64,000 nt of DNA from Sipunculus nudus (Eukaryota; Annelida; Sipuncula; Golfingiida; Sipunculidae). Positions 1 to 64,000 of this stretch are shown one piece after another. A model generated the notes under the pieces. It was not told the origin of the DNA and made no database searches. It was given only the letters and a program-made list of their open reading frames with translations. The position numbers and the translations under genes are program-made. The stretch spans positions 24,003,714-24,067,713 of the forward strand of contig CM049320.1 of the NCBI GenBank assembly GCA_026874595.1, written 5' to 3'. Within the stretch, counting starts at the first letter, position 1. Every line of letters starts with the position of its first letter.

Positions 1-104
1 TTCTATAACTGTAATATGTTCCATTGCCAAAAACATCGGAGCAGACTATGTAAAGTAGCTTTACTGTCTTGAAATGAAAACTGTATTGGTCACCATAGGA
101 TACA

Positions 105-245
105 TTACACTCCTTGCATTGTCTCTGGAGCTAATTCCACTAATGTACTATCTTCAATAGCGCTCTGTGTTTTTGTTTGCACTATTTGACCTGCGTATCC
201 TGGGTAAGACCGATTATAAAAAAAATGACCTCCGTTCGCATTGGT
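105..245 (-). CDS. Candidate C-terminal coding exon (unrecognised)
   Basis: On the minus strand an AG acceptor just above position 245 opens a phase-0 reading frame of about 46 codons ending at a stop at 105-107. The peptide has a tyrosine-containing stretch (YPGYAG), then an acidic, Ser/Thr-rich end (VELAPETMQGV), which would suit the cytosolic tail of a membrane protein. The acceptor has a poor pyrimidine tract and no partner exon was found upstream. I do not recognise the protein; it may be a chance frame. The plus-strand frame over the same DNA looks less protein-like. Confidence 0.22.
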   Translation of the reverse strand, partial: TNANGGHFFYNRSYPGYAGQIVQTKTQSAIEDSTLVELAPETMQGV

Positions 246-684
246 CTGGAACATTGTTGACCCAATTACAATTTCCCGGGTTAAAACCAGCAAACATGTC
301 TGTTTTTAGTAGTGGTTACGTGGAATGCGTTTTGGAACGAATGTTACTTGGTCACTTTACAATAAACTGTCAAACTGTTAATGACAACGTTAATGTCAAA
401 TTGGTACTGGTTAAGGCATTACACCTGTACCAATATAACCTTTATCTAAATGACACTTCATACCGACCGCCAAGTTTAACATGCAGTACCCAGCACTGGA
501 TATAACAAATTTCACAATGTAAATTTATTCTTGTCATAAATCAGGCAGTTTTACCCATGGGACAATGACATTTTACAGACATATTCAAATAATATATATC
601 GTTCTACCCACCAACTTTCAACAACTTACATGCTTTAAATTTAAAACGATTAATACCTTAATTTTGAGACTTTCTTATTGAAAC

Positions 685-689
<5 letters not shown>

Positions 690-728
<39 letters not shown>
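690..728. repeat. (AT)n microsatellite
   Basis: About 19 uninterrupted TA dinucleotides. The flanks, 500-1770, hold no gene that I can support. Confidence 0.95.
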
Positions 729-731
<3 letters not shown>

Positions 732-2485
732 AATAGCAGAGAGAAACTTGTCGTAAACAAATTAAGTTGCCAGATACCCCTGAATTTAAGAAAAATGATA
801 GATTATCCACTTTAACAGGTAGGCTCTACGAGTTCGATATATGCTGGTCTTATCACAACAGTCCACACAAACACGGGTACAGCTAAGAAAACAGTGAGCG
901 TTTCTGTCGGAATCGCTGCTTAGATAAAACCTGTGTATGTGCGTTGGAAAGGTGATAAGAGGTCAATTACTCAACTAGATATTGGTGACTAAAACTGGGT
1001 CTGCATTAAAATTGTGAAAGGTATGGAATTAGGATTTTTGATAACTTGATACAGAACGTGTGGTACAACGTATGTAAAGCAAAATAGTTTTTAGCATATC
1101 GGCACCACATTACTAACTGGCTGGAAATGAAACTGTTACATCCAATGGTTATCTGTCTATATGTTAGAGTTTCCAATTGAATTATCTTTATTTTATTAAA
1201 AAAATGCCGCAGTATGGTTTAATGTTAGCTTAACTTGGCATATTTACATTTGATTTCCATTCTGGTTTCCGACTATGTGACAGGGCAGTGGCAGACGTTT
1301 CCTCTCATTTTATTTCCTGGTGTTGACCAGGGCCATTGACTACTGGTCTGCGGTAACTGGGTGTACAATATTTCCAAAAAGTCTCCACTCATTTCGTTAC
1401 GCAGCTGACAAAATTGTCTCTGCCCCAGTCACGCAAAATCATAAAAATAATCATCCCGCGGGATTAGAAGGGCTGCAATCCAGGGAGTCGATTTGGGTTT
1501 GCACAGAGCACTAATATTAATGGCTCTGAATAAGACATGTTAATGAAAACTTGACATTGTCAAAATAGTTTGAATTAGTGTGGGTAACTTTTATTTTCTT
1601 ATCATGATAAGGAAAATGCGCCCACACATTCAGTACAATAAGAAGTGTCAGATACTTACCATACTAAGTAACCAAGTACGAAAGTTCCCTAACAGGATCA
1701 GTGGATGTTATGCTTTTCTATGTACTGAAATTTAGCTCTGGTAGATGAACATATATATTAAATAATAATTAGTGAGGACGGTCTGGGCTCAATGTTACCG
1801 ACATAATCGTGTTAACTCCTCTCTAACCGTATCAATAAATTAATGCCTCGACCCGCCCGCAAAATTATATGATATGGCAATTGATATTGGTTACGTGACC
1901 TATGAAGTTGGAAAATAAACTTTTATTGAGAGGAAACGAGTAAGCATCGTTTGTGAATGAGTGTAACTGTTTTAATTTTCCACCTAATTCCTTTGTCAAA
2001 TAGTCCCGAGAATAATTACTTCCTTATCCTGACAAGAAAAGTAGTAAATGACTTTTTGTCAACAATATGGAGTCACGACGAGGAAGAATGTGCCAGTCTT
2101 TGTATTCTTTATTTAATGGATCCAGATATATCAAATGTATCCTTTTGTATGACAAAAAATAATACAGCCAAAACTTTTCAACATCTCGACCCTGTACTTG
2201 CCATACTATAATAGATCATAGAGAGCTGGACGCAGAAATGTGATAAAGTGTGACTCAGATTCGATTTTATCAGTTCACATCATCTGAGAAATATCCTTTC
2301 ACTTATAATTTTATATTTATTAAAAGAACATATTAGGGCATTCGCATATTATAAGCTACTACAATTTCAAAGGAGTTAAAGATGCATTACACGTGTTAAA
2401 ATGAAGACGAGCATCTACAAGAAAGGCTTTTTAATTTATACTCAGCACCAAATCAGATTCATTATAATACTTCCACTAAGATGTG

Positions 2486-2544
2486 TGTATATATATATTA
2501 TATATATATATATTGCATATATATATATATATATTATATATATA
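2486..2544. repeat. (AT)n microsatellite
   Basis: Interrupted TA repeat inside the spacer of the surrounding inverted repeat. Confidence 0.9.
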
Positions 2545-2574
2545 ACCATGCTGGTTAATTGTATGTAGAGATAA

Positions 2575-2640
2575 ATCTAGAATACACAAAATCGGGTCAC
2601 TGCCGGTCGGAATCGAACCCATGGTCTTCCGATTTTTGGT
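2575..2640 (-). mobile_element. tRNA-like SINE fragment (box B)
   Basis: Read on the minus strand, CCATGGGTTCGATTCCGACC matches the pol III internal box B (GGTTCGANTCC) of a tRNA or tRNA-derived SINE. No convincing box A or cloverleaf lies upstream, so this is a fragment and not a working tRNA gene. Confidence 0.5.
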
Positions 2641-3084
2641 CAGAATAAAAAAGTAATTATTTTTAGGACTATTTGACAAAGACATTAGCTGGAAAATTAA
2701 AACAGTTACTGATTTTTATAACATATTTTTATTTGGTTCCACTGGATAAAAGTTTATTTTCCAACTTCAGAAATCACTTAACCAATATCAAATGTCAATA
2801 TCAAATAATTTGCAGGCTGATCGAGGCATTAATTTTTTTATACGTTTAGACCGGAGTAAACACTCAATGTAGCAAGTTATGTAAATTTGAAAATATAAGG
2901 CAATTTTAAAGTATAAGACGAGATAAGGATTGTTCAACACTTCTAAGAATAACACAATAAGAATATCCAAGAAATGTCAAAACAGTCCTCACTGCAAAAT
3001 AAATTTCACAGAGAAAATCTTTTGCTGTGAGATCTTGATATGCCAGTCTGCAAAGCCAATTTGTAGGTTTCGCTAAAACACAGA

Positions 3085-3250
3085 CCTTAGGGTTGTCTTA
3101 GTGGCTAGGGCGATGACGGTCCTGGGTTCAAAACTCGCGGAAGCTTTAGTGACAAAATGCTGAATTCCGATGGAAAAATCTATGCGTAATGGAACTCGCG
3201 GATACAATGCAGGTGTGTTTTGAATAAATCCTTCTAGACTTGAAGGCAAG
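3085..3250 (+). mobile_element. tRNA-derived SINE-like element
   Basis: A tRNA-like head (TTAGTGGCTAGGGCGATGAC followed by CCTGGGTTCAAAACTC, resembling boxes A and B) is followed by about 120 bp of unrecognised body and a T-rich end. The body is not shared with the main SINE family of this window, so it is probably a different family. Confidence 0.5.
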
Positions 3251-3266
3251 TCTTTTTTTTTTCTAG

Positions 3267-4235
3267 AAGCAATGGCTTGGAATCATTTGTTTGGCTTCCT
3301 GTAGAAAAATTCCTTGCTTTTTGGAAAGCATTAGAAATATATTACAGGACTGTACAAAATAGCCCAAAACAGGGCCAAATAACAGCTTTATTGGAAATTT
3401 GCTCCGTTATAAAATTGACAGTTGTTACTTCCTGTTACTATCAGTCATTTTTTGTTCTGGGTAAGCTTACAGCCCACTGTTTTGTTAGTTCATAAGATAA
3501 GACATATTTATCTACCATTCCGGGAAAGGGAACCTTACAAATTAAATGCTGTAATTATTCGTCTAGTTGAATAACAACCATCTGATTATTTTGTATATGT
3601 CAGTGTCTATAATTTCAGAAGCATAGTTCCGAGAACAACGCGTTTATTTCTCGACAAGCTTGCACCAGTCTTCCAGCATCTGCCACCTGTAACATGTTTG
3701 TTTCTGTATCGTTTATTGTAACCTTAACTCTCTACCGTCTGGGCAAGTAGTTATCTTTATTTCTTATCTTTCAGAATTTATTCATGCGAATGCCAGATAG
3801 TCATATATTTCTTAATACTTGGTTTAACTTATAAAATTCTACTGATGAGCATATGAATCATGATATCACTAGTTTAACGTCATTTCGAGTTACAATAAGA
3901 TCAACTCTACATATATTTCATGAGCAGTAAATGTTGATAAATAACATTAAATATTTTAATTACGATTTTTTCAGGTTACTGCTTCAACATCACAGGAAAA
4001 AATAACGTTTTTGTATTCCCTTGATTCGTCATGGACAACAGACGGGGGGAGATGCTTTCAATTCAACTCTATGTGAAATGGTAACACAGTAATTATTTTG
4101 AATCAGAATATATTAAACTTCATTAGGTTACCCCAGAAGACAACGGAGAATACAGTTGTCGCAAGTTCTATGGAAGTGGAAAACCACTTGATGAAGAAGA
4201 CATTCATATATTCACGGTCCAACAATCGACGTCAG
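3267..4235 (+). pseudogene. Immunoglobulin-like domain gene fragment, frameshifted
   Basis: Three exons chain in phase: 3267-3460 (strong T-rich acceptor, GTAAGC donor), 3975-4080 and 4127-4235 (GTATGG donor). The last exon starts with VTPEDNGEYSC, the D-x-G-x-Y-x-C motif of the F strand of an Ig domain. The middle exon opens in the frame GYCFNITG, then meets a stop; its second half is open in another frame (IPLIRHGQQTGG...TLCEM) that joins the third exon exactly. A single-base indel in the GTTTTTG run near 4010 explains this. The intron 4081-4126 is only 46 bp. No signal peptide or transmembrane exon was found, so it is a partial, probably dead, receptor-type gene. The Ig call on the last exon is good; membership of exon 3267-3460 is less sure. 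Confidence 0.5.
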
Positions 4236-5204
4236 GTATGGGGGAAAGACCAATTGTTTAGCATTTTACAGAAATAAACTTATTATTTAACAAGAAGGCT
4301 TTTTATTAGGTATTTAAAGTAATGTTGGTTGATATTCGTCATATTGATTTCACTAGTGTTTACATAAAGTTTATGTATTTAGCAACACGTTTCCAAAGAT
4401 TAATAACTTTAAGTGATATTTATCATTAACAAGCGAATTTTTCATTAACAACGATTGTTAAAATCTTCAGAAGCATGCATTATATATATTAATATATATT
4501 GTTAAAATAGAGTAATATACATATATGTGTACATACCATATCTTGCCCGGGGAGACATCAAGAAGTAACAATGACAATGAAGAGACCAAGGTAAAGTACA
4601 GGTACATTACTTTATACTTCGATGAGCATTATCTACTACATTCGTAAAAGACCGCGGAACACCTAGCGGAAGAATTAAGCTATAAACGTGGATCAAAAGT
4701 GTAAGTTTAAAAATAACAAGAAGTTAATTGCTGTAAAGATTATAAATGATAACGTCTCTTACATAAGTATTCTATGAAGGTCTACTGGTAGTTTCAGAAT
4801 CCTTACCGGCAAAGTCAGGTTCCGACAACACTATCCATGGGGATAGATTTAAAACGATAAATGGCACAAATATTATTATCATTCTTGGCACAAATATTAT
4901 ATCTTTGATAAAGTCATATATAATTTAGCATCGCGTAATTATTATATATTATTATTATCGTGAAAGATATTGGTAAATAGCCATCAACATTAATGTAATA
5001 CGATGTTATTTTGTCAAATAACATATGTGAATAAAAATTGTTTTTGGTATATCAAAAGCAAATGTGAACAACAGCCAGATCAGGAATGCCGAACATTTAA
5101 GCTCATTTTTGTAGAAAACAATCACCAGCTTTCTTGTTGCTGGACGAGGGAATTACGATATGAATACAATTAAAAAGATCATAAAAAATACAGAATATTA
5201 TTAT

Positions 5205-5236
5205 TATTATATATATATATAGAGAGAGAGAGAGAA
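5205..5236. repeat. (ATT)n/(AT)n/(AG)n compound microsatellite
   Basis: A run of ATT, then TA, then AG units, immediately upstream of the candidate exon at 5292. Confidence 0.85.
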
Positions 5237-5291
5237 ATAGCTTATACACTTGTAAATAAAATAAAATCATCTGTATTTAAATTTTTACGAG

Positions 5292-5451
5292 TCCATGCAT
5301 TTTGACCATGTGGGTTCGGGAAATGTCACATATGGAGAATTGAGTTCTATCCTGAGTTCCTGTTCAAGTGTATCCTGTGTCTTAAGCATTCAAAACCAGA
5401 CTTTACAGACTATCAAAGAGGTTGCATTTCCCCCGACTGTGTTCTACAATG
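5292..5451 (+). CDS. Candidate exon, possibly Ig-like
   Basis: A frame of 53 codons runs from an AG after TTTTTACG to a good donor (AATG|GTAGGT). The peptide (MHFDHVGSGNVTYGELSSIL, then cysteines in SSCSSVSCVLS and ending PPTVFYNG) has the feel of an extracellular beta domain. Its start phase (0) does not match the end phase (1) of the Ig exon at 4235, so a missing exon or decay must be assumed. Not recognised with confidence. Confidence 0.25.
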
Positions 5452-6391
5452 GTAGGTATAAAGCTATCCTACGGGAGTATTGTTTAATTAACCATGCGAG
5501 GCTCAGCGCACCGGTGATTCGGTGATTATCCTCTTTTATTCCCTTTACATAGACTATATGTATCGATGCTACCGTATGACGATGCTTTGGCGCCGTCAAC
5601 AAAGTAAAAAATACTCATAGAAATGCCGAACCATCATCAACTCAAGAATTATGGTTTAGTGTTTTAAATAAATAATTAAATTTCCGATATTTTGCTAATT
5701 TAAAAAAATATATTAATTTGAACAAGTATGATTCCATAAGAATCACTGTGCATGGTGCCGATATTTAATAATAGGTGCATATATTATTGACTGTTTTCTA
5801 ATAAGTAAATATAATTGTTTCTATTAATGCTTACTTTGAACCATTTTGTGAATTATTGTTACGACATGTTGCTCATTTTGTGAGCACCATAGGGTTTATG
5901 AATTTCTAAGCGTTTTCTTTAAAACATTTTATAAATCATGCACGATCCGCAAAATATTTTCTGCATATGCTTTCTGGTAAGGAAATGTCCTTATATTTGT
6001 ATAATGGCTAGAGGCAACAGGTGTTATTCGTATTTACCCTTTACGCTACGGTACATTGCAATTAGATGCCAACATAATCATATTTCAATATTAATATAAC
6101 TTTTGAAATAAGAGGTTAAGACATAATGTAATGTTGAAACCAGGCTGGTCTTTAAGTATAAAGTAAAAAAATCCCATGATTCTTTATTTTGTTTAATCAT
6201 CTATTTAGTAGAAGCGTTTATTTATGTTCACATGAATCACTTTACTCGGTGCTTTAAAGACAAATCTTAGCATAAGCATCATAGCATCTAAGATGTTATC
6301 AATTTTATGAAAGAGCTATTTTCATTTATATGAAAATGACCTATTGTGTGATAACACAGATTCGGTTGATTTCATGCATTCCGGTAAACAG

Positions 6392-6455
6392 GCCAAGGAG
6401 AAAAACAGAAGCAGTATTCGACCGTCCTGATGAAATGGAACCTGTATCTTGTTGA
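6392..6455 (+). CDS. Possible short terminal exon
   Basis: After the acceptor TAAACAG, a frame entered in phase 2 gives 20 charged residues (PRRKTEAVFDRPDEMEPVSC) and a stop. It would suit the cytosolic end of the Ig-type gene to its left, but no transmembrane exon was found between them. Weak evidence. The surrounding 5500-7700 holds no other gene that I can support. Confidence 0.15.
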
Positions 6456-7719
6456 ATGCTTTCCTTACTGCGAAGTGGACAGTGTTTGCGAGGGTTTTCA
6501 TGAACTATTTCTTTCAATCTCAGCCATTTACAATATCAGACAAAAATATAAATGAATATTGGTGAAATCTTAGAACAATTTAACAGCCACTTTGACTAGT
6601 CCATCATGTAAGAAAAAATTCGTTTGGCCCACTTTTTCATCTTCTGGTTGCATTTATAGTGTGATTAAATGTGTGACTCGACCGTATTTTTACTATATGA
6701 TCAGCGGATACAGAACCAAGATTACACATTTTGGTATGGTATGATATTTTCCAAATTCCATGAAGTGTACAAAATCTGTGATGATGCATTTCAATGTGAA
6801 CGTTGAATGCGGTACTCTAAGTGTTAGATGCCATCATGGTTGATTTATGAACAGCGGTGTTGCGATATTCACTGATTTACAAAATACTCCCCGTTTTCTA
6901 ACCATACGTCACCAACGGGCCGTACGCTGCATAATGCTCAAATCCGACTGTCTGTTCAAAGATTGTTCATTAAAAACTGCTAACCGGTGGTTATTACAAG
7001 ACATTCCTTTAGTGTTTGAGCTGGATATTAAATATACTATCAAAACAATAAATCTGTCACTCTTAACACTGATGAAAAGTACTACCAAAGCATATCAACA
7101 TAAAACGAAACAAGCACATCAACTGTATGGTGAACAAAAATATGTCAAATGATAATTCAATGGTCCGGAATTGAGGCATCGAATGCCTGTTTTTCTCAGA
7201 AAAGCCAACAGTGGGCAAGAGGCATGTGACATATTTGTTCTTATATGTTTTTGCAAGTAAGCAAACACTCTATTTATACTAATGCCCACTTATGGTGGGA
7301 ATATGTTTCTGATGGAAAATCATGCTTAACACGAACGCACATAATGAACCAAATGATGAGGATATTATGATTAAATAAACATTTTTTTTAAAATTATAAT
7401 TTATTCACAAGCACTCACATCGGCCTCAATGAAATGATCTTAACGATCTTGACCTTGTGTAACTCTGCACAGGTATTTTTTTTGGTAACTTTTGTCATCT
7501 CTGGCCAATTATAATACTAGCAACGATTGGTTATGGCATGGAGGCTTTGAGCGTTATCATGACCATAAAACTGAGACGCGATCATAGGCGTCAACTTAAA
7601 CACAGCGCATGGGAGTTGTGCATCGCCTGGGTAAAAAAAAACTGTCAATCAGAACTAGTGATGACTACCTTGGCCTGAAAAATGTAATACATGTTGTTCA
7701 ACTTGGCTGAAACATCGTA

Positions 7720-7995
7720 TGTGTCATAGCCCCAAAAGTTTGGAATTCAATTCCAATTACACTAAGAAAATCTCCAACTCTTGTATCATTTAAAACTAAT
7801 CTAAAAACGTATCTCTTTCGGCAAGCTTTTGGTAATTAATGTGCATCATTATTTTTCTTTCGTCAGGCACAGGGAGTAGATTTTTATGAAGTTATATGTG
7901 AGTACGTCTGTTTGTATATTGCGCTGTGAGTCCGGCCATCTGAGAATTGGCGCTATATAAATACTATATTATTATTATTATTATTATTATTATTA
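7720..7995 (+). mobile_element. 3' end of a CR1/L2-like LINE
   Basis: Positions 7732-7839 encode PKVWNSIPITLRKSPTLVSF followed by KTNLKTYLF and a stop, the typical C-terminal end of CR1/L2-type reverse-transcriptase polyproteins (WNSLP...FK..LKTYLF). It is followed by an untranslated region with GGCGCTATATAAATACTAT and an (ATT)n tail at about 7970-7995, the usual microsatellite end of such elements. It is heavily 5'-truncated and non-coding. Confidence 0.75.
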
Positions 7996-8379
7996 TGTTG
8001 CCGTCACTCAGAACTGGGATCAGACACAACCTGTGCTAGTCTTGTTATTTCCGCTCAGGCCGTTATCGTACAAATCTGTTGCGACAAGTTCTACAAGTTC
8101 AAGAATTTACATACGGCAGATGAACCGTAAAGTCCATTCCATGTAAGGACTAGTTTGGTCTACTCATTGTTTTGGTATCATATAACTGTTAATTGAGAAA
8201 TATTAGTTTAGATTTCTAATAACGTGTACCATTTATGCATAAACCCATGATAATCAGGTTTCTGACCCACGAAAAGAACAGGTTTTGATGAAGTCAACTG
8301 AAATAGTTCCACTGATGTCTTAATTCTTTGTGACGTACATGGAAGGGGTGGAAAAGATCTTTTCGAATGCAGAAAGTAG

Positions 8380-8673
8380 GCCAACCTGGATGTTCAAAAT
8401 CTCTGCCAAGGTATTTTAGATATTTGGTCACAAGAAACTAAATATGAAATTATAGATGCAATATTTGGAAGCGTTGACATTCTGGAAGATCATAAGAACA
8501 CTAGAATTTTAAAAATGTATATACTGCCATTCGTAAAAGCCATCACTGACAAGAGGCTGTCTTTTCAGGGGCTGAGACCTATGTTACTTTCTCTACATTT
8601 TGTAAATCTTGTCAAAGTGACCTCATTTCAGGCACAGGATATTCTATGGGAATCGACCGTACAATGTAGCTGA
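8380..8673 (+). CDS. Unrecognised open frame of 98 codons without Met start
   Basis: The frame opens after an AGTAG acceptor-like site and stays open to a TGA at 8671-8673. The peptide (ANLDVQNLCQGILDIWSQET near its start, later LPFVKAITDKRLSFQGLRPM) is amphipathic and protein-like. It could be an exon or a relic of a transposon. I see no homology to the receptor genes of this window. Confidence 0.2.
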   Translation, partial: ANLDVQNLCQGILDIWSQETKYEIIDAIFGSVDILEDHKNTRILKMYILPFVKAITDKRLSFQGLRPMLLSLHFVNLVKVTSFQAQDILWESTVQCS

Positions 8674-8761
8674 AGCTTTTTGTGTCTGAAATTTAAGAAT
8701 TAACTTGGAAAAAATGGACATGCAATTATATCTTTTAATGTCACTTAACTTAATAACAGGT

Positions 8762-8975
8762 ATCCTCTATGTTATATCTTTGTGCTCGGTGACTTTCTGC
8801 ACCTGCGGGTCCTGCTTTTGTCCTAAGCGGTGGGTCATACCACCAAGGAACTCCGAAGGCGCTCGTTTGTATGTTAAACGCGGCCTTGGGGTACGTCCTT
8901 CCCTTCAGAACACTAAACACGATTGGGGACCGACCTTGAAAAAATTTGCCGCCTTGCCTGATGTTCGAAATCAAA
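8762..8975 (-). mobile_element. tRNA-derived SINE, minus-strand copy
   Basis: Reverse complement of the SINE family best seen at 49682-50084. It retains the region after box B, GGTCGG, the ACAAACGAG...CGCCTTCGG...GTTCCT block, ATGAC and CCCGCAGGTGCAG. The head and the A-rich tail are missing. The two overlapping open frames here (8705-8992 plus, 8750-8974 minus) are artefacts of this element. Confidence 0.75.
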
Positions 8976-9184
8976 CTGTTTTTGTGATTTAACCCTAATA
9001 CAAAGACGCCGGTCTCCTTATGAAATGTTTATAGAAATATTAATAAAAAAACGAAGAAATAGTAGTTGCAGAAGGTTTCCATATAGGTAATTACATCTTT
9101 ACAAGTTTCATTACAATACATTAAGTCTTTAAGTGATGGAAATATTTTTCCTCTAAATTTGAATGATGATAAAAAAGAATGATA

Positions 9185-9375
9185 AAGTAAGAGGTTCTGG
9201 GGCTAGTTGGAGAGCAGAGGATTCAAAACTGAGAGATCTCTCACATCTGAGGCAAGCAGCGTTAGGGTTTACACTGTCGGAAACCACACACATTCCAATA
9301 TTCGAGCGCTCTGACGAATAAATGGGTAGTCTTTAAAAATAATGTAGGCGGTTACTTCCACCATAAAATGGAATA
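9185..9375 (+). mobile_element. Diverged SINE related to the main family
   Basis: It has a tRNA-like head (CTGGGGCTAGTTGGAGAGCA, GGATTCAAAACTG) and the family's 3' end (AGGCGGTTACTTCCACCATA). Most of the body is deleted or diverged. It lies just downstream of the last identified exon of the minus-strand receptor gene. Confidence 0.55.
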
Positions 9376-9432
9376 GAATACCCAATAGTTATGTATCTGA
9401 GATCCACAAAGCATAATGTTGACATTTAGTAT

Positions 9433-10535
9433 TTAACTTAATAATTGAAATACATTACCTAAACAATTTCTTAGCAGGTTCATCTGTGAGTTATATACCA
9501 GTCGACTTGACAAAAATTGTTGTGGTATGCACGGGAATTTTTGTCTCCTCGAATTCCAATTGGTTATGATATCTCTTATGAAATCTGCAAGTGTATTGTC
9601 ATCCTCGCCGTCGCACATAAATTCATCCTTTAATGTACCTTGAAGTTCATCCAAGATGCAAGCCAGTGGTGTTCCATGTCTTTCAATGTGTGGAAGACCA
9701 TATAAAGAAGGCTGCAAAGTGACCCAGGTTATGTTTTCCGTTTCCGAAATAAATAGCCACAAGGAAGCCTTCTTTCTCTGGTTGACATCACTCTTGGAAT
9801 TAATTTCAATTATTTTCCCCCTTGGCCCTAGGTTCTCCAATTCCGAATTTCTACTTCCTTCAATATTCTCCCTGACTGCATCAATCAAGAACGAAACATG
9901 TATTCCTAATGATTCTAGGCTATCAAAATGCATCTTTGTTCTGACGTCTTCCGCAGAAGGCGAAACAACGACAATAGAATTAAGTTTCATATTAGTAATA
10001 CTGAGAGGCGAACCTATGAAACCATGAACGAGTATAAACAGATGTCCATGCAGCTCTTCGTAAAAATTCATAAAAATGTTTCCAAGTGTTTAACACGGTA
10101 TGCCCTATGAAAAAGTTTGCCTTTGCTTTTGACAAATATGATTTGAATAATTCCATAATATTCTCCTTGCTGGAACGGCAGCTGACTTCACATTGTTGAG
10201 TTGTGCTGTTTATAATATTGCAAATTTTGTTGGGGCAGATTTTAATCAATTTCTTTGCCACTTCATATGTTTCAGGAAATAGAAAAAACATTTGTTTTAC
10301 TTTCTGGGAATTTATATTTTTTGCTTGTGTTGTATTGAGTCTACATATACTCAGGTTGGAATCTATACTTTTGAAAAATCTCTCTATTGTAACAAAGATT
10401 GATGATGGCCCAAGGTCTCCTGTAGAAGTGCCTCTTGATATGAAAATGACATCGTACTCCAGGCTGTGTTCCCATAACTGTTGTCAAACATATATTCATT
10501 CAAGAAAAGATATTATACTTCATACATTAGTCATT

Positions 10536-10571
<36 letters not shown>

Positions 10572-12025
10572 CCAATAATAGTTTTGTAGTCAAGCTATTG
10601 CTATTTTTTACTTGTTTTCTCAAGTAATAGTGTATTTTTACTCAAATAAAATACTGGCTATTATGAAATATGTTATTAAAGCATCAACTTTACCGTAGTC
10701 TATGATTAAACGATTTGCATGATGTTTTGACACTGTTATCCGTAAAAAAATATTTAACATATTTTGATTTCACATAAATTTACCTGAGAGGTTCCAGGAT
10801 GAAGATCAACTGGATTTTGGTTGTTTGTGTTAGTACAATGAAGAAAACAACTTCAATGAACATATTTTGAAAGCAAACCTTTTTAATCGGCCAACATTCA
10901 AATATAACATTTGTTCGCCTGTTTTAAGTCATCTCAGTGGAAGTAGATATAAAAATGTATAAAAATTGCATAAATAGCAATTAAAGTAAATAATAAGTGC
11001 AAATTTTATGATTTATCTGCACTATTTAATTATTAAACATTTATGTTTATACCCTCTTCAATGATTCTCGATGCCGGTAGATTACTAAGCATGGGTCTTC
11101 CATTTCATACGGACCAGTGTAATGATTATTACAACTCTGAAAGAAATATTATACTGGTTTATTTTTTAAAACAAATTTTGCAATAAAAATATTCGATTTG
11201 CTATGTAAAATTAAACTGAAATCGGGAAAATATCAACAGTAGTGTACAGTTATAAGTTTTTTTTATCTATTTAGTAACATTAATTGATTTGAAATTAGTA
11301 CATTAATCAGGATTTTGAGCAAAACATACCTTAAAATAGTTATTTCTGAATACAAAGCAAAATACGAAAAACCCAAGAACAGTTACACCGAGAACTATTC
11401 CGATTAATGTCCCCGCAACAGGTGTTGAGCCTGCCCAAAGAATAACATAGTATTATGTTCTATTCAGAGCTCTACCATGGTTGTATTCAGCATGAATGAA
11501 CACGTCCTCGCCTCGGAAATGCTTTATAGACGTAATTAAGGAACATGTTCTTTTATTTAATGATGTAGCATCAAAAGTCTATGTAACACTTACCAGTGGA
11601 CGGTGGAGATGGGGACGTTTCAACTGAAGAGATAATAGCTCAAGATAATTTCACAGTAATATATCTGCACGTTAGTTATAATGTTATTTTTTCACTCTTG
11701 AATATTAATTATCGCGCTTGGTTAACAGATATTTTATTTTCTAAAAAGTAATGATAAAGAATGTTTCACGTTTTGTTTATTCTTCTTGTTGTCCAACCAA
11801 AAATATAAGGAGTTTCTTATTTCTGAAAAAGTACATATTCACACCTCCATCACATAGCAGTTGCTTCTTCACAGAGAATGACGAATAGGTAATTCTCCCA
11901 TTCGTTAGAGAAGAACAACGAGGAGGAAGCTCACTTACACCTGCAAAACATGTTATAACAAGAAATAGGATAATTTGATTCAGCTTAACACATTTTAAAC
12001 AATTTAGAACTGTATAGACTTGCAT
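9433..12025 (-). pseudogene. Short transmembrane receptor with large unrecognised cytosolic domain, one frameshift
   Basis: Six exons on the minus strand chain in phase: 12025-11845, 11623-11594, 11430-11330, 11136-11053, 10809-10784 and 10463-9459. Exon 1 starts at an ATG and encodes a signal peptide (hydrophobic core IILFLVITCFAG), then about 30 residues with two cysteines (PPRCSSLTNG...LLCDG), at most half a sushi-like module. Exon 2 is a Ser/Pro/Thr stalk (ETSPSPPSTG). Exon 3 is a transmembrane helix (LIGIVLGVTVLGFFVFCFVF). Exons 4-5 are juxtamembrane. Exon 6 is a ~1 kb cytosolic exon starting LEYDVIF. It matches the plus-strand gene at 58926-59916: DLGPSS, LFPE, KAK.NFF.G, HGF, LQPS.YG.P, FLSS. 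A one-base excess in the A5 run at 10062-10066 (T5 in the coding sense) breaks the frame. Read-through past the 9459 donor gives a stop at 9433; no later exon was found. It may be a recent pseudogene or a sequencing indel. Confidence 0.7.
10537..10571. repeat. (AT)n microsatellite
   Basis: TA repeat in the intron upstream (minus sense) of the large cytosolic exon. Confidence 0.9.
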
Positions 12026-12119
12026 GTAAATGATGCATAGACAATAAATACAGAAATTGTTGACCTATATTGGTACTGACTCTCCACTTTGAACATTTTT
12101 ACTAAAACACCACTTTTTA

Positions 12120-12121
<2 letters not shown>

Positions 12122-12200
<79 letters not shown>
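12122..12200. repeat. (AT)n microsatellite, ~79 bp
   Basis: Pure TA repeat about 100 bases upstream (minus sense) of the start codon of the minus-strand receptor, so it lies in its presumed promoter or 5' UTR region. Confidence 0.95.
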
Positions 12201-12203
<3 letters not shown>

Positions 12204-12239
12204 TAAGTGGCATAGCCGTGTAAGCCGAGATATATAACC

Positions 12240-12700
12240 CACGTTAAAGTTCTTATTGAGGCTTTGTTTTACAGCACCGGTAGTAATTTAATGTTCCGTC
12301 GATGATACTGGGAACTAATCCTTGGACGTCGCTTTCAATGTGGAAATTCGATTAAACACTGGCTGAGATGGCGTACCAATTGTATCTTAGGAGAGACTGT
12401 AACTTTTCTTCAGCCAATAATTATGTTTCGAAATGCTGATTATTTAGAACAATAAAAATACAAGGTCACGGTGTATTTGCCTTCATGATAGTAAGAATTT
12501 GTAATGATAAGCTGTGTCTTCTCTTTATTAGAACTACATTGGCAAACAGTCCCAGGAACAATTTGCAACACAGACCCCTGGACTTTGCTGCGCCCATGAC
12601 CGCGCCTTTGATATAACACCAATCGTATTAACAGTTGTTTTATCATGTGGCCTTTGTTCTCACTATGTCAAACAGGATTTTTAATGTACCAGTAACATAA
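12240..12700 (+). repeat. Dispersed ~450 bp repeat, copy 1
   Basis: Shares many blocks in the same order with 27895-28460: GCACCGGTAGTAATTT, GGACGTCGCTT, CACTGGCTGAGATGGCG, AATTGTATCTTA, AATGATAAGCTGT, CAGGAACAATT, CGTATTA and GTTCTCAC. It has no coding capacity. It is probably a non-autonomous transposable element of unknown class. Confidence 0.7.
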
Positions 12701-12879
12701 CAATTTTCATATGTTGACGTATTTCTATTTCTTTGTTCTGTTTGCATGATTCGCGAGGCATTGGCTTTTCCTATAACTATAATCTAGTGGTTGTGACAAC
12801 TGTGTGATTCTTCATCCTATATTGAATTTGTATATCAAATGTACTCATTTAGCATAAATCACTGGTTGTAACAGTTTAA

Positions 12880-13268
12880 ATTATCTTATATATCACCTTT
12901 TTTATGTAACAGTCTCTATTTTAAGTAGTTACTTTTGAAGAGTTTCCATTTCGGTGTGGGACGCAGTGGTAACACTTGCTTCCTATCATTTTATGTTACA
13001 TCTTGGTGTAACAAAGGCCTAATGAGTACTGCATCTGTGGGTCCGCGACTTTCATTCACAATTGATAGGTCCCACCATCATGAAACCCAATATGAATGAT
13101 ACATGGCTGTGGGGCACAGCCTCCCCTTTCAGCCTTGGAAAAGCTCACCCTGGGTTCGAGCCGATCGTAAAAAAAACTAAGCGCTCCTCGGCGGAGATCT
13201 GAACTAAAGACCTCCCGGGCTTTAAGTCCAGTGATCGTACCCTAGATCACAGAAGCCGGTCTTGAACT
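12880..13268 (-). mobile_element. tRNA-derived SINE, near full length, minus strand
   Basis: On the minus strand it begins with ACCGGCTTCTGTGATCTAGG (box A region), then an altered box B (TTAGTTCAGATCTCCGCCGA), CCCAGGGTGAGC, GGCTGTGCCCCACAGCCATG and CCCACAGATGCAG, and ends in the family body with ATAAAATGATAGGAAGCAAG. Point changes in box A and box B suggest an old copy. Confidence 0.8.
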
Positions 13269-13540
13269 TATTCTTACTGCATAATACTTATTCACAGGCA
13301 TTCACTCTGGCTTGTAACAAAAACATCGGATATTTTAATAACTTTGCTGATATGATTGCTCTGATGGTGTATCCATTTTACTGATATACATAACACTAAT
13401 TGATTAATAAACAATTGTAGCTGAGTCAGCTTTACTCCTGTGATATTCATTGTAACACATCATTTTGACTGTATTATTTGTCGCATGCCGGTTTGTATGC
13501 TAGTTGAAGTAGCTTCAAAATGGGTTAAATGTCGGGCACT

Positions 13541-14034
13541 GAAAAAAAACAGAGAAAGATACTGATAAACTTGTTATAAACATGGCCAGAGAACTGTTAA
13601 ATGTTGACATTCAGCCCAACGATATTGATATCCCTCACAGAGTTGGCAAACCTGCACCACGAGGAAAATCCAGACCAATACTTGTAAAGTTTTTGTCTCA
13701 CAAAACAAAGGTAGCTGTACTTAAAAGGAAATCCCATCTGAAAATGGCAGATGAGGAGTCTAGGGGGATTTACATCAATGAGGACCTCACTCAAGTCAGA
13801 GTAGGAATGTTACACACTGCTCTAGGAATGAAAAGAGAGCAACTTATAACAGACTGTTGGACACATGATGGAAAGGTGTGTGTTAGGGATCACGGGTCAA
13901 AAGTTCATAAATTCAACAGCAGCGGTAAATTTTATTCATGGGTGCAGGTGTTACAACAAAATCCGCCAAAGCTATTTTCAGAGGCCATGCAGACCAATCC
14001 ACAACTAACATCGACACCAGGACAGGAAAGCTAG
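13541..14034 (+). pseudogene. LINE ORF1 remnant (RNA-binding RRM-like domain)
   Basis: The frame is open from about 13541 (TEKDTDKLVIN...) through an ATG at 13582 to a stop at 14032-14034. It shows the L1-type ORF1 signature: DIDIPHRVGK, RPILVKFLSHKTKVAVLK, then GIYINEDLTQVR. In living elements this protein coats the element RNA. The N-terminal coiled coil is missing, so it is 5'-truncated or the true start lies in lost sequence. A ~520 bp gap to the endonuclease frame holds no other recognisable coding sequence. Confidence 0.8.
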
Positions 14035-14555
14035 GTCTTTCTCCGTGAATATATGTGCCTGCCTGTATCATATTGCATTTTGTATTCAAGATTCCCGTAT
14101 TGCTATTGTGAGGGGTAATCATAAAAAAAAAAAACGGAGCCGGTCTCAACATATTATTTCCACAAATTTCGGTAATAAAAAATCAGTGTATTTATATCTA
14201 TTCTTAAAAGAATGCGGGTGACATTTGATTCTCGCTGAACCTTTACCTCCCGTATTCTTTATTCACTGATTAAAAAAAAAAATCTTCATTATCTGATTTT
14301 TATCAAATAGCGCCAAGTGTTATACATGCTTATATATAATTTTGTTATTACTATAAGCATGATTATTTTCTTCAGTTACTGTATTATCACGACAAAAGTT
14401 GATATTTTGAGATTATCCCAGATGTACCTGGTCAAGGGGATAGATATTGTTAACAAACCGAATATTTATGTGTGTGATTTTGTACGTAATATATGTTGCG
14501 GGCCATGAAAATATTCAAGATAACTGAAGCCGAATCTTTATGTTTAATTTTTCAG

Positions 14556-15270
14556 TATTAACGTTAAATGTCAGGGGAATAGGGAGACTGAAAAAAAGAG
14601 GAAATGTACAACTGGTTATTGGATAAAGGAGGAAACAACAGTGTTATTTTACTTCAGGAGACTCACAGTACAGAAAGTGTTATAACAGCAGGGACAAAAG
14701 AGTGGAAGGGAATTAGTTTTTTCTCTCACGGGACGAATTTATCTCGTGGTGTAATAACCCTTATTGGAAAGAATTTAGAAGTTAAAGAAATAAGTAAACA
14801 CGTTGATATATTAAGGTAGATACATAATAGTAAAAGCTCTTGATGAGGGCCATGGTTTTTTATTTATAAATACGTGAACACCTAATACAGAGCCAGAACA
14901 AGTTCGTTTTTACCAACATATATGGGATAAAATTAATTCCTTGCAAGCTGACTCTGCAATGAAGGTAATATGGGGAGGTGATTTAATGTCTGTCTGAATG
15001 AGCTTGATGCAGACGAGACAAGCTTTAAAACCAAAGTTAAATCTGTAAAACTGATTAACAATATAATGTCAGCGTTTGAATTAATTGACTTGTTTAGGAT
15101 AAGGAACCCAGAGGAACGTCTATACACTTGGAGATCAAAACCCCCTTTGCGGCAGCGCAGACTTGATTACATATTCTTAAATAGTGAGCTGAATGCCCAT
15201 GTTAAAAATATAAAAATTGCTCCGGCTATTCTGACAGATTATTCAGCCGTTGTTTGTCACTTTAACTCGA
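14556..15270 (+). pseudogene. LINE ORF2 AP endonuclease domain, frameshifted
   Basis: The domain starts with LTLNVRGIGRLKKRGNV, continues VILLQETHST (catalytic QETH), then frame changes to IWGGDLM (the GGDFN box, with the Asn lost) and RLYTWRS...RRLDYIFLNSEL. The final catalytic SDH is replaced by TDYSAV. Both the lost Asn and the lost His would disable target nicking. There are at least two frame changes (about 14820 and 14990). Confidence 0.85.
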
Positions 15271-15367
15271 TACCAGAACGGAATATGGGCCCTCACATTG
15301 GATACTTAATATATATTTATTAAAGGACCCTCTGTTTATAAGTAAATTTAAGGAGTACGTAAATGGT

Positions 15368-16690
15368 TTGAGGAACAAGGATAGAAATGATATGGGGGCA
15401 AAACAATGGTGGAAATATTTAAAGTTTAGAATGCAAGAATATTCTATTAAATTCTCTAAAGAAAAGCGGAAGAAAGAGAGGGAGGAACTGTCAAACCTTG
15501 AAAAGGCTCTGTATAATGCAGAGTTAAATCTATCAAAAAACAAAAAATCAATTCAAACAATATATAATGAAATTAAAAAGAAAATTGAGGAATATTACGA
15601 AAACTTAAATGCAGGACAGATAGTAAGATCACGTGTTGAATGGTTTGAAGAAGGGGAACGAAATACTAAGTATTTTTTTAATATGGCAAGGAAAAACAAA
15701 ACGAGAACAACTGTTAGGAAATTAATTAAGTCGGATAAAGAGGTAACAAGCTCCAAAGAAATTATGGAAGAAATAAGATTGTTTTACAAACAAAAGTATT
15801 CCAGAAAGACAGATACCAGTGAGAGTGAATGCTCTGATTTTCTTTCTAAAGTCAATGTTCCCCGTTTGTCTGAAAATGACATTCTAAGCTGCGAAGGTAC
15901 ACTTACAAAGAATGATATATTGATAGCATTAAAAGATATGAAAAACAATAAAACCCCGGGGAACGACGGTCTGCCGAAAGAATTTTACGTAACCTTTTTT
16001 TGATTTAATATGTGACGATTTATTAAATTGTCTTAATGAGTGTTTCAGAGATGTAGCTTTAACTACAAGTAAAAAACAAGCCGTTATAACTTTGATAGAG
16101 AAACAAGGCAAGGACAATAGACACCTGTCATCTTGGCGGCCAATAAGTTTATTAAATGTTGATGTCAAAATATTAAGCAAAGTATTAGTTAAACGGATAC
16201 AGACATTTCTTCCAAAACTAATTCATGAAGATCAGAGCGCATTTATAAAAGACAGGAGAATATCTGACACTAATCGTCTAATTTCTGATATTTTAGACTA
16301 CTGTAAATTACAAGATAGAAACACTAATATTTTTATTTTTATTTTTATTAGGACTTCGCAGCGGCCTTTGACTCCATCGATTATAATTTTCTTTTCGCCA
16401 CACTGGAGAGATTTGGTTTTGGACATGATTTTCTAACCTGGGTTCGTTTGTAACACTTTGACGTGGAAAGCTATGTGGTAAACAATGGATACACTACTGG
16501 CTATTTTAAATTAGAACTGGGAACCCGGCAGGGGGATCCATTGGCCCCTTATTTATTCCTGTTTGTCATTGAAATTTTGGCAATACTTGTTCGTCATTCC
16601 AGTTCGGTTAGAGGCATAGATATCAACGGCTATGAGATTAAACAATGTCTATTCGCTGACGACACAACATATTTTCTTAAAGACCATTTA
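15368..16690 (+). pseudogene. LINE ORF2 reverse transcriptase domain, frameshifted
   Basis: A long charged linker and RT0 region (VEWFEEGERNTKYFFNMAR) lead into NNKTPGNDGLPKEFY (RT block 1). After a frameshift near 16003 come WRPISLLNVDVKILSKVL and IHEDQSAFIKDRRI. Another shift near 16350 precedes FDSIDY. Then GTRQGDPLAPYLFLFVIEIL and the catalytic FADDTTYFLKD appear in order. All RT blocks are visible, but spread over three frames. The copy is truncated directly after FADD by an internal deletion at about 16688. Confidence 0.9.
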
Positions 16691-17592
16691 CAAGTATGGA
16701 ACAATAAATGTATCAGAGTCGACAAAAGACCAATTTTAATACGCACATAGCCAACCTAGGTATAAAGTACGTCTTTCAGGTGTTTAACAAAAATGTTAGG
16801 GTGAAAGATTTAAAAGATTTGGTTCCAATAGATAATCCCATGTATATAAAAACTTTTTTACCATGGCTATCAGTACAGAAAGCGATACCCACGAAACGGA
16901 AACAAGAAATATTTTTAAATAATATTCCAGATGAAATAGAATCCTATGAAGTGAAGAGTAATATTGTGATGGTAAACGAAACGAAAATTGATTTGGAAAA
17001 TGTGATGTTTAAGACTGTTTATTCGATGGTAATAAATAAAAAGCTATATGAACCAATTTGTAAAGAAAGGTTACATAATCTGTTAGGTGACCATTTTGAA
17101 TGGGATGAGGCAGTTAGTCATGTATATTGTACGTATCTGCGGCAATTTCATTATAGGGTACTATTTAATATTTTATCGGTGAATGAACAACTGTACAACT
17201 GGCGAATAATGGATAGTAAAAGATGTTCATATTGTTTTATTGAAGATGAGTCAGTAGTACATATATTCTGCGAGTGTCATGTGAGTAAAACCTTTTATAA
17301 TCAGCTTAAAACATGGGCAAAGAGTGTTGGAATTAATATGCCACGGTTGAGTCCAGCTTTAATTTATATGGGGTGTGATAAGAAAATCCCCTATAAGATC
17401 ATTGTAGATATTTAATTGTTGATTTTTAAGTTTCTGTTTTCCTATCGTGATAAGATAAATCCGCCATCTATTCATATATTAATGAAATGTTTGATTAGGT
17501 TAGAAAGATTGGAACGTAATGTTGCCGAAAAACACAAAAAGTCAGAAATACATCAGCAAAAGTGGAATAGTATATTGTTATCTTTGGGTTGA
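16691..17592 (+). pseudogene. LINE ORF2 C-terminal region with zinc-knuckle-like RVT motif
   Basis: The frame from 16708 gives IANLGIKYVF, FLPWLSVQKAIP, then WRIMDSKRCSYCFIEDESVV with HIFCECH, a CCHC-like arrangement typical of the zf-RVT end of L1-type ORF2. A TAA at 17413-17415 interrupts the frame, which continues in phase to a second stop (TGA, 17590-17592) through NPPSIHILMKCLIRLERLER. The nonsense codon is one more sign of decay. Confidence 0.8.
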
Positions 17593-17639
17593 TACATTTT
17601 TGATAATTCAAAAAGTTAAATGAAATAATCTCACATTTA

Positions 17640-18955
17640 CGGTATAACATTGTTGCTCTTGTATGCATGTAAATGTTTGTATTCTAAGTTCTGGGAGATG
17701 TCGATGATGAAAATGATAATAAATAAACAAATTGGTAAAGAAAATATTCTGAGACATCTGATACTTATACTTCACATTTTCCAAACCAATTTTCGTTTCA
17801 TTTACCATCACAATATTACTCTTCACTTCAAAGGATTCTATTTCAACTGGAATATTATTTTAAAATATTACTTGTTTCAGTTTCGCGGGTATCGCTTTCT
17901 GTACTGATAGCCATGGTAAAAACGTTTTTATATACATGGGATTATCTATTGGAACCAAATCTTTTAAATCTTTCACCCTACCATTATTGTTAAACGCCTG
18001 AAAGACGTACTTTATACCTAGGTTGGCTATATGCGTATTAAAAATTGGTCTTTCGTCGACTCTGATACATTTATTGTTCCATACTTGTTGTAAACAAATA
18101 TTAGCTATTGGTTCAGGATTACACATTGTATATGACGCCCATGACTGCAAACAGTGAAAATAAAAGGTAGGCAAATTTTTGCCAATATTAAACGGATCAA
18201 AATTTGTATCAACATATCTTAAACCACCAATGCCTCTCAGATATGTTTGGTATGACTGTATACTTTGTTTCTAATATATTCTTTAATCTTGCTATCTACA
18301 TTACTCTTTGACTTTCAATGATAGAAGCTATATCCAGCAATCCTATGCCGCCACTTTCTGTCTTACCAATCAATACTTCATACTTGATTTTAGGCTTTCT
18401 GCCGTACCATATAAAATCAACAACACAGCTTTTTATTCGCTAAACAAACTCTCTCGGTGGTTCAATTATATTAACGACATATAATAATTTTGAAATACAC
18501 ATGGATTTCAAGAGAATATTTCTACCAAAAATCATTAAAGATCTAATGTTACACATACTGAGAGTCGTTTTAATTTTGTCGTAAATACACTCAACATTAA
18601 GTGAATCGGATAACTTCAGGTTATATTGTGCCATATTCCTAATATTTTTATGCCATTTTTATATAAATTAACCTATTTAAAATCTTTGGTGCCAAGTGTA
18701 TGTTCTTTGTTTTTTCCCTTGTAGGCAGCTTCGCATTTATCATAATTAATCTGTACTGATTAGACTTTCCCAAATTTTTCTAATATATCCATAACCGATT
18801 GACTGAAAATCTTTAAGAAAATACGTTGTGTCGTCAGCGAATAGACATTGTTTAATCTCATAGCCTTTGATATCTATGCCTCTAACCGAACTGGAATGAC
18901 GAACAAGTATTGCCAAAATTTCAATGACAAACAGGAATAAATAAGGGGCCAATGG
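17640..18955 (-). mobile_element. Second copy of the same L1-like LINE, opposite strand, truncated at both ends
   Basis: On the minus strand 18955 to about 18813 is almost identical to 16552-16688 of the plus copy (PLAPYLFLFVIEIL through FADDTTYFLKD). The copy then retains about 0.7 kb (FQSIGYGYIRKIWESL..., FGRNILLKSMCISKLLYVVN, ...) that the plus copy has lost. It rejoins homology at QVWNNKCIRVDERP and ends matching at about 17797, after TKIGLENV. Beyond that (17620-17797) the sequence is different. Its 5' edge at 18955-18962 abuts the TATA-containing inverted repeat directly at GGATCC. Confidence 0.85.
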
Positions 18956-18962
18956 ATCCCGA

Positions 18963-19280
18963 TTGATACCGCTGTCAATTCCGAATGTCCATATTATACT
19001 GGTCCCGAGGTTTACTAGTCTGGATCCTGAAAATACAATAAACAGTCCTTAGCGTGCTTCGAGTGTCACGCCTTTATATAGAGCGATACGAGTCAGTTGA
19101 CCAGTTATGACCAGTTATTGTCTGCGCGTCGTCTTCTTTAGTCCTTGATAACACGGGACAAGGGTCCTGGCGAAATCATATTGCTAGACAAAACAGCGAA
19201 AACAGAAGTCACCAGAAAGACCAGACAGTCAGACCACAAGGGGGCATCCAACTATTCAGCCGCTTTCATAGGTGTATAGG
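18963..19280 (-). repeat. Left arm of ~310 bp inverted repeat with TATA box
   Basis: Reverse complement of 20505-20823 with about a dozen mismatches. In the minus sense it contains CTATATAAAGGCGTGACACT, CAGGATCCAGACTAGTAAAC and GGGACCAGTATAATATGGAC. The region 19281-20504 between the arms has no gene that I can support. Confidence 0.8.
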
Positions 19281-20504
19281 GAGCCTAGAATTGCGAGACA
19301 AGCTACAGTTTTTACACCTTTGGCAACTGACACCATCTGCACAGAACTAATTAAATAGGGTTACCATTGGGTTTTAACACCTGATTGCAGATCTTTGTCA
19401 GTTGTAATTACAAATTTTCATGTGAGGTATTAACATGTTGAAAGATATTTCGTTATCACGAATTTCCGGATAAATCAGACGTTCGGAAAAACGGAGCTCA
19501 GCATAAAAACGAATTCATATATAAATATATATATAATTGAAATGACACATAAGGTGGAAATTCAACTAAACCCATATGATGATTTTATATTTATTTATGT
19601 ATATGGATAGATATATATATATTTGAGCATTTTATCAGAAATTTTTATTTCATACTATATGAACTAAACAGTTTCATAGTGGATACTTTTAGTGTAAATA
19701 TAATCCTTTATCCAAGACACCATAAAACAATCACATCAGCTTCTTCAGAAGAAAGAAGAAACCACATTAAAACAAAACTGATTCTTATAATATAATGATT
19801 CTTATTATTACTGCTTATTGTGTTTACATAAACAATTAAATTAACCTTTATTTATTTGTAAGCTTTTACATTCACCTTGTCAGTCTTACACAATATCAGT
19901 GATCGGTTGTTACACACAGCTGTACACGCTTGCTGATAACTTTTACAGAGTGTCGACAACTGCAGTAAAAGTGCTCCATCAAGTCAGCGATAACTCATAG
20001 TCCTTTGATACATAACTCCCACAAACAAGTGAGAACGCGTTATGAATAACGCTTTGTTCAATTTATGTTATGCCTTTTTATTTTATGTTTGCTTTGTATG
20101 GAGATGTTCTTTGAGCCATGACGTGAATAACTCAATCTATTTGATAAACCTGGGCTAACAGTTACAAAATTATATCTCAATGGTCACACAGGTACACGTC
20201 ACATAATCTTTTCCATGTACGCTCGCCAAAAGTCATACGGAAACGTGAAAGAATAGGTGTTAAAGGTTTGTCATAAGCTTGTCTTTGACAACTGAAATAT
20301 TAACCTGTGTATATAGCTTGAGACTACGAGAAATACAGGAGAACAATTATCATCGATGACAATAAGCTCGGCCAGGACAACTCAATAATCAGCATGGAAT
20401 TATTGCGAGATAGATAGAGAGAGGATGAAGAAGAAGAAATTTTAATAGCTCTTATCGTGTATGTTTCAAAATAGCATACACACGGAAAGCGTAATGCCTT
20501 TGTC

Positions 20505-20823
20505 CTTACACCTAAGAAAGCGGCTGAATAGTTGTATGCCCCCTTGTGGTCTGGATGTCTGGTCTTTCTGGTGACTTCTGTATTCGCTGTTTTGTCTAGC
20601 AATATGATTTCGCCAGGACCCTTGTCCCGTGTTATCAAGGACTAAGAAAGACGACGCGCGGACAATAACTGGTCATAACTGGTCAAGTGACTCGTATCGC
20701 TCTATATAAAGGCGTGACACTCGAAGCACGCTAAGGACTGTTTATTGTATTTTCAGGATCCAGACTGGTAAACCTCGGGACCAGTATTATATGGACATTC
20801 GGAATTGATAGCGGTATCATTCG
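20505..20823 (+). repeat. Right arm of ~310 bp inverted repeat with TATA box
   Basis: In the plus sense: CACCTAAGAAAGCGGCTGAA near the inner edge, a pol II-like TATA box (CTATATAAAGG, 20700-20710), then CGAAGCACGCTAAGGACTG and CAGGATCCAGACTGGTAAAC, ending GCGGTATCA. A TATA box followed by a short leader suggests an LTR or another mobile promoter module. The ends are not a clean TG...CA and no coding region lies between the arms. Opposed solo LTRs or a foldback element are both possible. Confidence 0.75.
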
Positions 20824-21617
20824 GCAAACCCCATGTGAACGCCTGGATTCATTTAATATGAGTGAACGCTGAACTAGATTTATTTATTGTAAATTCTTAT
20901 GAACCCAAAGTGAACCCCGAACTGTACTGGACTTCTCGTTTCCGCTTGAATTAAGTATTTATTCGTGGTACAAGTCATTCCAGATACTTTGTTTCGCTGT
21001 CATTATGTGTTAATCCTTTATTTTTGTTTGTTATAGTACATAATTTTATAATATGTTTGTTATGAAAGTAGCATTTTTAGTACACATAACGACTCATGTT
21101 TACTTTTGACGATACGTGTGTGAACTTGTGTGTTACTGTCCGTTGAGTTACTGTCCTATTCGCCGCATGAATGATAAGGAATATCAGGATACATATACAT
21201 TGTCTAGTCATGGAAATATACTGGTAACTGTCAAGTTTGCGATTTTTACCTATTTTGCGCATGCATGCCAAATATCGCACCCTCGGCCATGGGTTCATCT
21301 CTTATAAACAAACACATACGCAAAACAGATAAAAAAGGGACACTTCATGTGTAAGCTGAAATGATGTTTGCTACGGAACTGTTGTTTTCTTCTAAAATAA
21401 AGATCTTAGAGCTGAATATATTACTATTTTTTGGTACATTTAATAAGTGTATGCCGTACCCAGTCATTTGCAGTGACCTTGGTCAAGGACCGCAAGTTAA
21501 TTAATGTATTACAACCCTCTGATAAAGCGATTTCTTGTGTTTTTCTTTCTAATTTAATTCGTATATGATTGTAATATCTTTATCAGAGATCAGCCGAGGA
21601 TAGGTGAGATTTAATAG

Positions 21618-21843
21618 TCGGCCTCACCCAGGGTGAACTCTGCAGGCCTAATTAGATGTATTTTATTGAGGTTCCTCGGTATAGACACAGGAATATGATT
21701 ACAAAGGCAGGACCTGCGGGGCGTAGACACCGGGAATGGGTGACACAGGATATAAAATAATAGGAAGCGAGTGTTGCAGATTACATACATAGAATGAGGT
21801 TTAGTGAGCATATAAAATTGAGGCGACTACCTCCACAAACAAA
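21618..21843 (+). mobile_element. tRNA-derived SINE, 5'-truncated
   Basis: It begins inside the family at GGCCTCACCCAGGGTGAACT, continues with GGTTCCTCGG, CCTGCGG, GGATATAAAATAATAGGAAG and ends AGGCGACTACCTCCACAAAC plus A-rich tail. The tRNA head is absent. Confidence 0.8.
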
Positions 21844-21849
21844 ATGTTA

Positions 21850-22500
21850 GAACATTTTTTTTTGGATATAACAAGATATTAAGGACCTATTATCTCTCAA
21901 AACATTCATTTTAGATACAACCCTATACAAGAGAGAAGTAAACCTTTATAATTCATGATTCAGGATTGTATGTTAAATGATAATTTTACAAATATTGCTT
22001 GTGTTATCAGAAATGGCTGTCGTTGTTTTTATATAAGAGCATTTACACGAAGGCTCCCAGGGCTAATGTTTCAGAATTGCGCTGATATAATTGTCTTATG
22101 TGATGCATTAAGTTGAGATAAGCCGCCGCAGCGATTATATTAGGTGTGGATTTACATATACGAAAATCGTGGTCCACAATGGTTTAAAGGTTTAATCATG
22201 CTTATCCTGCTTTACTGATTATGATGCATCATGGAATTTAACAATTATAAATTAAATTTAGTCTCTACCATATTTAAGTTCCAAAATGTAATGTTGATAT
22301 ATATTACTGAATGAAAACCCAAGGCTTATAGGACTTATCCTTAGCATTGAGAATACGTTATCTGTTACGAACAAAGTACCATGTCCCGAATACTGAAGCC
22401 ACTGGGTAAAACGTGTAAATACTTATAGCGAGTGCGAGGACAGGATTTATTATTAGATTGAAATTTCATTTGTAATCGTCTAAAGTTACAACAAGAAATA
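21850..22500. other. No recognisable feature
   Basis: AT-rich sequence without a supportable gene, repeat or structured RNA. Confidence 0.5.
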
Positions 22501-22512
22501 TCATGCACCTAC

Positions 22513-22566
22513 CTTCTTCAGTACGAATGCCTGTAGTATAGACAAACTGCTCTGTCTCTCCACGGA
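22513..22566 (-). CDS. Candidate 54-nt coding exon
   Basis: On the minus strand a pyrimidine-rich acceptor (TTTGCTCCCATTGCTACTATACCAG) precedes 54 open bases and a strong donor (GAAG|GTAGGTG). Read in phase 1-1 it gives RGETEQFVYTTGIRTEEG. It is symmetric and tyrosine-containing. No partner exon is certain, so this rests on splice signals alone. Confidence 0.25.
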
Positions 22567-23410
22567 CTGGTATAGTAGCAATGGGAGCAAACCGAGAAAA
22601 TTAAGGACATTTAATCAAGTAACATTGGCCTCCTTGAATACAACAAGGATGTTAATAAATTACATATAAGGATGTCTTCGACATGAGTTTATCTTTTACA
22701 GGCCTTTATCTTATGTATCGCACACAAGGCTTACAGCTTACAGAGAAAACAACTAAAAACAATATTATTCACTGCCCCATATGTCAATCATTTATATAAA
22801 GAAATTTTGTATACGAAAGTGCCGGAGCTATTATAGAGTGATATTATTCAAGCCACGAACCTCTAGCTCATATATGATTTGTTTGCTTTTGTTCAAGACA
22901 TCATTTGTGTCTAGATTATGGCTTTTAAAAACAACCTTCAAGTACTTGAAAGTGTTTCCTAAACGTTACAACAATATAAATGTACCAAGTGTATATCAAT
23001 AAAGGACTATAACTGTTGAATGACTTTCAAATAGTATCAGTTGGAGGTTATAATTAGAAAACTTTGTATAACATTAATAAAAATATTTCATGACAACTGT
23101 TAACCGATGTTGATTAGAACTAGTTTTTTTTGCAAAGGAAAAACCCTTTTCTCTCCGAGTTAATTTCTATACATTAAGCTGGTACTTACTTACATGTGAG
23201 TAAAAATCGAGCGACATCAGCCAGGGTAAGTCTGTATGCAAATTGTATATTTAATTTATACAGTTAATACGCCTAATTTACAGCATTATTCAGCAGACTC
23301 ACAATATATCACCCTTACAAGTTGTGATATATGATACTTAAACATGATCAAAACAATACTACTGGAGATCCTGCAACATTGTTGGCGGGTATGCTGAGTG
23401 TTGGACTTAC

Positions 23411-23459
23411 CTGAGCTCTAGTGCCGCCCGTGAGTTCGAAGTTATAAGCGTAGACTGAT
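23411..23459 (-). CDS. Candidate 49-nt coding exon
   Basis: On the minus strand, between TAG acceptor and CAG|GTAAGT donor, a frame entered in phase 2 gives SVYAYNFELTGGTRAQ. Together with the candidate at 22513-22566 it hints at a minus-strand gene with very small exons, but the phases do not join without further exons. The rest of 23460-24560 shows nothing that I can support. Confidence 0.2.
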
Positions 23460-24576
23460 CTAATCGGCGATAGGCAGTGTAGTAACTACTTAAGTACATC
23501 GCTAGACATATGTGTACATGTATAAATTATTTACACTTTATTAGGAATGAAGTAAATCAAACTTCTATGCAGTTAAGTAAGGATTTAGCAAGTCACATGG
23601 TCAAATGTACAGGTATGGCGATATATCGGAGAAAATCACATTATTTCATTTGTAAAATACTATAACTTTTTTTGGACTAATTACGGTGAAGACTGTCATA
23701 GGACTTTTTAAGTTGTTTTAAACATAATACCTAAACATATCCACATTTGCATGTTACCATTATTAATTGGTGATACACAGTGTATCTCTCTGCTTAAAGG
23801 ACACACAATCAAGGACATGTAGGGATATATCTTCATGATGGTTCTAATAGTTAGAGTTCATTATGGTTCACTATAGTTATAATATTATTATTTAATATTG
23901 TTAATGTATTTACATCATTTTTATATCTTAACAAAAAAAACTTACCTATCCATTTAGATACATTGAAAATAGCACCAAAAAAAACCCCATAAAATTCAAG
24001 CTTTATTGACAGACGAATAGTAGAATGTACTTTACCTGGCCTGTACTTATAACTCTAAGCTCGTTATTCGTTTACCCTTAAATCTATGAAGATGGAATTT
24101 TTATGTACAATTTATACGTGTACAGGCATTGCCTGGTGGTCGAAAGATATATAAAAAGCTTGAATGGAAAGTAGATTCTCACCCTGGAGGTTATGGTAGT
24201 AATTCCCTGGAAAGCATTGATAGGTCTAAATTGGGAGAGTAAGTGAGTAGGAAGTACTAACAGAGCACAGCCAAAGCTGTATCCATATGCAGGACTGCCT
24301 CAAAGTTAGATCAAGAATTTTTGTTGTGAAAAATTAGCTAAGCTGTATATTATCTATCTTTTGTATAATCTGGCTGACTGATAGATATATATGCCTGGAT
24401 ATTAATCTCAAGTAGGTTGTGACGCAGGAAGCGTTAATGTTTAGGCCGCCACCCGCCGTTCGCCATAGTTTGGATAGAAATTAAGTAAAAAGCGAAGCGA
24501 GAAGGACCATTTGTACATAATATCAAAACATAAGAAATACCCGGTTGCGTCACTGTCGCTAACTCATGAGAGATAA

Positions 24577-24593
24577 GGGGGGGGGGGGGGGGG
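24577..24593 (+). repeat. G17 homopolymer
   Basis: Seventeen consecutive G residues, unusual in this AT-rich sequence. It could form a G-quadruplex, and its length is prone to sequencing error. Confidence 0.9.
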
Positions 24594-24856
24594 AAGAGCT
24601 CTGCCATACGGTCCTAATGCGGCGGTGGGTATTGTCGCATGCCGGAAAGAAAATACGGGCATCATGTTTACGTTTTATTAAAGGTTAGTTTCACCGTGAC
24701 CTTTGATTAATCAAGGGGATGGTTACAGCATGGGTATGTAGATTAATGGTCTTCACTCTCCCTATTGTGTAACCTTTCAATTAAAAGTTGCCTTAATCTT
24801 ATCTGATTTATTACACACAAGGTGTAAGATCATCTTAGAGTGTATTGTAAATAAAA

Positions 24857-24876
24857 ATATATATATATATATATTG
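24857..24876. repeat. (AT)n microsatellite
   Basis: Short TA tract. The stretch 24880-25890 holds no gene that I can support. Confidence 0.85.
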
Positions 24877-25895
24877 TAGAATAAAAATATTATTCCAGAT
24901 AACCAGTGGGGCACATAGATAACATATACATATCAATACATACTTGTACTTTAGTAGTTATTGCATATTGCAACAGGCATATAATATAATATTCTATATT
25001 TTTTAATAAATATTTGTTACAACAAAATAATATTTAAACTCGTGAAATAGTCTGTTTTGGTCAAAATTACTACATATGTTTGTTGGTATATTCAACGTTT
25101 GGCTTACCTAGATTACAGAACCAGTAACCCCTGTGACTTGGAGGTATAAATGTAGTTCGACGTTACCGGATTATATATCAGCATATACTTGGTAGTAACT
25201 ATATATACTTATATACTTATGGTGAGCCCATGCATGAGTCCAAGTGAGTTATGGAGACAAGCGGAAATCTATGCAGCAATGCATGATGTACGGTGTAATT
25301 TACAGTTTGTTCAATACAAAAGCTGTAACATAAGCAGTTGAGACAAAGTTTACTCTTTATTTTTACATATTAGCTTTATTAAAGCTTACACAGGCGATGT
25401 AACATAACAGTTTTAGAGATGTTGTGTTACGATCTATCCACATTATATTACGGAATGCCACATAAATGTTCTTTCCTTGTTCAGATAAATTAAAGCATTG
25501 TACTCGTCTTCAGATTTTACATTTATTGATTGGTTAACTGATAATAATAGTACTGTGATACATTGCGGTTGTTCCTGACATACGACAGATACTGACAGAT
25601 AAAAGAACAGCTGATATGTCAAGATCTTCATCATGGTCATTTCAAATATGGAAAAAATGACAAAATGGTCACTTCAGTGCATTATGTTAAGTAAATCTAT
25701 CATTATTATATGAGTAACTGATCTAAATGCTATCATAATCTGCTTTTTCAGGGTACGAGATATAGATAGTTCAATGCAGTTGAGTGGAGAATTGTCCATG
25801 AACTGTGAAGCTATAGATTCTTCAGAAAACTGTGTAGACGGCATAATGTCAGCCTGGCAGTTTGAAAACACTTCGAAATCTCTGATGCAGGTTGA

Positions 25896-25896
<1 letters not shown>

Positions 25897-25947
<51 letters not shown>
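25897..25947. repeat. (AT)n microsatellite
   Basis: Pure TA repeat. It creates tyrosine-isoleucine open frames on both strands that are not genes. Confidence 0.95.
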
Positions 25948-25948
<1 letters not shown>

Positions 25949-26159
25949 TAGTTTCCGCCTTCTGGTAAAAAATAATGTAAGTTATTAGTATTAAAGCAAC
26001 TATGTGAATGGTATTTCCAAAAAAAAGAGGTTTCATAATTTTGTAAGATCTTTATAAGATCTTTATCTTTGTAATTTGATGAGAAATTTTTAGTTTATCA
26101 ATATATCATATAATCATTATAAACCCTTAGCAACACCGGCCGCATTCAACAAACTGATT

Positions 26160-26290
26160 CGCAGAATTAGCGACAAGCGTTGATCAGTGGTAAGACGCTT
26201 ATTCCTACCGACAAGACCGTGCGTTCGAGTCAGAAATTTGTTGGGGCTTGTTGTGACATTTTGTACCCAATTTGCTCTTGGATAATGGTG
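26160..26290 (+). mobile_element. tRNA-derived SINE head
   Basis: GCGTTGATCAGTGGTAAGAC resembles box A with flanks and GTGCGTTCGAGTC resembles box B, about 35 bases apart as in a tRNA promoter. The following sequence does not match the main SINE family of the window. A functional tRNA is unlikely because the 3' acceptor half does not pair. Confidence 0.55.
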
Positions 26291-26404
26291 TTTACAAGTC
26301 AAATTTTATATTCAAGTACATTACCAACAGTTTAACGTGTGATATCGAAAGAAGTAGGCGCTATAATCTTTTGAGTGGATATAAATTGGATCGGCTGTAT
26401 CCGT

Positions 26405-26553
26405 CGTCACTCTCTCTCGCTCTCTTTCTCTCTCCCCCCTCTCTCTCTTTCTCTCTCTCTATATATATTATAATATATATATGTTTAAATATTTAAATGT
26501 ATATACATACATCTGATATGTATATTTTATATTTTGACATGATTATAGCCCTT

Positions 26554-26593
<40 letters not shown>

Positions 26594-26740
26594 GCACTGC
26601 CGCTGATCTGTCTGTCTGTCTGTCTCTCGCTCTATATCATATCATATACATAAATTTTATATATGCATTACATTATATGTATGTATTTATATATAGGATT
26701 GCTGTTGATCTCTCTCTTTCTCTCTCTCTGTACGACGAAT
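26405..26740. repeat. (CT)n / (AT)n / (CTGT)n microsatellite cluster
   Basis: Three similar modules, each a (TA)n tract followed by GATC-containing linker (GGATCGGCTGTATCC, GCACTGCCGCTGATC, GGATTGCTGTTGATC) and then CT-rich repeats. They appear to be a degenerate tandem array of a microsatellite-bearing unit. Confidence 0.8.
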
Positions 26741-26828
26741 TCCTTGTTTTAAAAAATACCATACAGAACCTGACATGAAGATATATTATGTGATTCGGTT
26801 ATGCATCTTGTCTCGCCCAATACTCATC

Positions 26829-26840
26829 TATATATATATG

Positions 26841-26893
<53 letters not shown>
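26829..26893. repeat. (AT)n microsatellite
   Basis: TA repeat interrupted once by GCT. The 26900-27560 stretch to its right holds no gene that I can support. Confidence 0.95.
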
Positions 26894-26895
<2 letters not shown>

Positions 26896-27565
26896 TTCGA
26901 AGGAGTGCACAATGATGCTTACTTATTTGTATTTGCAAATCTGTATATTATTCATGGGAATAGAGTAATGAAACCTCTTAGTAATTACATTTGAGCCTCA
27001 CATGCGACAGGGTGATTGCTAACAGTCACAATGTAACATTGTATAGTTTTAGTTATATACATATATATATATATCAGTGCCTTTAAGTTATTCTTTCCTC
27101 TCAGTTCAACAATTGCACAGTCATGCCCTTTTCCATTTGTCGTCATGTAAGATGAATATAATATTTATTTGAATCAGTGTTTGTGCGTTGTTGAACGTAA
27201 ATGCAATGACAATATACATCACTGCCCAAGGCATGCCTGGACAAGGGTGGGGTCATCTGGCTAAGTGCCCAACTTCAAACCTCCCTTTAGTTTTATTGCC
27301 CCTGCCTGATCACAAGCTGCACATTCTTATCAGGTAATTAGCACCTAGTCTTGATACCATTGGAAATCCCGGGGTTGCTTGGGTCCCTGTGTATGGTCCT
27401 GGCACTACGGGTGAAAATGGACTTGGCAGTGAATGTGTTAATTAACAGTTCTTATATGTGCACCTGTATATAGGATTTTCATCTGTCTTCCCGTATAATA
27501 TCTCAAATAATCTCTTACTCTTATAATAACTGGGCTTTTAAAATTTTTATTATTCGTTTATCCAC

Positions 27566-27885
27566 AGCGGCTTTCTCGACATGGGGTATAGCACAGGGCT
27601 TGGAGATCGAGAGATCAGATCCCGAATCCCAGTGGTTTCGGTGAGTTTTTCCACGGTCGGCTGCTGTGCAGGCCGAGCAGGGTGACATCTCTGCAGGCTT
27701 ATTGTGGAGACTGTGCCCAACATTCGCGTTTCACTAACAAACGAGGGTGCCTTTCGGAGATACCTGGGTGAACCAAAAAAAAGAAAAAAAAGGGACGTGG
27801 TTACTACTACACTGAGCCTTTTGATCACGTATGAGCCCTTGCCAAGTAGTCCGAGCTTGAATGGAATTCCGCAGATGCAAGTAGT
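27566..27885 (+). mobile_element. tRNA-derived SINE
   Basis: Family member with altered head (GGCTTTCTCGACATGGGGTA, AGATCCCGAATCCCAG as box B), CGGTCGGC, CAGGGTGACATCTCTGCAGG, CGCCTTTCGG-like block, an internal A-rich insertion at 27774-27791, then GAATGGAATTCCGCAGATGC. The 3' AGGCGGTTACCTCC end is missing. Confidence 0.75.
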
Positions 27886-27894
27886 ACCACACTA

Positions 27895-28460
27895 AAGTTC
27901 TATTTGAGATATTGAATTACTGCACCGGTAGTAATTTCATGTTCCGACGACGCTTATGGGAATTAATTGATGGACGTCGCTTAAAATGTGGCCGGAAAAT
28001 TCAGTTACACACTGGCTGAGATGGCGCGCGAATTGTATCTTATGAGATAGCGACCTTTCTTCAGTCATTACGTGGTACATATAATTCAATTTTATACATT
28101 ACATGATAAATTATCTTTGCACAAGTTTGACTTGCTTTTACGGGAAACATATTTACGAATGTTACATAAAAGTGATTATTGGTCAAGGTATTTTATGAAT
28201 CCTTGCTTGTACCAATAGAATACATTAAGTAAATATTGATTGGTTAAAAATGTCTTCGTGATAGTGACACTTTGAAATGATAAGCTGTATGTTCTCTCTA
28301 TCTAAAATACAAAGGCGCACACCGTCGCAGGAACAATTGAAAAGAGAGACACGGACTGAGCTGCTCCAGCGACAGAGCCTTTGACACTACACCAGTCGTA
28401 TTATAAGTTTTTTTTATAATGTTCTAGTTCTCACGGTGGCTCACAGGGGTTTTAATGTAC
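27895..28460 (+). repeat. Dispersed ~450 bp repeat, copy 2
   Basis: Second member of the repeat at 12240-12700, in the same orientation, with about 75-80% similarity by eye over shared blocks. It is interrupted by about 120 bp (28100-28240) not present in copy 1. Confidence 0.7.
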
Positions 28461-29300
28461 ATCTAATGAATTGAGTGATGGTTTGATTAGGTTTATAGAG
28501 CATGGTAAAGGGCCCAGTGTAGTATGATTAGTTAATGCTGGGTGCTTTCATGGTCCACAGGGGAACCGGACAGAAGGCTTTGGCTTGAGGTTAACCCCTG
28601 GTTCTCTTTGTTGACTCATTTAGTAGGCTTGGTCATTAAACGTTGGAGAAGTTCTTTGTCAGCATGCACAATATGTTGGGCAAGTTATTGTGAGCTGATA
28701 GCAGAATGTGATGCTGCAGCCTATGTTGTAGTAGCTGTATGATCAGTATGATCGGTGTATGATCTGATAGTCACAGCTTTTCGTGAGTTAATCAGTTGTC
28801 AGTCAACAGTTGAGTCTTAGTTGTGCCCCAGACTGTCTACAGGCTAATCAAAGGCTGCAATTCCACTGAAAATCAGCTAAACCTACAATCACATTTAGTT
28901 TAATATATAAATCAATTCAAGCTTGATTAGCCCAGGCCCTGGAGCACTGTTGAGTTTATGTTATTATGAACAGGTTCTGAGTATATTTAATTGCATTGAA
29001 TTTTGGCAAACCTTAATTTTCTTATTTTTGGATCGTTCAAAAATTAGAATTTTTCTAAAAAAAAATTACACAGTATGAATTTGCTGATTAAATATCATAT
29101 CTAGTATGTTATCACAATGTTGTACTTATTTTGAAATATATAATGCTGTACACATGTACATATGAATTGCATGAATGTTTTAATAAAAAATAGTTCAATT
29201 TATTTATATTTATATCATATGAAAGGAATGGTATTAGTAATGTGGGCCAAGTAATAGTTATAGTAGTAGTTATCGATGCGAAAAGGCTGTAATAGTTTCA
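28460..29300. other. No recognisable feature
   Basis: The only notable open frame (28542-28742, 66 codons) has no splice context or recognisable motif. I see no gene here. Confidence 0.5.
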
Positions 29301-29308
29301 GTTATAGT

Positions 29309-29639
29309 AATAGATGGATTACTTTAAGTACTATTATATATGATATCATATATGTATATATTATATATTATATATAATATCTTACCTTAATATACTATAA
29401 TAAACTATTACTAATACTATAAATTGATATTAAAGTTTATTCAGAAATTTTAATGATATATGAAATACCCAAAAGTACTCATGAATTACTCATATGAGTA
29501 GCTAGTACTTTCAAGTATTCGAGTACAAGTACGAGTACTTTTTTTATTTTAAAAAAGGACTCGAGTACGAGTACTGAGTATAAAAATGTACTCATGAGTA
29601 CAAGTACTATGAGTACGAGTACTTTTGTACCCATCTATG
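29309..29639. mobile_element. Probable hAT-like MITE, ~330 bp
   Basis: The left end (ATAGATGGATTACTTTAAGTACT) and the reverse complement of the right end (ATAGATGGGTACAAAAGTACTCG) match as short terminal inverted repeats. The right half is packed with GAGTAC/GTACTC palindromes (29470-29630). This resembles non-autonomous hAT ends, but I could not identify an 8 bp target-site duplication. Confidence 0.45.
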
Positions 29640-29863
29640 GTCTATTCATACATATAGCTTGACAGCAGTGATTAACTAGAATCGATGATCGACTTGAATA
29701 ATAATGGACGAATTGGGAAAATTTGGTGTCCTTTATGGAAACAGGCATGCATGTAAGAATAAGAACGATTGATAGAGGAATTAAACAATTTATCAACACT
29801 CGTGTAAACGGACATTCATGAACAATCTCTTGTCAATTTGACCACTTAAATACACAAATTAAA

Positions 29864-32800
29864 ATGGCGAGAAAAGACATCTGGCGACTATTTAAGGCCC
29901 GGCGTCTGATCAAAACAGAGGTATTGTTCATTTCAGTCATTTTTGTGGAATCCCAATGACATCATATATAAAATACTTTGAATCCTGTTTTAAAGGCTTA
30001 AGGGTTATTTTAGGATGGAGGAACAGCGTTAATGAAAGCGATTGTATGGAGGAATGTAGAATTAGTTCAGTACCTCATACAAGCTGGTGCGTCCGTCAAC
30101 CTCAGAGATAAAGTAGGTGACTTTGTATTTACCATCTTTAAAAAAACCCTGTTTTTTAAGTTTAAAGAATAAGTTTTTCGTTAAATATTATTGGCACTAA
30201 TAGTAGTAGCTAAAGGTCTGTAGTTTATAATACTACCATATCTTTAAAAGGAGTATTTTTTTTCATTGATTAAGAGCTATTTTTATAGAAGGGTGGTATT
30301 TCTGCTTTTGGAAGGAGACCGTTTCTACTGAAACTATACGCGTTAATAATATGACTGAATTCTGAGCTTACTTAACTGAAGTCATACAGTATTATTCAAT
30401 ATCCACTTACAATTGACCACAAATTAACATTGGCTGACAATCAACTAAAGCGATGAAATTGCCTTTTAATAAAATATGGCAAAACTGTCTTCATCCTTTT
30501 TATTTTCAGATGGCGCGAGTGCTATTTTCCATGCAGTCACTTCAGGTTGCCTAGAAATACTGGAAATGGTCGTGAAAGCTGGGACTTCCTTAGAAATACT
30601 TGACGTGGTATCAATATTTTAACACTTTAAAACTCATATGGAATTGTTACCGTACATGTTTTATGTCATACCCTAAATAATATATTTAAACTGTCATTTC
30701 GCACGATTTCCTTCTGTTTTTAAACTATGATTTAGCCGTAAATCTCTGCTCTATTTCATTAGAATGGCGAGAATATTATACAGCATGGTGCAAAACATAG
30801 ACAAAAGGATGCCATCGAGTTTCTCCTAGAATGTGGAGCAGCTGTTAAAAATGAGGTGGCCTTTAAGAACATTTCTATCTATTTATATAGGACACCCTTA
30901 ATGTTCTGATTACCTGGATGCGAGTATTCTTTTGTTTCTTGGCATTCTTTCCGTAACATCGCTAAATATTTCACCGACACATATTATTCTACCAAAAAAG
31001 GAGCAAGCATTCTCTTTTTTTGCGGGAAAGATGAAATATCAGTTTAAAAAGAAAATTCAGAAACTTACACTGAGTTCTGACTGAGTTCTCTCCATTTGAA
31101 AGAAGGGTCACAGTCCTCTATACTATGCAGTCATGAATCAAGACCTGGCTTGTATCCGGTTCTTATTAGATAAGAATGCTCCTGTTGACAAGCTTTCAAC
31201 GAAGGTTGGGTTTACGACTACAAGTACATTCGGCTGGTAAAATTAAACAATTTAAAGATAAAAAAGCCATATATTTCACTTCCGGTAATTTAGTCGTCTC
31301 TTTCGATATATTTTGAGGTTCACACTATGCTTGAAACTCGGTAGAGTTTGTTAAACATATATCATCTTCTCCAGACGGGAATGACCCCATTTATGATGGC
31401 AGTACAAATGGAAGATTATGGGATTTCGGAAGTCCTCCTTGAAGCTGGCTGTGAAATAGAAATCGAGTCATTAGAAGTACCCTTTTTGAACATTTTTAAC
31501 ATTTAGTACTAGAACAGTCTAGTATTCTTGAAAGTGTACTAAAGTCTATGATCAATGTTCTTACTGATTAGTGTAAATAGTTCTAATGTAAGCAAACCAA
31601 TATCTATACGTGTTTGTGTGCCGTTGTGTCGAAATTACTTGCGATTAACATTCGGCTTACGTGGCAACAGATTGGTTTAGAGAGAATAATTTCACTTCGA
31701 ACTCCTCGACACAATGAAACCTTACTGAATTTATACATACAAATTGTTCGAAGGGAGAAACGGCTCTGTTCATTGCTGTTAAGCAGGACAACACCAAAAT
31801 GGTTGAGTTTCTACTTGAACGAGGTGCTTCTCTGGAATACGAATCGAAGAAGGTAATGTTTAAAAAATATATCTAGCCGTGAAGAATCATTTTAGAAGAG
31901 TATAAGTGCTCATTATTTGTACACTGTTGAACGACTTTGCAGCTTGGTTTCTCTGCATTGCTTTATGCTGTGTGGATAAGATCCGCATCTACGACAATGA
32001 TGAAAGAATTACTTAACAGAGGCGCTTATATCGAGACTGTATCAAAGAAGGCAAGTACTAATATATGAGTCATATTTTCAAACACACTGGATCACAAATT
32101 TCTCATTATTATATTTAATAGATATATTACGGTGCAATCCCTAAAGGAATATACGGAAGGTTTTGCTAGTTATTTTATTAGTTAAAATATATATTATTTC
32201 CATGTATATCAAGTACAAATATCTAACAAGAAAAAATTATCCAAGACAATGAGTAACAAGAAATTAAATATCATGTTGTAGCCTGGCAGGACGTGTTTGA
32301 TTCTTGCTATCCAAGAAGTAAATATGGGGGTTCTTGATTTCTTGTTACGCAATGGAGCTGATGTAGAACACGAATCGCCAGAAGTAATATTACATATTGC
32401 CATGTATATATATTCAAAAACAATTATATCTTCTCGTCTATTTACATACAATGTCGGCGAGCACTTTAAGCTTATCTTATATATTATGTAAACATATCCC
32501 TTTTGTGGAACATCCGCGGATAAATTAATTCTTTATATGTACCAACAACCTACCTGGATCGTCATAAATAACATCAATATTCATAATTCGAATTCTATGC
32601 ATTATTAATGTGTACATAGAATTCAGCAATGAAGGGTAAACATTTGGTATTAGATTAAACCGTATAAATGTTTTTTCATGCATATCGTACTTGCTCAAAA
32701 TTGGCAAAATTGTGTACAACATGTAAATTTGAGTAAAAACGGAACCTGAAATTAGCGAATCCATCGCGTGAAAATTTGTTCAAGCTTGCTGCAAACTACA

Positions 32801-33128
32801 GCAGTATTTTAGTAGGTATTTTCTCACTTTTTAAGAGTGGTAAAACACCACTGATGTATGCAGTGGAGAAACAAATGCCTACGATAGCAGAAAAGCTTCT
32901 CAAATACGGCGCAAATGTTAATCAACGGTCAAAAAAGGTATGCTCTCCATCCTTACTTAACAAATAATTTTTTTGTCATAGGTAGAAGTGTTAATACACA
33001 GATTATCCATTTGAGTAAAATGGGGAAAAAATGTACTTTTGCAATTAGCCAGTGAGATTAAGAAAGTAATATTTTAAGAACATGAAACTGATCCAGCAGA
33101 TTAATACAGCTGGATATGATATATATAT

Positions 33129-33200
<72 letters not shown>

Positions 33201-33628
33201 ATCATAAATGGACTTAAATATAACTTCTAACAAAATATGTTGTAGTGTTGGATATTAAATGCACATGGTTTTCATCAGTAGTGAACATTCCCCATGTAGT
33301 ATGCATTTTTATTAAATGTTTAAACGCAGTGTATCGTCTCACATGAATTAAATCTAAATCATCTCACCTTAATCATCCTGGATCGCTTAAGTAATGCTGG
33401 GCATATATGGATCTTTCTTTAACAGATTACAAATTAGCTTTATCAGATAAAATGATGAAATGCTTTTTTTGGCGTAGATTTGTGAAACTATTTAAAAACA
33501 TGTCCATATGTTTGTCTTATTGTATGTTACAGTATGACACAACGCCTTTGAAGTTTGACATAAAGTTCGGATACTCTAGCATGGTTAAATTTCTAGAAGA
33601 AAGAGGAGCCATCATTCCACTGGTATAA
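29864..33628 (+). CDS. Ankyrin-repeat protein, 11 coding exons, ~353 residues
   Basis: Exons: 29864-29920, 30014-30116, 30510-30607, 30763-30855, 31103-31204, 31375-31476, 31754-31852, 31943-32050, 32282-32383, 32836-32937, 33533-33628. The start ATG gives MARKDIWRLFKARRLIKTE; the stop is at 33626-33628. Exons 2-11 each encode about one ankyrin repeat of 31-36 residues, with helices such as GGTALMKAI...ELVQYLIQAGASVN and GETALFIAV...MVEFLLERGASLE. Nearly all introns are phase 0 and cut between repeats. The protein has no signal peptide or membrane segment, so it would be a cytosolic binding protein. Two oddities: intron 8 starts with GC (AAG|GCAAGT), and exon 2 keeps frame only if a weaker donor (G|GTGACT) is used rather than the better GTAGGT four bases earlier. 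It shares this design with the ankyrin tail at 61329-63816. Function beyond binding is unknown. Confidence 0.8.
33119..33202. repeat. (AT)n microsatellite in intron
   Basis: An ~80 bp TA repeat in the last intron of the ankyrin-repeat gene. Confidence 0.95.
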
Positions 33629-33710
33629 CATTTGCAGACCTTAATCCGGAGAGTAGATAACGTTGTTCTATCATATGCATAAACATGGTTATAAAATTAA
33701 ACGTATGATG

Positions 33711-33716
33711 AATAAA
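33711..33716 (+). promoter_or_regulatory. Polyadenylation signal AATAAA
   Basis: AATAAA about 85 bases past the stop codon of the ankyrin gene, a normal position for its 3' end. Confidence 0.6.
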
Positions 33717-33849
33717 CATTCACAACACGATGCCTGTCAAATATTACGTTTACATCTCATTCCCTCGAGATCTCAACCTTGAGACACCTTTATTTAATAA
33801 ATTTATCACAGTCTATTATAACCATAATGTTTTGCAACATTTTCTCTTT

Positions 33850-34150
33850 AAAGGGACTGCTGCAACAGCAGACTTGCGGGCAAAAACAAATAAGTCCGAC
33901 AGTATTATTACTGCGAACCAATTGTCACTACATTGCGCAACAGATTTTAGCGTTAAGACCGTTCAGCAACTGAGAGAATATCTCACTGCTACGGGAGTTC
34001 AGACTTAGGGTTATAAACAGTCGAACATATTTGGCTTGCCCAGCAGGCAGAGCGTTTAGACATCGACGGCCATCTTTGTTTTTGCCCCCAGTAACCCTCG
34101 CGATAGGGGCGGACCTGCCGGCGATAGAGAGCAAACAGGGTGACATTTTG
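33850..34150 (+). pseudogene. Relic of a SAP-like domain coding sequence
   Basis: The frame reading TVQQLREYLTATGVQT, stop, GYKQSNIFGL resembles a SAP-type helix-turn-helix (L.EYL...GV...GYKK..L). It is followed by GC-rich sequence with further stops. SAP-like segments of this kind occur in transposon-derived genes of molluscs (from memory). Only a fragment is present and it is broken by in-frame stops. Confidence 0.3.
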
Positions 34151-34204
34151 CCTACAGCGCAGGAGATCGAGGATCTCCGGCGTCGCGTATTGTCAGTTTA
34201 GTTA

Positions 34205-36032
34205 TAAAAAAACACCTGAACAGTTTAACGACGTTGATAGGAAACTCTAGTTTAAAACCAGATATTAGATCCCTCTTGTATAACAATAAGAGTGGATGCT
34301 ATCTTCATTTATTTTAGGGATTCTATCCGTAGTTATGGTAACAATTGATATATAGATAATATTATCATACGTGTATTATTTTATTATTCGTATTTTATTT
34401 AACCACGAAGGTTACATAAATGGGGTTACAACTCCGGGTCCGGCCGTGTGGAATATTGCTGATGAGGATCATAAAACTCGCTCTTCAAAGTGACGCTTAT
34501 CATCCTGGTGCTAAATGATACAGCGCGAGAACCCGACCATTGGCGTGACATAGTTTCCGCAGACTCCTGAGCCATCGCTGGGTAGCGGTAAACACGGGCA
34601 TTAAAACAAGAATAACAACAACAATGACACAGCTGGCGGGGGCTCAAGGTTTTTAATGAAAATGTAAGTCATACGTAAATGGGGGAAGTAAAATGTTGTT
34701 ATCCACGGAAGAGTATAAAACCAGGCTTATGATTTATGTGTCAGAAGTGTGTCGACTGGTGGGAACTAATAGAAATAGGAAATTATTCAGGGAAAATAAG
34801 GTTTATAGCCTACTTAAAAGTGGTCCTTCATGTAACACGGCAGATAATGATGAAGAGTGACCGCATCTGTCCCAAATTCACTCTAGTGATACCTCAGCAT
34901 TAGGCATCTATATATATACCTGCTGCGCATAATCGTAACAAAACAAACGATCCGCGCATTCATATTTCTTGTCAATGTTAACTGTGTAATTTGCCGTTCA
35001 GTTACGCTTATATTGTTCTCCGCCTGACGAGCTTCAGCGTACAGCGTCAGTCAGATCGGGCAGCTGGGTTTTATAAAAGGACGTAAGGCGCACAATTTGC
35101 TTGGCGCGTCTTAATTGCAATTAGCGCGTGGCTAACACGCGAGTGCTGGAAGAACTTCCAGGAGCTGTATCTCCTTTTATGAAACCTCCTTGTTTTAACG
35201 GTTTCTGTTTAAGGTAAAGTTAGTATTTATAATATTTTTATACCATCTTCGCTTAGAGGTGGCAGCACGTATACCACTCTTTAGACCTAACATCCCGTGA
35301 TGTCACATGCTAAATATGGCTGTGGTTATAAATCGGTATACCCACTTGGCACACAAAGCAAATCAGATTTCCGGATGTGTATTTGCGAGGGCTTTGCAAT
35401 GGGCAATGTAGCCCATGGTTAAACATGTTTTGCAGAACAATTACGCAAACGTATGACATATGAATGTGTATTGGTTCTCACTGTCGATGGATACGAAAAA
35501 GGATACTTGAGGTGGGTAATATAAACAAGTCACATACGATGAAATCATTTTATAATACCTAGCTTTTAAGTTGTAGCGTTCACGAAACGAGCCCAAGATA
35601 CACAAACGTATACGTATAACCTCGTAAGATCTTTTGCCAAATATTACTTGATGTTCTGACTAGCTCCAAGTACATATACGCATACTGTGTAATCTCGTTC
35701 ATTTGCAATTAGACCTATTTGATGTCCCTATTAACTCCAGCCAGACATTAAGCATCAAAACCAAGTTTATTGCAAATTACGTGTTATGGGGCTTATAACA
35801 CGCAACTGTAATATAATATGATTTAAATATAACTGAAATGATCAAGAGAATACAAGACGAGCAATTAAGATATGTATTTTAGTTTAATCGAGCCATGCTT
35901 GAGTAACACCTGCACTTTCTAGACAACACGTATGCGTCTTTTAAATATATTTTTTATTATTATAATAACCATGACCATATTTACATGACGGAGCACAGCC
36001 TGGCAGCCTTATATGGCGATGATATAAAAATG

Positions 36033-36063
<31 letters not shown>

Positions 36064-36691
36064 GGATATAGCTTCTTTTTGTGATCATCTGTGTTCGGAT
36101 ATTCTTTTCTTTCATGAATATTCTAATGTAATATCACACAACGCACGCTGATAAATGGCCAATTATCTATTTCGTTTATTTATGAAATTGTACATAAAAC
36201 CTCCTATATGACGTATTATATATTCGTAACACTGTATAGTTGGATTCCTCTGTATAGACCTAATTGGTACCAGCCATCACCTCCTGGAATCTTAAATTTA
36301 CCAACAGTCTGTGATCATATCTTACTTTTATTCATACGCTAATTGAACCTAATAAAAAAGTCACACTCGGTAAGTCTGAATAAATTCTGCCATCCTGTGT
36401 TTTCCAGTGATCTTTGATAATTCCGTTCTGGTACACTGGGACATAAATGTTATATTAATTTCATCTCACTTATAAAACTGCACGGAATTTAAATGAACAA
36501 AGGAGGTAATAAAATTCAATATTTTGTTTGTAAAATTGTAAAAAAATTTAAATGTTGACTCTAGTTCTAATTAAATATAATAAACACAGTATTGTCACAG
36601 GAGAAAAGATTAACAAATTTGTCTTTTGCAATAAACATTAAAGCCATCTATTTGCGTGCCTTATTTGGAGAAATTATACAATTTATGCTTT

Positions 36692-36750
<59 letters not shown>

Positions 36751-37830
36751 TGATTAACTGTAGATAATCTCTGCAAGAAAAGGTTCTTTAAACGTGAAGG
36801 AGGAATGAGCTGTGACAGAGGAATGAGCTTATTCTTCAAAAACTTGCGGGGGGACTTTTTTTAGTGTTGACGCAGATACCATTGGAATATATGGCCATAG
36901 TATTCTGTAAATTGCATATAATACAGTGTATTTAGGATCAAGTGGAATTTCGTGAACTTTACCTGTTTATACAAAAAATCTCGCATTACATGTCGTCCTC
37001 CTTTCCCGACGGACTTTGTCACATTTACCTGGGATTTCTTCAATTGAAGAACATAGAATTTATAACCCACAGTTTATTTAAATTTCCTTTAGTGAGCTAA
37101 CTCTTCCTGGGCACCGGCGGATATCTCTGCTTAAGAATTTACTTCGTTAAATAGCGCGCACGCCGATAGATGGCAGCACGTTTACAAGTCCACATTGATC
37201 TTAGGACCTTAAATCCCTTTTTGTCACATGTAAAATGAGGCCATGGTTATATAGCGGAATAACCACGCGGCACACAAAGAAAATGGGAGTTCCGCCTGTG
37301 TATTACCCACGCTTTTGCTTTTATTATAAAATGATGCCGAGACGCAGGTGTATGATATATTAGCGTGTATAGGTTCTCGCTGTCGATTGATTCCATAGTG
37401 GATACTTGAGGTGGGTAATATAAACAAGTCTCATATACATGAAAAAATCCCTTTATGATTCCTTGCTTCCCAAGGATGTAAATTGCAATATAGACTTGTA
37501 GTAGGAATAAGAATTGTAAATACACACACCAACAGGAATAGTTATATGTCCTTAAAGGGGTACAACCTGTTAAAGTAATCTCTCTTATATCATAAAAATA
37601 CTCCGTATAATAGCCAAGATGTTAGCCATTGTAAAGCCATCTTTTAAGAATTATATAAGATTAATTTCAGCACTTTGGTAAACCATAAAGCATCAAGATC
37701 GTGTTTATTGAAGATTTCTCTGATGCCATAAGACTTAGGATTGAAATTTAACGAAAATGATAGAAGGCGCGCATATATGACATGTATCTGAGCTTACTCG
37801 CCCTACAAGGTATTTAGGTGACACCCATAC
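34205..37830. repeat. Segmental duplication, unit A
   Basis: First copy of a diverged non-coding segment. Landmarks in order: TTTAACGACGTTGATAGGAA (34225), GTTACAACTCCGGGTC (34424), ACACGCGAGTGCTGG (35136), GGCAGCACG (35261), GGATACTTGAGGTGGGTAAT (35501), ATTAAGCATCAAAACC (35746), AGCCTGGCAGCC (35997), AATGGCCAATTATC (36155), a (CT)n(AT)n tract, TTAACTGTAGATAATCTCTG (36753) and a second GATGGCAGCACG...GAGGTGGGTAAT block (37168-37430). All recur in units B or C. No coding potential beyond chance frames. Confidence 0.85.
36690..36751. repeat. (CT)n(AT)n compound microsatellite
   Basis: A CT run followed by a TA run, at the same place in the segmental unit as the pure TA tract at 42534-42599 of unit B. 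Confidence 0.95.
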
Positions 37831-37899
37831 TTTCTTAATAACATAAATCCTTTTTATAAATACCTTTTTATCTCAGCTGACTTTCATTCATGCTGAGCT

Positions 37900-37975
37900 A
37901 CAGTGATTGGTCATTGTCCGTCGTCCTTCCGTCCCACCATCCGGCCGTCCGAGTGCCCGGCCATCCTTTGGGCTA
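37900..37975 (+). repeat. GTCCGTC-type minisatellite remnant
   Basis: CCGTCGTCCTTCCGTCCC followed by ATCCGGCCGTCCG and similar, in a GC-richer patch between units A and B. A like motif (GCGGTCCGGCCGTCCGGCC) occurs at about 47771. Confidence 0.5.
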
Positions 37976-39855
37976 TGGGAATCTAAGGAATTTATATTTA
38001 TGATGATAATCATGATATTTTAGGAATCCTGTTTCAGTTTGCTATTGTCGATGAATATGATATATATTGTAAGGTATTCATCATATGCAATGTTTTAATT
38101 TGCCGATTGGAATGCATGTCATAAATAAACTAAAAGGGGATATAGCCAAATAATAAATCAAGAAAATATATATTAAGAATGTTTAGTATTGGTTGAATGG
38201 TAATTGACTTTAGTAATAAAACACCTAAACAATTTAACGACGTTGATAGGAAAATCTAGTTCAGAACCAGATATTTTATCGCCCTTGTATAATAATAAGA
38301 GTAAATACTATCGTCATATATGTAAGGGACTCTATCAGTAGTAATGATAACAATTGATATATAGATTATATTATCATAGTTTATTATTTTGTTATTTGTA
38401 TTTTATTTAACCAAGGAGGTTACTCGAATCGGGTTACAACTCCGAGTTTGGCCGTTTCGAATATTACTGATTAGGGTCATAAAGCTTGCTGTTTAAAGTG
38501 ACGCTTATCAGCCTTGTGCTAATTAATACAGCGCGAGAACCCAACCTTTGGCGTACTTAGGAACGACTCGTTAGTTTTTTTTCCGTAGTTATGATGACAA
38601 TTGCTATATAGATTATATTATCATAAGTGTATTTTTTTTATTATTCTAATTTTTTTAACCAAGGAGGTAACATAAATGGGGTAACAACTCCGGGTCTGGC
38701 TGTGTTGAGTGTTGCTGTTGGTATAAAACTTGCTTGTCAAAGGCAGTCTAATAAGCCTGGTGATAATTGATACTGCGCGGAAACCAGACCTTGGTCTTGA
38801 TTTAGGATTTGTTTGTTTCCGGAGACCCCTCAGCCATCCCTGGGTAGCGGTAAACATGGGCGATAATAAGATAATAACAATATCAATGTCTAAGCGGGAG
38901 AGTGTTCACCGTTTTAAATAAAAAAAAATGAAAGTCATTCGTACATGGGCGACGTAAAATTTTGTTATCAGCCGAATATTATAAAACAAGGCTAACAACA
39001 AATACGTGTCAAAAATGTGTCGACTGATGTGAACTAAAAAAATCGGAAATTATTCAAGGAAGTAATAGCCTACTTACCAGTAGTCCGTCATGTATCATGG
39101 AAGATATTGATGAAGAGTGACTGGATCTGTCCAAAATTCATTCTAGTGATGCCTCTGCATAAGACATCTCTAAATATACCTTTTGTTCATAATTCGTAAT
39201 AAAACAAACGATCAGCGCATTCATATTTTCGGTCATTGTTAATCTTGTAATTTATCGCTTTACCAAAGTGCGTCAGAAGCACAATTGGCTTATCGGTTTT
39301 AATTGCAATTAGCGCCTGGCTAACACGCGAGTGCTGGCAAAACTCCCAGAAGCTGTATCTCCATTTATGTATACTCCTTGATTCAACGATTTCTTGTAAA
39401 AAATGTTAGTATTTACAATAACTTAAATACCATTCACGCCCAGAGATGGCAGCACGTTTACCACACAAAGCATGTCTGAGTTCCGGATGTGAATTTGCGA
39501 TGACTTTGTAATGAGCAATGAAGCCCATGGTTTAACTTGTTTTGCAGAATCATGATGAACGTGTATTGGTTCACATTGTCGATGGATACCAAAGAGAAAA
39601 CTTGAGATGAGTAATATTAACAAGTTTCATATAGGAAAATCATTTTATCATGCCTAGTTTTTAAGTTGTAGTGTTCACGAAACCAGCCCCAGGTACACAA
39701 GTGTATACAATATAGCCTCCATTTGCAATAAGATCTTTTCCCAAATATTACTTGATATTCTGATAAAACCATGTACACATACGCATACAGTGTAATCTCG
39801 TTCATTTGCCATTAGAAATTTGGCCAAATACTATTTGATGTCCCCATTAACTCCT

Positions 39856-41403
39856 AATGTGTGGACTAATCACCCAATCTGACCCCGTCGGACCCAATCA
39901 GACCCAATGGTACCCCATCTTACCCAATCGGACCCAATCGGACCTTGTTATATACAGATAACCCCTTATGAATCTTATCTTGTTTCAGATGATTGTCATA
40001 CAGTTGCATTCAGTAAAAAAAAACAACAAAAAAACATAAAGGACCATTCAGACATAATCGGACCCTGGAGTGAGAACACAATTTGTTTACTGATTTGGTT
40101 GAAGCAAAAATGCAAATTTTAGTCCCATAACAAAGACACACATACTTAAAGAATTGTATCCGGTGGAGAAAATCAAACGGCACAAAATATACAAATTCAT
40201 ATGACAGAAAATACAAATATTGGCACATGATATGAAACTGTGGAATATGCCCATCCGTTCCGGACTTACACAGCCATGACTTACACTGAAACGTTTTAAG
40301 GGGGAAAATGAGAAAACTTACTGTTTAAATTATATACATGACAAAATAAACAAAATTCATCACATAAAACTAAGACGTCAACTATTGCAGACATATGTGA
40401 ATGTGTTTTTGTGATGGGACTGAAATTTTTATGTTTTCTTCATTCGAATTTAAAAAAAAATGTGGTTACATGCCAACTTCTGATCGGGTCTGCTAGAGTC
40501 CGATTTGGTCTTTACTAAGTGGAATTGTTTTGGTGTATTCACAAATATGTATGTGTATTTAGAGGGATTTTTAATTTGTAAATTTATTTTTCCCGGTTTC
40601 AAATTTATAAGGAAGGATGTAACATGTTAATTCTCCCAAATCATTAAATATTTAAATGTTTGTTTCCTCCAGTGAAAAATATTTTTAAGGAATATCCTTA
40701 TATTCCCCAGGTCTAATTGGGTGTCCTTGGTTCCTCTTGGTCTTTATTCTCTTTTTGGTGGGTAATGTGCATATATGGAATGGGATTAGGATGTTCATTA
40801 ATTTCAAAACTATTTTCTAGATGGGAATTTCAATGTCAACATTTGAAATTAGAATATTCCTGTATACACTGGTTAACATTGGTTTATCCAGAAGTGAACC
40901 AGTTTGCTTTAGGATATCCTGAAATAAACAAGTTTACTATAATATCTGAATATTGAAATTTAGTTGTAACTAAGTGAACCAGCCTATTTTGGAATATCCT
41001 GAAATACACTGGTCTAATTTAGAATCTCTGAACCTTATTGATAAGATTTATTTTTGCCTGTTTCTGTTCAATTTACATAAGTTAAGTGCCAGGGTGACAA
41101 TGCAGTGTCTTCCTTAGTACATTGATACAGCTGAGTAAAAGTACAGATATTTCAATATTATATACATAAATGAGAAAATGAAACAGTCTAGGCAATGTAA
41201 ATTATATTCTGTGTATTGATTCAATAACTTAATTGTAATCACCATAATAACTATACAATATGCACAATTTACAATAAAAAATTATAACATGGTAACTAGT
41301 TTAGTTTGGAAAAACAGTGACTATTGGGTGCGAAGGGGAACGATTTGGTACGACTGATCGATTAGTCTGACCCAAGGAATATAATTAACATCATCACTTA
41401 AAT
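39856..41403. other. ~1.55 kb insertion in unit B
   Basis: In unit A, CCCTATTAACTCC runs almost directly into CATTAAGCATCAAAACC; in unit B the same two landmarks are separated by this segment. It starts with a degenerate 10-mer minisatellite (CGGACCCAAT, 39875-39945) and contains GAATATCCTGAAATA-type repeats at 40910-41010. The ends carry GGACTAATC and GATTAGTC, a possible short inverted end. It may be a non-autonomous transposon; no coding region. Confidence 0.6.
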
Positions 41404-42529
41404 AAACCATTAAGCATCAAAACCGTGTTTATGGCAGGTTATATGTTAAACGGCTCAAAGCAGAAGATTGTGATATAAGTCGATTTAAATGTAACTGAAA
41501 TCATCCAAAATTACAAGGCAAGCAAATATGACATGAATTTGAGTCTATTCATGGTACAAAATGTCTGAATAACACCCGCACTAACTTTCTTGACAACACA
41601 TCAGTTTTGTAAATACTTTTTATCATTATAACAACCATGACTATATCCGCATGTCGGAGCATAGCCTGGCACCCTTACATAAAGGCGATACAAAACCATG
41701 TATATAAATAAAACCCGGACATAGCTTCTATTTGTGATCGTCTGTGGGAGGTTTTAAGGTACTTATCAGATTTTATTTCATAACACAAATGGTATACTTG
41801 CTGTTTGAGTCCTCAATAAAGAAGACCAATTCATATACTAAGTTTTGAAATAAAGAATATTATATGAAAGGTTTTCGGATATTGTTTTTTTATGAATATT
41901 ATAATGTAATATCACAAAGTGCACACTGATGAATGGCCAATTACAATTACAATTACAATAAAGTTGTATATAAAAGCTTCTATATAACGTTTCATCTACT
42001 CTAAACACTGAATAGTCTGATTCCTACAAATAGTCTTCACCTCATCAGCCCACACCTCATGGAATAAAAAATTCACCAAGAGTCTGTAATCATATCTCAC
42101 TTTAATTCATTAGCTAATTGAATCGAATATAATGGGTACACTTGGTAAGTCTGGATAAAGCACTGCCACTCTCTGGTTCCTGTGAGCCTTAATAATTCCG
42201 TATTAGTGAACTGGGAGATTTATCGGTTGCTATATACATGCATACATACGTTGACCTTTATCTGATCTTTACTGATAAATGTTAATTTTGTTGTCTCTCA
42301 CTTATAAAATGCACGGAATATTAATAAACAAAGAAAGTAATAGAATTTAATATTCTGTTTTATGAAATTTTAAAAAAGAATAAATGTTTAGACATTTGTT
42401 GACTCTTGTTCCAATAAAATATGATAAATACCCTGTTGTTACATAAAATAGATTAACAGATTTATCTTAAACATTAAAGCCAGCTATTGAGTTGCCTTAT
42501 TTGTAGTAATTATACAATTTGTGCCTTAC

Positions 42530-42533
<4 letters not shown>

Positions 42534-42599
<66 letters not shown>
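42534..42599. repeat. (AT)n microsatellite
   Basis: TA repeat in unit B, equivalent to the CT/AT tract of unit A. It gives false Tyr-Ile open frames. Confidence 0.95.
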
Positions 42600-42600
<1 letters not shown>

Positions 42601-44149
42601 TAACTGTAGATATTCTCTGCTCGGGAAGGTTCTTGAAAGGTTACGGTGGAATGAGCTTGTTCATCAAAGACTTGAGGGAATCTTATTTTATTGTTACCGC
42701 AGAAACTAATTGAATATATGGACATTTTATTATTTATTGCAATGGGCATGTAACAGTGTATTTAAGAACAAGCGGAATTTCGTGAACTTTCTCTGTTTAT
42801 ACTTCTGTATATATATATATTTTATATATCATAAAATTGAGAACCGCCTATTTTTTTTAGTTTCTTTTAGTGAGCTGACTTTTCCCAGGTACCAGCGCAT
42901 ATCTCCACCTATTAAGAATTAGCTGTGTTTAATACCGCGCAGGCCTAGAGATGGCATCATGTGCACTAGCCCGCATTGATCTTTGGACCTGAAGTCCCGT
43001 TTTGTCACATGTAAAAGTAGGCCATGGTTATACAGCGGTATAACCACGTGTTACTCAAAGCAGTGAGGAGTTCCGCCTGTGTATTTGCTAGAGCATTGCA
43101 GCCCATGGTTTAACTTGTTTTGCAATAAATGCAGAGACGCCAACGTGCGATATATGACAGTGTGTAGATTATCGCTGTCGGTCGTTACCTTAAAGAATAC
43201 TTGAGGTGGGTAAGTACACATACGTGTCTCATACATTAAAAAAATCCAGTATCACGCAATGCTTTTTAGTCTTAGTATTCAGGATAATAGCTCGAGGTGG
43301 ACAAATGTATACAGTTTAACATCGTTCATGTGCAATAAGATCCTTTGCCAAATTTATATCTCTGGAAGTTCTCATTAGCTTCAGATTCCTAAATCTATAC
43401 AGTATAACTTCGCTTTTATGCCGTGAGATCTTTCGCCAAATATAACCTGATGTTATCATTACCTCCTGGTTCATCGAACATTTGCTGCGAATCTTTTAAT
43501 TTCTAATTAGATCTTTCGCCAAATATTAAATGATGTTCTGATTAGCTCCAGATAGACATTCTGTCTCTCCATTTATGACCTACTGTTCTGTTTTATTCAT
43601 ACCTGCATAGTGATCCACTTGTACATCAACCATCGAAAGCTTTGCAGCATATCATTAGATTTCAGCTGCGCCCCAATTATTTGTTATTATATAAACAAAG
43701 ATACATTGAATCATTCTCTTTTTATGTAGCTTCAATTATCTTTTCTAAATCAATGCTCATTCTCAGGCGACATTTCTGAGGGCCAACAAGAGAATTTTAA
43801 TGACTTCTGGAATTGTTTAATCGTTAAAATCAGTGATACAGCCATATAATTTATATTTATAAACACGTTTACGATAATGCTCTGTTGTATATATTTGCTT
43901 GTTTTTATGGAGTTTTAATTGTAAACGAAACCGTTCATGGTCTTGTTATTATAAATATATACATAAAGCACTTTAATTTATGAATAGGTGTTGATTGTGG
44001 AATAAATTTACACAAGATATTTAGATTAAGTTGACATGTATCTGATAGTTCTTGAGTACACAAAGTAAGTAAGAAAAAGGCATAATAAAAACATGTTAAG
44101 AGTCTCTTCGTCTGAGGTTCCCCATAAGGTATATGATTAACGGCAGTAT

Positions 44150-45610
44150 ATTAAGTAAACCATTAAGCACCCAAACAATGTTTATTATAGATATTCTTTG
44201 ATGCAGGTCATATTAGTTTCGTTCAGGTTATTTAAATAAAACTGAAAAATCAAGAAAATATAAGGCGAGCAAATATGACATATCTTTGATTTTAGTCGCT
44301 ATACACGGTGTTTCTGTGACACCCGCACTTTCGTGACCACACCAATTCTTTGTAAATACTTTTATTATAACATCCAAAACTGTATCCGCCTGTCGAAGCC
44401 GAGCCTGGCAGCCTGATATAATACCGATATTAAGACATGTATATAAATATAACCCCGACATAGCTTCTCCTTGTGCAAACATGTGTTAGACCTTGAAAAA
44501 AAAACCAAAAGTTCACAAATAGTCAGCAGTATAAAGAGTATTATACCTGAGATGTGTTCTGATGTTCGTTTCTTATATGAATATTCTAATGTGAGACATG
44601 TATCACACAGCGCACCCTAATAAATGCCAAATGTTAATTTCATTTACACATGAAATGTTATTTAAAAACTCCTCTGTTTTATTTTTTCCTATATATTTCT
44701 ATAAAACTCTATAAACTTCTATAAGTTTTATTTACTCTAGACACTGAGTAATCGGATACATATTCCTATGAATAATCCTACATTGGGCATCTTTAAAAAC
44801 AAAACCATATGCATATATTTAGTTGTATATATAGTATTAAACATGAGTTCGGATATTCGTTTCTTTTATGAATATTCTAATTAATATGACTCAGCGCATA
44901 TTGATAAAAAGTCAAAATTTCTATTTCGTTTCCATATGAAATTTTATTAAAAACGTCAATATGAATTTTTACCTTCTCTAGACATTGAATAGTCTGATAC
45001 AGATTCCTAGATATAGCCCAACATTGAACCAACCAATTCCTCGATGAATCTCAAATTTACTATCAATATGTGACAATATCTTACCTTTATTCTCACGCTA
45101 ATTATACAGAATATAACTGCCACACTCTTTAAGTCTAATAAAGACACTGTCGCCCTTTGGTTTGTTATGCAAGTTCATGGATGCTAAATGTTATCTAGAT
45201 TGGGTTTTGATAATATCGCACAGGTACATAGGGAATATTATATGTAGCTATATACTGATGTACACTCTTAAATACGTTGACTGGTGATCTTAACTGCAAT
45301 ATATTAAGTGTATTGCCCTTCCCTAAATACACTGTACGGAATACTTATGAAAGAGAGTAATAGAATTTAATATTTTCTTGTGCAAATGTGAAAAAAGAAT
45401 AAACGTTAGGACTCTTGTTCTATTTAAAGACAATAAATACTCAAGTGAGAAAAAAAAACAACAAAAGATTTATCTTTTGCATTAAACATGAAAGCCAGCT
45501 AATCACCAGCAATATTTGTAGAAATTTTATAATTAAAGACTCACTACGCGTATATATTGATGACTGTAGCAATCTGTGTTAAAAAAGGTTCTTAAGACAC
45601 CCCCGCGACG
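44150..45610. repeat. Segmental duplication, unit C (partial)
   Basis: Third, shorter copy: ACCATTAAGCACCCAAACAA (44160), GAGCCTGGCAGCC (44400), CCGACATAGCTTCTCCTTGT (44456), then TTCGGATATTCGTTTCTTTT (44850), TAATAGAATTTAATATTTTC (45357), AAGCCAGCTAATC (45490) and GACTGTAGCAATCTGTG (45563). The first modules of units A and B are absent. The 43560-44150 spacer shows nothing else. Confidence 0.75.
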
Positions 45611-45639
45611 GAGAAATCAGCTTGTTTATCTACAAGCTG

Positions 45640-45800
45640 GTATAAAGTGGACACGAACGCGTGCCCGAACAGCATTATTCCTACAGTCCCGCGCCGCCTC
45701 CATTTGCGCCGCCGCCAGCCGAGTTACAATTAAGCAGAGCCAGCCTAATTTACCCGGAGACGCCGCCAATACATTCATTTATCCAAAGTGAGCCGATTTT
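45640..45800. other. GC-rich island
   Basis: A CpG-rich stretch (CCCGCGCCGCCTCCATTTGC, GCCGCCGCCAGCCGAG, GAGACGCCGCC) that stands out from its AT-rich surroundings and replaces the expected end of unit C. Two overlapping frames read through it (Pro-rich PAPPPFAPPPAE in one). It may be an unmethylated promoter-like island or an inserted fragment; no gene can be assigned. Confidence 0.4.
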
Positions 45801-46199
45801 GCGCAGCTCAGTTTGGTTTGAGAAAAGATTTAGAGAAAAGGACCAATCTTAATAATTTAAATGCCCAAAACAAATGTTCAGGTTTTGTTGTTTTTCCTTT
45901 GTTTCTTGTCGCTGGAAGGAATTGTGAGATTGTTGGTAGGAAAATCTTGGCATATGAAACGACCAGGATAAACTATACTCAATATTTAATCACAAACTAT
46001 TTCAATGTAAAATGGATGCAATATGTCACACTTAAAATAGATAACTTTTTTTAGAAAAAATGGATACTTTGTAACATCATCAAATGAAAAGACTTTCAGG
46101 TCAATTTAAGCCAACCGACAAGCCGAGCCAGGAAACTGGGCTTAATACTAATGTCAGCCTTCTTTTTGTCCAAGCCCGTCGCATATGTGTGGCTAGGTA

Positions 46200-46370
46200 A
46201 CGGGAACTCTCGGCCCCAGAGACACTCGTCCCAGAGACACTCGGCCCCAGCGACTCTCGGCCCCAGAGACACTCGGCCCCTGAGACGCTCGGTCCCAGAG
46301 ACACTCGGCCCCTAGTCAGCAGGACCCAGCGACACTCGGCCCCGTCCGGTCGCCGCCCCCAGAGACTTTG
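46200..46370 (+). repeat. 16-bp minisatellite, left (inverted) array
   Basis: About nine degenerate copies of CGGCCCCAGAGACACT, then CTAGTCAGCAGGACCCAGCG and CCGTCCGGTCGCC. It is the reverse complement of 47245-47435, with only a few differences. Confidence 0.9.
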
Positions 46371-46976
46371 TCGATATGCATGGCGATCAATGCATTAGTT
46401 GTTCTAATGTTCTAAGCTTTGATCAATACCGAGAAAAACGGATCAACACCGAGGTAAATTTAACGGTGACAATTTCTCATTTTATATCAGTTATTTCTTG
46501 ATTCATTTATATAAATACTACAGCGTATTATAAAAAAAAATATGAACACCGATTATATTTGGCTCCTACAACGTTTATTGCATCCATTTATTTGGCGTGA
46601 CCACTACAGGAAAATGGTTCAGCACCTTTTATTTAACCATCTATAAATTTTTTATAAGTCATATACAAAGATAATTTTATGATATCAGGGCTACACGAAG
46701 ATATGTTTCACGAGAAAGGACGGTCCGTGCCGAGGCCTGGTCCCAATATTTTTTTTGGGGTAGGCCTATGTTAATGCGGCCTTCAGGAAACAGTTGAAAT
46801 GAACGAACACATAAGCTTACGAAAACTAATAATTTAAGAGGAGACATAACACCTGGCCATGCATTTTCTATTGAGTGTAAAATACATATAATTTGTGGAA
46901 TATGATAAGAAAAATTTTATGGATTATTATACAGATATTGTTTCAGAAATAAGCATGGTTTTAATTTTTATATACA

Positions 46977-46978
<2 letters not shown>

Positions 46979-47043
<65 letters not shown>

Positions 47044-47053
47044 ATATATATAT
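46979..47053. repeat. (AT)n microsatellite
   Basis: TA repeat with one TTTA interruption, inside the spacer between the two opposed minisatellite arrays. Confidence 0.95.
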
Positions 47054-47244
47054 TGTATGTGCTATATTTTTTATTTTATGGAAAATTTAACTTTAATTGC
47101 TTCGTGGCGTTCAACTAGGGCCTACATGCAGGCCACCACGACTAAGGAACTTCTCCAATTCGAGTGGCTCATCAAGTGAGGGGATAACAATCCAGAAGAG
47201 ATAACTACGGGAAGGTTGTTTTCTGAGGGGTTTCGCGAGGCCAG

Positions 47245-47435
47245 TATTGGACCCGATGCCCTTGGCCGAGCGTCTCTGGGGGCGGCAACCGGACGGGGCC
47301 GAGTGTCGCTGGGTCCTGCTGACTAGGGGCCGAGTGTCTCTGGGGCCGAGCGTCTCTGGGGCCGAGTGTCTCTGGGGCCGAGAGTCGCTGGGGCCGAGTG
47401 TCTCTGGGACGAGTGTCTCTGGGGCCGAGAGTTCC
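47245..47435 (-). repeat. 16-bp minisatellite, right (inverted) array
   Basis: GGCCGAGTGTCTCTGG units in the order of the left array when read on the opposite strand, including the unique CTGCTGACTAGGGG and CAACCGGACGGGGCC segments. The two arrays form the arms of a ~1.2 kb inverted repeat. Confidence 0.9.
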
Positions 47436-47789
47436 TGTATTCGTGTGGCTAACTAAGCCCTAATTACACCGGACGCAGACAAGTACACATGCCAATATAG
47501 CATTACACCGGACGCGGTTGACTGGAAATTCGCAGAAGTCATTGTCACAATAGTCAATATCACTAGTTTCGGTGATGAGAATATATGAAGATTATTTTTT
47601 GTCCCTTGCTAAATTAATCAGGTTCGTTTGTGTTGCTTTCAAATGTCTTCGTTAGACGTGTTTTATGCAATGATCGGCGGCTGTTTTGTCATTCCACTTA
47701 TTCAGCCTCTGCATGGGTGGGTCGATTTTTTTGGCTTATAGGTTCAGCTTACTATAAGTTATCTGAGCTATAGCGGTCCGGCCGTCCGG

Positions 47790-49220
47790 CCATCTGCCCA
47801 ATAACAAGACACAAATCGTAATCGCTGGACATGGACTCACTTGACATAAAGGGAGCTCCATGAAAAAAACCTCCTCGGAAACCTGGAATTAGGTCTCTGT
47901 TACCCATATCGTTCGAGCTATAGGGCTTGTAAGTACCCCCAGAATATTAAAAAAAACTTAGAACATTAGAACAACTAATGCATTGATCGCCATGCATATC
48001 GACCATGGAGTTTTTCATCAGTTCCTGCAGACTGGTGGGGCCACCTGTATTTTTCGATTTAACGCATTGTTTTCTCTATTTTGGAGTTCTTGAAACTGTA
48101 AAGAGGGCACAAATCTTAACCACTGGACCTAGGATCTTCTTTCATGACATAATTGGAGGTCCATGAAAAGTCTCATAGGTTACCTGACATCATATCTCTG
48201 TTACCCGTACCCTCCGAGCTATGGGGCTCAGAATTAGTCCCAAGAGTTATTGAAAATTTAATACAAAAGCTCAAATATCTGAACAAGTAATGTATAAATC
48301 ACCATAATTCTTAGCATGCATATTGATCATGAAGATGTCCATCAGTTTCTGCAGACTCGTAGCGCCACCTGGATTTTCGATTTTTTCTTTATTTTTGAGA
48401 CCTTTAAAAATGCAGTCATCTGTTAACAGTTAAGCGCTGGACCTGGAATTTTAATTTGATACCAAGGGAGGTTCATGTAAAATCTTACTGAAAACCTAAA
48501 ATTATGTCTCTGTTACACATATCTTCGAGTTACTGGGCCCATACGTACCCCGCAGAATAATGAAAAATTTGATACAAAAGCTCAAGTATCTGAATAACTA
48601 ATGCATTGATCACTTTGATTCTTTGCATGATTATTGACTATTGGGTGTTTCATCAGTTCCTTCAGACTGGTGGGGCCACCTGTATTTTTTTTCCAATGTT
48701 TACGATTCTTTTCTCTCTGTTTTCTCTCTGTCGTCTGTTAAGAGGGTACAAATCGTAACCGCTGGACCTGGAATCTTCTTACCTGACATCAAGGGAGGTC
48801 CATGAAAAATCTCCTGGAATCCTGAAATTAAGTCTCTGTTACCCATATCCTCGGAGCTATTGGGCTCGTAAGTACCCCCCCCCCCCCGCCCGAATAAACA
48901 AAAATTTGATACAAAAGCTCCAGTGTCTGAATAACTAATGCATTGATCACTATGATTCTTTACATGATTATTGACCATGGGGTGTTTCATCAGTTCCTGT
49001 TTTTTTCTCTATTTTTCAGACCTTCAAAGAAGTATGTTAACACGGCATCGTAACCGCTGGGCCTTGAATTTTCTTTCTTAAAATGAAGGGAGTTCCGTAA
49101 AAATTCTCCCTGGAACCCTGATATTAGGTTTTGTTATCCATATCCTGGGAGCCATGGGGCTCAGAATATTGAAAAATTTGATACAAAGCTCCAGTGTCTG
49201 AACAACTAATACATTTATAC
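47790..49220 (+). repeat. ~320 bp satellite, about 4.5 tandem copies
   Basis: The phrase CATCAGTTCCTGCAGACTGG (or close variants) recurs at 48017, 48340, 48651 and 48988, so the period is 311-337 bp. Each unit also contains CTGGACCTGGAATCTTCTT, AGGTCCATGAAAA, CTCTGTTACCCATATC, GAGCTATGGGGCTC, TTTGATACAAAAGCTC and AACTAATGCATTGATCA-like blocks. No coding potential. The copies are diverged, so the array is old or not homogenised. Confidence 0.9.
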
Positions 49221-50640
49221 CCCGACATTCGGGCAAAACTATAGGCGCTCGGCTAGTTCGACCTGACCAATGGGCAGTGATCGGCAATGACCATAGATAT
49301 TCGGAAGCCGTTATCACACAGACAAGCTACATTCGCATGCGCATATCGAATATCACCCACATCAGCAACACTCGATAATTGCATGCCAATATCACAAAAT
49401 CATAAATTAATGACATTCGATTTTCGCATGCGACATTAGGGCAAACCAATCGGCGCTCGGTTAGTTAAACAACCTGACTAATAGGAAATGATGGGCCATG
49501 ACCTTAGATATTCGAACGCCATTATCACGTAGACAAGCATTATTCACATGCGAATATCGAATGTCGCTGACATGGGTGTTATTTGCATGCGATTGTCGCT
49601 TGCCTGTTTGATATTCGCGTGCAAATGTTAAAGTCATGGCCCTTCATTGCCCTGATATGTAGGAACCAAGTCTTTACAATAACCGGCTTCTGTGGCTCAG
49701 GGGTAGAGCACAGGACTCAAAGCTGGGAGATCGTAAGTTCGAATCTCCGCCGAGGCGGTAAGCTTTTTAACGGTCGGCCTCCACCCAGGGTGAGCGCTCT
49801 GCATGCTTAATGGGAAGGCCATGCCCAACGGCCGTTTTTCACTCACAAATGAGTGCGCCTTTCGGGGGTTCCTCGGTGATATGACACAGCAATGGGGACG
49901 ATTACACACCCAGGGTCCGCAGGTGCAGTAGTCACCGGGTCTGACGCCAGGATATAAAATGAGAGGAAGTGTATGATACTGCTCTGTCACCTAGTCCGAA
50001 ACCGGAGTGAAATTCTGCAGATGTTCATATACGTAGTTTAGTTAGCATTAAAAAAATGGAGGCGGTTCCCTCCACAAAAAAAAACACATATTTAAAAATA
50101 AAAAGTCTTTACGTTGACCAGGTGTCGAATTGGCCGAGCGCCGATAGTTTTTTTCCTATGTTCGCTGGTGAATATCAAATGTCATATTATTTCATTATGT
50201 GAATTTTTAAATATTCGCATACGAATACCGAATATCACCGATTTGTGTGAAATTCGATAATCGCAGGTGGTCGAAGAACAAATGTTATGGCCTATAACTG
50301 CACATTGGTCAGGTTGTCGACCTAGCCGAGCACCGATAGTTTTGCACGAATGTCGCATGCGGAAACGAAATGTCACTAATTCATATGCGCATGCCAATAT
50401 CAAATGTTGCTGATATGAGTGATATTCAATATTTGCATGCAAATGTCGCTTGTTTGTGTGATTTTGGCATGCAAATATTAAAAGCCATGGCCAATCACTG
50501 CCCTAAAATGTATGAACTCTGTCTTAAATTTGACCAAATGTCGAACTGGCTGAGCGCCGATAGTTTTCCAGAAATACGCTGGTGAATATCGGATGTCGCT
50601 GATTTGTGATTTTTTAGATATTTGCATGCGAATATCGAAT
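49220..50640. repeat. Palindromic repeat cluster with GCATGCGAATATCGAATGTC motifs
   Basis: Modules in both orientations: GGCGCTCGG followed by TTAGTT or CTAGTTCGACCTGACC (49248, 49452), and the reverse complement forms GGCCGAGCGCCGATAG (50134), AGCCGAGCACCGATAG (50323) and GGCTGAGCGCCGATAG (50549). Between them lie many GCATGCGAATATCGAATGTCGC-like strings, themselves near-palindromic. The cluster is split by the SINE at 49682. It looks like nested foldback or MITE copies. Confidence 0.75.
49682..50084 (+). mobile_element. tRNA-derived SINE, best full-length copy
   Basis: A tRNA-like head with box A (TGGCTCAGGGGTAGAGC, from 49693) and box B (AGTTCGAATCTC, from 49736) gives a pol III internal promoter. 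The body reads CGGTCGGCCTCCACCCAGGG, GCCATGCCCAACGGCC, GAGTGCGCCTTTCGGGGGTT, CCAGGATATAAAATGAGAGG, ending GGAGGCGGTTCCCTCCACAA and A-rich tail. It is about 400 bp long. At least five other copies in the window share this body. Mobilisation would need a partner LINE; the CR1/L2-like and L1-like ones here do not obviously share its 3' end. Confidence 0.9.
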
Positions 50641-50659
50641 TTTGAATATCGGTCCTATT

Positions 50660-51036
50660 TCAGTCCCGTACTCAAAGCCGGGAGGTCTTGAATTCATATC
50701 TCATCAGCCGATGAGCAGTAAGATTTTAATCCAGGGTGCTCTGCAGGCTTAATTGGAAGGCTGTACACCACAGCCATGTATCACTCGAGTGCGTCTTTGG
50801 GACGTTCCTCGGTGTCATGACCAAGCAATGGGGTCATTACACACCCACGAGATGCAGGTGCGGTTGACATCGAGGATATAAAAAAGATGACAGGAAGCGA
50901 GTGCTACCAAGCTGTCATCTATACCAAGCTGTCACTTAGTCCCAAATCGAAATGGAATTCTGAAGATGTTAATACTCAGATTAAGAATTAGATAAGTCAG
51001 CATTAAAAAAATAAAGCAGTTACCTCCACTAAAAAT
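50660..51036 (+). mobile_element. tRNA-derived SINE, second tandem-lying copy
   Basis: Same family as the copy 600 bp upstream. The head is degraded (CCCGTACTCAAAGCCGGGAG, box B changed to TTGAATTCATATC), while the body is preserved: CAGGGTGCTCTGCAGGCTTA, GGCTGTACACCACAGCCATG, GTTCCTCGGTGTCATGAC, GGATATAAAAAAGATGACAG, with an 18-base internal duplication (CCAAGCTGTCA twice) and the end GCAGTTACCTCCACTAAAAA. Confidence 0.85.
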
Positions 51037-51343
51037 ATTTGAAAATATAATTTATACACTCAAGCTGTGTTAAGCATATATATTGGGCAATTTCGGCGTT
51101 TTTAAAGAAAACTAGTTTTGCCCAAATATACCCACAAGACAGATGAAGATCATAACAGTAGAAAATAGCTTCCCTAAATTCACCGTTTGTCACATGTTAT
51201 GGTATTAACTATTATTCGGGCTGTAGTATCATGTGAACATCCATCACCTTTCTTACATACGTGAAGATACGTGAAGTGAGTGGTTTATGTCACAGGTTTC
51301 ACAGGTTTAATGTGTCAATATTGAGCACACTGGCATCACAGGA

Positions 51344-51344
<1 letters not shown>

Positions 51345-51390
<46 letters not shown>

Positions 51391-51403
51391 AATATATATA
51401 TAT
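51345..51403. repeat. (AT)n microsatellite
   Basis: Interrupted TA repeat upstream of the 271 bp tandem duplication. Confidence 0.9.
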
Positions 51404-51452
51404 GCATATAAATGGTAAAACATCAAAATTACGCAAATAAACGGGACCTTGA

Positions 51453-51610
51453 TAGAGCGGTCGTATTAACAAGGGGGTCGTCTTAGGGAGGTCTTGTATA
51501 ACGATAAAAAAAAAACAATTTCGCCCGTGAAAAAAAGGTCGTCATTTGATGTGGGCGAGCTTAACTGTTTATATAAATATATGTATATACATATATATAT
51601 ACATATATAC

Positions 51611-51662
<52 letters not shown>

Positions 51663-51874
51663 TGCTATCCGTTGCTATCCGTTCCAAAAGTGCATGATGT
51701 TCTATGACATTCCTTCGTGTATATAGAGCGGTCGTATTAACATGGGGGTCGTCTTAGGGAGGTCTTGTATAACGATAAAAAAAAACAATTTCGCCCGTGA
51801 AAAAAAGGTCGTCATTTGATGTGGGCGAGCTTAACTGTTTATATAAATATATGTATATACATATATCTATACAT

Positions 51875-51932
<58 letters not shown>

Positions 51933-51996
51933 TGCTATCCGTTGCTATCCGTTCCAAAAGTGCATGATGTTCTATGACATTCCTTCGTGTATATAT
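51453..51996 (+). repeat. Young tandem duplication, 271 bp unit, two copies
   Basis: TAGAGCGGTCGTATTAACA starts at 51453 and again at 51724, and the units are almost identical to their end (GTGTATATA, 51723 and about 51996). Each unit contains AAGGTCGTCATTTGATGTGG, an (AT)n tract (51580-51658; 51849-51928) and CCGTTGCTATCCGTTGCTAT. Only a handful of differences are visible: one A in the A-run, single bases and the microsatellite length. Identical short open frames on both strands come from this duplication. Confidence 0.95.
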
Positions 51997-51999
51997 TGT

Positions 52000-54740
52000 T
52001 CAACCGATGCAAGAAACACGTGCCATGATCTCTCCTTATTAATAGTCACATTTGCCCACCATCAAATATTTTGTGTTATCAATATGAACAGATTATTATA
52101 TATAAGCATAGTTGGTCCCCCTTTCTCTAGCCATTGCGTTTGATCGCCCAATACGCCCTTTTACAACCAATTGCAAATTAGGGAATGATATAGATTAGTG
52201 TTTCACACCTCACATTCCGGCCCACATCAGGCCGTTACTAGTAGAAGCATACAGAAATTACAACTATAGAATGCTAAAGCCAAGGCGGAAGATTTCCCTT
52301 GTCGTCTGTAACTGAGGATAACAGAGGACAGGTTATATTGACAGCGATCTTAAATATCATATAAAAGTAAACAGAAGCATATATCGAGTAGATAAGTCTT
52401 CCGAGACTATTATTTTACGCAAATAGGTTTTGAAACGTTGGAAGTACCAGCGCAATAACAATGGAATAACACGAAAGAGGTTCTGTACTCAGGGAAGCAA
52501 ATCAAAACCTGGACCCTCCAATTGACCAGTACTCCACTGAATTGTTGCTTGTCTTATCTAAAATAATAATTAAGCGAGTTGATAAAACATCAGCCTCATA
52601 GGGTTGTGTAGGGCAACAAACTTTTATTCAAATTAACACAGGGAAACAAAATTAATCTCCGTAATGTTACAGATGAAGTTTAAAATCATATATGGGTTTA
52701 AATATGTCTTAAATGATAAGTAGAACCCTACCCCAAAGGAGAGAGAAAGGACTGGTTGAACAGTATATGTGACACTAGGCAGTAATATTGGACCTATAAG
52801 CCCTACAAGTCGGTAGACTCCACTGCAAGGAAAGCCAACTTGCATTAGTCTTTTAAGATAGTTATGAAGTGTGTATTATTTGATTTGTATCAGGCTCTTT
52901 TGACACGACCCATGATATCGGATTACCCTAAAAAATGATTTTAAACAATCTTAAAACCCAAGAAAACCCAAAGCTTACAAAAACAACGCAAATAGGAGTT
53001 TTTTTAATGTGGTCCTTATACAAAAATAGGAGTAAAAATATTATTCATCATTCAAAAATTGCGTGTAAACAGATGTACAGATGAAAATTACATCATCCCC
53101 TGTGTATATAAAAAGAGCTGATATTTCGATGCCTTAAAACATAACCAAGCACACACACATATAAATGAATATAAATCAAACTGAACACATACGACGATAT
53201 CTGATCTTCTTTGTTTATTGATATTCTTCAAATAAACTTCATGCTACCGTAGTTGATAAACAATAATTAATTTCGCTATTTTGTTCTGTATTTGAAACCT
53301 TAAGTGAGGTCAGTGTGTCTTTTACTTACATGACAATGCGTAAAACAGAACACAGATAAAAAAAAATACCAGTATTATACCGTTCTGGGTGGACCCGCAG
53401 TGAATGAAGATATACATAGTGTAGTCACAAGAGTGATGGATGAGTGTACCGACACAAGGTTATCTCCACACAAAATTAACCTGTTTGGAAAACCCTGCCT
53501 CAGACCCTGAGCCGGAGCCAACTCAAAATGCGTGCGTCGCCTCACAAATACTCGTTGCTCGCAAGGCTTGTAGTGACTATTTGCTGTGTGGGTTTAGGCT
53601 GATATAACCATGCTGAGTACGGAAATAGCTGTTGTCGTGCAATGGCCTGATTGATTTAGATAGCAGAGGTTCTCGTGTTGCTGACAGGCTTGTTTATATG
53701 TGACAACAGCGGTTTGTTCTCATTTATATCATAATTTTCAGATAATTTGCAATGTACTTTCTATGCTTTTAATATTTACGTCACATACTGTCTTGTGTTC
53801 TTTTACGCTGGCGTGCATTCATGTAAGATCGACGGTGTATGTGTACGTATTATTTGTGCAACTCATTGAAGGTCGTTTTATACTCCCCTGGATCGAGCCA
53901 AACACGAATAATGGTGGGGAATTGAGGAAATATGGAGGTCTGGTATTGCTGTCCATGTCAACAGTATTACATCTACAAATAATTACTTGTTTATCTAATC
54001 AACCTGTGATGAATATTTTAAAAATCGAATATTTCTTATAATAATAATAATTCAAATATGCAATAAATACGTTGTGGTAGCTTCTCTTACCTACCGCATC
54101 TTAATCTGTTATTTATCATCATAGTGCATGATGGTAAAAAGTGATCTCAGGAGAGAAATAACAGATTAATACATCTCATTCATTATTTTTACAGTTATGT
54201 TCCTAAAGTTACATTTTCTAGATGTATTATACATGTATTCTTACATTCAGGACGAATATAGTATTGTAAAGCTGCTTCGAGAAAGAATTTCAGTTGACTT
54301 TATTTATTTCCGAATTGTTTGGTACACAACAACGGAACACAGCTTAGTACGTATCAGAGGGATCAATATTTGTTATTCCGCTTTGGGTATATTTTTTTCC
54401 ATATATTTATAAGAAATTGTATCATTATTCCAGGTTATTCCGTGAATTATGTTTAAGCTTCTATTGCATATCACAGCCATAAAAAAGATGTGGAAGGTAA
54501 ACCAATTGATATCAATATTGTCATGAAACCGCAGATAAAAATTATCACGTAAAGTCCAGCAATAATAACCCAAACTCGTCTGATGAGAATCATGAATACG
54601 ATATCCATATTGTTCATTCGATTGATGTTTCTCCTTTACCATGCACTTTACATATCGAGGTAGGGAAAATAGTTAAAAATAAACACGAATATTTGCTGAA
54701 TATATTGATGTGAAATAACAAGCTAAAATCATATATTCTT
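52000..54740. other. Upstream region of the large receptor gene, no gene recognised
   Basis: Several short open frames (for example 53700-54041, 113 codons, hydrophobic) lack splice context and recognisable motifs. Non-coding first exons or promoter elements of the gene starting at 54748 may lie here, but none can be pointed to. Confidence 0.4.
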
Positions 54741-54747
54741 TCAGATT

Positions 54748-55627
54748 ATGGCTGTGACTGGATTCGTCCTTTTTGTAATAGCTGCAGCATGTTGCACTGT
54801 GGTTGCAAGTAAGTGATATTAACCATAAAATAGTATGTACTACTTAAGATACTTTGGTCCTTGATGTCCTGAAACCGTGAATTTTAAAGGTTATTGTTAC
54901 TCAGCAGTGACCTTGCCGATAGGAGAATAAACAATTTTTAATGTACACATCATTTTGGGTTATTCTTGCGTGTTTTATCAATTGCATGGAGGTTACCACC
55001 GAAAACAGCCGGAATGGCTGCACGTCGCTTGGTGATCTGGTCATTGAACCAGGAATGAGGTCTATTGTGAATGTGTATAAAACCTGCTGTCAGTAACGGA
55101 TTTAAGCATGTTTGGCCAGACTCGCTTGCATGGGTAGAAAATTTACAAACGTGACTTTCACATACACCTGTCAAAAATCACAGGTGAAGCATACGCATTA
55201 TTAGCATATTTCTCATAGGGAGGTCGATTTTAGGGACTGTCTCGTTGTATGTTTATATGGTAGGCAGAATGCAATACCCCGGTCGTGAGTTTGATTCACT
55301 TAGTATTTGAGACAGGGCGCTGTGATAACAATAAAAATATAAAGTAATCAGTCTAGTATCTTCAAAAACTGGAATGTTCCCGTGTCCCATTCGGGTTCTC
55401 ATATGTAAACATTCATCTCTGACCAGGTCATTATGGTAAAATTCCGATGTATGGATTCCTTGCCCCGAGCAAAGGTTCACAAAATACATGTAAAATATAT
55501 TTGTACAATCTACTTGAAACAGTATCCCACTGAATGGCTATAATTTATTTTAAAAATGATTGAGCCATCATCTTATTCAATTCATCCCCAATCCTGATAA
55601 AAGATCCGGTACCGGGTTTATCAGCTA

Positions 55628-55685
<58 letters not shown>

Positions 55686-57320
55686 CTTTAGAAAGTCATA
55701 GATCCGTTTAATGTTGATAAGTGTATTAATTAAAGTCAGTTAAACGTTGTATAATATAACTGAGGTATCTGTTTTGTTAGAGCCAACATACGACTCAAAC
55801 TGTCCGTCGATGACAACCTGGGGAAAAGCTCAACAATGTTGTATGAAAAAAGGACAGAACCTTCCTGACAGGAGGAATACTTCTGTGATAGACAAAGTGA
55901 AGAAGGACATGGATGATAGGGGTTTAAATTCCATCTGGACGATCCAACGAGAAATTACGGCTAAACGATGGATATGGTTGGACGGCACTATTTATAGCGA
56001 GTACCACCTTCCTGATAGCAGAAAACCATGCTTTTTTAATGGTTTGGTGACAAAAGGCCTTGAAAAATCAGAGATACTGCGATCTTAAATTTCAGATATT
56101 CTTAGTTAAATTTCATCTTTTTCATTGAGTCTGGTTTGTTTATTTAAAGCCCAGGCTCTTTCACATATAGCACATAGCGTTTCTAAATCAAGTATTTTCT
56201 GTGTTTCAGGAGGCGCAGTACAGGAGAGTTCGCCAACCAACAGCGAAACAGATTGTGCATACTTCGACCTACATAGAAATTCTTTCTCTAGTGCAAATTG
56301 CTTGGTTCCTCAGCTTGGGCATATTTGCAGACTGGAAAGTAAATGTTTCATTATTGCCCATATCGATGAAATCGTGCTTGAGGATTAAAATGTGATAGGA
56401 ATTCTGATAAACCTAGACTTTCCAAGAATGTGAAAGGTCTTTTATGTTGATTATTATTGAAAGCAATATTGTGATGAATTTAAGATCGATGGACTTAAGA
56501 AGTTTTATGCCAATTCACAATCAATAAACCGCAATTACCTGAAACTCGTTCAATTAGTTATTATTTTCCCTTGTTGACAAAGAAAGAAATAAACCCGTTT
56601 TAAATATTTTTTTTCTTTGAAGACTGCACTGGTTGTAATATGGGGCGCGTAGCTCCCTTTGCGTGCGTTCAAGAGGGCGCTACCTGTTATTTCCACTTTT
56701 GTCTCCAATTGACTTGGCCAAAAGCACAGGCGCATTGTAAGAGCTTTAGACAGGTGGCTTTGGACCTCCCGATACTTAATGAGCAGTCTCAGGTGACCGC
56801 CCTTGCAAGTGACAAATGGCACTGTAGTAAATTCTGGGTTGGTATGAGGAAAACTGACACATTTGTTATTGCAGGTGAGTGGTTTCAATAAAAAATGCGG
56901 TTTAGTATCGAAAGTACTTGTACTTAGACCTGATCCATATATAAGACAGTTTATAAAACTTAATATCAGGTTGATTAATAAATGTTAAAAGCCAAAAGAC
57001 AAAGAACATAAGATGACATAAGATGGACGATCGGTAGCAGTTTTGGATTTATTCATTTTAAATTTGTATTTCCATCAATGTTCCTACATCAACTTGGTTT
57101 CCTGGTTACTGGTTGTTTTTTATTGATAAAAATATCCCGACCTCTCTACATCCCCGCAGCAAAAATACCATTCATAGGGTTAGTACAGAAACCTTTCCTA
57201 TACCAGCAGATCAGCCTGGTGATAGCCCAAGTGACATACCACATAGATGTGTACAGCTTGAAAAGAATAGGTACACGCTGACGTCGTGTGACAACTCGAC
57301 AGCCTGGGTATGCGTAGGAG
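54748..57320 (+). CDS. Receptor ectodomain: signal peptide and two C-type lectin-like domains
   Basis: Exon 1 is a signal peptide (MAVTGFVLFVIAAACCTVVA). Exons 2-3 form a lectin-like domain: CPSMTTWGKAQQCCMKKGQN at its start, WIWLDG in the middle, and DCAYFDLHRNSFSSANCLVP with GHICRLE at the end. Exons 4-5 form a second: TCYFHF, LTWPKAQAHCKSF, LPILNEQSQVTAL, FWVGMRK, then PHRCVQLEKNRYTLTSCDNS and WVCVG. The spacing of Cys and Trp fits the C-type lectin fold. Canonical calcium/sugar motifs (EPN or QPD, WND) are absent; domain 2 has QPGD. Sugar binding is therefore doubtful and protein ligands are possible. All introns here are phase 1, as is typical of shuffled extracellular modules. The start of exon 5 could instead be 57160 or 57178; only 57189 keeps frame with the strong exon 4 donor. 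Confidence 0.8.
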
Positions 57321-58452
57321 GTAAAGCATGTCACCCACATCTTTTCCTTGTCCCAATTTGCAACTGAAGAAAAAAAAACCGCCCGTCATAAAAACATTTA
57401 TCATAGAATACGAGTACGATGGATAAATGATAATATGAGTAATTTAATAAAAAGTTCGTATCACTTGGTTCCCTATCTTGAATGTTGTGGCCCTTTACCT
57501 TTTGAGAAATCCGATCGTAATATTATTGTGATACATTCTACATAGTTTGATCGTATATTTCAGATCCTGCAAAAAATCTAGAACAAACAGGGGATGAGAC
57601 ATCTAGTAGTAAGTAATTGACCAATACAGTGATATAATCAAAACATAACTTCACTGCTATCGGCTATGTTGACCACGTCATTTCAATCAAGTTATCATTT
57701 TAGAAAACTCGTGTCTTAATTGTATAAGCATCCTGATTCAACCTTCTAGATGTTAACTGAGATAAGCTTATACGGAATGAACAATATTATTAATTCACCT
57801 TGTAATTGATTAAACCGGTTAATGGTATTGAAAGATTTTTAGTTTTTTTTCCAATCTTTGCTTTATACTTATTTCAGACTCAGGAACCACGATCGTCGTA
57901 GTTATCGTGATTGTATTGTTGATCGTGGGTGCCCTGGTAACATTGCTTATCTTCAGAAAAAAACTATCGAGGGTAAATAAACATTTTATGACGTTTCATC
58001 ATTTTGGGTCTCGCTAGGCATTTCTTCACGAGTAATATACAAAGATTGTGATGTAACTTAATATAACATTCAATGAAACTGCATTCTATATACCATACAA
58101 AATAAGCAAATACCCCTTAACATACATTGTAGATCCTCCACACGAATAGAAAGGGAGAAGAGGAAATCGGCCTATGTAAGTAAAGCATGACGTCAGAAAC
58201 ACAGTTAAGGATGAAAAGTTCATCCCTTCCAATCATATAAGCACAACAACAGTCGAAAGTTAGTTGTGAATGTATATCCTGTATTCCTTGTATTTGTGCA
58301 AGTATTTTAAATCTCATACAAATACAAAAAGTAAATACCACACAAACGGAGCAAATTTACTATTGTTCCACACATTCAATAGTTTCCCTTCTTGAGTCTA
58401 TGAAAACGTTATATAGTACACTCGTAAAGAAGGTGAAGACAACGATAAGGTT

Positions 58453-58518
<66 letters not shown>

Positions 58519-61500
58519 CACGGGTGCGTTATATATAAATTATATATCGCATACATAAATATATATACTGAGTAAATTAGTTTGCCACACCGACATAAGG
58601 TGATTGTAAAATTTTAATAACTTATGGTACCATGATTATTTTTTTAAGGTGAGACTACATCAGAACAACAGGTAAGCGATTTTATCATACATCCCATTAA
58701 ACCCTTAGTAGGACACCTTACAAATTGAAGTGAACCTTTCCATTGATGCCTTTGTGAATGCATTAAGAAATGTCTGATTCTTGAAAGATTTTGTTTGAAA
58801 TATCATTTCTACGGGTCTGTTTTTTCAAACATGACCACATCTGTGAGTTTACACTGTTTGGTATATTATTTGTCTTCATGGATAGTAAAATTATAACATT
58901 TTACTAGTGCTGTCTATTTTCATAGGCTTGGATGCATGACAGGTTCTACGATGTGATATTTGTGTCTGCCACAGAAGAAGAGTGGGACTTGGGACCATCA
59001 TCGGCTCTTTTTATAATGGAGAAATTGTTAACGACAGTGGACAAAAGTTTGAACACCTGTGTTCTCAATTATGATATGGCTGCTTTTATAAAGCCTAATA
59101 TGGTGTCAAATATCATCATACTTTTCCCCGAAAATTTTAAATTTCTCCTCAATCTGATAAAAGTGTGCCCAGAAAAGATTTCTAATGTGATAACTGATAG
59201 TGTAGAGAACTGTATTAAACTGTACCCAACGAAGAAAGCAAAGGATTTCATTCATTATTTGAAAAAGGCAAAGGTGAACTTTTTTGTCGGAAGTCATATC
59301 TTGGACAATTGGGAGCGCTTTTCCATAGATGTTGCAAGTACAAATTTTGAACTCTATGTTCCAATCCATGGCTTTGTGCAGCTGCCCCGTTTTGATGCTG
59401 ACCCGAAACATTTTTCTATAATTATAGACTTGATCGCTACCAAGTTTTCCGTTAAGGTAGGGGTCATCTTAGAAAAATTAAACCAATTTGTTCTTGAAAA
59501 AAACTCACGTGCAACAGCACTTGTAAATAAAGAGGGATATCGGCACCTGCAACATTTTGCAAACATTGACCTCAGGATAATCTCTACTAAGGCGGACACC
59601 GTGGACTTTAAATCAAACGCAATATGGTTCATAATAAGTGACACCAATGAACTTACCTGGACCATGCTTCAGCCCAGTATGTACGGCATTCCTCAGATCG
59701 TCGGTGACCATACTTCAATGGCCGATGAACTAGATGGCATTCCATCAAACATCTTGGAGCAGGTAGTTGTACAAAGCGACCGTATTGAAGAGAGATGTGA
59801 GACCATTCTGCAAAAATGGAACAAAATGGAATCTTGTTTTCAAACGCTTCCAATGATGTTTCTTTCAAGCCCGAAGATATACAGATCCCAAAGGAAATTC
59901 CTTGTTCATTGTCTTGGTTAGTTTGGCAGTATTAGTAGTTACTTTTGTGCATACCATTATTCCCATTTACAGCAGATACTTTATAGTGGGCAAAAACAAG
60001 ATTAGATTAATATGTTACATTTTTAAACTTTTTGATAAGTATAAATATTCGTACGTGTATTAAAAATTAGGTAAGTGTTCTAAAGCACCGAAAGGAATTT
60101 TTTTTCAAAATAATAAAGAGCAAAATCATATACATATTTTTTGCGTTACAGGGACACGGATCGCCGATTTAGAAATCCAGCTGTTAAAACATGAGCCGTC
60201 GGATATCAATTTAGAAGGCATGAGTATGAATTTACTTTCATCTTTACCCATTTTCCCTCGGAAAAAAGGTGCTGAGAAAGACTATTTGGGCAAAAAGATT
60301 TACGATTCGATCACCAGGGATCTTGGAAAGGTAATATGTGCAAAGAGAGGAAACGAAGAGAATAGTATTGACTTGATGGTCTACCTAAAAGACGAAAAAG
60401 CCCGCGGGGACTTTGTTGAGAGTATAAACAGCGACAAGCTGGGCATGGCGTTATTGAAAGTGTTTCTTCTCAAGAAGAAAGACCTGCTTCCAAATCAAGA
60501 TCCTGAGGAACTAGGAGTGGAAATAAACGTAACATTTCAGGAAGATGCTTCCATGGATATAGGTAACTGCTTGTTAACCAACATGTTAAAGGAATATCCG
60601 CGCCAATTGCCCTCTGATGTGTTACGCGTAATCTTTTATGCTATTCAGATACATCTATAAGACGCTGAATATCTTATTTGTATGTAAATTATTAGAATAA
60701 AGTTTAAAATAAAAACATTCTTCACTGCAGTGACGAAGAAGACGTGGCTGAGAAACCCTTTGGATGTATGTTTAAATATTAGATAAGTATAACAAAATAA
60801 TAATGCCTAGAATACGCATACTATATAAGAACTGTTTTGAAGGATGATCAAACTTTTTTCTAGTAATCTAAATTTTAGCATTCATAACACCGACCGTTCA
60901 GCGTTTAAGATTAATGTGGTAGCCATTTAATTAATTGTGCGTTTTTTTTAATTAAATACTTTATAAACTTTTATTAGTTCGTGCATATTCAAATAAATTA
61001 CTGAAGAAGTCATGTATAACCATAATGGCACGAATAAGTGATCCTTTTGGTTAAACAACAGGTCTTCCAGATATTGGAGTAATGAATAACAAACATTTGG
61101 AGATGAACTTGAATTAAAATCGATCCAAATATCTCTATTCCTAAATGGAATAATGCATGATACCTTGCTTTCAAATTAAAATTATAATTTCACCATGTGA
61201 ATATTATCTAAAATGCGTACAGTTGCAATAATACATAAACATAAAACAAATACTGACAGGCACTTATTATGCAAAGGGTATATGGCCAAAAGTTCTATCT
61301 ATTCCACATCATGTGTTCATATTTTCAGGGAACTAGTAATATCCTTCACAAAGCAGCAGAAGCTGGAGCCTACGAAGTTGTCAAAAACTGTGTCGAAGAT
61401 AAGCGACAATACGTTGACCTGAAAGACAAGGTTGTTCAAGGATCTTTTTCTAATTTTCCAACATGCACCCGCGAACTTGTAGAAAAGATGTATCCTAATG

Positions 61501-63816
61501 TAAATCTGTTCTTTATTTAAAATATACTTTATTTAAATGTTAAATACATGCTAACAGATATATGTGGAACAAATGTATATGTGATTAAGAGCATTATCAT
61601 ATTCGGAAGCAAACGTGACTGGAATAAATTCGAAGACAAATTTACGTATTTAGTTTGAACAATACAAACATGAATTGCTTTCATAAACATGTATCGTAAT
61701 TCCTTCAGGATGGATGCACACCCTTGATAAGCGCTGCGATGTATGGGCACAAAAAAGTAGTAGGCTACCTGCTGAACCAGAAGGCGGATCCTAATCAGCA
61801 GGATAAAGTATGTATCTTAATCGTCTTGTGTTACATTGACACTTTTAGTAAATATAAACTATATATAGTTCGAGTTTTAAAATAGTGACATGGTATGAGT
61901 CGGTATTGCCCAGTTTATTTTTGTGCTAATATATCTAAATCACTTTAAAAGTAACGTAATGTGTTGTAAACTATGCTAAACCGATTAACATTCGTCCTTT
62001 AAGGTAAAGTTTTAATGCTTACGTTTTACAGTACGGGAGGACAGCACTTATATTGGCAGCAGATGCCACCGGAATAATTATGGAGCCCTTTGAACCAGAT
62101 CCTTTTGAACCTTTTACTGTAGATGATGAGGAGGAAACAGAAAATAACGTCGAAGTTTGTAATATTAAACAAATATCTTGATATACATGGAAGGCCGTCA
62201 GCGGCATTAGTAGGGTCATTTATCAACCACATTACGTTATTATTGCAACAGACCTGTTCAAAATAAACTGGGATTAGTAATTTTTAATAAACGGCGTCGA
62301 TATGTTTTTTAAAGATACAGTTTTACGTTGTTTTCCGACTACTCTTTTTAAACATTATTAAATCAACACTTAATCAATAACCACATTCAAATGTATGCAA
62401 TGTTAAGCTATGATGCTGTTTTGCTTATATTTTTATGTTAATATATCACAACCTTGGTTCCCTTGCAACAAAGCAACAGGAGCACTAATATGAAGTCAAT
62501 AACGGGAGATGTGATATTTCATATTTATTACGGTAATATATGAATTGGCTATAACATGTTCTGTGTATTATTTGGAATTGAAATTATCTGATCTATTCCA
62601 GGATGAAAACCCGGAAGAAACCGCCATTCTTTTAATCGAAAATGGTGCAGAAGTCGACAAAAGGGATATGGTAGGGTTCACAAGAGTTGGTTTTGATATT
62701 TCCGCTGGTCATAACTATTCTGGTGTCTAGCTATGTCCCTTTAAGTGACAAATGTTTCAGTGACAGATTTTTTCGACACTCAGTATGAATAACTTTTAAG
62801 AATAAAGCTTGGTAAGGTTTATGGTACCTTTTTTATGAAATGTCTTCAGTGCTAAATGATGTTTGTGTTTATTTAACTGATGTTAGCTGCACAGCTATAG
62901 AGTCAGTTGGGTTTTCTTTTCTGAAAAGGAAGGAGAAACGGCATTAGTTAAGGCAGCGAACAAAGGATACGCGGGCCTTGCGGAGGCTTTAGTGGACAAA
63001 GGAGCAGATGTTGACATCAAAAATAAGGTATGATGTATTTTGTCTACTAAACCTATATTGTAATAGGTGACAATACGTTCAATTAATTTGTGAAAACTTA
63101 CCCTTAATGGCTATTAAATGTCCTTTTTCTGAGAGTAAACATGAGCAAATTAAAATACTGCATTAAATATTGTCCATATTGAAATATGTAGGCTAAATAA
63201 AATAATATTTATTGTATAATATAATTATATATTATATAATATTGATTGTAAAGGGATGTGTTTTAGCTCGAGCAAAATTCATAACTATGATTAATAATAA
63301 CAGGAAGGTGAAACAGCGTTGATGACAGCAATGAAGGACGGAAACGAAAACCTCATCAAGATCCTCATGAATACAAATGCTGATGTTCACACGACCGATA
63401 AAGTATGTATCAACGTCTGAATCACAAGGATATAAACACATATATTAGTACACAGACAATGTTTCCAAAACATAGTTGTTGCTCTTACGGTGCACATTTA
63501 CCCTTAGTCTCATTGAATTTACAAAATTACAGATGAAAGGTAGTTGTATGGAGCCTAGATCATATAAAGTGAATCTTAGATTAACAGTTTAATGCTTCAA
63601 CTTTTCTGGTAAACATAGTGTTTGGAATAACTTCATAATAATCAGTATTTAAACAAATATACATGTATGTATGTAAAGTAAACAAAATGTGATGTATCAA
63701 TTTTATTACGTTTGCAGAATGAACAGACTCTCCTGATGCACGCCTCGCGACGTGGTGATCAGTCATCCATGACAGAACTGTTGAAAAGAAATGTCGATGT
63801 TGACGGAGCTGACAGG
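54748..63816 (+). CDS. Transmembrane receptor: two C-type lectin domains, large cytosolic region, ankyrin repeats (runs off window)
   Basis: Exons in phase: 54748-54808, 55781-56041, 56210-56338, 56623-56874, 57189-57320 (acceptor uncertain), 57564-57608, 57878-57972, 58133-58175, 58649-58671, 58926-59916, 60152-60562, 60731-60765, 61329-61430, 61709-61807, 62032-62154, 62602-62670, 62929-63027, 63304-63402, 63718-63816. Order of parts by residue: signal peptide 1-20, lectin domain 1 about 21-150, lectin domain 2 about 151-278, stalk 279-293, membrane helix about 298-320, cytosolic core 348-814, ankyrin repeats from about 827 to at least 1056. The last visible donor (AGG|GTAAAC) shows that more exons follow. 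Type I orientation puts the lectins outside and the ankyrins in the cytosol. Likely a pattern-recognition or cell-recognition receptor; the ligand and signalling route are unknown. The details are given in the part entries. Confidence 0.7.
54930..55200 (-). other. Intronic segment with protein-like minus-strand frame
   Basis: Inside intron 1 a minus-strand frame reads HSWFNDQITKRRAAIPAVFG and ends soon after. It has the look of a transposase-type relic, but I cannot assign a family. Confidence 0.2.
55629..55682. repeat. (AT)n microsatellite in intron 1
   Basis: Pure TA repeat about 100 bases before exon 2 of the receptor gene. Confidence 0.95.
57564..58671 (+). CDS. Receptor stalk, transmembrane and juxtamembrane exons
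   Basis: Exon 57564-57608 is a short hydrophilic stalk (DPAKNLEQTGDETSS). Exon 57878-57972 holds the membrane helix (TTIVVVIVIVLLIVGALVTL, then LIFRKKLSR); the basic RKK stop-transfer residues follow, which sets type I topology. Exons 58133-58175 and 58649-58671 are small juxtamembrane pieces (ILHTNRKGEEEIGL, CETTSEQQ). The minus-strand receptor at 9.4-12.0 kb has matching exons: stalk with phase 1 at both ends, helix exon with phase 1 to 0, and a ~25-nt micro-exon just before the large cytosolic exon. This shared layout argues for common descent of the membrane and cytosolic halves. Confidence 0.8.
58462..58516. repeat. (AT)n microsatellite in intron
   Basis: TA repeat between two juxtamembrane exons of the receptor gene. 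Confidence 0.95.
58926..60660 (+). CDS. Receptor cytosolic core: unrecognised ~330-residue domain plus second module
   Basis: The single exon 58926-59916 encodes about 330 residues. It opens FYDVIFVSATEEEWDLGPSS, then TCVLNYDMAAF, NIIILFPENFKFLL. This strand-helix order recalls a TIR domain (YDVFISY box 1, a box 2 region, then a strand like TIFVLS), but the boxes are weak and the exon is twice TIR length. The second half has LWFIIS-like, LTWTMLQPSMYGIPQI, ILQKWNK and MFLSSPKIYRSQ. Exon 60152 onward adds GTRIADLEIQLLKHEPSDIN, YLGKKIYDSITRDLGKV and LMVYLKDEKARGDFVESI, which I do not recognise. Two ends are possible: a donor at 60562 (ATAG|GTAACT), which joins the ankyrin exons in phase, or read-through to a stop at 60658-60660. 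The minus-strand paralogue at 9459-10463 shares the first exon's domain. Confidence 0.75.
60696..60701 (+). promoter_or_regulatory. Polyadenylation signal AATAAA (short isoform)
   Basis: AATAAA lies 36 bases after the in-frame stop at 60658-60660 and before the next exon at 60731. It would end a short receptor transcript lacking the ankyrin repeats. Confidence 0.5.
60731..63816 (+). CDS. Ankyrin-repeat tail exons of the receptor (or of a separate downstream gene)
   Basis: Linker exon 60731-60765 (TKKTWLRNPLD, phase 1 to 0) is followed by phase-0 exons, about one ankyrin repeat each: 61329-61430 (NILHKAAEAGAYEVVKNCVE), 61709-61807 (CTPLISAAMYGHKKVVGYLL), 62032-62154 (GRTALILAAD, then an acidic loop), 62602-62670 (half repeat, TAILLIENGAEVDKRD), 62929-63027 (GETALVKAANKGYAGLAEAL), 63304-63402 (GETALMTAMKDGNENLIKIL) and 63718-63816 (EQTLLMHASRRGDQSSMTEL). 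The exon at 62032 breaks off after its first helix into a Glu/Asp-rich stretch, and the repeat resumes in the 62602 exon. No start codon suits a separate gene and the phases fit the receptor, so I favour one gene. The design matches the ankyrin gene at 29864-33628. Confidence 0.7.
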
Positions 63817-64000
63817 GTAAACATTTTCCTTTATGAAAACCTGAGTGGCTTTCCTGATTGGCCTAGTGTTTAAGATTAAATATGGTGGATAAATATTTTT
63901 GAGATGTGGATAGACAACGACCAGTTCTACGAAACGCTTTATCAAATAAAGCTTTATAGTTATTGTTTTATTTACAAATCTTCCGAAACCAAACCACAAA

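What the first reader, a model, noticed from the sequence alone, without database searches (positions are those of the whole stretch)
9433..60660. Two opposed receptor genes share an undescribed cytosolic domain but have unrelated ectodomains
The ~1 kb exons at 10463-9459 (minus) and 58926-59916 (plus) encode colinear proteins with shared YDVIF, DLGPSS, LFPE, LIK.CP.KI, KAK.NFF.G, HGF, LQPS.YG.P and FLSS. Each sits behind the same series of stalk, helix, juxtamembrane and micro exons. One gene has only a ~30-residue ectodomain, the other has two lectin domains. This pattern suggests a receptor family in which a conserved signalling half is combined with different sensing halves. The domain as a whole matches no family I can name.
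Basis: partly seen in the sequence, partly recalled or inferred. Interest (0 to 1): 0.9.

Follow-up and report, generated by a model that had tools for sequence, protein, structure and literature searches.

The report
Lectin receptors with glycosyltransferase-derived tails
One of the two genes encodes a lectin-type surface receptor whose inner half looks like a worn-out sugar-transferring enzyme joined to a death-signalling adaptor and ankyrin repeats, and the same genome reuses that inner half many times behind a different front end, which suggests a modular immune receptor family.

Summary
The exon pair is real and homologous (E 3e-41). The domain is not undescribed: it is a divergent relative of the GT4-conflict glycosyltransferases (PF20706). 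The family consensus matches at E 8.6e-6 over 285 aa; the family profile finds the genome's own GT4-conflict gene at 32.8 bits, best of 237 decoys 1.3. The EX7E acid pair is absent in 27 of 27 aligned members, so it is probably a pseudo-enzyme.

Gene B (54748 to beyond 64000) reads in one frame through 19 exons, 1056 aa: signal peptide, two C-type lectin domains, membrane helix, GT4-like, TRADD-N-like, ankyrin repeats. Gene A is frame-broken, lacks the last two parts as far as read, and its 'unrelated' ectodomain is a remnant of the same last lectin exon.

At least 38 copies lie on 10 chromosomes. Of 30 loci read, 18 have a CARD upstream; lectin-membrane ends were seen only in the C15 cluster. 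So modularity holds genome-wide, not from this pair. GT4-TRADD-N proteins are published (PMC8195603), said to stop at cnidarians, cephalochordates and hemichordates; the lectin-receptor and CARD forms and this (probably molluscan) host look new. TRADD-N membership is likely, not proven.

The parts
54748..54808 (+). Gene B exon 1, signal peptide MAVTGFVLFVIAAACCTVVA
   Evidence: GT donor, phase 1 out; signal peptide by eye
55781..56041 (+). Gene B, first C-type lectin domain, part a
   Evidence: In phase; Lectin_C on the joined ectodomain E 1.5e-9, two stretches; donor GTTTGG is weak
56210..56338 (+). Gene B, first lectin domain, part b
   Evidence: sibling match in L056
56623..56874 (+). Gene B, second lectin domain, part a
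   Evidence: 50% identical sibling exon in L056
57189..57320 (+). Gene B, second lectin domain, part b (acceptor could also be 57210)
57564..57608 (+). Gene B stalk exon
   Evidence: Phase 1-1
57878..57972 (+). Gene B transmembrane helix exon
   Evidence: Mean hydropathy 3.53 over 19 residues; phase 1-0
58133..58175 (+). Gene B juxtamembrane exon
58649..58671 (+). Gene B short exon
58926..59916 (+). Gene B degenerate GT4-like domain
60152..60562 (+). Gene B TRADD-N-like domain (exon C)
60731..60765 (+). Gene B linker exon
   Evidence: Phase 1-0 joins exon C to the ankyrin exons
61329..63816 (+). Gene B seven phase-0 ankyrin exons: 61329-61430, 61709-61807, 62032-62154, 62602-62670, 62929-63027, 63304-63402, 63718-63816; the array goes on beyond the window
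   Evidence: Ank_2 E 1.6e-41; continuation in L057
11845..11940 (-). Gene A ectodomain exon, remnant of the last lectin exon
11594..11623 (-). Gene A stalk exon
11330..11430 (-). Gene A transmembrane helix exon
   Evidence: Mean hydropathy 2.80 over 19 residues; related helix in L058
11053..11136 (-). Gene A juxtamembrane exon
9459..10477 (-). Gene A GT4-like exon, frame-broken between about 10073 and 10041
   Evidence: nearest relative L005, 69% and 54% identical in its two pieces

Best explanation
Gene B is a type I transmembrane immune-type receptor: signal peptide, two C-type lectin domains, one membrane helix, then a cytosolic tail made of a degenerate GT4-conflict glycosyltransferase domain, a TRADD-N-like domain and a long ankyrin array. 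It belongs to a large family in which many other members carry a CARD in place of the lectin-membrane half. The lectin-type genes form one supported clade in one chromosomal cluster, as if the front end was exchanged once and the gene then duplicated and partly decayed there. Proposed working: the ectodomain binds a ligand outside; clustering brings tails together; the TRADD-N-like sheet and the ankyrin repeats change partners and recruit signalling proteins, possibly the CARD-bearing siblings through their shared middle; the GT4-like domain, having lost the EX7E acid pair, serves as scaffold or binding module rather than enzyme. Shown here: exon order, frames, homologies, a lower bound of copies, clustering of the lectin type on the tree, loss of EX7E. 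Inferred: one mRNA, the folds, TRADD-N membership, which way the front ends were exchanged, ligand, partners, immune role.
For: One frame through 19 exons with GT-AG borders. Lectin_C E 1.5e-9 and ankyrin E 1.6e-41. GT4: consensus of 27 rows to PF20706 E 8.6e-6; L019 to PF20706 E 1.9e-4; 17-row profile to L023 32.8 bits against 1.3 for the best decoy, L023 itself PF20706 E 1.5e-46. TRADD-N-like: consensus of 25 rows has PF20694 as top hit, E 0.0053; the tiny-Ser motif is GS or SS in 22 of 25. Order: exon C downstream in 25 of 30 loci, CARD upstream in 18 of 30. Lectin, membrane and GT4-like exons in the same order in siblings L004 with L056 and L005 with L058. Lectin-type clade 100/99.
Against: Gene B's GT4-like exon alone hits neither Pfam, NCBIfam nor PDB; the consensus (25.4 bits) and L019 (21.0) stay under the PF20706 cut-off of 26. 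PF20706 rings in 14 of 14 control prokaryotes, so it marks GT4s in general. TRADD-like_N stays under its cut-off (17 of 23.7 bits), an hhalign comparison with the genome's own DEDD2- and NCOA6-like TRADD-N exons was null, and direct PF20694 search found only those two. Three of four lectin-type GT4-like exons are broken. Gene B's exon C has NS, not GS, at the motif.
Confidence: 0.62

Rival explanations
1. The GT4-like domain is still an enzyme that glycosylates invader or host molecules when the receptor is triggered, as PMC8195603 proposes for GT4 effectors.
For: Family relation to GT4-conflict; the paper predicts an effector role. The domain is kept open in 25 of 31 loci.
Against: The second Glu of EX7E is absent in 27 of 27 aligned members and the first in 26 of 27. 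L023, which matches the family fully, also lacks the second Glu, so a different active site cannot be excluded.
Confidence: 0.12
2. The lectin-membrane exons and the GT4-like to ankyrin exons of gene B belong to two transcripts or two genes, and the receptor is a reading artefact.
For: No transcripts were available; two ectodomain borders are weak or ambiguous. Most other copies have no lectin upstream.
Against: All phases join; the same order recurs in the diverged siblings L004/L056 and L005/L058; no CARD exon was found upstream of lectin-type copies.
Confidence: 0.1
3. The lectin-type cluster is a decaying set of relics and gene B is merely the last open copy, without function as a receptor.
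For: GT4-like exon broken in 3 of 4 lectin-type copies against 3 of 27 others, one-sided p 0.016 on a sample picked by search; decayed lectin exons in L063.
Against: Gene B is open over 1056 aa and 19 exons despite only 38% identity to its nearest relative's domain. Some breaks may be assembly errors.
Confidence: 0.1
4. The exon encodes a new fold and the GT4 matches are spurious.
For: Nearly all single members are silent in Pfam: of 15 scanned one hit GT4-conflict; profiles are silent in PDB.
Against: Consensus, L019 and L023 results agree and put the same motif in register; the next exon's best family is TRADD-like_N, the partner published for GT4.
Confidence: 0.06

Closest known systems
GT4-TRADD-N proteins of cnidarians, cephalochordates and hemichordates (Kaur et al. 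2021, PMC8195603; passages seen)
   Same: A GT4 domain directly before a TRADD-N domain, then a repeat array; lineage-specific expansion; likely immune role
   Different: There leucine-rich repeats follow and the text I saw names no lectin-membrane or CARD front end with GT4; here ankyrin repeats, a lectin-TM or CARD front end, and a degenerate GT4. The paper says no other metazoans have the pair.
Crassostrea virginica receptor-like TRADD-N proteins (same paper)
   Same: Ectodomain, membrane helix, cytosolic TRADD-N and, in some, ankyrin repeats
   Different: Cysteine-rich ectodomain and a DED before the TRADD-N; no GT4 mentioned
L023, the GT4-conflict gene on C8 of this genome
   Same: Matches the family profile over its C-terminal 135 residues and is followed by an open frame that resembles exon C
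   Different: Full PF20706 match (E 1.5e-46), no lectin or CARD seen in the stretch read
C-type lectin membrane receptors
   Same: Type I membrane protein with tandem C-type lectin domains
   Different: No EPN, QPD or WND sugar-calcium motif in the ectodomain; I recall no such receptor with this tail

Membership tests
GT4-conflict (PF20706) | Score over the curated cut-off (26 bits) | tested here: not met
   Gene B exon no hit; L019 21.0 bits; consensus 25.4 bits, E 8.6e-6. L023 159.6 bits
GT4-conflict (PF20706) | EX7E acid pair of retaining GT4 enzymes (motif recalled) | tested here: not met
   Second Glu in 0 of 27, first in 1 of 27
GT4-conflict (PF20706) | Homology to members of the family | tested here: met
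   32.8 bits on L023, next of 237 decoys 1.3; the match covers L023's C-terminal 135 residues only
GT4-conflict (PF20706) | GT-B fold of two Rossmann-like halves | not testable with these tools
   Structure prediction switched off
TRADD-N (PF20694) | Score over the curated cut-off (23.7 bits) | tested here: not met
   Consensus top hit at 17 bits, E 0.0053; 13 single members no hit
TRADD-N (PF20694) | Tiny residue plus Ser in the turn between strands 2 and 3 | tested here: inconclusive
   GS or SS in 22 of 25, Ser in 23 of 25; gene B has NS. That it lies in that turn is my reading; no structure
TRADD-N (PF20694) | Direct relation to known TRADD-N domains | tested here: inconclusive
   25-row profile on the frame behind L023: 10.1 bits, 0 of 1639 scored shuffles, but an 18-row profile failed, that frame has no TRADD-N Pfam hit, and DEDD2- and NCOA6-like exons gave nothing
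C-type lectin domain (PF00059) | Score over cut-off | tested here: met
   38.9 bits, cut-off 22.6, two stretches
C-type lectin domain (PF00059) | EPN or QPD with WND sugar-calcium motif (recalled) | tested here: not met
   None in the ectodomain of gene B
Ankyrin repeats | Score over cut-off | tested here: met
   Ank_2 141.2 bits, cut-off 27.3
CARD (PF00619), sibling loci only | Score over cut-off (23.9 bits) | tested here: met
   Joined exon pairs: L010 39.2, L009 28.5 over; L014 23.7 just under

The most novel reading that the evidence does not exclude
A membrane receptor that pairs a lectin reader outside with a converted glycosyltransferase inside, the latter kept as a binding module for sugar-nucleotides or glycans, so that one molecule reads sugars on both sides of the membrane and signals through a TRADD-N switch to CARD-bearing siblings that share its middle.
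Probability: 0.15. Interest if true: 0.85.

Novelty: new variant of a known kind. Interest (0 to 1): 0.6.

Why it matters
It ties a little-known immune module (GT4 with TRADD-N) to the cell surface and to CARD, and shows a front-end exchange traceable within one genome. It extends a published distribution said to stop at cnidarians, cephalochordates and hemichordates. It offers a testable case of an enzyme fold turned into a signalling part.

Tried and rejected
Single-sequence searches of the exon in Pfam, NCBIfam and PDB gave nothing of weight, nor did exon C in PDB; a 2-row and a 15-row profile of the exon and a 13-row one of exon C gave nothing of weight in PDB. Scans of viral contigs, prokaryote contigs and phages found no relatives. 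I first took the stop at 60660 and the nearby AATAAA as the gene's end; splice phases and siblings overturned that. I first treated L004 as intact; its frame changes near the start of the GT4-like exon. A mitochondrial route to the host's identity failed: of ten COX1 matches, the one I translated reads like a bacterial one to me, and the contig fetched for another is 112 kb long. Upstream reading of L015, L016, L018, L066, L068 and L070 showed no clear front-end domain by eye and was not scanned.

Papers: of PMC8195603 I saw passages from four 'find' calls, not the whole text, figures or supplements. Others I saw only as search listings. That the lectin-receptor and CARD forms are not in print rests on six searches of an open-licence library.
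Full report
Where it is. The window is C15:24003714-24067713 of an unnamed 1.43 Gb, 153-contig assembly. A muscle-myosin exon from it ranks eight distinct sequences that I recall as squid and scallop above the first vertebrate one, by about 2 to 4.5 bits, so a mollusc is likely but not shown.

Observation. The two exons are homologous: 38% over residues 2-132 and 28% over 143-331, joint E 3e-41. Exon B is one open frame of 331 aa. Exon A is in two frames, the change lying between about 10073 and 10041. Ectodomain, stalk and helix exons of the two genes have the same phases; juxtamembrane and short exons do not align.

Gene B. With GT-AG borders the exons join into one frame of 1056 aa in 19 exons. 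Two ectodomain borders are weak or ambiguous (donor after 56041, acceptor 57189 or 57210). Pfam: Lectin_C E 1.5e-9 in two stretches, ankyrin E 1.6e-41. The helix averages 3.53 over 19 residues. Ankyrin repeats go on past the window (L057).

What the 331-aa domain is. Alone it is silent in Pfam, NCBIfam and PDB. In its own genome it has 24 matches. A 15-row alignment has eight invariant columns. Of those 15, one, L019, hits PF20706 GT4-conflict: E 1.9e-4, residues 101-315, 21.0 bits against a cut-off of 26. The consensus of 27 rows has that family as its only hit under E 1: E 8.6e-6, 25.4 bits, residues 43-327 on model 70-372 of 385. A 17-row profile scores 32.8 bits on L023, a C8 gene that PF20706 recognises at E 1.5e-46. 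The next best of 237 other targets (200 shuffles of L023 and 37 E. coli K-12 proteins) scores 1.3. Five of those E. coli proteins I labelled GT4; none is among the rows printed, so the profile finds the conflict-type GT4 and not GT4s at large. The match covers L023's C-terminal 135 residues and lays ltWtrLqPvlhGiPqiv on the FGCLGLTALSAGIPTLI stretch, the EX7E neighbourhood. The second Glu is absent in 27 of 27 and the first in 26 of 27. PF20706 rings in all 14 control prokaryotes, so the safe statement is 'degenerate GT4'.

The next exon. Exon C follows the GT4-like exon in 25 of 30 loci read; of the five without, L014 has one just beyond its stretch (L050). Thirteen members singly hit nothing of weight in Pfam and PDB is silent. 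The 25-row consensus has PF20694 TRADD-like_N as top hit, E 0.0053, 17 bits against 23.7. The tiny-plus-Ser motif described for TRADD-N (PMC8195603, passage) is GS or SS in 22 of 25 and Ser in 23 of 25; gene B has NS. An open frame behind L023 scores 10.1 bits on this profile, and none of 1639 scored shuffles did (best 4.8). Against: an 18-row profile failed the same test, that frame has no TRADD-N Pfam hit, and comparison with this genome's two direct PF20694 matches, by eye NCOA6 and DEDD2, was null. I call it TRADD-N-like.

Family. Three queries give 38 distinct places on 10 chromosomes, some of them fragments and the total a lower bound. Of 30 loci read, 18 have a CARD second-half exon upstream; ten of these helped to build that profile. 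Pfam gives CARD on three joined pairs: E 4.8e-5, 1.5e-6, 7e-10. The opposite strands gave one weak CARD match, E 0.05. Of nine loci not used for any profile, six have CARD and six have exon C. Three of the 30 are lectin-type (gene B, L004, L005). For nine the front end is unknown, some because little upstream DNA was held. In a tree of 29 exons the four lectin-type rows (with gene A) are one group, 100/99, and the 18 CARD rows lie on the other side of that branch; two long branches (L018, L019) are unsure and seven rows are unlabelled.

The lectin cluster. L004, about 85 kb left of the window, has both lectin domains and a membrane helix upstream. L005 has a first-lectin exon and a helix like gene A's. 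L063, next to the window, has lectin exons, one with stops. Gene A keeps the last lectin exon and helix; no exon C or ankyrin exon turned up in 9.4 kb of window plus 8 kb beyond. Broken GT4-like exons: 3 of 4 lectin-type (gene A, L004, L005), 3 of 27 others (L016, L022, L054); one-sided p 0.016 on a sample picked by search.

Mechanism. PMC8195603 sees TRADD-N as a switch between constant and variable parts and GT4 as an effector. Loss of EX7E argues against turnover here, so I favour scaffold or sensor. Ligand, clustering and recruitment of CARD siblings are inference; the ectodomain lacks EPN, QPD and WND, so a sugar ligand should not be assumed.

Known or new. GT4-TRADD-N and receptor-like TRADD-N proteins are known (PMC8195603). 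A C-type lectin receptor carrying them, a CARD, GT4-like, TRADD-N-like, ankyrin family, and their presence in this host are not in the passages I saw nor in six searches of the open library. I rate it a new variant of a known kind.

Noticed in passing
30014-32934 (+): A second ankyrin array with no GT4-like or TRADD-N-like exon found beside it in the window; its repeats are up to 48% identical to gene B's later repeats, so it may be the remains of another copy.
   Followed up: partly
L063 2912-5408 (C15, just left of the window): Lectin exons of a further family member on the minus strand, one with an internal stop; its cytosolic half was not read.
   Followed up: partly
L023 and L059 (C8:48629000-48635142): A single-exon GT4-conflict gene (PF20706 E 1.5e-46) in the animal genome, followed by an open frame that looks like TRADD-N to me though Pfam does not say so.
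   Followed up: partly
G000 contigs C60-C89 and C123: Ten COX1 matches lie on small contigs, nine on C60-C89 with near-equal scores; the one translated looks bacterial, as if several related symbiont or contaminant strains were assembled with the host.
   Followed up: no
13543-19048: Fragments of a non-LTR retrotransposon (ORF1-like and reverse-transcriptase-like frames on both strands), by eye, between the two genes.
   Followed up: no
34202-45407: Dispersed 100-700 base repeats, about 73-85% identical, of unknown nature.
   Followed up: no
46206-47452: Short repeats coding, in one minus frame, for a PETLGPSDSRPQRHSA-like low-complexity peptide.
   Followed up: no
L009 3-515: A transposase-like open frame, by eye, right upstream of a CARD-type copy, in keeping with the transposon links claimed in PMC8195603.
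   Followed up: no
L060 (C4) and L061 (C17): The only two direct PF20694 matches in the genome; by eye the ordinary NCOA6 and DEDD2 genes.
   Followed up: partly
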